A stretch of DNA of 64,000 nucleotides from Isoetes taiwanensis (taxonomy: Eukaryota; Streptophyta; Lycopodiopsida; Isoetales; Isoetaceae). Below, in pieces: positions 1-64,000 of this stretch. The DNA is taken from the NCBI GenBank assembly GCA_021234155.1, contig JAJEKV010000008.1:21216487-21280486 (forward strand), written 5' to 3'. How positions within the stretch are numbered: position 1 is the stretch's first letter; each line of letters starts with the position of its first letter. The position numbers and the translations under genes are program-made. The notes under the pieces were generated by a model. That model was not told the origin of the DNA and made no database searches. It worked only from the letters and a program-made list of their open reading frames with translations.

Positions 1-3000
1 TATTAACAGTTTGTTTCAGACCAAAATGTTGTAAATATTGCCCATTTGAGTCCCCATTTTGATTCTGTTATTCCAAACCACGAGTTACTCCTTCTGTTCA
101 GTCTCTCACCAATCGCCCGCAGGCACTCCCGAACACACACCACTGAGACCCTCCGATCCCACCGCATGCCCAGCCCCCTGACCATTCCCCATAAAACCGA
201 CACGATCTGATGCTCATCCCCTCGATCTATCTCCTCACACGAAAATATCACATCTGACTGCTCGGAGGAGAATGGTTTATTCAATGGCTCAGATCACTGC
301 AACAAGGAGAAACCTTCTGGCGAGGCCGGAAGCGTTCACGGAAGCCCGCCAACGCCACCGTTGAGGGTGTCGACTGGTTGCCTTGAACGATTGCACCCGA
401 CCGAAGAGGCACAGCCCGACACCTCAGGTCAGAAGACGCACCGAAAACATCGACTGCAGCATCCACGTCAGCTGCCGGAACACCGCCAGCAGCCGAGAGC
501 CATCAGCAGACCAAGCGACCATGGCTTCGATGTGGCTCTCTGTCCACCACATACAATGACGTAGGATGGGCACATCGGCAGACAATCATCTCCATCAGAA
601 GCCGAGGCATCTGTGCTGCCTTCCAGCCAGCCCAGTCGGTGGCCCTCGCAGAACGGCTCACCCAGGTGACCCGGTCGCTGGCAGGTTGATTCGTCAGAGG
701 TAAAAGTTTCAATATCAACTTCAGCCTTCATGTTTCATATGTGCCAGTTTACGTCGCTGACACTGGCCCGAAAACGAAGTTTCAGAACGAAGAAAACCCA
801 ACGCACTGCCGTCAGAGCCGCCGCTCGTCTATATCAAACAGCCATCAACTCAGCCCCAAACAACATTCTTCTGCATCACGCCTCCAGCCCACGGGCATTC
901 CAGCCCTGCCATCAAACGCCATCACAGGCCCCACAACCGTTTCTCCCGCCCAAGATTCCCCATCTTGGCCCGCCCAAGCCTGCAAGAGTTGCAGCATGTG
1001 AGTTATCAACCCCGCTCACAGACATCATCATTGTTTCACATCGGCAGTGCACACTTCCGACGCCGTTTTTCCATAGTTAAAAATATCTAGGTAAATCTGA
1101 AGATGAACTTTTGAAACAAAATGGTTAACGGACCATTTACCTGTTATCTAACATCCAGAGTGGGAGAATTATCTGTCATATAATCAGGCTGAAGACAGAA
1201 GATACGGTTGTCTGTCTCTCAGCAGAGAGCCTGAGCCCAGATCTCAACAGAAAGCCTCATCCCCGATACGTATTGAAGACCACACGGTCTCAACAGCTTG
1301 ATCCCGCCAGCCCATGAACGCCGCGTACCACGCTCATCAACACCACAGTTACTGGAACATCAATCGGTACCATCCCGTAAAACACGGTAAACATTCCCCC
1401 GCATCGCAATCACGCAGAATCCACCGTTCACTCAACGCACACCGTGCCCATCCTGGCACTGACGTCTGAGAAACGGACATACTGAACTCATTGGCATGTC
1501 CACTTGTCACCAAACATCATTTAGGAACTAATCACGATCGTCATCCCTTTCTTCCAGATCGGCTATCTCTTTGAAAATCTTTTCGAAGGCCTCGCCATTT
1601 TTGTGGTACAACAGAACAGCTACAGCACCAGCCGCCTTGCGCCTTCACCCGCCTCGGGCCAGTCTCCATTCTTTCCATGTAAACATCTGAATCTCGAACA
1701 TATAAACACCATTGAACAAGGAACCGTACCGAGGTCCCACCATCGCGTTGCATCAACTCGCCAGGGTTCATCACACGGATTGCAAACCACCTGCCATCGT
1801 GCGAACACGGTTCACCTCAACTCCGCACATACGGAGTTCATCACAAACGCTGATGCCCAACCAGCCGAGCAACACCGGGCAACATCATTCATGTCTCACA
1901 TGAAGATGGCTAAATTACAGAAAGAACAAACAGGCCCGCAGCGCAACCATCTGGATGAGTTGCACCTTTAAAAGCTACAGATACAAAGTTGGTTTCATCA
2001 TTTAACATAAACAAAATACCTCGGTAGCGAGACGAACACGAGACAAGATCTAATTGTTCACTTGTAACCATTCGCTAACATTTTCATCACTGAGAGCCTT
2101 GAAGCACAGGTTGCGGAGTAGCGAACAGTTTCTCAGACGCGTACAAAACGGAACCCGCCACCACAGCACACTGAAGCTCTCATATTTTGACAGTAACGCA
2201 ATTCCCATATTCGACCACATCGAGGCGCCAGACATCCATCTCCACTCCAAACCACCTGCCAGAACATGCATGGGGACCCATGCCCGTTTAACCACTTTTC
2301 AGAACAAATGGCTGGCTCACCTTTCCACATCCCACCCCATACAGACCGAGGCTCCACACTTCCATATCTGTAACATAAACAGCAACCACACGGCCAAAGC
2401 CCAAGATTTTGCCCATCCCGGCTCGCGGCAGAGCGTTTGAACTGCGAACGACAGTCCACATTCAGATATGATCTGCACCAACAACTGAAGACGAAGATCT
2501 GTCCATTACGGCGATTTGACAGTAACATCCAAAACATTTTATTCAGACCACCCGGCATTCGAAGAGATCGACTAAACAGACTATTCAAGTCACCGACGTT
2601 GACAGAGTCGGTAATTCAGTTTTCAGTCGATGAGGTGGCGCCATCGTTATGCGTAATCGAACACCCCTTTTGCGATAACCGAAATAAGCCAAAGAGGAAT
2701 CATCTGTGCCATCACTTCCACTTTGATTAACCCACTTTGATACCCGAACGCCAGCCAAAGCTTGGTATTCCAGAATCTAACCGGTAACAACCAAAATTTT
2801 CGCGATGTCGAAAACCAAAATCAGACTATCTGTTCAACATCTCCTCATACCATCTTCACAGTTCACCAGCAAGACCAGACCGGCATGAGGAACATCCTGC
2901 GGCGAAACACAGTTGTAGCTGTCAGGCCTACTCTTCAGGTTTCACTCCCGCATTACGGTATCTTCCAGCTTTCATCGTCTCGATCACATCGGTCATCAGG

Positions 3001-6000
3001 TTCATGTTACGGCCGGTGAAAACACCTTCTCCGATGCCGTCTGTTCCGCCATCCTGACCACCTCAATCGCCCCATGCCGTCGCCACGATTCGACGAAAAC
3101 ATTCTTCAGGGCACACGATTAAATATCTTATCATATTCTATGTTGCGAGCAGCATCGCCACACGTTTTCGATGATGTAAATCGACATATCTATTGATTAC
3201 ATCGTCGCCCGCTCACCGCATCCATGCCAGCCGAGCGCGCGATTTGCGTTAGTCAGCGCACAGGACGGCCACCGCCAGCTGTCGGCAGCAGCATTGCCGT
3301 ACCTGGTCGGCAGCGTAACCTTTGTTAATCAAGATTGTCCGCGGTCTCATTAGCACAACGGTCGACACCGCACCCCACCTGTCTATTCATATTTGTCCTT
3401 CTGTCGACTCAACGACAAAGTCATCCACATCTCCGTATCTGCCGCCAACGATGCCTGCGACTGCGCCAGAATCACTACTTCAGTGCTCAACAACCCCGCA
3501 CGGCTTACCCGCCGAGTACCATAGTCACTTCCCAGAAACGGATATCTTCACATATGTTTCATAATGCGCAAATTACGCCATTTCGATTTTGTGTAACAGT
3601 TTCAGACAAATAGGCATCGCATAGTCGACGAACCATCACGGCACACGCCACGTCTCGCCCAGCACATAAGGGACCAACTCTGGCAGACCCCGCTCGCGGT
3701 GCACCCAGAGGCCTCGCCCGCAGCGAGACCAGCAGAGTCTCATTCGGTGAGATGGATGATGACTCATCGCCTGGCCTCACTCATGGGGAGGGAGGTTGAT
3801 CAACAGTTTGTTTGTTGCCAAAGATGCTAACGGCTGTCACACCTTCTGCGTTTCCCTGGCAACTGCCCAATAAACCCAGATTTTAGAACAGAACCTGCCT
3901 GGGCCTCAGAGCTCCGCCCACTTTTGTCACTGCTTCCAGCTTGTAGTGGGTCGTCACGCGTTCAGCCCGTTCGATATGCTTTTGACTTAGTCAACAACAT
4001 TCATCTCTCAAAACCATTTGTTCTACATCTGGTTGCGCCCACCACCACCCCACAGCCAGCCAGCCTGCCATTGGCCCGCTTAGTTCAGCTGGATAGCTAT
4101 TTGACCATGGCAAACTGTTCTGAGGCCGTTATTTAGCCACCGTCGCCAGAGGTCTTAGCCGGCGCGAGCCAGAACCAGGCTTGGCGGTCAACGGCCGCCT
4201 GACTACATCGGCCATAACTCAGCACAGTGCCCACAAGAACACAAGAAACGTCCTGGCTGCCTCATTCTGACGCCGAGTGATGCCCACGTGCCTCACGGTC
4301 AATGGCAACCACTGCTCACGCCGACAGCCGCGGCCCTTCAATCACCAACGGTATCAACGCAACACCACGATCTCTGATCGGCTCTACTGCAACCCAAAAA
4401 TGGGGCCCCAACCCAGACCATACCCTTTTCTCACGACAAGCGACATAGCTGGCTCCCATGGATCACGCCCAGGAAAAAAATGTCCTTGATCTCCGATGGA
4501 AATCTCTTCCGTTTTTCGCGGAAGCCGCCATTGAATCCGGTGAAATTTCCGATGGAACCTTCCTCATTTCCACAGAGTCCTTCGGACTTCTGCACCTGAA
4601 AGAAGAAATCTCCATAGAAATTATGAAGGCTCTACGGAAAAATGGAAAATTTGGCGTTCTTACTAAAAAACGAAAGGTTTCATCCCCTTTTCATACCACG
4701 TCACACGGCGACCCGCGACCTCATGCCAGCACGATGCCACCCACGATGGGCATGCTCACGCGCACGTCACCGAGCACTGTACCCAATTACAGGGCCCCTC
4801 CCACGGTCGCGTGAAAATGAAAGGTTGGAGAACCGTGGCACCGTGGCTCAATATCCCATTGTACTTGAAGCGATATGTTTGAACGCGAAGAATGGTCGAG
4901 TTCCACCGGAGTTACGGCGATGAAGACCTTCCGTGGGGAGTATAAAATCGCCGCCGACCGGATTTACAGTCGGAAAGTCAGGCCATGGGATAGATGACTG
5001 GAAGGCAGCTGTTCCAGTGCCAGCCACCCCAGAGTTTGCTATTAAGAGACCGTTGTCTGTAGCCATCGCCCATTTCTTTGCCTTCGCGGCAGTCCTTAGC
5101 CACCGCGGCACTGTTCCAGAGCCCGCCTCTCACATTATCCCGCCAGTTCAGAACCCCGTTGAACCACACCGCGTTCGCCGCTTCTTTAATGACAGTTCTT
5201 CTTCTTCGTTAAAATTGATAATCAAATAACAGTTCTACGATAGACCAGAGCCTGTTATCGAGCAGCATACAGTCAATTGCGGGTTATTTTGATGAAATGG
5301 TTCTTCTGTTGTCGAAGTCTGCGTATCGCGCGCCGACCGGTTCTATTTGAACTCGCCGCTTACCCCGGTCGTCGGCGAAAGCAGATCGCGCTGGCCTGCA
5401 TCTCGAATTCGAAAATTGCTGCAGTTAAAACTCCACGAGAACCGTCAGCCCGGAGGGTGATTGCTCAGAATCGATTATCGCCAGTTTGTATATTGCAAGA
5501 ACAACAGTTCTGAACGTAAAATCACCATCGACATAGCAACATTTCATTCGAGTCCTTCAGATTGTATGCTCCATCACCAGTAGGGGTTCGAGATGTAAAT
5601 TGTAACAGAATCTTCAGGCCTGTACGACGAGCCTGTTCACTGTTTGCTTATCCGTCTTTCCCCATCCGGACCAGACAGGCCTGCTTCCGACGACGAGGGC
5701 GCCCCGGGCGGCCCCGGCGAGCGTACCTTCGTCGTCACCACGACCTGCCGCCACCTGACGCGCTCCGTCAGCACGGCCAGCAGTTCCTGCAGCCTGACTT
5801 CCTCCCGCAGACCGGGCCCAGCACCGCATCCGACACCCACGCCCCATGCACCATCGCGACTTGAAATATACGCCATCTGTCGTTTCTGATACCAAACATC
5901 AATCCTGAAGACCCAGACACGATCGTCTTCATGAACACACACGGTTATCGACGCAGTCAGCAATTCCACAAATTTACGTTCGATCAGCGACGACCACATC

Positions 6001-9000
6001 AGCCAATCTGAAATCATCGAGCGTGCCATCTGTCGATTACGGGGGAAGAGCTGAGTCGTTGTCTCATAGCCAGACGCGTTGTTGATTCCGCGCCTGATGG
6101 TCACTACATCAATCTCTACCAGGGTCATCTCTTCGCTAGTCTTCACGTTGGCAGAATAACGAACAGTTCAATAATCGCCAACTCTGTGTTCTACGGTCAT
6201 TAATGTGTTGACATGAAAACATAATCAACTGCACGTGCCCTCGCATTTCAGAGCGTGTCGCCAGACAAGTCTCAGAGTCCTGTCAGGCCAGACATCATAG
6301 AACCTGCCGGCGTCGCCAACCACCAGAACAGACAGATTGCATGGTCAATCGCCACTGCTTGTTGCTGACATTTCACTGCTCATCCCAGCCCGATCAACAC
6401 AACAGATTAAAAGATGGCAATCATATTCCCAAAATTGTTTTGACCACCCAGCAGTTCACAGAACCGTCCAACAGCCGCACGAGATGCACAACCTGCGCCT
6501 TCATTGAAGTTTCGTAGTACGCTTAGAATGTCGATGGTTTACGGTTCATTCGAGTTGAGAAGAACGCCAAGTCGCTGAAAGATAGTCTTTGAAATATGAC
6601 GCGAACACCGTATCTCCGAAGACATCTTTCACCGCCGAGGGCCCGCATCATCAGTTCGACGTCGTCCCACGCATGATGGTTATTCCCCAACGTTGCCGTC
6701 GATTCAAACCCACAACATGCGCATGAATTAATTTGCCTTCGTTAAAAACTAAAGTCGGGTACGAACCGCTGAGAAGAACTACACGGCGTTTGACCTCCTC
6801 GCGCGCAATCGCATCGATAATGCCAATGCCTCTTTTCCATAACCGACAGCCGATGTGTCGCATCATGCCGAACATGACATATCATTCTTTCGCATTTGGC
6901 CGGAACACTTTCAGGCACATTCGAAAACCCCAGACGGAATTAGCATCCAAACAGCCGAGCAAGATTTCGCCGCGCCTGTCAGATGTCATTGCGCGAGCAA
7001 GAGCCGAAGAGTATTGCGCATCAGGATATTTTGAACTGTACAGCAGTTATTTGCAGCACGAAATTTCATCGCTTCGATAGCACGCTAATAACACACATCC
7101 ACCACAACATTAGCAGAGAACGTTGCCATCGATCATCACCATAAATGACATCCCAAGGCATTTGTTTAAAAGAGATCGCCTCATTGTTGGCAGTCTCAAC
7201 AGCATCGAGATCATAGCATCAGATGCCACACGTTGCGGCATTCGCTGAAACAAGATATTACCGCCTTTATAAACCCTCCACCGATATTCCGATAACCACA
7301 TCACGCATCTCGCAAGCGAGCCACATGCCCCGTTACCCATGACCAATCAAACCCACCAGCCACACGCGCCGAGACGAACAACCAACGATCAACCTCTGAC
7401 ATGCCCCGATTACACGACAGCATCTCCAGACAACACACATTTGCTCGAAAACTATCAATATCCTGTTGTCCACATGTCACTGTGTCTGTCATATTCGCTG
7501 ACGCATTCCGACAAAATACCGTTTCTTCGTCGCCCATGTTGACATAACCGCACTGAAATATTCCAAGATCAATGCACATCTTGTCAATATATTTCGCATC
7601 TGTAAATCATTATTTCGTCATACATTTAGTATACAATTGTCGAGTCCATTTGCACATGTAGCACGACTGCTGATCTTCTGACAAAGCCTGCACAGAACAA
7701 CGTCTCGACATCACCCAGCTGCTTCACCAGCCTTTCGACACTTCCAATTGCGCCCACCCCCACACACGTCGAGGCGCAGCCTGTCCCGTCGGGCCCCGCC
7801 CACCAGTCGAAACCCCAGAAACCTTTGCTGTCGCCAGCTGCCACACGACAAACATGGCCTTTACAGAACACATCCACCCAGCACGGCACCACACCGCCAA
7901 AAACAGGCCCCTGGCGCGTTTCCACATCAGCCATCCTCCGCCCACCAGCGTCGCGATTAAATCATTGCAACACCACGAGGCCCGTCACGAATGACCTGTC
8001 ATTAACGATAGCATGGGCCAGGCGTCACACGTCAAGCAGAGCCGTTTCAAACACCGCCTGATGGGTTGCAACGGCCCAGACGGAGCAGACCAATTACGTA
8101 CACGTTGAACCCGCGATTTATGGGACGTCATTGGCCCAACTTGCGCACCTCGACAGCAACACGGTCATTAACTCCTGAGGTTACACACCATTGGAGAAAA
8201 AGTCGATTGCACACAGCCCAGGAAACTGGCAACGAGTTCACACCACACAGCGACGCCAGCAGAGATCGCTCATCTGAGTTCCGCTACTCAACGTCCGTCA
8301 CGGGAATTAACATACCGCTAGTCCTTTCCATGAACCCTTTACTCACCAGACCGATACGTCACAGAACGAACAGTCCACGGAAAGCAGTTTGCCATTTCTC
8401 GACAGCCATCGAGCATAACAACTCATCACGCCCACGCCCCAACACAGCGCAGGTAACCAATGTGCACGGTTCAGCACGGATAACATATTACGAAAGACAA
8501 AATGACGCGATGCTTTCAATGTACTGCGACGGTAAACGACGCGTCAACACCACCGCAGCGAAATAGCTCAACACCACCACAACATACAACTTTTCATGCC
8601 AATCAACACCAACACATGCGAAGCCACCATGATTACGCTCACCGTCAATCGTCATTGAAGATAAAAGAAGATACAATTACGCTTCACCATTAATCACCAC
8701 ATCACTGCCGCGAGTTCAACTCGAAGAACACGCAAGTCCAGAAGTTCGGCAACGACCACCACCAGCGTCATTTCCACAGTGTCACGAAATCTCTTGAGGC
8801 AATCGCAGTTCGCAACATGCAAACACCTGTTCATCCATTGCATCGCGTTATGTTATCACACAAGCCCGCGCTTGTTCATAGCCTTTGTACGAAGATCCAT
8901 TCTCCAACATCCCACCGCCGACAAGAGCGCCGTTGTACCCGTCGAAACAACCGCCCGCACCCTGAACCAACCGTCGTTACCGCTTCATTTTCTAGACCGA

Positions 9001-12000
9001 GATCAGAAGAAACGCCGGCATCGCTCATCTTCAGTATTCGGTTTCCTTGCCGAATCTTCATTGTCAGTCATAACAAAGACCTCTATCAATAACTTCTGCG
9101 CACCTTCGAATCGCATCACCGGTATCTCCGCCGAACGGCATCAAAATCCAACGGCACATGTCTCCGTGATATTCGTCAAGACCGGAACCGTCGAATGGCG
9201 GAGGGAATGCAGACGGCCAGTTGCACAGTCATAGTGGGTGAATATCAACCTGCTCAGCCGACAAATACGGAATAAGAACGACCTGTCAATTGGTTCCAGA
9301 GATCGTCAACAGCGAAAGTCCCTTCATTCATAGACCCGGCATTATGTAGTATTTACCGACGAAGGTCAACAGCTCAGCATGACGCCACATCACAACATTT
9401 GCATGTTACGGAGGATCCTCTCAATATCAACGTATACAAAGAAGGATCATCGTATCGCCCATGCCATCGATCAATTTCATTCATTGAGTGCTTTTGCCAA
9501 AAAGATCCATTTAACTTCATTTGAGGGGAATGATGTTGCCAACATGTTGGCGACAGTTGAGGCGACGCAGCTTCGACATTCACGTTAGCAGCACATCAAT
9601 CGCACGCCTATTTGCTTCAGCGGTCATTGATAATCGCCTGCTTCTCTACGATGCTGTCGCCATTCGCGCACGACATTACGCGGAAGAAAAAGAATGCCGG
9701 GAGTCCTTCTTTCCGTGGTTGTGGTCACTGTTGCTCCCCTCGGCATAGCAACAGCGTCCGATATCAAACCACCATATTTCGCCGCGAGCAGTTATCGTCG
9801 CCACACCGCCAGTTCAAGCCTTCAGAGTCGCCATAAAGCCGTAACAACGGTCTCCAGCACAGTTGCACGATACGAACCAGCCACATAACGCCATACGTGG
9901 GTCTGGCGTACATGTTTCCTGTACGTCCGTTGAGCATGTTGCATTGATGCGCATCGGGCGAATGAATTGCGAAGGAAGATCATCATGAAGCGAATGAAGC
10001 AACAAAGGAAATATCATCATGGAACTTCATAAAGAAGAACTGGCGAGATGCCGCCATTCGGTATTGCTGAAGCTAAGAGGTAAGCGTCGTTTCACCATTA
10101 CGCTGAAGCTGAAAGAAGAAGCTGATGTTGGTCGGTTTGCAAAATTGAAATATCCGCCCAGCAGAGTTTTCGCAAACCGACCACCGAACAATAACATCTC
10201 GACGCCGACCGTCTGTCCCCGCCATATTGTTGGCAACAATGAGCGCAGTTACCTTTACGCAGCATGGTCATTTCATGCTGAAATTTGTTCTGCTTGCCCA
10301 AAAATGAACAGCCGCATTTCCCCACCCCATCACGCTCACAGGCCACCAACGCACGGCGAGAAAACGGGAAAATGTGCACCGACCGGCAAGACCACCTGCA
10401 CCAGCGTCACCGCCCCACCGTGACGCTATCTGACAGAGGTTGCATAGTTACCGGAAGTTGCTGAAGAATGATGGACATAGCATCGTGACCAGCGAAGATG
10501 GAAACCTCCACGGCATGTTCTTAGTCAGCTGACAGAGACGGCCGAGCCAATTTTCCCGAGTCAACAAGGCCACCGTGAACCCAGCAACTAATCATGCATT
10601 CACAGGCACCGCAGGCGCATGCATTCACTTCATATTTAACAAACGAGTGAGCTCAAAGCCCAACCCACCCAGTCGCACCAGCCTGGCACACAACTGGTGA
10701 ATGCAGCACCGAGGTGCAGTCGGCCAGGCCGCCAGGCAGTCGAGCACGGCTGATGACCGATCACAGCCAGCCCGCCAGCAACATCGATACGCGCAGCATA
10801 CGCCAGTTACCAACATGCCCACACACCACATAACCAGGGTTTGCCTCCAGGGCAAATTGTAACCATCAACTTTGAGTGATCGCTTTCAAGAACGACATCG
10901 TTAAACAGGTCTGGCAGAACAACGTTGAACGTAAAATCAAAATCGACATAAGCAACATTTTTTCATCGAACCTTCAGATTAGAACCGAATATCGAATCGA
11001 GACGCAACCAAACCACCGTCCGCCGCCAGCACAGCAAGTGACCAGCCTGTCGACCTCGACACCAGAGGAAGAATCAAGGTTCGATCCATGGAGCAGACCC
11101 GACTGCCTCCCACCTGTGCGATCGCATATCGAGCTTTTGGCGACGGTCAGATCCGCGATTTGACAACGACGCAGAAGATCTAAGAGGGGCCGATTCTCCC
11201 GCCGGGGCAGACATCAGTCGGGCAGAGGTCTATAGTTCAGCTGGTAAGAGCATCAATTATGGTTCGAATAGTAGGTTCACCACTTGCCACCGGTCGTCCG
11301 CTCGTACCGGCATCACAAGAAAACAAACACACCGTAAAACGACCACATATTTTTCGGCTCAGCTGCCATTTTGCCGACATTATTTGGAGCCCCAATCAAC
11401 CCGCCCAATTGCACCGCAGCCATACCACGGGTGACTTCGATTTTATTTTCCAGCGAAATCTTCTCGCACACCCGTAAATTCGAAAATCCTTCCAGTTTCA
11501 TAAGAAAACGGAGGCTCGCCCATGAGAAAACGGAGGCTCATTAAAATGCACTCAATCAACGGTGAGCGCCATCTACCCGTTGAACACACCCTTTCTCCAC
11601 GTTTCAGCAGTCCGCATCGACGCAGACAACCCGGATCCGACGCTGCGCTGCGCGGTTTCAGCATGTTGTCATTCACCCACATCCATGCATGGAAAGATCC
11701 AAGACAGCGAACTCACCGCACACAACTGTTGACCGGTGAGTCGCTCGTTGTTCTTCAGATGTTGTGAAGCTTGCGGTCGATAACACTGCGCAGGTAATCC
11801 GAACGCTTGCATGGAAGACCGTAATCGACGTTATTTGTCATTGTGTTATATTCTTTAGAAATTGAAAGAGGATCAAGATGAAGATTTTGCAAAACAGAAG
11901 GAGGAGGAGTGTTGCGCAGATCACGTCTGTACCAGACGACCGTGGTCGCATCTTTCAGAACGCGTGAGCGGTAGCCTTCATCGCCAAACGTTTACGCGAC

Positions 12001-15000
12001 CCAGAATATTTTCATTCGTTCTTCACCCACCAGCACCGCGCCCCTGAAATTACAACAGCAACAACAGCTCGCCGCACAGCAGGCTTCGCTTCAGCACCAG
12101 CAACAGTCCGGCCTCAGCAGATAGCATAGCAACGCAGCAAAGCCCAGCTGCGGCTGTGATGGCACCGTTGCCCGGGCCCACACCCTCCTGCCGAGTACGC
12201 TGAATATGAGCACGTAACCAAAAACTTTAATCATTGGTTTATTATGCATGGCGATTTGATTAAACGACAGTGAGTTTCAGGTTGCCGATCCACAGGTATA
12301 CCTTATAGCCTACCGAGTATTTGAGACGAAGCGGCACGCTAAGACTATTTCAACGAGGAAAATAACATTAATCATAAACCGCTGCTTTTTGAAGATTCCC
12401 AGACACCACATAATGGAGTCTCTCCGTCAATCAACGACACCTGTCCGAAGTCCTCCACCGTCCATTTCACGAAACGATCGCAGTTCGTCCCGGTTTCGCC
12501 ATCCGTCAATCATGACAACCGCCCGGTCCCATACAGATTCACCCAGAACACCCAGCTTTGCCTGACATTCAACATGCTCAATTCCAGAGGAAAAACGGCC
12601 GAGTCATTCACCGAGTCGCCGCCCACCGCGACGACTTCAACGCCGAAATAAACGCATTATCACACGCCCGAACACAGGTACCCGCGCGACCACGCAAACT
12701 GGCGAGCCATCGCCCAGTCATCGCAACGACCATCCGGCCAGTCCAACGACAATTGATTCAAACGATAAATCAATCATCTCCAGAACGTTTTGTCGATACC
12801 ACGACAACTGGTTCATCAACCGTCGAAATGACTGATAATCATCATCGTCGATTTTAGAAGTTCAGAACAGGAGAGTTGCTCGTCGGTCGTATTTCCGAGC
12901 GTTCACGGCATAGCGGTAGTCCATTTCGAGTTTTCTCCGGAGCTTATCGTCCTTCATTACACGCATTTTGCGATTGCCACTCCAGTTCAAAACATCTGTC
13001 GCGCTTCTCCACGGAGTAACCAACGGTCATTTCATCCACCCAGAACGAACTTCAATCCGCTCGATCCATTCCGGCATTGCGCAGAACCCCTCATCCACCA
13101 CCAGGCAGACCGCTGTTCAGCGATGGCCGGATCCCGAACCGACTGACCCTTCAACGGCTTCCGGCGGCCAGGCCGTACCGCAGGGTCCACAGGCGTCCGC
13201 AGCACTGGCACCAGGACCAACCGCTCAACATCTCATCAGTCATCCTGTTCAACGTCATTCCCTCGATCGCCAGCTACCTGTCGCTCCCAACACCCGCCGT
13301 TGTCCCCAGACGAACTCATCCGTTCATCCGTCCGTCGGCAGTGAGCTCACGCAGCACATATCAGGAGGATATTGTAGTTAGCCAGCCTGCTTGAGCGAGG
13401 GTTTACGCACCATATAATCATTGCATTCGTTAATAAACACTCCCCAGGCCCGCATACACACAGTCCATCTCGAACTGCCCGTTGTTAACCGGCTGAGTTA
13501 TACGAACAGAATTGATAGCAGTGGCGAAGTTTTGATGCCGTGTTTCTTCGTCAAGATCCGACCTTTACCCCTGGTTAACGCGGAAGAGGCGCTTGGCAGA
13601 AATTTCAGTACCGTCAGCTTTCATGTCCTTCCCGGTTCTGCCTTCACGGGGTCCATCCACGCACCAGCACAGGGCATGGAATCCACCGTAGCCAGATCCC
13701 CGCCGCCGCGTCAGCCTCCAGCTTGCAGCCCCACGCAGCAAATTGGTTCCATCATTGCGCCAGTCACATCTTCTCAGGCAACAAGAACGACCAGCCGGGC
13801 GCACGCTGTTGCCATCACCGCCAGTTTATCATGCGGCCGGGCATTTGCCCAGAATAGCAAGATTGTCACTTGTCTTCAGCGAAGCTCATCATCAAAAGCA
13901 TTCGAGCATATCGGGTATTATGAAAGTTCAGTTTGTCTCATGCCTGATCGTCAATTGCTCCTCTCCGCAGTTGAGGCATTTTACCAGCATTCAGCGTCAA
14001 TTGACCGCAGACAGCGTTCACTCAGGTTACGTTATTCACAAACCGGTTATTCGTTATCAGCATCGACTCCCGATGGTGTCAGATCAATGTTCAGTCAGCA
14101 CCGTACGCAAGTGGTTTCAATCCTCTGTGGCCGTTATGTTTGGTTCGGAATGGCAGACTTTCTCGAGTTCGCTTGAGAACTGACCGTTAGAAACATTACC
14201 TCTAACTTCCGCTAACGAACACGCGCCGACACAAAAAGTCACATACGTTACTGCAGTAACGCCACATTGCACACATCACTGGCTGACTGTCACATGAATC
14301 AACAGATCCATTGCCACTGCGTCACAGATCATTCCATGACATCCCTCAACACAGCAGAGCCCTCACAAGTGAGCAGCATGGAGAAGATCACAGCCAGATA
14401 TCGGAGAGAGATCCCGAGTCAAAGCTTTGAAATTCGAGCATTTGTTTAGCTTCCTGCCGAACTGTTTCGGCCAGAATTGCACTTCACGACCAGAACATAC
14501 AGTTACGGCGGAAATTTGTTAACGAAGATAGATACATCTCGGTCACCGAGTTATCTTCGATAACACTTGCGCCTGGGTTCATTCTACAAACGGAATTATG
14601 TTGATCCGGCAGATGGGCCTTTCGACTTTCAATTTGATTCCAGTCACTGATCTGATACGAGGTCTCGTTACGGCAGAATTTCGAGATTTGTCTGTCTGGT
14701 TCGATTCGAAGTTTGTCCCGTGCGAGGCAGACGAGTCCGGCTGAAGATAGCGATCTTGACCGCCTTTATCGTCCGCGATCGAGGAATCGCACAGTTTCAG
14801 CCGTCCGGTGACCAGCCAGTGCATTCGGGCGAACAGACGGAGCACCACATCGAATCTGCCTGAGGTCAGTTCGTCTCGTTGCTACGGCAGAGTCAACCGT
14901 ACCGTTTCAGCCCAGTCCTTCCCGAAGATCATCTGCACCACTGGCGTCAACCCGAGTTTTCACGAGCTGCTGGTGAAAGTCTCTTCGAAGAAACTAGACA

Positions 15001-16934
15001 GTGTTTTGACAATAAGTGAGCAGAGAAGAGATGTTTGGTTTCTGAAGAAAGGCCCGCTTACATGTTATCATTGCAGGCATTACAGAGTCATGTTCATCAG
15101 GAAACTTCAAAGCCGCTTCACGCATGTTACCTGAGCAGCGCTCCACCCTCTTTCCCGAAGAATATTTGACATTGGCAGCACCAGAGATCGATCTAGTTTC
15201 ACCGCTTTGAACACACCGGACTTGCCTCATCAGCACAACAGGCTCACGCCCCCTCAGCCTCTCCCCATTCTACGGATTTGACCAGCTGCCCAACAGGCGA
15301 ACCACTTGGCGGCCACCTGAAGAGATCATCAGCACAGCGGCTGACACGCATCTTCTGGCAGTTCACCCCGAGACGTTGCCCACGCCTGGCCTCATCATCC
15401 ATCAGTCCTGTTGATTCGGCAACGGCTGCACGTTTCAGTGATCAATGTTCACTGCGCGAGTTTCACCATTCATCCCAGTTCAGCCACTGTTCACGCCGAA
15501 CAACAAGGCAGGTCTCACGACAGTGACCATACAACAGGAAGATTGTTCCATTCCTTTTATCTCTCGAGTATCAGGCCGGACAGACCAGCCTGTCAGCCTG
15601 GGTAAATCGCATCACGTGCTTTCGGGTCAGCACAGAGCAACACATCATTCCCGACATTTCACGTCACCACAAGTTTCGCACGTTTTCACCCATTCCAGGT
15701 CAACTGCTGGCGAGATTTTGTTCCAACCCAGAATATTCACGGTCTCAACATCATTCTCCACCAGCACAAAATCGACGCCGTCAAACACGGCATTCAACTC
15801 CATCATCGTCAAATATCGATTACCCGCACAGCGTCGTTACAACAGGCAACTGTCTCGAGACGATCAGATTGAGACGCCATGCCGTCGTCCGGGAGCGAAT
15901 TGATATTGCTCGAATCGCGGTCGCCCGGCATTACGAACGCCGCAGTTCGCTGTTTGCCTTCGCGCCGGAACAGCAGAGTTGGTGACTCATTGTAACACAG
16001 CGATCGGCATTTCAACCCGATTTCACGCCATCGCCTCAGTTCACAGATGGTTTGTCGATCCAACACATCATCTCGAAAACGCATTTGCAGCACCGTTTTC
16101 CAACGAGCGACCACCACGCCGGCTGAGCCAGCAGTGACCCGAGTGACGCCGGACGGGAAGGACACTTCACCATGATCGTCAGCCGTCAGGCAAGAACGAG
16201 GCATCCGGAGCAACCGTCCGGCCTGCCGGGATTGGCGCAGCAGAACAGCCCGTTCACATTGCTCCTCAGCCTGTCAGCATCTCGCGATTTACAACAAACT
16301 GTAACGGAACACAGGCCGCACATACACACTTGCAACGAGACATTCCCAGCGCAACATGCCAGTGACCGCGCACCTGGCTAACACCGCCCATACTAAACCT
16401 TTACGACCACACGCCCATCAGCACCACCATTACTGTAATCCGCTATAGCGATCGTTCTATTTTTTAAGAGCTAACCGAAAGATATCGAGTGGTCAGTATT
16501 CAACCATGCCGGTCGCCGCAAACGAAAGAAAATGACGCTACTTTTCGACCATTTCAGCGCATAAAGTCGCGCGCAAGAAAGCGTACAAGACCAGAGCACA
16601 TCCCTTTCCACTTTGTGCGAGCGAACGATGCTCGTCAGCGCAGACGTGGGTTCTGCATCATCGGCGACGATGTCACGACCGAGGTCAACCTCATGCAGGT
16701 TAACTCGACGGGCCTGCACCTCGTTTCAAAAAATTTATATTTCAGGTTAACAGCGGAGCAGGTCCACCAGCATATAGCAACCAGCACACCGAATCAGCCG
16801 ACTGGCCGTGTTGTCCGTGATGTCCACCAGACCCCATGACACCAGACCAGATCAAGATGGAAAAAATCCCGTTACACACTTGCCAAGCAACGCACATAGA
16901 GTGATAACCCAAACCACACACGCCACCAGCGTCC
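1..16934 (-). repeat. Degraded inverted copy (left arm of a giant palindrome)
   Basis: Read in reverse complement, this stretch aligns collinearly with 16,935-38,350. Anchor pairs I matched by eye: 1-66 with about 38,281-38,345; 2,050-2,310 with 35,460-35,760; 2,510-2,780 with 34,960-35,200; 4,056-4,131 with 33,119-33,200; 5,480-5,570 with about 31,330-31,440; 10,010-10,142 with 25,690-25,842; 10,917-10,990 with 24,600-24,700; 16,732-16,745 with 17,160-17,175; 16,859-16,909 with 16,959-17,022. The scale is constant: this arm is about 0.79 times the length of the other. It is richer in G+C and CpG, and C clearly exceeds G on the strand given. The longest open frame (13,421-14,176) lies opposite intronic and exonic DNA of the MED25 relic. 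I infer a poorly base-called fold-back arm, so no genes are annotated here. Confidence 0.93.
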
Positions 16935-16958
16935 AAACCCAAGGCCCTGTATGTGCTC
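16910..16958. other. Axis of the palindrome
   Basis: Bases 16,888-16,909 and 16,959-16,980 are the innermost inverted match I can align; both carry an ATAACC/TTATCC and CGCA-type core. That leaves a spacer of at most about 50 bases centred near 16,934. The base composition changes abruptly here. An almost spacer-free axis is typical of fold-back reads and also of true hairpin inversions. Confidence 0.8.
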
Positions 16959-16989
16959 TGATTATCCCCATAACGCATTACTTTAACCA

Positions 16990-19900
16990 AGTGTATATGC
17001 TTATGAGTTTTTTTCCATACCCCTCAATCCTAATTCTGATTTCTATCATAAATTCTGTGAATAGAATATAGACAGATGCACAACTACAAAAAGAAAATCC
17101 AACTGATTCAGTTAATGTGCCGATTTTGCTACTTCTATACTTTGTTAGATTTTCCACCTATACAAATATAAATTTTAAAACAGGCAAATTTCTATACCAT
17201 TAAGTTAATTCATATACACAGTTGTTAAGCTCAGTCAAGGACTTATCATCCACTTCATGTGCACAAATTAAAACTCACGTCTGCACTGCAAACATCTGCT
17301 TCACTTTAAAAAATTAGAAAAGGATGTATACCAGATTGACAAAATTTGAGCTCAAGAGACCGAAAGCCTTTGCTTGAACCTCTCTTAACACACTTTCTGC
17401 TACTTGACTATACTGTTTCTAGAATAACTAGAAAAGTAGCATCCATTTTCTTTTGTTTGCAAACACTGCAAATTTGGGTATTTAAGTAGCATCTAATTTG
17501 GAATACTGACCACCTGTGCATCTTTTGGTTAGTGTTTTCAAGCCAAAGATGATCACTTTCTAGATTGCAAGCTAGTAATTTGAAGTGCTGTCTATGGCCT
17601 ATTCATAGCATGTCTTATTACTAGTCATAAAAGTTTAAGCTATATTTGAGAATGTGCCAAATTAAAAATACTCTGTCCCTAATGTACACTAAGTCTCTAA
17701 TACTCTCATTTTAAATATGTCCTGTATAATGCAGCCTACTTTATAACAAGTATTCTATCTGGTTTTGATGACTAGAATCTGCACCAAAAGTGCAGCAAGG
17801 AACACCGAAATAATATGAGTTAAACTATTCTGCTGCACCAGAAATCCAGCAAACCATGGACAAGTTACACCCAAGATACCTGTTCTTACACCCCTGGCAG
17901 CCTATTGATCATAATTAGAAGTGTCCTTCCCATCCATGTCCCTTTTCAGGTCTCCTGCTAGCGCCTCAAGCCAGCATTGGTAAAGATTCGTCATTTAGAA
18001 AAACAATGCTACCAAATGCATTTTCGATGAATATCTTATTTAACGCTAACAAACCATCTGTAGACTGGAGAGCGATGAAGTGGAATAAGGTTGTACAGAG
18101 AATGCTGATCATGTGATTTGCAATAAATTGAGTCTGGCTCTGCTTGTTACATCACAAAAGGAAAATAAACAGCAATTTTGCAGCATTTCATGAAGACAGG
18201 ACCAGAAATGCGTGGTACTGTATATCTACTATCTCAAATTGCTGCAAGATGCAGCACTAGGCTGTACCACACTTCAATTCCCACTCCCCAGACAATAACA
18301 TAGCATCTCCAAATCTGTTATCCAAAGAACTAGTTACTCATTAAATAGCTGCACCCTTATCAGAGTAACCATCAATGTACAAACAGTAATGCAAATTGAA
18401 TACCATTATTTTGTACTAGCATCAATTTTGTACTAGAGGTGGTGTCTTGTTAAGGCTTACATAGACCTTCCATGATCACGCTTAACAAACTCTCCCCAGC
18501 CTAGTCTGGCCTGGGTTCGTGATATTTAAACATGCAAAGCTTATGCAAGCCTTGGCATGAAAATAACCGAATTATTGGTCATATTTACTGCACCCATGCT
18601 TGATAAAAAGCTACATACAATGCAATGCACTCCAAGCTGGCCAAACAAAGGTCTATCCAGCCCCACAAGTACTCAGAGATGTACAGACAATGCTCGGTAC
18701 TGTTTCCATGAGGGCTACTGTGTAGACTCACCTATTGATATGGCATGTAAGAACAATTCCAGCTGACTTAGGATGAATGAATTCAAAAGAACTTCCTTTG
18801 GTAAGACATTGTCTACTAAAGAAAAACATGCCTTCTGCAGGTCAAACCTAGAGACTGATAATAGATGCGTATTATGAAAACCAAATGTGGTACATCTTCG
18901 AATTTGAACTATACCAGAAGATGGCTATCCCTTGCTTGCAGACTGACATGTACACACCCCCATACTGACCACAACAGTATGATCTCTTCCAAATTAGCCA
19001 CTAAGTGGATCACCTGTTGAACATCTGGAGGCATCCAAACCATCATAGAATAGGAGAAACTGAAGGGCGTGGAGCATATTCAATATTGATAGAAACAAAG
19101 TCCATTGAATTTGCAGATACTTTCATGTTCAAGGCTGGTAGAGCTAGATCAGTCTCTGGTTACTGCCAATGTCAAATATTCTTCAGGAAAGAGGAGGAAG
19201 CATAGCGTTCAAAAATAGCATGTTAGCATGCGTGGAAGAAGAACTCAGAGTTTTCCTGAAATTAAGACACTGATCTGTGGCCGCCCTTTGTTTACTACAA
19301 TGATAACATGTAAGCTGAGATTTGTCTTTCTTAGAACTCTAGGCTTATCCCTCTTCCTTCCTGGGCCTTTATTGTCAAAAACACCCATACTAAGTTTCTT
19401 TGAAGAAGACTTTCAGCAGTCTAATAAACTCAGGAGGTTAGTTGGTCCTTAATGAGGTACAGGAATGATCTTTGTTCGAGAAGGACTGATTACAATAGAA
19501 AGACTCAGCAAACCCAATTACAGTTGGCTCTGTATGCTTAGGCAAGATAGGCCTGAAACCCAGAGCAGGATTCTAATCTTAATTGCTCCATCTGTTCCAA
19601 GATAAGACTGTCTGGCTAATCCAGTGACAGTGCAGGACTTCTTTGAAGCTATTGCACCTCAATCCGCTTAAGCTCAGGACCCATAAAATGATCAAGATCC
19701 TTCTCATCTTCACAGGTTTCTGCCTGCACTCCTCTCCCTTTTGGGACAAACTTCAGATCAATTCAGACCAAGATAAATCTCAAAAAATCGCCATATAGCA
19801 GGATTTTCCAAAGGATCAATGATCAATCAAATTAGAAAGTCAAGAAGAATTCATCCTGCACGAGATCAAACTTATAATCCGTTTCTTTAGAATGAACCCA

Positions 19901-20650
19901 AAAAACAAGTATTTATGAAGATTAACTCAAATTTGACCAAGATGTATCTATCTTGTTAACAACCTCCAATCAACAGCATGTTCTACTAAATTCATGAAAC
20001 CTCTACCAATTCTAGCCAGGAAATAGTTCACGGAAGCTGAAACAAATCCGCTCCAGATTTCAAAAGCATCACAGTCTTCCTGAAAAAAATGTCACAGGCA
20101 GGCGGATCTTCCTCCATATAATTACTATGATGAGGCTCTATGATATTGTTGAGGATTAATCATAGAATGATCTGTGAGGCAATTAACAATAGATCTATTG
20201 ATTCATGTGACTTATATAGTCATATGTGATGATGTGGCACTAATATGATGACGCTGGTATCAGTAGCATTATGTGACACATGTCAATATATTATTCATTG
20301 TAGAGTTAGAGGTAATGTTTCTCTAACAATTCAGTTCTCAAATGACTTTCAAAAGAAAAGTCTGCCATTCCAATTAAAACTATAACAACTACAGAAAAAG
20401 TTGGGTAAACCACTTTAAATCTTTCATGCATGCATACCCTGTGCTTGTTTCTTGGCTGCAGACATTAGTCCCCAAATATTTTTATTCTTTCTTTTACCCA
20501 TCAAGGTCAATGCTGGGATATAGCTTAGATATAGCAGTTTGTGCGTAACGCTAACCTCCTGAAGCAGACACTGTCTCTGCAGACAGTTGGCCCATAGCTA
20601 GGTCTTTAAACAAATGCCTCAACCTCTGAAGGGGGGGAAGGGACAGGAAC
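16990..20650. other. No gene seen
   Basis: AT-rich sequence with only short, non-conserved open frames. A stretch near 19,640-19,780 on the minus strand reads briefly as acidic, exon-like peptide, but I could not name it or find clean borders. It lies downstream of the MED25 relic on the same strand and could hold unrecognised later exons or introns of that gene. Confidence 0.5.
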
Positions 20651-20659
20651 GGTCAAATA

Positions 20660-23162
20660 GGACAAACTAGAACTTTCTATACATCCCCATTATATAGTGC
20701 TTTGAGGATGAAGCTGCCTTGGAGACAGGACTGACAATGATACGCAATTTGCAAAAACAAATATCACCAACCAGCATGATAAGCCTAATAATTTGATAAC
20801 TAACTTGTATGCACCCGCCGTCATTCTGGTACCGAGAAAAGATGTACGCCAGCTTCTGCATCAGCAAGACACTATCCGATGGAACTCAATTTGCTGCGAA
20901 CCTGCAAATAGATTTGGCACGGGAGTAGGTAGCTTGTGGGGATCTGAAGCTGCAATCAGAAGGCAATGGTGGCTAAGCTCCATGTCTCTGTATGCTAGAT
21001 TAAGTGGATAATGATGGACCATACATCTGGAAATAAGAACCAGGAAAGAGTTACAGTGAAAGCTGGAACAGACACACTCAAAATTCTACCAAATACTCCA
21101 TATTGTTTAAGTCTGCGGGTGGATCTTGACTTGAAGAAACACAGCATAAAAGCCTTCACCACTGCATATGAAAAATTCTGTTCATTATAACTCAAACTAG
21201 TTCTTGGTAAGGTCCAGTTCAGGGGATGTGACTGAAATAATAGTATGTTTGCCAGGTCTAAATTTGTTTGTGTGTGAAAGCAGATGCAATGATTATATGG
21301 AGTGCCAAACCATATTCCCCTACTCAAACTGAACAATATGACTACCTATATTATCCTCCACTGATTGTAATATCGTATAAGCTTCCTACCAGCAGACAGA
21401 TATAAATAGATGAAATTTCTACATCTGAAGGGAATTATTAGTCAGAAGAACGTGAAGGATATTTAGGAAGCAACAAGAATGCACTAGCATATAATCCAAA
21501 AATAGTGACTAAGTTAGGTTGAATATGGTAAATGACAACAGTTTAGTATCCTTGTTACCTATTAATACCACGAGACTTACCATGAGCACCTGTGTTAGAC
21601 CCTCTGCAATTGCAACTTCCCCAAAGCCCCCACTCCACAAATTCAATATAGCAGAAAGCCATTGAAGAAAGGGGTGTCCAAGTTCGGGAGAACCAGCCAC
21701 CCTTTGAAGCAAGTAATCTACATCATATACCTATTATTAGATAAAAGTTTCTACTTTGTGAGCTCAGAATAGATCAAGCAGTTAAAGTTACATTCTCTTC
21801 GCATTAAATAAACTATTGAATTTTCCATATATTAAGAAAAAAGCGGAACTTAGATGTTTTAGACTGGAGAGTGGCAATCACAAAAAATAGACTCATTTAC
21901 GTGTGTAACATTGACTAGCTAAAAGAGAGACAGCATCCGAGAAGAAAAACTCAAAAATAGAGAGTTGAAAAGAAGTTTTACCACTATGCCCATGACTATA
22001 AAATACAACTAGTGAGACATCTCCTGTGGCTACAGGCCTGAAATCAACAGTAAGTAATTATCAAATCATTTCAATAACAGTTGTGAGACAAATGATAAGC
22101 CCTTAAGCCAATTATGCTAAGCATCTGACAAAACAGTTCACAAATTGAAAAGCAGATAATTGAAGTTTATCATTTTGAATAGTGTCATTAGATACAGCGA
22201 GGTCATGAGTCGGCAAGAGTAACCAGATGCATGGCTCATAGTTTTTGCATCGCCCTTATGATTTTGCAGGTACCTATGTGTTCAGAACGATGATAAATGC
22301 ATTTTAACCAGCGATATGAAAAAATGTCATCCTTGATGGTGAATTCCAAGTTTTCACACTGCAGCTTCAGTTTAGTAGTAGATAATCAAAAGCTTATCTT
22401 TCCTCTAGGGTGAAAACACAAGGAATATCAAACCTAAAAAGCTCGGTTTGCTAGAACAAATTCATATTATAGAACTTCAAAACAATGTATATCACCAATG
22501 GCAAGACAGATGCGGACTAAGAAAAGCCAGGACGAAACTGCATTCACCCAGAGGTAGATGAGCCAATTGAGACTTTAGTTAGATGTCCTGTTGAGTTGAT
22601 GGAAGACTCTATTGTTTACAATTGTCTGAAGTCTCCTTCAAAAGCCTTGGACATAGTTAATGTCTTTATTTTCCTCATTGGAAATGTAGTCTTAACATTA
22701 CCGCTTCATTACTCAAGTACCAGTAAAATATAAAACATACCGCCTCGTTGGATCAGCAGCACAGAATGCCCTAAATGAACACACACAACTACAGAATCAC
22801 CATCATAATAAAACCAATGATTAAAAAGTTTTAGTTTACGTGCTCTGATTATCTTCTCAACATACTCAGACTTCAGGAGTGCCATGATACTCCAGCAGCA
22901 GTACCTCCACAGCCACACCAGACTTTTTGCTGCTGTTGAATCTGTAATTGTTGTTACATGCTGCTGCTGCTGAGGTGGGGTTTGTTGCTGAGTTTGCTGA
23001 GAAGCTGAAGCCTGCTGTTGAGATTGGGTGGCTGGGTTTGAGATTGAGATTGAAGCTGAGACTGTTGAGGAAGCTGTGATTGAGGCTAAGTTGAATTTGT
23101 TGTTGTTGAATTTGCTGCAGTTGGGGCTGCTGGAGGTTGCTAATTCTGTTATTAGTTGCCAT
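20660..23162 (-). pseudogene. MED25: MED25-like Mediator subunit, VWA-domain exons, broken
   Basis: MED25 is a Mediator subunit whose N-terminal von Willebrand A domain tethers it to the complex; in plants it links activators to RNA polymerase II. Exon 1 (23,162-22,840) starts with a Gln/Asn-rich head and then reads VAVE, GTAA and SEYVEKIIRA in three different frames, matching the family's VAVEGTAALGPYW...YLEKIIRAF. Exon 2 (22,037-21,982) gives DVSLVVFYSHGHS. Exon 3 (21,730-21,581), clean and in frame with AG and GT borders, gives HPFLQWLSAILNLWSGGFGE followed by VAIAEGLTQVLM. Exon 4 (from 20,987) gives HHCLLIAASDPHKLPTPV and LADAEAG. Further left, SVLSPRQLHP and KALYN echo the next family block in shifted frames. 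The C-terminal activator-interaction domain was not found. The frame breaks could be decay or uncorrected indels. The family assignment rests on block order across at least five motifs. Confidence 0.82.
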
Positions 23163-24559
23163 TAAGAACCCAGGCCAAAGTATTCCTAGATTACTTGTCT
23201 CATATGTGTTTGCAATGTAGTGTAAGAACTTCTACCATCGCACTGTGGATTTGCCCTATTTCTTGTATCTAAAGATGTCCCTGTTTTTCTTGGTCAAATG
23301 TCCCCACCTTAAAGTGTAGAAATGATCTGCACAACACCTCCTCCTTTCTATTTTTGTTTTTGCAAAATCTGTTCTTCGATCCTCTAATTTCTAAAAGAAG
23401 TTCGATTGTTTTTTTTCTGCCTATTGACCAAATAGCATCTGATTTATAATTCTCCCACATGAAATACATTCATCACTTGCACCTTTGAATATTATCAACC
23501 ACAAGCTACAGCATCTGGAACTAGCAAAGGTCTTGAACTGATTGTAAAAAGCTCACTGGTCAAAGTAAGATTGTGCAGTGAATCTTACCATCTTAGGTCC
23601 TTTTTCCATACATAGATGTCTTAAATTTAATTCAATATGATTGGGCCAAATAAGACATTATATAAACCGACATGCTGTTAAACATAAGCAATCGAGAAGA
23701 TCATATTGTCACAACTCAACAACAACGGGCTGCAAACTGAGACTACAAAACGTGGAAAAGGTGTATTCAACAAGGTAGGTAAGTTACCACTCATCTCCTC
23801 CCATAACCATTTGGTTAAATTTTTATTTTCAGGAAACCCTTCCATTTTTCTCATACCCTAAACCCTTCCATTTTTCTTATAAACCCCTAAGTGTTTTAGA
23901 TTTGGAGCCCGATAGCCCACCGAAAACAAAATCAAAGAGAATTTTGTCCACCTTTCATAAATATAGCTCATTCAATGCATTGCAAGTAAACTGACCGAGG
24001 GTTGAATTGTGGCTCCAAAATAGCAATGTCTAACTAAAAATGCCGCTAGTATCTCGGAGACACTGGAAAAAAATATATGTTAAGAGATTCTTGTGTTGTA
24101 ATACGCTTAAATTTTTATTTTCTTGCCGTAAACTGCTGTAAATTTTCTTCAGATGACCGCACTTAACACAAGTATGGATTTCTTTTAGGAGGAACCCCTA
24201 TTTTCAACCATGGTTGAATTATATATGCCCCCGCCCCCAACAACTAGACTATCCACCGCCCGACCCAGACATCCGCCCCGCGGAGAATCCGCCCTCTCGC
24301 TTCGCCGACATCTAATTTTAGATGCGATTCAATTTCATCTCGCAAAAAGCTCCAAATTGCTACATCTTTTCGAAGTAACAAATACTTGGGAGATGTAATT
24401 CCAAATTCAACTCTCTTTTCCATAGATCAAACCTTATAATTCTTCCTAAGCAATGTAGATAATAATAATACTTAATCAAATACCAAGAAACAAAATACTT
24501 TGATGGAATTTCTTACAGCTTAGAGGGAGGGGGGGTCATTCTGTCGTGGGTAAATAATT
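23163..24559. other. No gene seen; upstream of the MED25 relic
   Basis: This lies 5' of the MED25 relic, so any promoter of that gene would be here; I see no motif I would defend. The plus-strand frame at 24,210-24,398 opens with a proline/arginine-rich stretch in a short GC-richer patch (24,225-24,310) but has no recognisable domain. Confidence 0.45.
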
Positions 24560-24765
24560 TAGTTTAGTTTATCTCAGTTTTTTCGCGTATCGCAATCCTA
24601 TATTACAATCTAGAAGAGTTTCAGAAGAAATGTTGCTTATAATCGATTTTTGATTTTTGCATTCAAAAATTTGTTATTTGTTTTGGTAAGATACAAACTT
24701 TGCCTTGATAACGATTTCGAAGCAATCCCTTCCTCAAAAGTTGATAGTTTTAAGCCGTTCTAGGG
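24560..24765 (+). repeat. Dispersed direct repeat, copy A
   Basis: About 200 bp shared, in the same orientation, with 31,297-31,495. Shared blocks include CTAGAAGAGTTTC, AAATGTTGCTT, ATTCAAAAATTTGTTATTTG and GCAATCCCTTCCTC, separated by small indels. Both copies are mirrored in the left palindrome arm (10,917-10,990 and 5,480-5,570), as expected if that arm is an inverted copy. The family is unknown; no coding content. Confidence 0.8.
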
Positions 24766-24780
24766 GAAAACCTCGCTTAT

Positions 24781-26790
24781 GTGGTATGTGGGCATATTCA
24801 AGTATGCGCCGGCATATACTTTATATGCCGAGGATCAAGTAAAATCGGCCGCCGCTCAGAAATGGCTTCCGCTATCCAGCCCCATTACCATACAAACGCT
24901 ATCCCACGACTTGGCTATGGCTTCCAAGACCCTGATTCTTGCATTCCTTATTTCAGAAAAGCAGTGCTTTTGAAATACACATGTACCTCCCTAAAGATTA
25001 CAGCTTTTCGAGCTTTGAGCCTCATTTGTCGCTTTGTTAAATATGAAATGCTGAATGCATGCACCCTAAAACTAAGCAAAGGCCTTGTGTGGTCAATGCA
25101 TGATCAGATTTTAAATTTCCGTAAAAGCCTTGTTGACCTGTGGAGAACATTGGCTCCGCCATTGCCAAACAAATTTGCGGGTTTGATTAGAACTATGTTA
25201 CGTGTAGTTTCTCCATCTTCGCTGAAAATTCCACGACACTACCAAGTGTCCATCATTCTTTCAGAGGCTTCGAGAAGCTAACTATGCCTCTTATATTCAC
25301 GATGGTCGCATGCGGTGGAAATTGGGGCTAGCGAAATGATCACCGCCCTAGAAAGATTCTATGAAGTAGTCTTGCATTTATCTAAAATGTCATTTTCTCA
25401 TTTCGATACTAAAAAATTGTATACAATGAGCCCTTGATCCGAGAATTGGGAAGTCTGCTGTTCATTTTTAAAACCAAGAACAAATTTCACCATAGAATGA
25501 AGCCATGGAACTTCATGCAAGGTGAGACGACTTTTGCACTCATTGTTGCTTTCTTTCCAGCTTTGTTTTGCTAACTCTAATATAAACAGGGATGAATTGG
25601 ACCAAGATTCCAGATATTTACATTGTTGTTCCGAATTGGTGGTTTACCTCTTGAAGAGCCTCTTTTACTTAGACCGATATTTCCACCTTTTGCAAAACCA
25701 TTTGACGACTCAAACTTCATATCATTGTGGAAATGGGGTGAGAAGCTGCCTTTGCCTCTTAGCTTCAAGCACGCATAACACATGTATGGCAAACATCCCT
25801 TTCCTTGGTTCTTTTTCTTTTGTAAGTTCATAATTGATATTTTTATTTGCTTCATCATTTGTACCGATCTTCCTTCAATCCCTTTTCACTTGGTTCATTC
25901 AAGTAAAGGCACATGTCTGCAACAGACGCTTGACATCCCCGGAAACATGTACAGTCTTGGCTAATGCACAGGTAATGCAAAGCTTGGAGTTCAGCTATGC
26001 ATTCTAGCTATGTAGCCTGAGTTCAAAGTGATGGGCCCCTGCCATGGCGGGCTCGGGGCTTTGCACCTACAAAGATGGCAAGCATATTTCTTTCCCAAGA
26101 GTATATGAATAGTTTGATATGAGGGATATGAGTATTACTATACCAGAGCAAGCGAAGTGACCATACCGGAGAAGAGGATCTCCAAAGATTCTTTTCTTCC
26201 GCATGATGTCATTCTCAAATGACGTGTATGTGTCGTAAAACTGCATAGCTTATCAATATTGCTAGGGAAATAAATGTGCATAAATGATATTGCCATAGTA
26301 TTGGAATATCAGAAACACGGCTCAGCTTCTCCATGACATGTTGGCATCGATTTTTCCAAATGAAGAGTTAAATGCGATTCGGGCAAAAGCACCAATAGAT
26401 GAAATTATCCGCTAAGCATATGTTGATATATCCTTCTTTTTTTCTTATCTCAATCTATTGAAAGTTCTCCATGGCCAAGAGATGTTGCGTCAAGCTTTGA
26501 ACTCAGAGTCTGCTGCGTAAATTTGTTGAAGCCCTCATTCTACAAAGAATACTACATAATGCCACTATGGAAATGAAGGAACCATTTTTGTTAACTTGGT
26601 TCATGCTGCATCAAATTATTGAGTCATTCTTATTTCCATGTTGTCAGGTCAACCTTAGGTCTGTGATTTCTTTTTTACTCTTGGCTATGCAACAAAGCCG
26701 ACCGTGATTCCTCCACCTGCCTCAAATATTGTTTCAGAAAACAGGAATATCCGGAGACATGTACCACCAGGTAAGTTTTTGATGTTGCTT
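24781..26790 (+). pseudogene. Exon-like remains of an unidentified gene
   Basis: I cannot name this gene. Three stretches look like exons on the plus strand. The first, 24,781-25,281, is 166 codons open with no domain I recognise; its middle reads GYGFQDPDSCIPYFRKA. The second, about 25,670-25,795, reads PPFAKPFDDSNFISLWKWGE then KLPLPLSFKHA in one frame before a stop. The third, about 26,655-26,771, lies between an AG and a GTAAGT donor and reads FFTLGYATKPTVIPPPASNI. Spacing and order suit one split gene on this strand, but they may be unrelated fragments. The second block is also visible in mirrored form at 10,010-10,142. Confidence 0.35.
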
Positions 26791-26799
26791 TCAATGAAT

Positions 26800-28640
26800 C
26801 AGACAAGGCCAGCCACAATGCATAAAGATGATGCCGAGGTTACGCAAGGTTTATTGCTCTAGAAGTGCTGTATTAACGAATCAGGTAGCCAAAAAGAGAT
26901 TCATTAAGGGGAAACCTAGATACTAAGGGCCTTTAGAAGATGGTGAAAATTAAGCAAGTGTTGGTCAAATTTGATTCGTATTAAAACAACTTATTCTTCA
27001 AATGACTTGTGCTTTGTCCCAATTTCATATCTCCAAGAGATTTCTAGAAAGGTAAGCTTAGCAATAGTTGTTGGTCTGGCGCAAAGATGGATTGTAACTT
27101 ACTGGAATTTTAGCAAGCATATGCTATCAATAATACGATGTTAGAGTTCTTGGAAATAATGACCATACAAAAAACTATGACAAACCCGCTTAGGCATGGC
27201 TCATAACATAAATACGCTTGCAATGGTTCTAATTTTGGCTTTGGGTGTTTTGCATATTTCATATTGTGGCACTTGATTTGCTCTAAAGTTTCCGTGTTAT
27301 ACCTGGAAAATACAATACTTTGTGAACGCCTTAGTCCGCTGCAAAATTGGCTTCTGTAAGACTTGGTATGTGTTTTCTTGTGCCGAATACATAAACCGAG
27401 TAATTAATGGTACTATCAAAAGTATATCCATAGGCTTCATCTTGCTTTATCTTAATGGTAATTAATGGTAAGAAAGCATATCCATAGTGGCTTCTATCTG
27501 CTTTATCTTCTATTCAAAATTGGTTATTTTATTTGGTGGCATGAGAAGAAAGTTCAACTTATATTTTTATTTTATGAGTGAATTGTTGAGCTATTGTTTT
27601 ATGAGGAATTGTTGTTGTTTTCTCCGTGGTAGTTTTTCTCGTGGTTGAAGCATCTTTTAAATCCACCATAAGTTATCCTATTTTACATGCTCGCTATTTA
27701 TTTTCTTATGGCTACCGGAGCCTTGGAGCTATTGCATTGGTTTTGCATACTCCACTTTCTTATTATATTTAAACTTTATTGATATGTAGGTTGGCCCATA
27801 CTCCTTAAGATGTACTCAGAAAGTAACTAAGCCTTTCCATGTTTGTTTGTTCTATTTGTTGTAGCACTTATGGTCCCTCTTAGACATGTTATAAAGGTTC
27901 ATAGAGAAAATTTCATGACATATTGAAAATTCCATGACTTAGTTAAGGAATAAGTGCTTGAACTCAAGATAAATCAAGCAATCTACTCTTTTAGCTTCCT
28001 CATATTAAGTGCTAATTTAGGCTTATTTTATAGTTTCCTCGGGCTATTGTACAATCAACTTTTCTTTCCAATGATGAGGTATGTAGCCTCAAGAATTACC
28101 GATTGTGGCCATGTTGTCATTTTGTGGTATGCATGTTGGAATTGTGGCATCCCACAAAATATGCAGCTTTAACATTAAGTGTATAAATTGAGGTCCATTT
28201 GTTTTGCTCGTGGTTTTCTAGACGCCATTTTTTCAACCCATAAGGCAATTAATTTTTAATAAACATCTACTTATTCAAAGATGTAGCAAATTTTGCAAAG
28301 TTTTTCATAATTATTAGCCCAACCCCAAGAGGTCATTTATATTTTGATTTCTCATGGTGTTACTTGCATTTGTCACAACATCTTACACTAGTAAATGAGA
28401 GAAAATTCTTTAATGCTTATAGAAGCACGAAATTTCATATTTTTCACGGAGTGGTGCTATGCTCTATGATGTCGGCGATGGATCGTAATGATTTCTATAA
28501 AGTAGGCCATGACATGCATGCTTATAGCTAGCTTCAACGTATGTCTTATATATTTAATAAAGGTTTTCTAGAACTTTTTCCAGCCTAGTGAAAACCTTTA
28601 AGAATTTGACAATGAGAGGATAGGGAAAGCTATCTTCCAA
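26800..28640. other. No gene seen
   Basis: AT-rich intergenic sequence. A short local repeat of the AGCATATCCATAG / GCTTTATCTT type lies at 27,420-27,510. The open frame at 27,954-28,172 is hydrophobic but isolated and has no family features. Confidence 0.45.
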
Positions 28641-28659
28641 GATTGTAATAGGAAATGAA

Positions 28660-30290
28660 ATAATTGGAAGTATCAAGAAAAAAGGCTTCAAAACAAAATG
28701 GCTTCATTGATGTGCCCAATCAACGTTGTTCTAGTACCAAGGCTTTGTCGAAGGTCAATATTCATTGCTACATAATGCAAAATGGATTGGATCAAGATGT
28801 GTCCTATCTAATTTGCTTATACAAATGTATGGCAAGTGAAGATTTACAGAATGCAAGGGCTATATCGACAAGATGCATTCCAACGCTTATTCTTGGAATA
28901 TTTTAATTGCGCTTTATGTCCAACATAGGCGCCTTGAAGAAGCTAATCGGTGTTTTTATCGATGCCCGCGGCGGGATATAGTAACTTGGGAAAACACAAG
29001 GATTGGCATATGGACAAAGAAGGCAACTTAGAGATGGCCAAGTTTTCTGCCAAATGCCCCAAAATATAACGTGTGGTATCCGGAATGCCAACACATACCT
29101 TACTAAACAAGGGCATATCAAGGAAGTTGACTGTTGTCCAACAAATGCCTTCAACGTAATGTAATTTCATGGAACACTATGATTACAACACGCAGTAACA
29201 TGGGCAACTTGAGGACGCCTCGAAACTCCTTGCAAGAATGTCCGTGGAGAAATGTCGCTACATGGAATTTCTATAATTGGAGGTTTTATAAAGAGGGCAA
29301 TGAGGCTTTGTATATCAAGCTTAACGAATACAACGATGTAGCATCCTACAACAAGCATGATCTCAAATTTTGTTGGGGCTGCCAACTTAATGAGGCAGAT
29401 ATCTCTTAAACAAATGCCTTATAAGGATGTTGGCTTTATGGATCGATGATCAAGAATAACATTCTCTCATAGCATGTCGCTTAATAGTGGATGTGGTAAT
29501 GTTGATTATTAACATTGCTATCAAACATTAAGGAAATTTCATGCTGCAAATAGCTACTTGTTTTGGAGTTCAAAGTTATCTAGTCTGGGCATTACTCTTG
29601 GCTCTGCCTTCTCCTAGCTCAATGACATCTCGGGCTTAGAATGGCCAAATATTTGCTCAACAACTAGATTATAATTCCATCTAGAGGAGGTTTGCTTTGA
29701 AGATGTGCACAAAGTGTTCAACCAAATGTGTGAAAGGAATATTATATCATGTTCAACCATGATTGCAAAGACACATAGAGCATGGTTATGGAAAGAGGCA
29801 TTTGGCATTTATCAACAAATGCGTGCTTAGCAAAGGAGAGTCCAAATACCATTATCATATAGTTCTTCTCAACTAAGCATTTTAGTTTTTTAATAAGGCA
29901 ATTAATTCCATGCACATGCTATAGTGGTTTGAATTCAACAACTATCGCTGGGAATGCCTCATCAATATGCATGGACGACCGATAATTTGAATGATGCATC
30001 CGAGATTTCAACCGGATGGATGAGAAAGATGTCATATCTTGGAATACAAATTGTTATGTATGTATTCCCATTATGGTTTTTTCAAAGAGGCCCAATATCT
30101 TTTCAATGTGACGCAGCTGTATGGCTTCAAACCAGATGAGGCCATGTTCATCAAGCCCCAATGCATGCACTATCAGAGGCCTAATGAAAGTCGCAAGAGT
30201 TTGCCAGTGCATCTTCAACGTCCGCAGCAACAGATTAGAAGAATCCAAATGACAATGAAAGCAATAATGCCGCATAAATTCTAGCTCCTA
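28660..30290 (+). pseudogene. Decayed PLS-type pentatricopeptide repeat (PPR) gene
   Basis: PPR proteins bind organellar RNA through tandem helical repeats of about 35 residues. Pieces of repeats occur in order on the plus strand but in changing frames. QNGLDQDVSYLICLYKCM and LQNARAI at 28,780-28,870 correspond to the usual 'NGLD.D.FV.N.LI.MY.K' and 'L.DAR.IF' blocks. NAYSWNILIAL and RRLEEAN follow at about 28,880-28,960, then RRDIVTW. EDVHKVFNQMCERNIISCST, followed by MIAKTHRAWLWKEAFGIYQQ, lies at 29,697-29,820. DNLNDASEI and a DVISWNT-type block are at 29,980-30,050, and a FKPDEAMFIK block at about 30,125-30,165. Several stops and frame changes break it. No E or DYW domain is visible downstream. 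The motif order makes the family assignment firm; intact function is unlikely. Confidence 0.85.
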
Positions 30291-31296
30291 TTTCATGTGG
30301 TTGTCTTTGGCAAGATACAACTTGGAGTTCTACACTGACATACAATGACTTACATTCTAGAAAATACAACTTGAGTTCTACAAGGACATACAATCGGGAT
30401 TTCACACTCTAGAAAATATGTGACAGCAAAGGAAGGCGAAAGTTAATATTTTTCCTTATCCGCTTACATTTAATATTATCGCCTTCATAGAACTTACAAA
30501 GAGTTATGCGTTATTGAAGACTATTCATTATTCTACTTTAACATGCTTAGAAATTTAATTCGCATGGTATTGCATCATTCCTCTAACTATAAGTTAGAGA
30601 TTGTGCAAGTGATTACATCTTAAACTTAAGCCACCGGAATCCAACAACACGCCTAGGCTATAAGTTATGACCTCCAAGCATTCTTACATCATATCGATAC
30701 CATTCTTACACCATATCAATGAAATTTCAAATTAGCAATTTTGGTCTTACCATCCACTGGTCCAAACATAAACATAGAAATTGCATCAAGACCGCACTCC
30801 CTCGTGATCAATGCTCATATATGGCTACGATCTCTAAAGGTGTCATATCTAGGTCTTGGAATTGGTGTTGATGCTTTAGAACATAAAAACAACAAATAAC
30901 GCCTCTTCCTACAAAGTACGTAAAGCTGCCCGCAAAAAGAATAATAAAAATCTCATGTCAGGAATCTCAAGTCATTAGCACCATGCTATAAATAGGCTTG
31001 GTCCATGCACAATTCATAAACAAAGGAAAATAAAACAACACAAAACAAAACCCCCCTTTCAAACCATTACTAACCCCAAACACATCAAATGACCCAACAA
31101 GAATCATGAAACGAAACGACAGCAAGAAACATGAAAACACACTCTCGGGCCACCGAATGGCAACCCTCCGTGTGCAGCACCTTGTTTGAATGGGCTTAGC
31201 TGCAAGCTACGAATTTTCAAGGTTCAGGGGGGAAGGGGACGGATAAGCCAAACTAACCATTGGACGAACCATTCATTTTTGGAAGCACAAGTTCCT
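30291..31296. other. No gene seen
   Basis: AT-rich sequence with no sustained frame. A short direct repeat (CTTGGAGTTCTAC / CTTGAGTTCTACA with ACATACAAT) lies at 30,318-30,400. The 3' end (31,190-31,230) carries GCTTAGCTGCAAGCTACGAA, which recurs at about 31,500-31,530 just beyond direct repeat copy B. Confidence 0.5.
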
Positions 31297-31495
31297 GTTT
31301 TAGTTTGCATCTCAGTTTTTTCTGGTGATTGGAGCATACAATCTAGAAGAGTTTCCAGGTAAAGAAATGTTGCTTGTAATCGATTATTGATTTTTTGCAT
31401 TCAAAAATTTGTTATTTGCTTTGCAATATACAAAACTTTGCTCTTTGATAATCGATTCTTGGAGCAATCCCTTCCTCGAATTTGATAGGTTTTAT
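31297..31495 (+). repeat. Dispersed direct repeat, copy B
   Basis: Same-orientation partner of 24,560-24,765, with the same ordered blocks (CTAGAAGAGTTTCC, AAATGTTGCTTGTAATCGAT, ATTCAAAAATTTGTTATTTG, GCAATCCCTTCCTCGA). The copies are about 6.7 kb apart and bracket the exon-like remains and the PPR relic. They could be solo pieces of one dispersed family or the ends of a larger duplicated unit; I found no target-site duplication or polypurine tract to call them LTRs. Confidence 0.8.
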
Positions 31496-31530
31496 AAATG
31501 GGTTTAGCTGCAAGCTACAAATTTTCAAGA

Positions 31531-32219
31531 TTCTAAAGGGATGCAAATTCAAGCACGATCTGTTTCCTTCAAGCATTTTCAGGTTAAATGTGGTTCAAAT
31601 CGGATATTCGGTCAGCTCTAATGCTGATCTGTACTATGGACTTTCAGTAACTTAGGGGAAGGGTTATTTCATCAAAATCTTGCAAATTTGAACTGCAATA
31701 TACATATATACAGAAGTAAACTTTGGGCTCTAATTCTATGTCAGGCTCGCTTATTGTTTGATTATGCAATTTTAACCAGAAGGAGAAGGGCTTTAATCAT
31801 TAAAAAGAACGCAGGGCACAGATTTAAATAGTTGGGTTTGTCACAGATTTGAAAAACATGGGTTGAATCATGAAATTTTTTTGAATCTGGATAATTTGCC
31901 ACAGATTTGAAGGCTGGGTTTGCCACAGAATTGAGAAATCGTCATGATAGAAAAACCACAGGATGCGGTCTAGGGCCAGATTTCTTGTCACAAAATACTA
32001 AGAACAAGCATGCCTTTTCTGGAACAAGCATGCCTTTTTCGGATCATCTATATCCCATGGCGAGCTCTTCAGCTCTGTAAAATCCCTAAATGCCAGAGTC
32101 CCATTGCCCCCAGGCGGCCGGTTTTATTATCGCTCCCCTTTTGGAGATCTTCATCGCCATAACCCGGGCCGGTTCCAGTACATTTGCTGCAGCAAGAAGA
32201 GCATATGGCTTCAAAAAAT
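31531..32219. other. No gene seen
   Basis: Low-complexity, TTTG/CACAGATTTGA-rich sequence (31,830-31,950 repeats 'CACAGATTTGAA' three times with variation). No coding signal. Confidence 0.45.
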
Positions 32220-32720
32220 TTTAATCAGATGTGGAAACCCTTCCTATTTTTCCCCGTTTGTGAAAACCCTTTCTATTTTCCCACGGCATTGGAAAATAGG
32301 AAGGGTTTCCATATGAATTAAATTTTGAATTCTCGAGTGACGTGCATATGTGTGAGCATGCCCCATCAATGGGTGGCATCCGTCTTGAAAAGCATGGTCC
32401 ATAAAAGGTCACTACGTGTAATATTATAAATATGAAAAAAAAAGGGATGGAAACCTTTCCCATTTTTTGTGGAAGCACTTCAGGTTTTCCCATTTTCCAT
32501 GGAAACCCTTCATAATTTCTATGGAGACCTTTCTTCTTTTCCAAATTTAGAAATTCGGAAGGGTTTCTATGGAAATTAGGAAGGGTTTCCATGGAAATCC
32601 TTCCTGGTTTTAATGAAAGCCGGAAGGGTTTCCACGAAAAATAGGAAGGGTTTCCATGGAGATTAAAAAGTTTTTCCATGGAAAATGGGAAGGGTTTCCA
32701 TGGGAGGCCAACCCAAATCG
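32220..32720. repeat. Cluster of inverted 13-mers (GGAAGGGTTTCCA and its complement)
   Basis: The 13-mer GGAAGGGTTTCCA or its reverse complement, with small variants, occurs about ten times in 500 bases on both strands. Examples: TGGAAACCCTTCC at 32,232-32,244 facing GGAAGGGTTTCCA at 32,299-32,311. That pair extends to a near-perfect 21 bp inverted repeat with about 45 bases between. Others lie at about 32,500-32,515, 32,552-32,567, 32,580-32,592, 32,617-32,636, 32,643-32,656 and 32,687-32,703, many running into the palindrome TTTCCATGGAAA. A transcript across it could fold extensively. The 152-codon minus-strand frame here is only the repeat translated. Confidence 0.75.
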
Positions 32721-34086
32721 GGCGTACATAAAAGCATCGTAGGGAAAGGGTATGGTCTGATTTAATTTATTTTTTGGGTTACCCAAGGGCAAACCAGTGG
32801 GAGGTCGGCTGGTGGTATATGCCATTTGATACCGATTGAAGTGTCGTCTGGCTGTTGAGATTGAAAAGAGGAGCCACGCTTGTCAGCGTGAGCAAGTGGC
32901 TCGGTTGCCATTGATCTGCATGAGGCACATTAGGGCGCCATCTGACCGTCAAAATTAGGGGTAGCTAGGGACGTTTCTTGTGTTCTTGTGTTTTCTTGTG
33001 TTCTTTGGGTTATGGCCATTGCTCGATAGTCAAGGCTTTGGCCATTGTTACCATAAGCCTAGTTCCCTGCTCTGCTTCTTCTGAGCTAAGACCTCTAGCA
33101 TTTGTTCAGCTAAATGCTTGGCCTCAGACTTAGTTTGCCATAGTGCAAATACTTCTATCCAGCTGAATTTAGAGCGGTTGCAATGTAAACGAGGCTGCAT
33201 GCTAATGTGGAATAATTTGCCAATTGAAGATAGCACGGTAGTTAATAGAACAAATGGTTTTTGGAGAGATGGATATTTATTGACTAAGTCAAAAGCATAT
33301 CAGTTTGTTTTAAGGTACTCGTGACATTTTCTAAGTAAGGTAGTGATAAAAGTGTTGGAATACAAGAATTGACACGGTTCTGTTCCTAAAATCTAGGGTT
33401 TGTATTAGACGGTTGCATGATTTGTGGGGAAACCTTAGAGAATTGTGACAACCGTTTATATCTTTCGCAACAAATAAGGCTTGTTGATCTCAACTTACCT
33501 CCCTCCCCCTCCCCCCCATAAAGGAGTGGGAGGGTAGGCGTGGGAATTCATATCCATCTCACGAAGATGTGGGATATATACCTTGCTAGTCTCGCTTGCG
33601 ACGAGAATACTTCGGTGCACAGACAGGGGTCTGCCAAGTTGGTCCCTTAATATGTGGAGCTGTGGAGCAGGATATTGGCATTGTGCCATCTTGATGGGAC
33701 ATTCATTTATACGATGCCACAACCATGCAAAATGTTACACAAAGATCGGAAGTAGGGCTAGCCCACCATGGCATCCCACAAGAGTACATTGCGCATTGCT
33801 TGGGAGCATGCATATGTAGAGATATCCGACCTTTAGGAGAGTGACTATGATTACTCCGAAGAAATGGAGGTAGAAGCCATTAATAACAGGGTTATTGAAC
33901 TCTAACAAGTATATTGGTTCTAACTTATTCATAGGCATCATTGTGCGAGGGCAAGATCTGGAGAGGTCTTGGATGACTTTTGTCATCGTTGGAGTCAACC
34001 AAGAAGAAGGGGGACAAATATAGATAGACAAGTTAGGAGGTCACACCCCAGAGGATGTCATTTTCGATTGTGCACAATGAGACCAC
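32721..34086. other. No gene seen
   Basis: Moderate composition, only short frames. A homopolymer-rich C/G tract lies at 33,503-33,535. The stretch 33,119-33,200 includes CTATCCAGCTGAATTTAGAG; its inverted, altered copy in the left arm resembles part of a tRNA, but this version does not. No domain recognised. Confidence 0.45.
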
Positions 34087-34332
34087 TTGGACAATCTGCA
34101 ATTGGCAAGGTTTACATGTGCACAAAGCACACCGGCCAAGGTTTACATGTGCACAAAGCACACCGGCCATGATCCTTTCACAACTGCTGAGGGTTGGCCG
34201 ATACCCATGCGCTCTGAGCTATTGCAAATCACTGCACAACAACTCCGAAGCATTGGGATTGCCCGGGCAGCATGGGACTATACGAGGGTGAGAGGGCCAG
34301 AGATTAGGCTGACGATAAGCCCAATCTATTAG
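34087..34332 (+). other. Unidentified 81-codon frame with internal duplication
   Basis: The frame has no family I recognise. Its second half reads like real protein (DPFTTAEGWPIPMRSELLQI, then QQLRSIGIARAAWDY). Its first half is a 31 bp tandem duplication (34,108-34,169), which shifts the reading frame between copies because 31 is not a multiple of three. CpG is higher here than in the flanks. It may be a remnant of an inserted element or viral-type gene, or chance. Confidence 0.2.
34108..34169 (+). repeat. 31 bp perfect tandem duplication
   Basis: The unit beginning AGGTTTACATGTGCACAAAG occurs twice head to tail (34,108-34,138 and 34,139-34,169) with no mismatch. It contains the palindrome ACATGTGCACA-type core. 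Recent duplication or a read artefact are both possible. Confidence 0.9.
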
Positions 34333-35092
34333 ATTATATATCGGTTTACAATGTCCAAGAGAACATGTGGCAGTTAGCATACTAACATAGGATACTTGAT
34401 AAGATGTTTAATCGTAATGCTTTTCAGAGAATGACCATTCGATCTCGTCATGTTTTAGCACAGCAGCACGTAGGCGGCAACATGGAGACAGATTGGGGGA
34501 GTCAGGAGAGTGGGATGGCAGATTGGATGGCATCAGAGAAGGTTATTTTTCACCAGCCATGGCACCCCACCCGCTGAAAACTCGGTGGACCTGGTTATTG
34601 ATCTTAGTGATCCAGGACGATAAAATGCTAGAAGATGCCATAATGCAGGTAAGGAAACCTATAAGAAATGCCATTAATTGCTTCTAACTCTGATGTTTTC
34701 ACATGCCTTGGGATGTATTCCTCTAGCCACCAGAATCTCGATCTTTGTCCCTTAGGCAGAACTATGAAAGGTTTTAATTATATGAAGGAAGATGTTGGAC
34801 AAGATAGTATCTATTGTTTAAATTTGGTTTTTCCGACATGCCGAAAATTTTTTGGATTTTATTTTCAGGTTCGTTTTCTAAGGTCTAGAAGCTTTTAGCT
34901 GCCGGAAAAATTTTCAGGTATCCAAAAATTGGGTTATCCAAAAATTAAATTGTCTTTTAGATTGATTCCTCTTTTGGCTTGGCTCGAGGTTATCCGCAAA
35001 AAGGGAGGTGATTCAGTTCTGCATGGCAGGTAGGCCACCTCATCGACTCCAAGAAGGCTAGATTTACCAGCAGTCTGTGTCTTCCAATGTCA

Positions 35093-35171
35093 AATTTGAA
35101 GCGCCAGATAAAATGTTTTGGTCGGTCTCTTTCAAGTGCCGAATTTGAAGTGCAAGATAAAATGTTTTGGA
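35093..35171 (+). repeat. Two-copy tandem repeat, period 49
   Basis: AATTTGAAG followed by GCGCCAGATAAAATGTTTTGG, then AATTTGAAG followed by TGCAAGATAAAATGTTTTGG 49 bases later. The inverted left-arm counterpart near 2,540-2,570 preserves AATAAAATGTTTTGG once. Confidence 0.8.
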
Positions 35172-35608
35172 TGAGCGTTGCCTGTCAAAATCGCAAATAT
35201 TGTGCGTTAGATAAGCTGTCTTTTGGATTATTTTTTATTTTCGTCCTTATCTAATTCTTTCGGACTGTATGTCGTTTCTCAGTTCCATCCTTCCCTTGCC
35301 GCAGGAAAACTTCAGATGGAACCCAAAAATGCTTCAGCTTTTGGCACAACTAAATAGTAGTTTTTCTTTATATTACAAATATAAAATGTGGAAAGCCTCA
35401 TCTAGTCTAGCTTATAGAATTGGAATCATGGAAAAATGAGCAAAGGTTATTTGTTCTAGAAAAAAATTAGATTAAACTTGGGCACTTGGGTCCCATGCAT
35501 ATTCTAGCAAATGAAGTAACAAGGATGGAATGGATTAATCTGCTGCTCTCAGTAGTTGGTATGGAATCGAATATAGAATTTGCATTACTATCAAAATATG
35601 AGCTTCAA

Positions 35609-35647
35609 TTGTATATAGTGACAGTTCCATTTTGCCACTATATACAA
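35609..35647. other. Perfect 12 bp inverted repeat (hairpin)
   Basis: TTGTATATAGTG at 35,609-35,620 faces CACTATATACAA at 35,636-35,647 with a 15-base loop. It falls inside an 80-codon plus-strand frame (35,486-35,728) that I do not recognise and do not call as a gene. The stem is not kept in the left palindrome arm, as expected if that arm is unreliable. Confidence 0.7.
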
Positions 35648-35759
35648 CTGTCACAAGGAAAAGCCTATTCATGTTCTCCCATAATATATTGCTTCAAGAC
35701 TTCCTCAATTGATGAAAATGTTGCTTAGATGAATTTACAAAGTGAAGACTAGAAAGAGA

Positions 35760-37430
35760 TATATAAATTCGATCTTTACGCTATAACAACTTGTCTACAT
35801 TGTTTGTCTCGCTTACGGGGTATTTTTGTTTATGTTAAATGCCCAATTATAAAGTACTTTTATTATCTATAGCTTTTAAAAAATTTTAACTCGTAGATGG
35901 TTTGCATACGTTTTTCTTTTATTTCTCTTTCTATGATTGCCATCTTCATGTAGATGTGAACATAGATGATGTTGCAGATTGTTTATAACCTGGTCTTTTT
36001 CCTATTAATTTGGAGGCACATCTAGCGAGGCTATGATAGACTCTCCATTATGTGCAGGTTACAAGTGAGACCACGTGTCCTTTTTTGTGCTTGGAACAAA
36101 GTTTGTTGCAATCCATCATGATGAATCCACAAGGTCGAGTTGTTACAACTATATGATGGTAGGACCTCGAAATTTTGGTTCACAACAAATGAAACACACA
36201 GGAATTCTGCTGCCATGATTAAAGGATTCAAAGATGTTTACATGAGAAGAATGGAAATTTGAGCGTAAATCGCGAGATTTGGGGGTACAAGGGCAGCTAG
36301 TTGCCTTAATGTCTATTCTAATTTAGCCTTACAAAATGGCAGGACCTTCGAGAAAGACAAAAGGATAAGCAGTCCTGGGAAAGAAAAAGGATAACTAACT
36401 TTCTTGATCATTGTTAGATTTTCATATAATGTTTGGCAGGGAAAACAAAGTAGACATACCAAATGAGTTCAATATAATCAGTACTATACCAATTTGTCAA
36501 CTGTAGGATCATTTTATTATGCATTGAAGTAGACAATTACGTTCTAAGTATTGCAATGCAGAATATTTTTTACATGTTTTTTACAAGGACAATTTTCAGT
36601 TAATTATTCCCAATAACTATGTGAAGTGCCCTGTTAATTAGGCATGCATGAAAATTTTGCAGCATTCCCCTCACATGTCAGCATTTGACAGGATCAAGCC
36701 CTATTGTGTATTGATTCCAAGACCATGTAGTCTTCAATACATGTCATGGGATGAAACCCTATTGTTTAGAGATCCCAAAACCATGTCAAATGCGTCTACT
36801 AAGTCTTGAATACAACCATGTCTTCTATGCTAGCCTAATTATATAGCAAATAATTCTCCACTTTCTAGGATGTTAGATGTAGGTAAATGGTCCATTATAG
36901 GCCTGGTTCAACCCATTTTGACCTAAAAAGTTCATCTTTTTCAAAAATTTACCTAGATTATTTTGCTATAGAAAAATGACGACGTTCAAGGTAAAATATG
37001 CCTGCACGATGTAGAAATAGTATGAATGTCTGTAAAAAAAAGCCAGAGTTGTGCTCCACATACAACACAACTCTTTGCAAACTAGGCGACAAAATCGAGA
37101 ATCTTGGAACGCGGAGGAAACAGTTTAGCTAAATTTTTGCTGCAGTAAAACTGTTTAGAATGCTTAGAATATTTAGAATGCCGTAAAACTGTTTAGAATC
37201 TTTAGACTGTAGTAAAACTACTTAGAAGAAAATGTTGTTTAGAAGACAAGTTGAAGCTAAAACATTTTGATATAAAGACCGAACGCGCAAACTCCCCAAC
37301 AACAGATCGTTAAGAAAACTTAAGGTTTTCTTCATTCTAAAACTATCGGTTTTTTAGTGCCAATGTCAACGACGCCATAGCCAACACATATATAAAACAT
37401 AAAGGAGTAAATTCAATATTAAACTTACCT
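35760..37430. other. No gene seen
   Basis: AT-rich sequence without sustained frames. Local near-repeats of CTGTTTAGAAT / TTTAGAATG type lie at 37,140-37,230, and of a CCCTATTGT.. / CCATGT.. type at 36,700-36,800. Confidence 0.45.
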
Positions 37431-38190
37431 CCTCCTGTTGAATCAACCTCGCAAGCAGTTCACCTCCGGTGAGGGCACTTCCCATGTCTCGTTCCTACTC
37501 TGAAGGGTACTCAGCTAAGACTGGCTTTCCTGGAAGGTAGCCTGGATGCCTCAACCTCTGATGGAGATGGTTGCTAGCATCTCCTGCTCAGATGCTGCTT
37601 ATCCTCTGTCATTGCTTCTATGGTGGTGGACAGGGAGCCCACATGAAACCGCAGGTCGGCGAGACTCTGCTTGTCTTGATGGCTCTCGAAATGCACCAAG
37701 CGAATGATATCTTCCATATCTTGTGTGTGTGGATCTCCATCTCTGCAATCCGATGTTTTCCATTGCCAACTGTCTTCTGAGTACCTAGGGTATCAAGGAC
37801 TGTACCTCTTCTGTCAGACCTATAATTCGGGTCTATTCTTGCCTACAATCATTTCAAAACCTTCGTCAGCACCTCGTTTGCCGTCGGACCTGGGCAACAG
37901 TCAACCATTTGCTGGGCTTACCTCGTTGACTGGGCCTTCATGTCTCCCGCCTCATAGAAGAGGTTTCTCCCTTGTCTTTGCAGTCTGATCTAGGCCATTT
38001 TCATTTGGGCCAACCATTTGGTCCTCCCAGGAGAGCTCGTCATGTGAGGGGTGGTCAGATGGCAGGTGTTTTTACGTATGAGGATGGGTCAAAGGGGGAT
38101 GGGCATCTAGATCGGTATCAGGGACATGGGAATGGGTCAAGGGGAGCTGGGCATGCAGATTGGGATCAGAGGAGGGGGTCTCATAAGTAG
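37430..38190 (+). other. GC-richer stretch with possible coding remains
   Basis: Composition rises here relative to both flanks. Plus-strand frames at 37,704-37,988 and 37,972-38,190 are open and overlap; the second ends in a Gly/Arg/Asp-rich tail (GHLDRYQGHGNGSRGAGHAD). I recognise no domain. It abuts the tandem monomers at 38,246, whose unit resembles the sequence at the right end of LINE copy 2, so this could be the body of a related element, but I see no reverse-transcriptase motif. Confidence 0.3.
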
Positions 38191-38245
38191 GCATGGCTAT
38201 TCAGGGTGCGGAAGATGGGGTCCAGGCAGAGACTAGGGCAAAGAG

Positions 38246-38605
38246 GAAGTATTGCTCGTAGGACTTTTGGGATGCTTAGAATCCAAAATGGGGACTCAAA
38301 AATGACGTATTTACAACATTTTAGGGGTCTGGGGGCGAAACTCTAGTGAGAGAATAGGGAGAGAGAAGTGTTGCTTGTAAGACGTGTTGGACGCTTAGAA
38401 TCCAAAATGGGGACTCAAAAACGATGTACACACAACATTTTGGGGGCCTGGGAGCAAAACCCTAGTGAGAGAATAGGCAGGGGAGAAGTGTTACGCGTAG
38501 GACATTTTCGATGCTCAAAATAAGAAACGGGACTAAGAAACGATAAACATACAACATTTTGAGGTTTGAAAGCAAAACCCTAGTGAGAGAATATGGATCA
38601 AAATT
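38246..38605 (+). repeat. Three tandem monomers of 119-120 bp
   Basis: Units start at 38,246, 38,365 and 38,485 (GAAGTATTGCTCGTAGGAC, GAAGTGTTGCTTGTAAGAC, GAAGTGTTACGCGTAGGAC). Each has a block like GCTTAGAATCCAAAATGGGG, an ACAACATTTT block and ends near ACCCTAGTGAGAGAATA; the third is more diverged. A related single block (GCTTAGAATCCAATTTGGGG, TTTTGGGCGTTTGGGG, CTAGAGAGAGA) lies at 49,030-49,130 at the right-hand end of LINE copy 2, on the same strand. This suggests a repeated 5' region of a LINE family. The left palindrome arm at 1-66 matches the first unit. Confidence 0.85.
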
Positions 38606-40715
38606 TAACCCTAGAGAGAGAATGCCCCTGGCGCTAGAGAGATGGTGGTCAGGTGCTAGTGAGAGAGTGGGTAGACACCAGTGAGGGAAAGGGCAATGAA
38701 AAACCTTAGCATTAATGATTACTAAAAAATGAAAATCGACAGTTTCTAAAAAGAAGCAATTAGTGTTGTTGGTCCGAGATTTGAAGGCGCACGCCCAACC
38801 AACGCCAGTAACAAGTGTGTGTCTGATGAGACTAATCATAGAGCTCTGTTTGATGGCAATTATGCATTGCATACAAAGCCTTCCAACCTGCAATGCATAT
38901 TGGTTGTAAAATCGATACCGAGATACTTGTATGTTAATTGACCCTGATATTTGAAAGTGAAAATCATTGAAATACTCCTAAACTTTGGCTTTTTCCCAAA
39001 ATGCCTCTATAGTTTTTAAAAATACCAAAGGGTATGTGGTCAATATAAATATTGTTTTTTCATCAAACTAGTAACAGTGCCCGGCATTGCGGGGCTTTAG
39101 CTAGAACATGTTATGTGGACATGGATGTATAAATAGCAAAAGGCTTGTTCCCTTAATTTGTTTGTTAGTCATGCGTGAAAGAATTGATCGTTAGATTTGT
39201 CAATGCGACATGGCAATGTGGATGAAATGTTCCATTCATAGATTGATTATCAACATAAAACATGGATATGGTTTTTTTTCAAGCTTGTTCTTTTTGTTTT
39301 ATGTTGTTATTCTCTGTCACTTGAACTTTGGACTAAAGAACCACAAAGAATTTGTAAAAAAACCACAATCAATTTGTAAGGTGTATCATCATTGGGCTTG
39401 GCAATGGCATTTAAAAAGGATGTTGTTACAATATAAACAACATGCCCTGTATACGATGGCACTTGGACATGGGCCAATATTAGAACATATAGCTATTAAT
39501 GAAATTATGGGTTTGGAACTTAGTTATGTCTACATAGTTGGGGGTTTGATATTACACTTTTATAGCAATGATATGTAATATAGACCATTGAAATGAAGAT
39601 AATCGTATGGTTTTTTCAAGTGTAAATACATGCCATTTCATCCAAATTAGAAGTTTGCTTTTAAATGAACTTACCTTTAATGGATAGGTGATGTAAAAAC
39701 TCATTGAATTGTTTGAGTTATAGAGTGGACATTGCAATATTTGAATCACGAAGCTTCTAAAACCCTTAGTGGTTTTGATCTACAATGTCACAATATCAGC
39801 ACATCTGTATTTTTTTCACTTAACGAGATGAATAAAAGTCACATAACCATGAAGGCCAACATCATTCTCATTGTATTCTGCAGCTTCAACGAATGACCAC
39901 AAATCGAAACTCCTCCTTTATGCATTGTTACTTCACTTATGATGCTACTCAAACCAAATCGGCCTTCCTTAGGCCAAATTGACACCTTGTGCAATTTCAA
40001 CCTCACCTCCAAGTAGGCCAAACTATCTTTTATATATCCCAGTAATGCAAACCACCATGCCTTTTTTACAAATACATCAGATCCTACGTCTAGCCATAAA
40101 AAACTTAGTGGTGAAGTTTTTGAAGAGCCCGAATGAGAAATCCTCCTTGTTCTACCACCCTTCTAGCAAAAATTCTAAACTACATAAGGCCTCGGCCAAT
40201 TTGCAAGTTTTTTTTCTTCGTGATCCGAAAGATATAATAATAATAATTTATTAATCATGCCCATGTTGGACCATGACGGTCCTGGAGCAAGTTGTACAAC
40301 TATTTGAGTTTTGACAAGCAAATTGGGCGTGTTTCAGTTGCTTTGAGGTAGAAACCTCGTGCAAGAGGGTCTATATCTAGCAAAGAAGAGAAATTTCGTG
40401 TGCCACAATATTGAACTTCAAGCAAAACTCTGAGTAAGCTAGGCAATGTAAGAGTAGAACAGAGTGAAAAGCAGCCAACAGATCATATTATCAAAGAGGA
40501 CAGTTAGATTTTTCCCACTAGAAACATGGTAGTAGAATCCCCTCAAATTGCAGTCCTTGAGGTGGAAATGGTCTGCAGTATCCGATAATGGATATAGGGC
40601 AATTATCTTTAAGGGATCTAATGATCCCTCCCCAAAATTTTTTTGAAGAACGTGTTTTACTTCATATTATACACTCAAAATATTACAAAGTACTTCAAGA
40701 AGTAAGAAATGTCCC
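38606..40715. other. No gene seen
   Basis: AT-rich. Open frames at 38,462-38,893 (minus) and 39,210-39,578 (plus) have no domain or codon pattern I would defend; the first overlaps the tandem monomers. Confidence 0.45.
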
Positions 40716-41225
40716 TTAAGCATCAATCACTTTTAGATGATCACTCCATATTGGAATTTTAATACGATCAGGCCAATTGGAGATCTGAAAGCAATTATAC
40801 AACTTCTTACGAATTTCTTGAAGCACCACCTGAGAAGAAATACGCTTATCATAAAAGACCTTTCTTCGCCTTCGCTTCCATACACTCCATATTAGCCAAG
40901 ACTTTGCCATGTGAAATGCAATCCACTGATTTGGATAAATACCCAAAAGAAAGTGCTGACTATCCAAAGATACTCCAAAAAGAGAATGCAGCCAGGACCT
41001 AAGACTACTCAGCTCTGCACACAAATATAAACAGTGCTCCAATGTTTCAATGCACCGCTCACACATTGGGCAAAGTGGGCTTACTCCCGGCTTAAAGCGA
41101 TGAACCATCTCAGATCCCTCCCCAAAATTGAATGGAAAATTGTGGAATTCTGATATAGAAGAAGAGGAGACGATCGAGGAAGCAGATAATGCAGTTACAA
41201 AGAACTTCTTCACCCCACTTCCCAC
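40716..41225 (-). pseudogene. LINE remnant: reverse-transcriptase zinc-binding (zf-RVT) C-terminal domain
   Basis: The last domain of many plant LINE polyproteins follows the reverse transcriptase and carries a zinc-binding knuckle. Here a 169-codon frame reads FKPGVSPLCPMCERCIETLE then HCLYLC, that is C-x2-C...H-x4-C, followed by SWLHSLFGVSLDSQ and a WLIWSVWKRRRRKVF block. Both blocks are typical of zf-RVT tails (the 'W..W..RN...F' region). The stop at 40,716 follows IWSDHLKVIDA. No reverse-transcriptase core is seen upstream (to the right), so the element is truncated. It differs from the LINE family at 44.6-50.7 kb. Confidence 0.8.
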
Positions 41226-41297
41226 GAATAAAACAAGGTGCTGTGCACGAAAGGTTGCCCTTCTGTGATCCGAGAGTGTGTTTGCATGCTTTTTTTT

Positions 41298-41391
41298 TTG
41301 TTGTTTCGTAATGGATCTTTTTTGTTTAATATCGAGCCTTCGTTTTGTTGTTTCATAATGGATCTTCTTTGTTTAATATCGAGCCTTCTAA
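41298..41391 (+). repeat. Two-copy tandem repeat, period 47
   Basis: TTGTTGTTTCGTAATGGATC is followed by a T-rich run and AATATCGAGCCTTC; the same unit recurs 47 bases later with three differences. Confidence 0.9.
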
Positions 41392-42499
41392 ATGCTACAA
41401 ACATAGGAATTCGTTTTCATAGCCCAGAAGTTCTTAGATTTCATAACTTGTGAGGTTAATTCATACAACTACAAAAAAAAAAAAAGAGAAGAAAAAATAC
41501 GGATAACTTCATTGTGATTAAGCATACATTGACCCTCATGCATTAGAATAGAAAATATTCAGTTGGTCATTTTTTCTCATTTGCACCTAAAGACAGAATA
41601 TCTTCTAGCAAAAAGAACACTTTTTATGAAACTTTAAAATAACTGCCCACAAACTTCAGCTCCACAAAAGGAATGATCTTCAACAATAACATGTAGTCCT
41701 TAAGGAGAAGATGACATCCTTTTTAGAGCAAATAGATATTTTCTTTTGGTTAAGTATGGTGCTTCCATGCCCTATGTTGTGGTGCTTCTATGACCATTCT
41801 TATTTCTTGTGCTTTTTGGGCATCCCTTGGGTGCACAATTTCCTTACTTTTCATGGTTGCATTTGAGTGCTCAAGAATTTAAAAACCATTGAATCACAAA
41901 AAATCTTAAGGTAGCATCAAACTTTCCATAGAAATTCAGGCAATATCTTTTCCTCATAGACTAGGTTATGAAAGCAACTGATGATTGTGAATCTCCCACA
42001 TTTTTGTACTGCAATGTTACGCACCATAACCCCATAATTGTTATGCCACATTTATAATAATCATGTCTCATATATGCAAAACGTCTCGATTCCCAAGTAT
42101 TTTAGAAAGTAAACAAAGGAACAATTTGGCTCCTTCGTTTGTTCCTTCTAGCATGTGTAAGTTACAATTTTTGAGAGATATAAATTGTTTGCATAAGGAA
42201 TCGATCAGTAAAATAAGGGAGATATGATAAGACTGGTTAGGATAAAATAAAACTATATCAGTGGCATAAATCATGTGAATTGGTCAAGGTTTTATCCATT
42301 GGATATATTTTCTTGTTTGTTTTGCTTGGCTGCTTTTCGTTTATTCTATTTTGTTGTTTTTGTTCAAAGCCATAAACCTGCTACAACTCCATGTCCGAGG
42401 CAATAAGCCAATAACAAATTGGAGTTCACATAAAAGCTCAATGAATGTAGGCAAAATAAGTCTAGCAGAATAACTAGAAATCCAAATTGTAAGTCATTG

Positions 42500-42870
42500 A
42501 TTGAACTGTAGTTACCTCAATAATAAGAAATCTCAATGCGAATGCCATAAAATTTATATCCAGGCAATGGGGCAAGAATTCTGAATATTGGAAGGATGTT
42601 AATGACTCTCTATTAACCGCAGGATCTAAAGGAATCTTTAAAACCAATGAAGATTGCACTGACAATATTTCCAGCAGCGGAAAAAACTGCAATAGCACAC
42701 ATACAAAATTGTTGCATGTTTGCAGGAGCAGGACTTATGATGCTTGTGAACAGAAAAGATACCCAATGGCATAAGCTTGTCCGAGGAAATCCCCAATAAT
42801 AAACTGCAGACAAGACTATGGGACCAATCTATAACAAGCAAAATGAAGGTGCATACTTGTACACAAATCA
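42500..42870 (-). other. Exon-like stretch, gene unknown
   Basis: On the minus strand, a segment from about 42,690 to 42,514 lies between a TGCAG and a GTAACT donor and is open throughout (PAVNRESLTSFQYSEFLPHC then LDINFMAFALRFLIIE). Other frames just upstream read a hydrophobic, membrane-like FSAAGNIVSAIFIGFKDSF. I cannot tell which frame is real and do not recognise the protein. It lies 1.1 kb downstream of the polyprenol-reductase relic on the same strand. Confidence 0.25.
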
Positions 42871-43196
42871 TGCTTGTAATACTTGGCAGTGCGCGATATG
42901 GCTCTTCAATCTGCTTCTGTCAGCAATATTGGACCATTGCAGCAGCTAAACCAAAATACTGGGAAAGAAAGATGGGTCATGGTTACTTGGTTTTAGGGGC
43001 GCAAACCTAAGGGACCCATCTATGCCTGTTACAGATCAAAGATATGGCCTTAGTTCTACCTTGATGTTGTTGCAAGCACTTTAGATCGACGAGTGGGTCA
43101 GATTAACAAGTGGATGAAATAACAAGATAGATTGACAAAAGTATAGGTAAAATTGGTTTGACTTTGAGATTATCGTGTTGTCTTCAATCGTGAAAA

Positions 43197-43404
43197 GCCA
43201 ATTGAGGTATAATGTCTTACAGTTTCCACCAGAAGGGCAGCAAGCCTGTGCCGATCCGTAAAAAGGTATTGCAAAAGCCGATGATTGAAAGCAAAATTGA
43301 AAAGGCAATTAAGATATAATGTTTTACAGTTTCCATCAGAAGGGCTGCAAACATGTGCCGATCAATAAAAGGGTATTGCAAAAGCCGATGATCGAAAGCA
43401 AAAT
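43197..43404 (+). repeat. Two-copy tandem duplication, period 107
   Basis: The blocks TATAATGTCTTACAGTTTCC, CAGAAGGGCAGCAA and GTATTGCAAAAGCCGATGAT recur 107 bases apart with about ten differences. No coding content. Confidence 0.88.
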
Positions 43405-44653
43405 GTATCAGATTTGGCCGATGTCTAAAATCAAGGGAATCTAACAATTTTTTAAAATACAAGGGTATTTTGACAAATAAATTACAAATATAAGGGCATT
43501 TTTGAAAATTTCCCTTTCTTATATTGTTGTACTTGCAATTGTACAGAAAATGTATAAAAGCTATGTTGCTAATGTTCTCTGATTAAGTAGGCTAGTAGTC
43601 TCATATTTGGAGCCACAATATCATGGAGGATGTGTCCTCTATGAAGAATACAAGGTCTCCATTCACTTCTTGTGTTTGATATAAAAACTTGTAAGGATAT
43701 ACTACATCTTATGTCCAAACCACTGAGGACTCTATTGCACCACCAACGTTCTAAACAATATACAATCTCAAGCTTGTCAACTTGGGAGTACAGAAAGAAC
43801 TTGTTTTTTCAATCCATCAAAGCAAACACCAAAACATACTAAGAAAATTGGAAACAAAGCAATCCCACATATTATACTTTTAACACACACGTGATACAAA
43901 TGACCATCTAAAGTTCAGAACAAATTTGCCTTTTAACATATTTCTTCCAATGTTGATTTTTCAGCATATGAAAGGTATAATAGCCTGCCGTGTTCGAGGA
44001 TAATCTTCAAAGTTGTTCAAATACCAAGCATGTGTATCCACTGCAGTTAAGGAGAGGTTTGCAACCTGCAAAAAATTGTCAGATCATTGCTAATGCGTAT
44101 GCAGACAATGAATTGTGGCAGTAAGGAAGCAAAAAATTACCACCCATCCAAATAAAAACCAAGCTATAAGATCTCCACAGCAAATAGCAAGTCCTGCATA
44201 GATGACCTACACCCCATATCATTGATTTAACTAATTTGTATTGAAACCCTTTGAAAGGGGGTGAGTTATTGAAAAGAACAGATAAAAAACTCACAATCTC
44301 TGCGAAGTAGTGAGCTGAAGAAACCATCTCAAACTAGTCACCCCGTGGAATTCCATAACTATGGTTCTCGTTCTGTAGGGTTTTATTATTGCGCAAAGAA
44401 GCCTGCAATTTAAACAAAAGCAATAAAAACAAATTCAAATTCTGCTTGACAGCCAATAGCAGCCAGAAATCCTACTGGAACTTATAAAGATCAACTGTCT
44501 CAGAAAGGGTTGAATGAAGTGCTTACCAAAATTGCATGACATCTTCTTTGATGTATCCAATCCCAACTAGCCAGGACAATTCCAATCCATTGTGGCCATC
44601 CAACCTTCCAATGAATTTTCTTACTGTCCATTTCAACATGCAAACTATTTGTA

Positions 44654-47160
44654 GAAGGAAGGAAGGAAGGAAGGTATTTTTATCTGTCCACGGAGACCAA
44701 TCGGTCTATGGGACCCAATACAAAAGCGCAGCAAGCGGATTACCACCCGGATTAAAAAACTCCCGACCCGAAGGGTTTTCGAGGGAAAAACCGTGGCAGC
44801 AATCAGACTGTTCTAATATACAAAATGCAAAAACACACAAATATATACACTCATGCACCACACCCGTAGTGCCTGATCAGCGGGCAGCCAGGCGGGGGCA
44901 AAGGTGAGCTCGCAGATCCAGTACCTCCTGAATGTATGCGACCCCGAGCACGCATCTTGGCGGTATGTTCATCGGCAAATGTAGGGGCAAGTCCGGCCGT
45001 ACTAAGGGAGCGTGATCCGGCCGGATCGATGGATCGAATCTTTGGGCAACTCACGGAAAGTGTGAGACTCATCCTCAATGGCACCCGCTTTGACAAAGAC
45101 CGACAGAGCCCTGTCTGGCGGGGCCCCCAATCCACCCGCCTGCCTCGATCGCGAAGATGGTGGACACACGTGCGAATGGAGGCAATGAGCTGCTGCTTTT
45201 GGGCATTTGGAACGCAGTAGAGCTGCGGGGGCCCCGCCTTCTTTCGGGTTTGATGTGCTCCTTATAATGGGCGTTTTGACGCTGCTCTAGAGCGGGGGTC
45301 CCGGAGCTTGCCAAGGAAGCAAGTGTCGGTACTCGCGAGGCTATCGGTCGGCCTCGTATTGCGACACTTGCACGCACATGTGCTCATGCACGTTCTATTT
45401 GGCGAACCACTGATCTCTTACCCCTCCAACGGGCCACGAGCGGCTGGGCCCATTGCCACGGCGTAAGCGGTCGCGGGGCCGAGCATCACCCATATTAATC
45501 ACTTTCTGAAAATAGGCGATGTGTCTATCAAGGGCTGCCCACCTGAAGTGGCAAGAATCCGTTTTCTGCAGCGAGAATCGATGGGGGGACTGAAGGTTTC
45601 ACCCCAAGTGCCCGTGCCAAAAATGCCTTCTGCACCTGCTCCAAGTCATTCCAGGTCGCCAAAGAGACGACCAGGCCCCAAACCTCGACCCGTCTGGAAG
45701 GACAAAGCTCGACCCGGTTCAAAACAAATGTGACCGATGGCCCCAATCATAGAGCTCCCGCGGGTGATCAAGTATTCCCCGCATGGCATAAAAGCTTTCC
45801 AACCTCTTGTCACCCCGCAAGCGGATGGACGCCTTCCAATAGAGCGAGGAGGGGAACTCCACCCCTAGGTACTTGTAGGTGGGCGTGACCTCCACAGTAT
45901 CCCCGATATGTGAGTCTGCGAGGGGCGTGGGGTGGCATGAAGAATATGAGAACCACCGTCTTGGCCAGATTCACGCCAAGATGTCGTAGCGTTCGAGGCA
46001 TGTGTCTAGGGCATCCGGATGAGACGCCATAGCTTCGGGGTGTGGGCGAGAAGGTCAACATCGCCCGCGCATAGATGAGGCCGGGATGACCCAGTGCAAA
46101 AGTCTGTATGCCATCCCCCATGCTCGAAAGCCCGGTGCTCTAACCGATCAATGTAGAGGCCAAAAGTGTTGGTGAGAGGGGGCAGCCCGGACCCGACATC
46201 GGTGAATGCTTGGCCCGTCGGCCGCATCCTGCCAAAAAACTCTCATACAGGCCTGTATATGGCATTCTGCACGGGCAGCGGCAGCCCATTGACACCAGAT
46301 CTAGCCCATAGCTTTTCCCCGGGACCGTATCAAAAGCCTTCGCGAAGTCCACAAAGCAGCAATACAAGTCCTGCCAATGGTTCCGGCTGTCTTCAATCAG
46401 TTCCCGCAGTGTAAAGGTATGGTCAATCATTGAGTGGTGGGGTCTAAAGCCTCGCTTGTGTGAGGGGCTCGCGACATCTGCCGCCTCGCCCGGCGGGTTA
46501 AGCTGCCGCTTCGAGAATGCCCGATAGCGGTTTGGCAAATCTTGAAGCCCGACCATGATCGTCCAGGTAATTGGCCGGACGGTGTGGGTCGCCCATACTT
46601 GTGAATGGGGACAACCACGCTTGTGGTCCATTGTTGGGGAAACCTTCACCGCAATGCTCGTTGAGCGGGATAGTGAGGATCGCACCGTAGGCCGGCCACG
46701 CCCATTGAGTAACTTCGCCCTTCATACCATCGGTCGTCGTTTGCCTTCCCATTAGCCCGGCCGTTGCGGCCCTCCTCCTCCTCCGAGAACCAATGGGGGC
46801 CATCCCCCGGGGGGGTATGGGCGTCTGGCGTCCACGGTGGGTCATAGAGCTACCGCAAAAACTGCTCCCCTTTGCCTCGTGTGATGTCCCCATAGGTTGG
46901 GCTGGCCTTGACACTCTGGCCAAAAGGTTCGAGGATGAGTGTCCAGCAGGCCGAACATCTCCCCCTCGATGCACGGCAAGATGCAGGTGCCTTTGTCTCC
47001 TTCGGATGGGCACCTGGCGGGTACTGGATCCGTAATGTGATTCGGCTAAAACTGCGTTCTTTACACTCCGCATCAAACCATCGGTTACGCGGAAATGTTG
47101 CTGACCCTGTAGAGGAAAGCATTCTTCTAGCAGATACCGAGCACAAGGATAAAGGAGCGC
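44654..47160 (-). mobile_element. LINE copy 1, 5'-truncated, with reverse-transcriptase relic
   Basis: A non-LTR retrotransposon lies inside the polyprenol-reductase relic in the same orientation. From right to left (5' to 3') it reads NRWFDAECKER (about 47,080), a KYGRPT/NYLDDHGRASRFAKPLSG block (46,500-46,600), then the reverse-transcriptase core GFRPHHSMIDHTFTLRELIE, LYCCFVDFAKAFDTVPG (motif A with Asp) and GCPLSPTL (motif B) at 46,490-46,170. Further left, RVEVWGLVVSLATWNDLEQV, then QKAF (about 45,660), is the tail block shared with 50,486-50,670. Several frame breaks. The 3' end has a conserved hairpin and a GGAA repeat (44,654-44,674; TTCC on the coding strand). Composition is GC-rich and CpG-rich, unlike the flanks. 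Confidence 0.88.
44686..44715 (-). other. LINE copy 1 3'-terminal hairpin
   Basis: AGACC (44,694-44,698) pairs with GGTCT (44,703-44,707) around an AATC loop, with flanking GTCC/GGAC arms (44,686-44,689 and 44,711-44,714). It lies just inside the GGAA microsatellite that ends the element. Such terminal stem-loops in some LINE families are what the reverse transcriptase recognises; here that role is inferred. Confidence 0.75.
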
Positions 47161-47850
47161 TAATTTAGTAACTGTATAATCCAAATAATTAAAATGAACC
47201 AGAACCACGTTTTGTTGACATTTCAACTTGATGTTTAATAACTCTACACGGACACCAAAATTCCATATAAAACATCTATATTTGGCTCTGTTCACTGAAT
47301 ATATCGAAGGGCCTTTCCTCCAATGTTTGATCGAGTTTGACTGTGTGAGACTTCGAAGAATATGCAACCCTGACATTATTTGCCCCTTCAATGTCCTCCC
47401 ACTTGAACTCTTATGCTAATATAATATAAGGTAGAACATATACATCCTAAAGATTTTATTTACTAATTGATTTTAACAAAAACAGACTTAAAAAGAACAT
47501 AATCAAAGAGATGAAGAAAATACATACTTACAATATGCCTGTAATATATGCTATAACATGCATACGGGCATTGATATTCTATTTGAGAACACAATAACTT
47601 TCATATAGCCTCCTAAGGACCTGTGCTTTCATGAGAATCAATGCCAAAACCTTCAAATTACTGTAAGCAATTGGAGCAGCAGAAGGTGACCATGCTAGAC
47701 TACTAGTTAGAAGAAGTATTGTTCTCCATGCCACACCCACTATGTAAAAATGTGCAAAACACCGTTGAGGATCCAAAAACTCAAGCAAAAGATAATTAGA
47801 TCTCTAATAAAGTAGGATTTTAAATATTTGAAGAGTGCAACACCGAAGTT

Positions 47851-49130
47851 GAAGGAAGGAAGGAAGGAAGAGACTTTTAACGTCCACGGAGCCCAATCGG
47901 GCTATGGGACCAGAACAAACAAAGGGGGCGGAAGCCCCACCAGAACCGTGGGCCGAAGCCCAAGCAAAAACCAATCAAAACATGGGGACGAAGCCCCGTT
48001 ACAACAAAACATGGGGACAAAGCCCCGTTATCACTCAAAACCCAGGGCTAGACCAAAACTGCCCAGGGATCAGTTGGCCATTGATCCCTAATGATAGCTC
48101 GACCGCCTCAGACACCTTTGCCCATTTTCTGCAGCGGGCCTCACGGACCCGCACAATTCCTCTTTTCCGTATGCGAGCTGCACCGAGTCAAATCTTCCTG
48201 CACCGAAGGTGGTCCCCTTCAAATGATTGCCATGTCGCAAGACGCGTGCGGCTGAAAAGAGCATTTTGAAAGCAAACCAAGAGATGGCGGGGTGGTCGGG
48301 ACGTCCGCTCCCATCCGGCCGTCTTGAAAAGGATGCCGCCGCATGGATGTGCATCTCCCCGAAAGCAAAAAAAGAGGCCGCCGCTTCCTCGTGGGGCAAA
48401 TCACCCGCCTCCGCAAGGCCCACAATGCGCAGAGAAAGGGCGGTGAGTAAGCTGCGGCCGCATACCGGCCTTCGGGGAGCGGGACCTCACGCCGCGACTG
48501 ACGAGGGGCAAATCCTCCGGAGGAGGCCAGGCGTATATGGAGACCGTGGTCACGGTCATAGGCGCAACCACTCGCCGTGCATGGGAGGGCCCTCAGAAGC
48601 CGCCGGGCCAGACCCCCACTAGAATCGGCCGGCCGCGGCCCCACGGCCATGAGCGCAAAGAATTCTAGTAATCGACCCATCCCCGCCAGCTGGCAACTTG
48701 GCGCGACGCCTCGAGAGTGGCAGTGGCACGGACCGTGTGGATCCCATCAAGTACCCCCGGAGGCAAGCACTGGAGCTGAGCATCAAGGATGTCCAAAGTC
48801 GCAGCTAAAGAGGCATCGGGGACCGGTGGTGTCGAGAAGAGGGCGCCGGGGCCCAAATGATGGGGCTGTCCGGGTAGGGCGCAATCGGGGGTCGAGGGCG
48901 GGACGGATCGCTCGTGCGGAAATGAAATTCTTCTCCCCACGGGTCCCCGCCATACGCTTGATCTTACGCCATGCCGAAACAAGGCAACGCAAAGGGGTGC
49001 TAAGGTTGGACGGGTCTCTCGCCGCCTAGAAGGTGCTTAGAATCCAATTTGGGGGACTCGAAGGCAAGCAGAGCACCTTTTGGGCGTTTGGGGTTTTTGG
49101 CTAGAGAGAGAGATTGTAAACCCTAGAGAC
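47851..49130 (-). mobile_element. LINE-family copy 2 (same 3' end, different body)
   Basis: The 3' end (left) repeats copy 1: a GGAA microsatellite (47,851-47,870), the hairpin at 47,882-47,911 and a GGGG(A/C)..AAGCCCC-rich stretch containing a short tandem repeat (ACATGGGGACGAAGCCCCGT, at about 47,980-48,030). The body (48,090-49,020) is GC- and CpG-rich, with minus-strand frames such as LRCLVSAWRKIKRMAG and GRPDHPAISWFAFKMLFSAA, but no reverse-transcriptase motif. It could be the ORF1 part of the family after an internal deletion, or a non-autonomous relative. The right end (49,030-49,130) resembles the tandem monomers at 38,246-38,605. Confidence 0.7.
47882..47911 (-). other. LINE copy 2 3'-terminal hairpin
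   Basis: AGCCC (47,890-47,894) pairs with GGGCT (47,899-47,903) around the same AATC loop as in copy 1. Relative to copy 1, both bases of the central pair have changed (C-G here, A-T there), which keeps the stem. Confidence 0.78.
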
Positions 49131-49593
49131 GAAAAGCCGAAAAGGGCAAATCAAGGGGTCTATGCAAGGGCAGTGAGGGCGCGATGCTGAGAGCAATAGT
49201 GGGATTCAAAGCAATCCAAAACTTGGTACCTACGGCCGATGCTGTGGATGGAAATCTTGGCTGGACCAGCTCCGATTCCGGATCTTGATGCTAACTTTCT
49301 GGTACGAAGTTACATGAGCATGGCCTCAAGGGCTTCAGAGCTTAGGCGCTGGGCGGCGCTGGGCGCTCGAGACATAAAGCGAAAAGGTCAAAGGGAAGCC
49401 TTGCAGACGACATTGATAGAACTAGTGCAAAACCAGCACAAACCCCGCAAGGTCAACTCAAGAGATAGAATAGAGAACAAGAACAACTCCTATTGAGAAA
49501 AGCAATAGGAAATACAATCTCTACTTCTGAGCATTGCTTAGTACATAACGTACAATGGATATATATACAACTGGTGAGACTAAGAATAGTAGT

Positions 49594-49963
49594 CTATCTT
49601 TGTGCCGTGTATGATATTTTTATTTCAACTAAAAGCATCTTGTGGCCTTGAATCCTGAAGTTTAGAGTTAATGCAGAACCAACATTTGATATTCTCAGTC
49701 GATACGTGCTTCCTGGAATTAAAAACGATTAAATCAGTTAGGTTTCTAAAAATTCAGTCCATAAACCTGATTTCAAAAAGTTTGAGTATGATTTTCATTG
49801 GTGCTTGAAAATTTAAACTCTAAAAAATTAGCTAATTCTGAAGAAAAAAACCAATCTTACCAAACTGAACGGTAAAAATTGCACCAAGGGGGCCCTGCCC
49901 ATTGATAAGAATGCCATTTGGAGAGCCCAAGTTTGAGCCATGGTCTAGAATGGTGCGAAGTCT
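49594..49963 (-). pseudogene. Two exons of an SKU5-like multicopper oxidase
   Basis: SKU5-like proteins are secreted or GPI-anchored members of the multicopper oxidase (cupredoxin) family that act at the cell wall. Exon A (49,963-49,861) has an AG/GTAAG frame and reads RLRTILDHGSNLGSPNGILI, then NGQGPLGAIFTVQ, matching the family's 'LD.G..LG.PDG.LINGKGP'. Exon B (49,712-49,594) joins it in phase one and reads STYRLRISNVGSALTLNFRI, then QGHKMLLVEI, matching 'GKTYR.RISNVG....LNFRIQGH.M.LVE'. After that it diverges (KISYTAQR) and meets TAG where the family continues EGSHT.Q. No other exons were found on either side, so this is a fragment between LINE pieces. Confidence 0.82.
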
Positions 49964-50329
49964 CTGAAACAAACAAAAAAATCCATGAAGATTCACATAG
50001 AAGTGAAGACTTCACAGCCAAAACAATGCTGACGAATCTTTGGAACAGAGATTCCAGTGTGTGCACATCAAATGAATAGTAGACAGACTTAGAATCCTTT
50101 TTAGTAACACTTTCACTATAGTCGCTTTTGGAACTGAATCAAACGACAATTGACTACACTTCTGCAAACATGCAATTACAGGGATAAGCTGCTTATCACC
50201 ATTTGAAGCCTATTTGCATTGTGCAGACTTATAGAGAAGATTATTTTTTGAAGAAAGAATATGCACCAAGACTAAGGTAGTCCTTATATCATCTTCACGC
50301 CACCCAAGGCCCACTTCATTCACCTAGCG

Positions 50330-50705
50330 GGCACAAATTGTGGAGGTGACGTCCACTTACAAGTACTTGGGAGTGGAGTTTCCTTCCACACTGTATTGGA
50401 ACATATCTATTTGATTGCAGGTGATGGTAGGCTGAAAAGCACTTTATGCAATCCAGAACAACAGCCACAGTGCAGAGCTCTGTGATTGGGCCATTGGTCA
50501 CATCTGTTCAGGGTACTATTGAAGCCCATTCTTCTGTACGAGGTCGAGGTCTGGGGGCCAGTCGTGTCCCTTGCGACTTGGAATGACTTAGAACAGGTGC
50601 AGAAGGCTTGCTTAGCACAGACACTCAGAGTGAAATCTACAGTCCCATATCAAATCCTACCACAGAATACATGATTCTTACCTCTTCAGAGGGCAGCCCT
50701 TGACA
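50330..50705 (+). mobile_element. LINE fragment, opposite orientation, same family as copy 1
   Basis: This aligns with the reverse complement of about 45,500-45,900. Shared ordered blocks are GTGGAGGTGACGTCCACTTA (copy 1: GTGGAGGTCACGCCCACCTA), AAGTACTTGGGAGTGGAGTT, GGGGCCAGTCGTGTC, TTGGAATGACTTAGAACAGG and GGGCAGCCCT. The frame at 50,486-50,674 reads EVWGPVVSLATWNDLEQVQK. It is AT-shifted relative to copy 1, as expected of an older copy. Neither end is defined. Confidence 0.85.
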
Positions 50706-50765
50706 TCGACTATTTATAGAAGGTTGTCAATGGGTCTATTTATGCTTGATATGTGCCATTTTTCG

Positions 50766-50875
50766 TCCGTCAAGCAGTTTTTTAGCAGTTTATTTCCGTT
50801 TTTTTTACATGGACTTTCCATGACAGGCAACAATTTGTCGAGCCGTCAGCCATAAAGTTGAAGGGCAGTGACGGT
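50766..50875. repeat. Left subterminal TGACGG motifs
   Basis: CGTCCGTCA (about 50,767), GCCGTCA (about 50,843) and AGTGACGGTCGG (about 50,867): three occurrences of TGACGG or its complement within about 110 bases, upstream of the plus-strand gene. They mirror the cluster near 57,590-57,640 and are candidate transposase-binding sites. Confidence 0.5.
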
Positions 50876-51091
50876 CGGAAAAGGCCACCAGTCAGAAAAG
50901 CTTTTGGGCGTGAACTTTCTGCACTGCTGAATCTCTGATGAATCACTGATTAATTCTCCTCGGGTTGCTGAAATTCATGATTTCCCGGATCGTCCGACCC
51001 ATTACTGCAGTATCTTCAATTAGTATGGAGATAATTCATGTTTTGAGTTAAGAAAACTCTGTTTTTTTATCTGTATTCCACAGCTTGAAAC

Positions 51092-53284
51092 ATGGCGACC
51101 AAAACCAATTCCGGCGAGGTACAAGCTCCCTCTTGCATTTCTAATTTATTTTTAAGGGACCAGGCTAAGAACTCGGTTTTGCAGGAGTTACTTTTTGCAA
51201 GAACACCCATTGAATTCACAAGGAATCGGAAACTTTCGATGGAGGGAAAGAATCCAAGAAGTATCAAGTGGGCAAATGTTCCAAGTGCTGATTTTTTGCA
51301 GGTTTGGGCAAAACCTATGCCCAAGACCGGCAAGATACACATCAAGTTAATTAAGCCCCAGTTCAAGACAGCACTCTCTGATTTGATAGAGAGAGTTTAT
51401 CAAAAACTGCTTCCAAATAATGAATTGAGAACCCTTTTTGCAAGGACTTTCGCCTGGTCACATACTGCAAAGGCATTGCAAAATCCTGATGATTTTAAGG
51501 TTAATTGGGCGAGTCTAGCAGCAGATGCTTACAGGATTGGCCAAGCTCAGCTGAACAAAGACCATGTGAATGCTTTCGAGAAGAACACTACTGCACTGGT
51601 GAATCACATAAGGTCACTTTCCTTAATGTATGAGGATAGCAAGAAAGAATTGGTGCAGAAACAGGCCAACCTGTTGAGAATGGAAGGTTCCATCAGCAAT
51701 TCGAATGCAAACTTTAAGGATCTAGAAGAAGAGATAAAGGAGAAGAGGCAGATATGGATGGAATTGCAGTTGTTCGGTCTTGATGAAGAAGTGGCAATAC
51801 AAGAATTGCAAAGGGATGAGCAAGCTCTCCAAGCTTTTCTAGACAAGCAGATGTCCAAGGTGAACACATAGATTTGCAGGAACTAAAGAAAGAAATTTCT
51901 ATTCTTAAATCTGATGTTGATAATTATGAAACTAATATGAAGTATTGGCATGCCAAATGCAAGCATGTTGCTCATTTGCATCAGAATGAGAAATCCAAGA
52001 AGAGTCTCCCAAAACTGGGAATGGGAACTTATAATTTCCCAAAAAACCACATGTGAGGGTTGTGGCCTTTGGTTTTCAGAAGAATATGAATTGCATGTTA
52101 AGATTAAATCATGTGGTCACATCTACCATGTTATATGTTTCAGTGTTGTGCTGGAAAGCATGCATTGCATTGCATCTGGCTGTGATGTTGAGGTTCCTCC
52201 AAGTATTCTGGATGAACTTGGTTTCAAGGAACTCAAGCCACCAGATTTAGATGAAGAAGAATCAACTGAAGAAATAGAAGCAGAAGAATTGGAAAAAAGC
52301 AGCAAGGTCAAGAGTGGAAAAAGCAGAAGGAGGTGACACCCAAGAAATGATTCAGAGAGCTCGAGCACCTCTTTGTTCAATGATCCATCAAGCTCAGACT
52401 TTCAGCCTGTCAGAGTGGCAAAGAAAAGAATAACAAGGAGTGCCACTAAGTCATATCGTCAAAAACCAATAGATAAAGGTATTTATTCAGTATTTTCTCA
52501 AGTTAGTTTATACCTTGCTTCAAGTTTGTTTATTCCTTGCAGATCCAATTGATGTAGACAAGGTAAGTCCAATGAAGTTTTCACACTTAACTCGTGAAGA
52601 GAGTCCTCAGATAGGCACTAAATCAGCAGGTAATTAATTTAATATTGAGATATGAGATGTACTACCTTACTTAAGATTTTTTTGCTACAGACAATACCTG
52701 TGATGATGTTGTAGATAACAAGTCCAATATTATTTTGCAGTGCATAATTTGTCTCCAAAAATGAAAGGTAAGCAACATTTCAGCATATGAAACATTTACT
52801 GATGTGTATGTGACTTACAACAGCTTTTTTAATGCATAAAAAATTTCAAAAGTGCTTGGACAGGAAGGTGTTGTGGAAACTAAGGTTTCAGACAAGGGTT
52901 TATCTCCAATGAACACTCCACTTAAAGAAGGTAAGCACTTTTTTAGCACATGTGTTCAGGAGTTTTATTCGTAGACTAACTTAACTTGTATTATGCAAAT
53001 CCTCCAGTTCCAGTTGCAGTGGTTGAGTCTGAGCAAATTCCAACTACCTTGAGCACTTGTAAGTGTTATCTTGCATATTTTGCTTGCAAAAATAAATTTT
53101 TATTTGCTTGTTTATTTACAGGTCGAGAATTGAGCACAGTGGTGATCTCATCAGCACGTGAGATACTTTCTCCATCATAGAGGAAAGTGCTATTGTCTCC
53201 ACAAAGCCCAGACAGGCCATGGAGGATGATATTACCATGGAGAACTGGTTGGAGAAGAAGCTGCATAAGAAGTTGCAGATGTAA
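51092..53284 (+). pseudogene. Transposon accessory protein: coiled coil plus RING-like zinc finger
   Basis: ATG at 51,092 opens 259 codons (MATKTNSGEV...), with a basic, helical N-terminal half and a long predicted coiled coil at about residues 190-255 (KKELVQKQANLLRMEGSISN to EEIKEKRQIW). A single-base break near 51,860 shifts into LQELKKEISILKSDVDNYET. A second break at an A-run near 52,045 leads to a zinc-binding block CEGCG...CGHIYHVICF...CIASGC (52,055-52,185), RING-like in spacing. After KSGKSRRR an in-frame TGA stands where CGA would read on; downstream short exons with GT/AG borders follow (KRITRSATKSYRQKPIDKG, DPIDVDKVSPMKF and others). The tail is MENWLEKKLHKKLQM, TAA at 53,282-53,284. 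Function unknown; its place beside the transposase suggests a helper. Breaks may be decay or indel errors. Confidence 0.65.
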
Positions 53285-53847
53285 TTTTATCTTGATGTAT
53301 TGAGTTAATACTGAGTATTGATGTACTGCTTTCCTGTTGAAGACTATTACTGCACCAATTTTCCCCTTAGGTGCAGTGATTTTTTGAAACACTATTTTCA
53401 TGAATGATTTTCTGTATTACCTTGATATCAAATCAAACTCTTATATGTGTTCATGTTCAATATTTTAGGAATATTAGATAACATGTTCAATTTCTTATGA
53501 ATCTATTCAATATCATGTTCAACATCATGCTTGCTTGCTATTTTGAGGTTTTTTAAGGCTGACAGAGGAGTATCTTGTGCTGATATATACTAGTATTCCT
53601 TGTGCTGATATCATGTTCAATCTGTTATGAATCTCTGATGTATGAATGTTACAAGTTCAATTCATAAACAATTTCAATTCAAACACACTTCCATTTCACT
53701 TTCAATTCACACACAATTCAATTTTAATCTCAATACAAACAATGGTTAAAATTTCATTACAAATCAATGGTTAAAATTTCAATACAATGGTTTGTAATAA
53801 TGGTTACAATCATAGAATGGTATAAAATGTACAATTAAAAAGAACAA

Positions 53848-56800
53848 CTAGTCTGTTCTCTTCTTCTTCCCAGACTTTCTTGTTATTTTTGTTGGATTCA
53901 GCTCACTTGACGTAGTTTCATCTGAGTTTTGAGCTATCAATGCACTGTTTTGTGGCAAGCTGTCCAATATTTGGTTATGTGTATCTTCTGGCAGATCAAA
54001 ACAGTTACCACTAATCTTGCTCAACTCAAAACAAACAAAGTAACCAAATGACTATAAATATTACATCTGGTTCATTTACCAGTAACTCATATCTGCTGCC
54101 CCCTAAGAACTTGTAGAATAATCCAGTAATAACTACCTCATTTCTGGCAAACTTTTGGCCCCATGGATCTTTGAATGCCTTCTCCACCACATGTTTCACC
54201 TTAGTGCACTTGAACACATAAAAGTCCACATTCTCCTTATTGCCTGGCTCTGCAACTACAGAAAAAATATCTCCAACTGCAAGAATATCAGACTTCCATT
54301 GAGGATCACCTTCAAAAACAGGGCCATCCACAACATCTTCCACATAATCAGCACCTGGTCTTAGCTCAGAGTATTGCCATGTACCTATTCTACCTTTGTT
54401 AGGGCACTTGCCATGTTTGTCTAACCAACAATTATGACAGAAAAAACTGTAATCCATATGAGCAACTTGTGTAGGATCTGTATCTTGAATTGGCCTGATG
54501 GAATGGAACTTGCTTGAACCAGAAAATGTAGCACAATCATATCTCTCTGACCTATCAACCTCGTCTACTCCAATTTCCTAGAAAAACATGTATAAGAAAG
54601 GAAGCAGTTTTTCAGCACACACTAACAGTTAAAAAGCAATATTTCAGCATACCTGAACCTGTCTTTGCCCTTGATTGTGGAGTTGTCCCTGAAATGCTTG
54701 ACCAGGAAAACTACTGCATCATGTGCATTCCTGAGTGGTACTGATCCTCTTTTCAACATCTCATGTATAAGTGCTCGTTTAATGACAGCTTCAGCACCAT
54801 CATGTTCACCTGTTCCATTAACAGTCAGTCAAAAAACACAAATTAAAACTACAAATACATTGACAAAGAATATAGTTACCTTTGCCATGATAGGAGACAA
54901 AGTAATTCCAATTTATTGGAATGCCATTGGTATGGTAGTTACTACCAAGGAAATAAAAGGTCCTTGCTCCTTTGAACTGATGGGAGCATCCATCAGACCA
55001 GATGATGTGTTTGTTAAACTTTACAGCCCTGTTTGTCAAAAATGCATGATGCTTATTCAAACAATACTGCACATACAAGGTATCATGGTCCCTGTCATCT
55101 GATATGTAGAAATGAGTCTCTTTTATAATTCTTCTCTCATTCTCATCCAAACTTGGATCATCTGACAATGTTGCATGTCTATATGTAATACGTACTAAAA
55201 TTGTGCATTGATCATTCTTCCAGTGTAGACTATGTATCTCTTGCTGAATCTTAAAAGTATAATTCTAAGCAAAATCTATGACAGAAACTATGGCGTCCTT
55301 TGGAAATGTTGCCAAACACTCCCTGAATTGTTTGGCCTGCCATCTCCCCTCATAATTATGTGGTATAAATTCTTTTTAGACTTTCTTGGCTTCCTGGATA
55401 ATCTTTACAATAGTTGTGCATTTGTAAACCAGTTTGGTAACTAGTTTATTAGAAATCTTGTACTCTCCCTTGCCATCAAGCTCAGGTTCTCCTATGGGTT
55501 CAAGTACCTGCAATGGTAATGACAGATCAATGTGATATAACTTGGGATAAAAAAAAAGCTGAATTCTTACCTTGTCATAGGTCTTCCATTCAATGTTGTG
55601 TCCTGGAATGTATTTCAATTCATTTGGACAAGTTGGTAACTTGGCAGTTCCACAATTCTTGCACTTGAGAGTCAAACAGTCATGTGCATACTACTCTTCT
55701 GTTTCATCATCCCTTGGACAAACTAGTGATCTCCAAAGCTCACTAGTAGAAGAATATGTACATTTATTTGCCATGCAAGTTGGCCCAGGGCCACAAACCA
55801 CACATGTGCACTTGCAGCTAGCTCCATGTAATTTGTCATAATGCCTAACCTTTTATTGCTTGCCTAATGAAATATATTTTCATGTGATACATACAACAGC
55901 AAGTTTCTCTATCCCTAACCTTCCTTGGTGGTTTCAGAGCATGAAACATCGAAAAAGACAACTCAAACTTGGGACAGTAAAACGCTTATAGAAAGTAACC
56001 TGCAAGTGCAAGTTCACAAGTTATAAAAAGAATTTAAAAAGGCAACAGAAAATCAATATAGAAACATTTACTTGAGTTTCCTCTAGAAAATGCAAGGGAT
56101 GCATTATGTTCACTCCTTTGCCTAGTCTGATCTTCATCACATGTTTTTTGCAAGGTGACACTCTAGTGTTATTCCTCCAAAAGTCAACCACAAGTTTCCT
56201 CTGATCATAAGAAATCTTGTCACTTCGAGTGCTTTTCGTAAACATTGACCATGTCCTTCCCCATATTCCGCAGCAAGTCTTCTCTTAACAACAACAGAGA
56301 TCTTCTATTCAGGTTTAGTTGCTTTGCATAGGCCCTTCTATTTGTGTCAGCATTAATAGAGTAAGCCATGGCAGCACTTCGTGCTCTCCATGCATCTGTA
56401 TCCTTTGCATATTTGTGGGCTGCAAATGAATCCTTCAAGTTGTCCACTATAGCTTTCATTGTTTTGAATTCTTTGGTGGTTTGAACACCTAGACCAGACA
56501 ACCATTTGGCTGCACCCTTTAGAATATCTTCCCTATCTTTTTCACTAGCATTCCTACAAATATTATTAACAAGTTTACCAATATTCTTTGACAATCTTTT
56601 CTTTTTCTTTGTGCTGAAATCACCATTCAGTTTGGCTTTTTCATCAGCTGCAGCCTCCCTTTCTCTCTGTCTTTGTCTTTCTTTTCTTCTTTGTTCAGCT
56701 CTCTTCTTCCTAAAAAGAACATCTAAAGAAGCTAACAAAAGTTAATTCTATAAAGGATACAGAATAAACAATTGGAGATAAAACTTGACTTATCTTCAAT

Positions 56801-57452
56801 ATCCATTGGAGCATGTGTCTCATTTTGAATGAATTCACCATGTGTCTTCTCTGTCATAAAAACAGTTTGTGTTTCTTCATAATAAAATTCAGCACCAATA
56901 TCTGGAAAGATAAATCAAGAACTAAGGTTATACATGAAGTTTCTATTTAGACAAGCAAACAACAATAAAATAAATCTTGAATTACCTGGATCCTCTACTT
57001 CAGCATTTGTGTCATTCTGCATAACTTGAGCATGTGCTTCTTGACAGGAACATCCACCACCTTAAATGAAAGTAGCACATTCAATATCATTACAAAATTC
57101 ATTGGTTATTACAACACTAAACAAGCATTAACGACATACCTTCGTATCTGTTTTCATGTTTAACATCCTCTGTTCTTGTTTCATCTTGGACATCAGCAGG
57201 TTCATATTTTCCTATTAAGGCACAACAATGAAAAATTAAGTGTCTAGAGCAGTCAAGAACAGGTAGTAAGCATCTGACATACCTCTACCAGGAATCATCT
57301 TGTCATCAAAATTCTTGCTGAAACTAAGGGAGCACTCCATAAATCTTTCGAATTGCTGCTGAAATTGTTGCAAGCCTGATAGAATTGGGCCAGGATCAAA
57401 TTGCACTCGGTTCTCGGCCAAGGAAGATAGGAAGGCGGAATTCCAGTCCATA
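53848..57452 (-). pseudogene. Multi-exon DDE transposase, near-complete but broken
   Basis: The start at 57,452 is MDWNSAFLSSLAENR. Short acidic exons follow (to 57,283; GKYEPADVQDETRTEDVKHE; CSCQEAHAQVMQNDTNAEVE; then ending MDIED). Exon 5 (56,722-56,072) is very basic and helical (KKRAEQRRKERQRQRERE), then WRNNTRVSPCKKHVMKIRLG. A cysteine-rich block follows (CKCTCVVCGPGPTCMANKC ... CKNCGTAKLPTCP, 55,820-55,620). The catalytic core reads DAIVSVIDFAQNYTF (first Asp, about 55,290), IWSDGCSHQFKGARTFYFLG (second Asp, about 55,000), and then HGKG joined across an intron to EHDGAEAVIKRAL (Glu, about 54,785). After that come SFFCHNCWLDKHGKC and a basic tail ending at TAG 53,848-53,850. Breaks: frame change near 56,235, TAA after QEAKKV (about 55,378), uncertain frames at 55,900. 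It resembles the widespread 'DFxxNY / SDGCxxQ(F/Y)K / HGKGxxDG' proteins; I cannot give a superfamily. Confidence 0.78.
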
Positions 57453-57589
57453 GTGGAGAGTTGGATGAATTGCAAGAAATTTCGCAAGAACATGAGACTA
57501 CACCGCCATTTCCCATTTCGAATTGCAAAATTGCTCCGGCGCCTAAATGATCGAAGAAAAGAATCTCTCTCCCGTTCAGAAAATTTGGA

Positions 57590-57645
57590 TGACGGCCGAA
57601 TGAAGGGCGAAAATTCAGTGACGGTCGAGGACGGCCGTGACGTCT
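57590..57645. repeat. Right subterminal TGACGG motifs
   Basis: GATGACGGCCGAA, AGTGACGGTCGAGG and GACGGCCGTGACGTC lie within about 55 bases, just outside the transposase start. AGTGACGGTCG is identical to a motif at about 50,867 near the other end, in direct rather than inverted orientation. Confidence 0.5.
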
Positions 57646-57719
57646 GTGTTTGTTCGAAAAGCAGTTTTCCAGCATGATTGTCGCCCACATGCTTTTTTGC
57701 ATATGTCAAGAAAAAACAC

Positions 57720-59882
57720 ACCCCAATATGGACAATGCCTGTCTCCTAAACCTAGCTTACACCATGGCAATGTGACTACAACGGCTTGAGGTCTGTTGGA
57801 AGGGAATGTGCACGAGCACAAGTTCATAAGGTGGACTTCACCAATTCTAAAAAGAGACTTCATAGGAGCTCCTTCAGCTAGAGAGCATAGCGAACGAGAA
57901 ATATCAGATGATTCCTTCAGATTCATTCTTTTGCATAGGCAGGTGGTTGTGCTCAGTTGGATCGGTTTGTCCTCTGGGGTTATAATCCTGTCTTTGCATT
58001 TATGTTGCTCTGGTTTCTAGTTGGTGAATAAAGCTTGAGGTTGATTAGGGCAGAATGAGGTTTTAGGTGAAACTTGACATTTTTTTGGTCCAAAAAAAAT
58101 GCGCTAAGCCTATAAAATTTGATGACTCAGTCTAGAAAGAAACTATAAATTTTAAATCCTAATAATCAATTGTCTCAAATCAAGAAAATTGGTTAGGGCA
58201 AAATGAGTTTTCCGATCGCCATAAACAAAAACTTGGCATCCAAAAAGCCAAAAACCATAGGCCCATATTCATATGGAAAAATACAAAAACATCTTTCACT
58301 GACCGAAAAACAATCAGTAGTAATGGCCATCAGATCATGAGATATGACTATAATATGCCTCAAGATGCCTAAACCCACCTTTCCCATAACAAATGCCCCT
58401 TAAGAGGCAATAAAAAAAAAAGAAATATACAAGTCTAAGACAAGATATACAAACATTTAAGACTAGACATTCCGTTTGGAATAAACAGTCTTTACAAGAG
58501 CAACCTTAGATAGGATTTGGTGCAAAAAACCTACCCAAGCCTTGAGAAGGGTCAAAATAACACATTAAGTAGAGAAGCAAAGGATGTAACAGAATAAGGC
58601 CCATTAATCTATATGAAATTTAGTATTTAAAAAAAATACATGCAACTGCAACAAGAATATAGAAAAGAAAAACATAAATCTCTAGAACCATGGAAGTAAT
58701 AGGCATATAAGTTTAAGACAAGGTTTAGGCCAAAGAAATTCAATGTATACGAAAAATATAGAGATCAAATGGACAAACACATACAACCATAGAACCATGA
58801 GAGTGTGAGAAATCAACTTCTTAGAATGTCAAACAAAAAAAGAGGGGTTTATGAGTTGGAAAGACCATATAAATAACTAAAAGTAGAATAGATGAAAAAT
58901 ATTTTAGAAAAGAAGGAATAATGTTAAATTGACAATAATAGCAGTTCATAGGTAGCTCAATTCTAAGCCAGAATCATCATAAGAAGACAACTGGATGATT
59001 CAAAGAGAAACCGAAATAACATTATCAAAACAAGAGAGAACGAAATGTAAACACTATAAAGTAACAATATAAAGGAAAACAGATACATAGTATTAAAGAT
59101 GTCTAAGTTCAGTGACAAAATATCAATAATCACCAGTATTTAAAAGTATAGACTAAATAAACCAACAGTGAGCACTCAAATGGATACAAAAATATTGTTT
59201 CTATCCAACATAAGTTTGTAAATATCACCATAACGAGGTTTCAGCAGAAATAAACTTGCACATTATCTTAATGATGTTTCAACAGAAATAAGCAATATTA
59301 CTGCTCCAAACAACACCAAGATAATGCATAGAGGGTTTAGTCCTGTAATGAGATACAACAAAATACTGTAAAATATTTAATCCAAGGTGAAATGATCACA
59401 TGAGGATATGCTGGCCAGCTTGTTTAATGAGATCAGGAACCTACGGGGCCTAAACCACAAAACTTAGTATTATAGCAGATGGTACCATATTCTATATCAC
59501 TATAGTGTCAATGCAACATGAAATTGAGAGCTAACTATCCTGAAAGTATTAACACAAAGGGGAGGGAAACTTTTCTTTAGTGGAAAAAGCCTAGCAAAGA
59601 ACAGATGTAGCAGTATAAAATGGACATCCTAAGAAGAAGACGTAATAAGAGCATAAGAAACATAAGGAGCGAGGACACAGTAGTAGGTCAAGGCATAGAC
59701 TATCAATCTGCAGCAGGCAAAAGCATAATTAGCAGAAAATATAGATCTGCTACATTATAATACATATAAACATGTTAGTACCTTAATAATGCAGGGACTA
59801 AGCTGAAGGGAAGGGCAATACAAGCAATTAATGATAGGATATCAGTTTGAGTTCATAAATACTACTTTGCACAAAGCAAAAT
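57720..59882. other. No gene seen
   Basis: AT-rich with many short A-runs. The segment 57,740-57,940 has overlapping open frames on both strands without recognised motifs. From 58,400 to 59,850 I see no coding signal. Confidence 0.5.
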
Positions 59883-60335
59883 CTAAGAGGGATCGATTAT
59901 AAAGCCACGGGTTCCAAGTTGAGCGACAACAGGGATCTTAGACACCTCAGGGGTCACTTGACTATCAACAATAATCACCATTTGAGCTACACCAGCAGGA
60001 TCCAAAACATTGGGGATGGAACTTTGTGCTCCCAAGACTGAACTGCCTTCACCTTCAAGAATATGTAATTTATTCACATCAAGCATACTTTTAGCCTTTG
60101 CAGGCTTATGAAAATTAAACAGATTTTTCCTTTTCTCGGCCATCTTCTTTTCTTCTTCCAATCTGTGAATGGTGGCTTTGTTTAAGCCACCATTCTTCCT
60201 ACCCATATACAATACTAAGCAATAGGCTAGTAGGAAATTAGCGCCATCCAACCCTGGAGACGAAATATTAGAGGCAGCATGGTCATGCCAGCTCATGTCG
60301 GCCCAAAGACATAAGAAAACTTCTCCAGCCATCAT
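59883..60335 (-). CDS. Hypothetical protein, 150 codons
   Basis: I do not recognise this frame. It starts MMAGEVFLCLWADMSWHDHA, contains a short hydrophobic stretch (ANFLLAYCLVLYMG, about residues 32-45), a charged helical block (HRLEEEKKMAEKRKNLF, about residues 57-73) and a C-terminal half rich in Val/Ile/Pro, ending GFIIDPS. It is the longest uninterrupted frame in the last 6 kb and uses ordinary codons, but no splice partners are evident and no neighbour explains it. It could be one exon of a larger gene, a transposon-derived fragment, or chance. Confidence 0.25.
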   Translation of the reverse strand: MMAGEVFLCLWADMSWHDHAASNISSPGLDGANFLLAYCLVLYMGRKNGGLNKATIHRLEEEKKMAEKRKNLFNFHKPAKAKSMLDVNKLHILEGEGSSVLGAQSSIPNVLDPAGVAQMVIIVDSQVTPEVSKIPVVAQLGTRGFIIDPS

Positions 60336-60614
60336 ATACTCAAGTCTGTTAGAAAGTCTAAATTTCTAGACTTGAAAAATGGCAAAAGAAAACTCTCGGA
60401 AAAAAACTTTTCCTTAAGGATAAAGGCACATGTTATAAAGAGGTCAATATAACCTATGAAAATATGTACAGAAAGGTTAATTATGGTATCTTTTGTGGAA
60501 ATGAGAGTAAGCTCAACTAGGAAGTGCAAACCTTACATATTGGGGGCATATGAAATGGAAAATGACCTGAATACTAATGTTAATTATATGGAAGCACCTT
60601 ATTTTTGGGTTGCC

Positions 60615-60920
60615 CCTAGGGGGGCAAACCCTTGTTTATGTGGGCAACTGGCATATCCTAGGTATATGCTAGAATATCCCTAGGATATGCTGGTGACTGC
60701 TAAAAACTTACGATTGGCTGTAAATGCTAGGTCACTTCTGTTGGTGGGCAGCCGCTCTCGAAACCGGCTAACCGCCTAGGGGGGCAAACCCTTGTTTATG
60801 TGGGCAACTGGCATATCCTAGGTATATGCTAGAATATCCCTAGGATATGCTGGTGACTGCTAAAAACTTACGATTGGCTGTAAATGCTAGGTCACTTCTG
60901 TTGGTGGGCAGCCGCTCTCG
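60615..60920 (+). repeat. Perfect tandem duplication of a 146 bp unit, period 160
   Basis: Bases 60,615-60,760 and 60,775-60,920 are identical by eye, separated by AAACCGGCTAACCG. The unit begins CCTAGGGGGGCAAACCC and ends GCAGCCGCTCTCG. Each unit contains a perfect 12 bp inverted repeat, GCATATCCTAGG and CCTAGGATATGC, 16 bases apart. The left edge is itself nearly palindromic (GGGTTGCCCCTAGGGG). Confidence 0.93.
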
Positions 60921-61419
60921 TATCTTGGGCAGATAGCGGTTTGTTTGGGGCGGTTTGTTTTGATTCAATGGGAAAACTCGAGTCGGGCACTCTTTTTCTG
61001 GTGCTGGGAATCTAATGCTGCGACATTGAAGAGGTCCCATAGGTAAAGTTCTAAAGCATTTAAAGCTTTTCAGGCAGTCCCCTTCCGCTTATCGTTCTAG
61101 CAAGGTATGAGTTTTGTAGTATTTGTTGCTTCTGAAGAAATCGTTCATATACCAAAACTCTTTGCCGTCTACAGAATATGATGGCAAAAAATATATATAC
61201 AACATGAAACCCTGATGGAACAGAGGCAACACCAGGTTCAGAGGAATTTAAATCCAAAATGGTGATTCATAAAACCTATATGGCAGTAAAATGGGCTCCA
61301 TTTCAACATATTTATGTCCTGGATCAGAAGTGATTTTTTCAAGCGTAAGTACATTTCTTAAATCAAATTGGTGACGAATCTGAGTTTTTTTTGTCTACTG
61401 GGACATATGGTTTGAGATC

Positions 61420-61560
61420 ATTGTGGTTTTTTGCAGTGGTTGTTAGGATTGCATTTTCCTGATGCCAAAATAAGATTTCTGGCAGTGTCTATGAAGATCT
61501 TTGCCTTTTTTATCCTTGTCGGTTTTGCTGTCTTATTCTTCTTCTGCTCATTGTCAGGTA
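61420..61560 (+). other. Exon-like stretch with a membrane segment
   Basis: Between TTTTTTGCAG (ending about 61,435) and a GTATTT donor (about 61,557) one frame stays open: WLLGLHFPDAKIRFLAVSMK followed by IFAFFILVGFAVLFFFCSLS, a basic stretch then a hydrophobic helix, as in a type II membrane anchor. I cannot name the gene and no second exon is clear; the frame at 62,259-62,489 is a weak candidate. Confidence 0.25.
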
Positions 61561-61799
61561 TTTCTACACTCTGCATTTGTTTGTTATGCTCTGTCTAACT
61601 TTTATGAGGATGGAAGCTCTTAGATCATTCTTTCTTGTGCAAAGTACTACTTTTCCAAGCTATGTGACTTTCCACTGTGCTTTTTATAGACTCTTCCATT
61701 GTATGGACTCCCAATGGATTGATATATATATTGTTTCCAGAAAGTAAATATTCCTTAAATCCCTAGATAGCACATCATCCTTTTAGTGGTATGGTAATA

Positions 61800-61865
61800 G
61801 CATCTTAGCTGCTATTCATGGTGCATAGCAGAGCATCTTAGTTGCTATTCATGGTGCATAGCAGA
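61800..61865 (+). repeat. Two-copy tandem repeat, period 33
   Basis: GCATCTTAGCTGCTATTCAT plus GGTGCATAGCAGA, repeated at once with one change (GCTG to GTTG). Confidence 0.93.
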
Positions 61866-62426
61866 ATTTTGGAAGGAATTATGGCTGTTTGGAAGGAATC
61901 ATGGCCACATGTTGCTTTCATTCCAAATCATTAGAGAGAATGAACTCATGCAATTTAATCAAATAGGTTATTGTTGATCTATGGAGCATTTTCACTTTCA
62001 TTGTTCTGTAAACGCTTGCAAAAGCACACTTCATCGGGTTACAGAATTGGTTTTCAAAAGCATTAGAAAATGCATTATGCATCTGTTTTGGCTGCCCTTG
62101 ATGTATTTCATTCCATATGCTTTGTTCTACCTCAGTTGATTCAAGTTGAGTGGAGTGAGAGAGGAAAAGTAAGAGTTTTGTTATCTATTTCTGCTTAATT
62201 TGGCATGTGTGAAGCTGTTAAATTCATTTGTACAGATTTGTAAACATAGTATTCATGGATGTTCTTGGTGGTGACAGATGGTGTATATCACATGGAAAAT
62301 TTGTCCAGGAAATTTGTCTTAAACGAAGACTTAGTTTCTGTCGTAAAAGAACACCACTGGTGGTTTCATTATGACTTCATATTTGACAAGGCTCTGAATT
62401 CATGTGCTGGGATAGCAGAAGATTTA

Positions 62427-62690
62427 GGTGGGGATGATTTACTTATGTTGTTTTTTCTGTCTTGTATTTCAGAGCTATTTCTACGGTGAAGGATGCATAT
62501 AGTTTTGCCCAGGATCTTTGCTGGAAGATCCAGTAAAATCGATAGTAAGTGTGCATCAATTCTGTGCACACTTGTTTGATGCATACCTTAATGCATATCC
62601 TTATACTTTAGTGGAGATGATTTACTTATGTTGTTTTTTCTGTTCTGTATTTCAGAGTTATTTCTACGGTGCTGCATTAGGTTAGGCCAG
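62427..62690 (+). repeat. Duplicated 70 bp segment, spacing about 182
   Basis: GATGATTTACTTATGTTGTT, then TTTTCTGTCTTGTATTTCAG and AGCTATTTCTACGGTG at 62,433-62,490, recur with few changes at about 62,615-62,672. Each ends in a T-rich tract and TTTCAG, so the duplicated piece resembles a splice acceptor plus exon start. A shorter pair, TTAGTGTAAGTAAATTTGCT, lies at about 62,733 and 62,776. Confidence 0.8.
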
Positions 62691-62809
62691 TTCGTGCCTT
62701 GAGGGCTTAATAGGCAAGTATGAGGCTCGGGTGTTAGTGTAAGTAAATTTGCTACCCTTAGTATAGGGTTCAGGCATTAGTGTAAGTAAATTTGCTGGTT
62801 TAGATGTTT

Positions 62810-63589
62810 GCTCTCCTTTTTTTTACATGTGCAAGGCATTGCTTTTGCAGCTAGCGTTAGGCTGAGAATTTCTTTGACATCATTGGCCCTTATTTCGGAA
62901 TAGCAATGTTTAGCTACGGGCCATGGTGGCAGTTGTGATGTCAGATTGGCCCAACACACAGTTCCCGAAATAGCTTACTACATTGGGTTCGTGAACATTT
63001 TCAAGAGTTCCAGAAATGCATTTTAAGGTCCAATGAAGCTATCATTATCTCACTCCAAAGGCCCGAGCTTCTGAGATAATATAACTCCACATATTCCATG
63101 ATGATAATTCCCCCAGAGTAGAGACAAAGTGTCCTTATAATTATATTGAATTGGGGCCGCATCAACCCTCAATCCAGCAAACTAAGATGGAATGCCAGAA
63201 TGCCAGCTAAATGGTGGCAAATGCTAAGTGCTTGGACACTCCTCCCTTACCCCTTATTTCTGCCTCCACAACTGAAAGTTAAGAGTTCTCCATGAACAAG
63301 ATGATCATTGTAAAATCTACATCCTTTTATGGCCACTTTTTTGCAAAATCACAAGTCAAGAACCACTTTCAACATGCGAATTGAACATGGTCATTACTGG
63401 TCATTACGACCCTTGCACCTCTTTATATACATTCTAGCGAGTGCTGCAGTTGCAAATTTTTTACCTGTTTGCTACTTAGATATTTGTAGTCAGATGCTTG
63501 ATCTGTCAATGTAGCTTGTGAATATGCCCAATGTCCTATCGTTGCATAGGCATTTGAAAGCAACACAAATGCTGAAATATTCCAAGGCT
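62810..63589. other. No gene seen
   Basis: No sustained frame or motif; this is the 3' flank of the PPR fragment that begins at 63,590 on the minus strand. Confidence 0.45.
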
Positions 63590-64000
63590 CTAACTTGAGA
63601 ATATGTTGTGTAGTGTGTTATGCCATGGGCACACAACAATATTTGGTTGACAAGGCATTGCAGTAACAAAATCCTCAGTTGTATCCAGGAATCCTGCACA
63701 ACCTAAAAGGTCAACCATGCATGTATACTGGTACATCTTTGGTAGAATGCCATATTCTGAACTAATTATATTGAAATAGTGACAACCTTCATCAATGAAG
63801 CTTGCATCAGTACAAGTAGAGATGATTGAAGATGCTGTAAAGTTATTTGGCTCCATTCCTTCTTTCTGCATTAGGCTGAACAGTATGAGAATCTCATTCC
63901 CATTTGCAGATTGTGCAAAACCAGTGATTAAGGCATGAGGAAACAACATTCCTACTTGCATTTTATTGAACATAGTATGGGCATTCTTTGTGCAGCCATA
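63590..64000 (-). pseudogene. PPR protein, C-terminal part, runs off the right edge
   Basis: The frame is open from the right edge of the window to a TAA at 63,590-63,592, so the 5' part lies beyond 64,000. It reads YGCTKNAHTMFNKM, ALITGFAQSANGNEILILFS, MQKEGMEPNNFTASSIISTC, FIDEGCHYFNIISSEYGILP and YTCMVDLLGCAGFLDTTEDF, which are successive P/L/S-type PPR repeats as found near the end of PLS-class proteins just before the E domain. After AMPCQPNIVV the expected 'W.ALLGAC' block is replaced by CPWHNTLHNIFSS and a stop, suggesting a frame break or truncation. It may be intact upstream. Different from the PPR relic at 28.7-30.3 kb. Confidence 0.8.

Follow-up and report, generated by a model that had tools for sequence, protein, structure and literature searches.

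A 38-kb palindrome in the Isoetes taiwanensis assembly is very probably a fold-back nanopore artefact at a gap edge

We analyzed a stretch of 64,000 nucleotides (the window) from the Isoetes taiwanensis assembly (C1089:21,216,487-21,280,486; assembly size, 1,658,258,908 bases in 1,110 contigs). The first 16,934 bases of the window are a noisy, inverted, and shortened copy of the next 21,416 bases. We consider this mirror-image copy to be a fold-back nanopore artefact in the assembly rather than a chromosomal palindrome (our probability, approximately 0.96), and the feature is very probably not real genomic sequence. About 31 kb at the gap edge look raw, and about 17 kb very probably have no separate existence in the chromosome. 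The features referred to below are as follows.

1-16,934, minus strand: left arm, a noisy inverted copy of 16,935-38,350 on the basis of BLAST, global alignment, and composition; probably the return pass of a fold-back nanopore read
16,934-16,935: axis of the fold-back; the homologous contig C914 stays collinear with the right arm as far as 16,940 (i.e., C914:264,158)
16,935-30,800, minus strand: locus sequence apparently left uncorrected, probably the first pass of the same read; approximately 40 to 50 small indels per kb where tested (24,009-24,937 excluded), with strand-biased transitions in 16,940-24,008
24,009-31,181: right-arm stretch without a partner in C914, mostly a repeat with copies elsewhere (approximately 24,938-31,187); also in the left arm (match fraction, 0.598) and used as an error yardstick
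30,800-38,350: polished contig with few small indels, also copied by the last part of the return pass (approximately 1-6,000)

Results

Alignment of the two arms

A blastn comparison of 1-16,934 with 16,935-38,350 yielded 54 local matches, including 30 with E values of <0.01. All 30 were on the minus strand and strictly collinear, running from (17; 38,331) to (16,546; 17,431). A sequence-only reading of the window had proposed a collinear inverted copy of this extent, and the single diagonal bears it out; the three anchors that it named sit on this diagonal (2,526-2,542 and 2,625-2,702; 4,084-4,334; 17-66).

Global alignment of the reversed left arm with the right arm gave a score of 3,532, while the controls scored 4 and 4 (two Markov-resampled left arms) and 3 (the unreversed left arm), and a fourth control consisting of unrelated window DNA gave zero aligned blocks. 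Among the 21,416 bases of the right arm, 13,070 (61%) matched, 2,479 (12%) were mismatched, and 5,859 (27%; 1,924 events) were deleted in the left arm, with 8 bases outside the alignment; 39% of right-arm bases were therefore changed or lost. Insertions in the left arm amounted to 1,383 bases (719 events). The longest gap between the arms was 29 bases across approximately 21 kb, and the match fraction per kb was nearly even along the arms (0.54 to 0.67). The ratio of left-arm to right-arm length was 0.791, in agreement with the scale of about 0.79 estimated earlier. On the right arm, the first aligned pair was located at most 10 bases from the axis, leaving little spacer.

Regarding alignment parameters, three alternative scorings were tried. 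The looser one led to an equivalent result (13,064 matches; longest gap, 29 bases), and the arms failed to align globally under the two stricter ones. The end-to-end alignment therefore depends on permissive gap costs, while the BLAST diagonal does not.

Composition and error spectrum of the left arm

The G+C content of the left arm was approximately 0.51. Its observed/expected CpG ratio per kb was 0.81 to 1.31 (17 bins starting at positions 1 to 16,001), compared with 0.20 to 0.98 in the bins of 17,001-39,000, and the left arm, although shorter, contained 1,186 CpG dinucleotides, compared with 386 in the right arm. The altered composition that had been remarked on from the sequence is thus substantiated.

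Differences between the arms were strand specific. In right-arm orientation, A was replaced by G at 14.1% of A sites and T by C at 3.7% of T sites, and the A-to-G excess was present in all eight 3-kb bins (the last bin being short). In total, the return pass contained 1,111 A/G and 332 C/T changes. The match rate also varied with the 5-mer (chi-square per degree of freedom, 4.2; 234 5-mers). The 5-mer match rates in one half of the arm correlated with those in the other half (r = 0.59; 257 5-mers), and the rates of 5-mers and their own reverse complements agreed less well (r = 0.23; 201 pairs). Strand-specific, 5-mer-dependent errors together with frequent skipping would be expected from a nanopore base caller. 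Deletions are described as the most frequent nanopore error, with a global error rate of approximately 5.7% for bacteria in high-accuracy mode; A-G errors occur at 3 to 5 times the frequency of transversions, and C-T errors are only slightly commoner than transversions (PMC8486125). In a real duplication, both arms should resemble DNA that has evolved in the genome; the left arm does not, in view of its CpG content, its strand asymmetry, and its dependence on the 5-mer.

Comparison with a homologous contig

Contig C914 contains a reverse-oriented homologue of the window, with approximately 3% substitutions in the polished part. The longer BLAST pieces between C914:223,624-264,158 and window positions 16,940-39,902 and 50,000-57,913 were 89 to 98% identical, and C914 is either a haplotig that escaped purging or a segmental duplication of recent date. 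Low-Ks syntenic pairs on separate scaffolds are mentioned in the Isoetes genome paper (PMC8566536). The order of C914 was kept in the two stretches compared (window 50.0 to 57.9 kb, and 39.9 to 16.9 kb apart from insertions). C914 is collinear with the window up to the axis and then runs on with other DNA. Given its divergence of about 3%, C914 is not the same allele and cannot prove that the window haplotype is free of the duplication. Two stretches to the left of the gap had no C914 match among the best candidates scored, a result that is uninformative in both directions on collinearity across the gap.

We used sites at which the right arm and C914 differ by a substitution to trace the source of the left arm. 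In the polished part, the left arm carried the right-arm base at 131 sites and the C914 base at 8, and it was deleted at 30 and had a third base at 11. A BLAST-based count over the 13,208 partnered bases of the whole arm gave 280 sites following the right arm and 56 following C914 (173 deleted; 38 with a third base). The 7,173-base stretch of the right arm that is absent from C914 is also carried by the left arm. Because right-arm bases were followed at 131:8 over C914, we conclude that the left arm was copied from the right arm. Given the shared variants and the shared right-only stretch, this copying should not predate the split between the right arm and C914. Nevertheless, the left arm differs from the right arm more than 10 times as much as the right arm differs from C914.

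Raw-read-like errors in the right arm

The sequence-only reading had regarded the damage as one-sided, with an intact right arm. This did not hold, since raw-read-like errors were also found in the right arm from the axis to approximately 30.8 kb. Relative to C914, indel events numbered 333 over the 6,847 aligned bases of the inner part (two blocks in 16,940-24,008) and 40 over the 6,057 of the outer part (five blocks in 31,182-37,997). Plus-strand C/T and A/G differences between the right arm and C914 were 143:36 in the inner part versus 51:62 in the outer part (P = 1e-9). Seen from the minus strand, the inner C/T excess is an A/G excess, which is also the bias of the return pass. The nanopore signature of A/G over C/T errors on the read strand was thus found in both passes (1,111:332 and 143:36).

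If the inner differences arose as first-pass errors, the C914 base would be expected to turn up often in the second pass, and this was the case. The left arm sided with C914 at 49 of 140 resolved inner sites versus 8 of 139 outer sites (P = 7e-10; 123 inner and 41 outer sites, deleted or with a third base, were not counted as resolved). Similarly, where the right arm lacks bases, the left arm agreed with C914 in 89 of 179 resolved inner events versus 0 of 10 resolved outer events (P = 0.002; ties, 16 inner and 2 outer). Where the right arm alone has additional bases, agreement of the left arm with C914 was seen in 78 of 104 resolved inner events and in 8 of 12 resolved outer events; such events are not informative, because bases drop out of the left arm in any case and the outer control also favors C914.

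The repeat in the stretch without a C914 partner allowed the remaining interval to be assessed. From 25 to 30 kb, the window differed from each of five chosen repeat copies by 40 to 49 small indels per kb, while the five copies differed among themselves by 0 to 14. The corresponding values for the window were 20 to 27 in the 30- to 31-kb bin, and the indel excess dropped away at approximately 30.8 kb, which we take as the outer boundary of the uncorrected stretch (within a few hundred bases). The window copy of the repeat could not be distinguished from the other copies by its longest stop-free stretches. Overall, positions 1 to 30.8 kb look like one raw nanopore read, consisting of a first pass followed by a degraded return pass.

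Assembly context

All of the 20,000 bases upstream of window base 1 are N. The N run begins at C1089:21,139,426, and four 200-base probes in between were N as well; its length is approximately 77 kb (77,061 bases if unbroken), although N may have a source other than an assembly gap. Since the N run adjoins base 1, the palindrome terminates at the edge of known sequence.

According to the Isoetes genome paper (PMC8566536), the assembly (1,658.30 Mb; 204 scaffolds and 909 contigs) was generated from nanopore reads (v9.4.1 flowcells) with miniasm, racon, and pilon and was scaffolded with Bionano maps. LR_Gapcloser was then run twice to fill gaps, with a pilon step separating the two rounds, and haplotigs were purged. 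As described for LR_Gapcloser (PMC6324547), the tool chooses the read covering most of the gap and pastes it from the gap edge to the end of the read, without consensus, leaving the rest as N.

A probable fold-back read at a gap edge

Taken together, these results are best explained by a fold-back read. The polished contig would have ended near 30.8 kb of the window, at a scaffold gap, and one uncorrected nanopore read, probably a single physical molecule accounting for 1 to 30.8 kb, would then have extended it, most likely through a gap filler. This read would have started at or beyond 38,350, followed the minus strand to 16,935, folded back, and returned on the plus strand to its end at window base 1. 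The start of the read is hidden in the polished part, and its reach to approximately 38,350 is seen from the alignment. Re-annealing of the arms behind the return strand may have caused the strand to pass the pore too fast, such that bases were skipped (hence the length of 0.79) and miscalled, chiefly A as G. The remainder of the gap would have been left as N. The left arm, previously described as a recoded-looking copy, would thus be neither a decayed nor a recoded genomic copy; most likely, it represents the return strand of one molecule, poorly read and ending at an assembly gap. The earlier interpretation stands as to the inverted copy, its scale and composition, and the doubt cast on an old duplication; the intact right arm and the recoded copy are to be given up.

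The properties of the two arms can be compared with published systems. Fold-back reads, in which the second segment is the opposite strand of the same locus with little or no sequence in between, make up approximately 0.55 to 0.6% of nanopore genomic reads in the account of Heinz, Meyerson, and Li (PMC12870357). The left arm is such a segment, an opposite-strand collinear copy with little spacer; unlike the reads described there, it seems to have been incorporated into an assembly as if it were genomic. Spealman, Burrell, and Gresham (PMC7229812) report that the return arms of inverted duplicates are faster, of low quality, with bases missed, and consistently shorter than the preceding arm, for which they blame base-pairing of the arms pulling the strand. 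The left arm is likewise less accurate, lacks bases (5,859 deleted versus 1,383 inserted), and is shorter. This lower accuracy and shortening is an expectation that we took from PMC7229812 and is not a criterion of PMC12870357. The duplications of PMC7229812 (yeast and human samples) are taken as real, whereas that of the window is very probably not genomic. In the fold-back signals inspected in PMC12870357, noise around breakpoints was not seen, unlike the badly degraded return pass of the window. A degraded return arm is therefore no general mark of fold-back artefacts, given that real inverted duplications show it (PMC7229812) and that breakpoints were clean in PMC12870357.

The fold-back artefact in combination with the gap-filler route is likely, and LR_Gapcloser would be the tool responsible. 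With a partial fill by this tool, one would expect a cleaner contig up to approximately 30.8 kb, followed by raw read as far as base 1 and then by N, and this is the arrangement found. As in the partial fills described in PMC6324547, a single uncorrected read seems to run from the gap edge to the read end with a sized N run remaining; unlike in an ordinary fill of that description, the read selected is apparently a fold-back. A fill in the second round fits better than one in the first, because pilon was run between the rounds. If this route holds, the gap before filling was approximately 108 kb. Choosing the read that covers most of the gap could favor fold-backs, because folding lengthens the apparent reach of a read; this suggestion is ours and does not come from the description of the tool in PMC6324547. 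Among titles, abstract openings, and best matches in the literature, we found no account of fold-back reads entering assemblies via gap fillers, which is weak evidence of novelty at most.

Alternative explanations

The same fold-back read may already have formed the end of a contig from the initial assembly rather than having come in through a gap filler, a minor but real possibility. Contigs of miniasm are built from uncorrected reads. Miniasm is indeed named in the Isoetes paper, but racon and pilon came after it (PMC8566536), and yet the error level shifts within a few hundred bases at approximately 30.8 kb. Moreover, the raw stretch reaches the N run, as in a partial LR_Gapcloser fill, and sequence at the far edge of the same gap likewise exceeds the differences among repeat copies (see below).

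A real and recent inverted duplication in the sequenced haplotype, with a left arm that is bad only because nanopore sequencing misread the second arm, is improbable. Real inverted duplications do give bad return arms (PMC7229812), and C914, as a diverged homologue, need not share the event. However, reads should enter a real duplication from both sides and correct both arms, and neither arm looks corrected near the axis, with cleaner sequence appearing only from approximately 30.8 kb. The left arm also stops at an assembly gap, and C914 is collinear to the axis with other DNA beyond. We consider it equally improbable that a very recent inverted duplication or a hairpin-capped break at 16,934, absent from C914, had its second arm spoiled by nanopore physics alone.

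An ancient inverted duplication whose left arm decayed, shortened by a fifth, and changed in composition would account for whole-length collinearity at low identity, but it is extremely improbable: right-arm variants (131:8) and the right-only 7.2-kb stretch are shared, making the copy younger than the divergence of about 3%, yet 39% of bases are changed or lost, every indel is at most 29 bases, and the changes are strand specific and 5-mer dependent with CpG restored, not depleted. The suspicion, raised from the sequence, that a real old duplication would look different is upheld by these shared variants, indel lengths, and error spectrum.

Several other candidates were discarded. ADAR-like enzymatic A-to-G change of a hairpin was rejected because 27% of right-arm bases are deleted; plants are not known to possess ADAR. 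We think a PacBio read with a missing adapter unlikely, given that the errors are deletion led and A/G biased on one strand; raw PacBio errors are insertion led. A search of the window for known structured RNAs gave no Rfam matches at gathering scores. A second fold-back at 44 to 51 kb was not supported; this region showed one inverted match of approximately 0.46 kb, one direct match of 65 bases, and a reverse-transcriptase hit below the Pfam cutoff.

Other gap edges and implications

To place the window among other gap edges, we considered five on C1089 (i.e., the two edges of each of two further gaps, plus the far edge of the window's gap). None of the five had a fold-back within 14 to 19 kb, although an axis further inside would escape detection except by composition; we therefore do not claim generality. 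The observed/expected CpG ratio per 2 kb was at most 0.90 at these edges, and one edge contained a GC-rich element (0.56 to 0.58).

At the far edge of the same gap (C1089:21,129,488-21,138,000), a repeat differed from three copies by 49 to 72 small indels per kb and 8 to 21% substitutions, while these copies differed among themselves by 8 to 39 indels per kb and 1 to 7% substitutions. This suggests another raw-read fill, although the copies compared are noisy themselves. At another gap edge, C1089:21,024,614-21,032,635 is a GC-rich (0.55 to 0.59) element of approximately 8 kb with terminal direct repeats that are approximately 74 to 78% identical; it has one relative with 86% identity on C1067.

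The artefact has modest bearing on data quality and assembly quality control and little on biology. Gene models, repeat counts, G+C and CpG scans, and synteny are unsafe at this gap edge. A simple screen would look for a collinear inverted copy that is shrunken, has CpG restored, shows an A-to-G bias on the read strand, and ends at N.

Additional observations in the window

Window positions 32,447-32,703 are a tandem array, partly of 22-base units, that also forms an inverted repeat of itself at approximately 72%. Within 45,001-49,000, three of the four kilobases are GC rich (0.57 to 0.61) amid AT-rich surroundings, and 46,143-46,685 contains a reverse-transcriptase-like frame that scores below the Pfam cutoff. 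Positions 45,501-45,964 and 50,266-50,724 are inverted pieces with 69% identity. At 60,615-60,920, a 160-base unit is duplicated in tandem (146 bases identical), each unit containing a 40-base imperfect palindrome (90%). Finally, 63,593-63,973 contains a frame matching the pentatricopeptide repeat PPR_2 (E value, 1.9e-7); PPR-type genes are numerous according to the Isoetes paper (PMC8566536).
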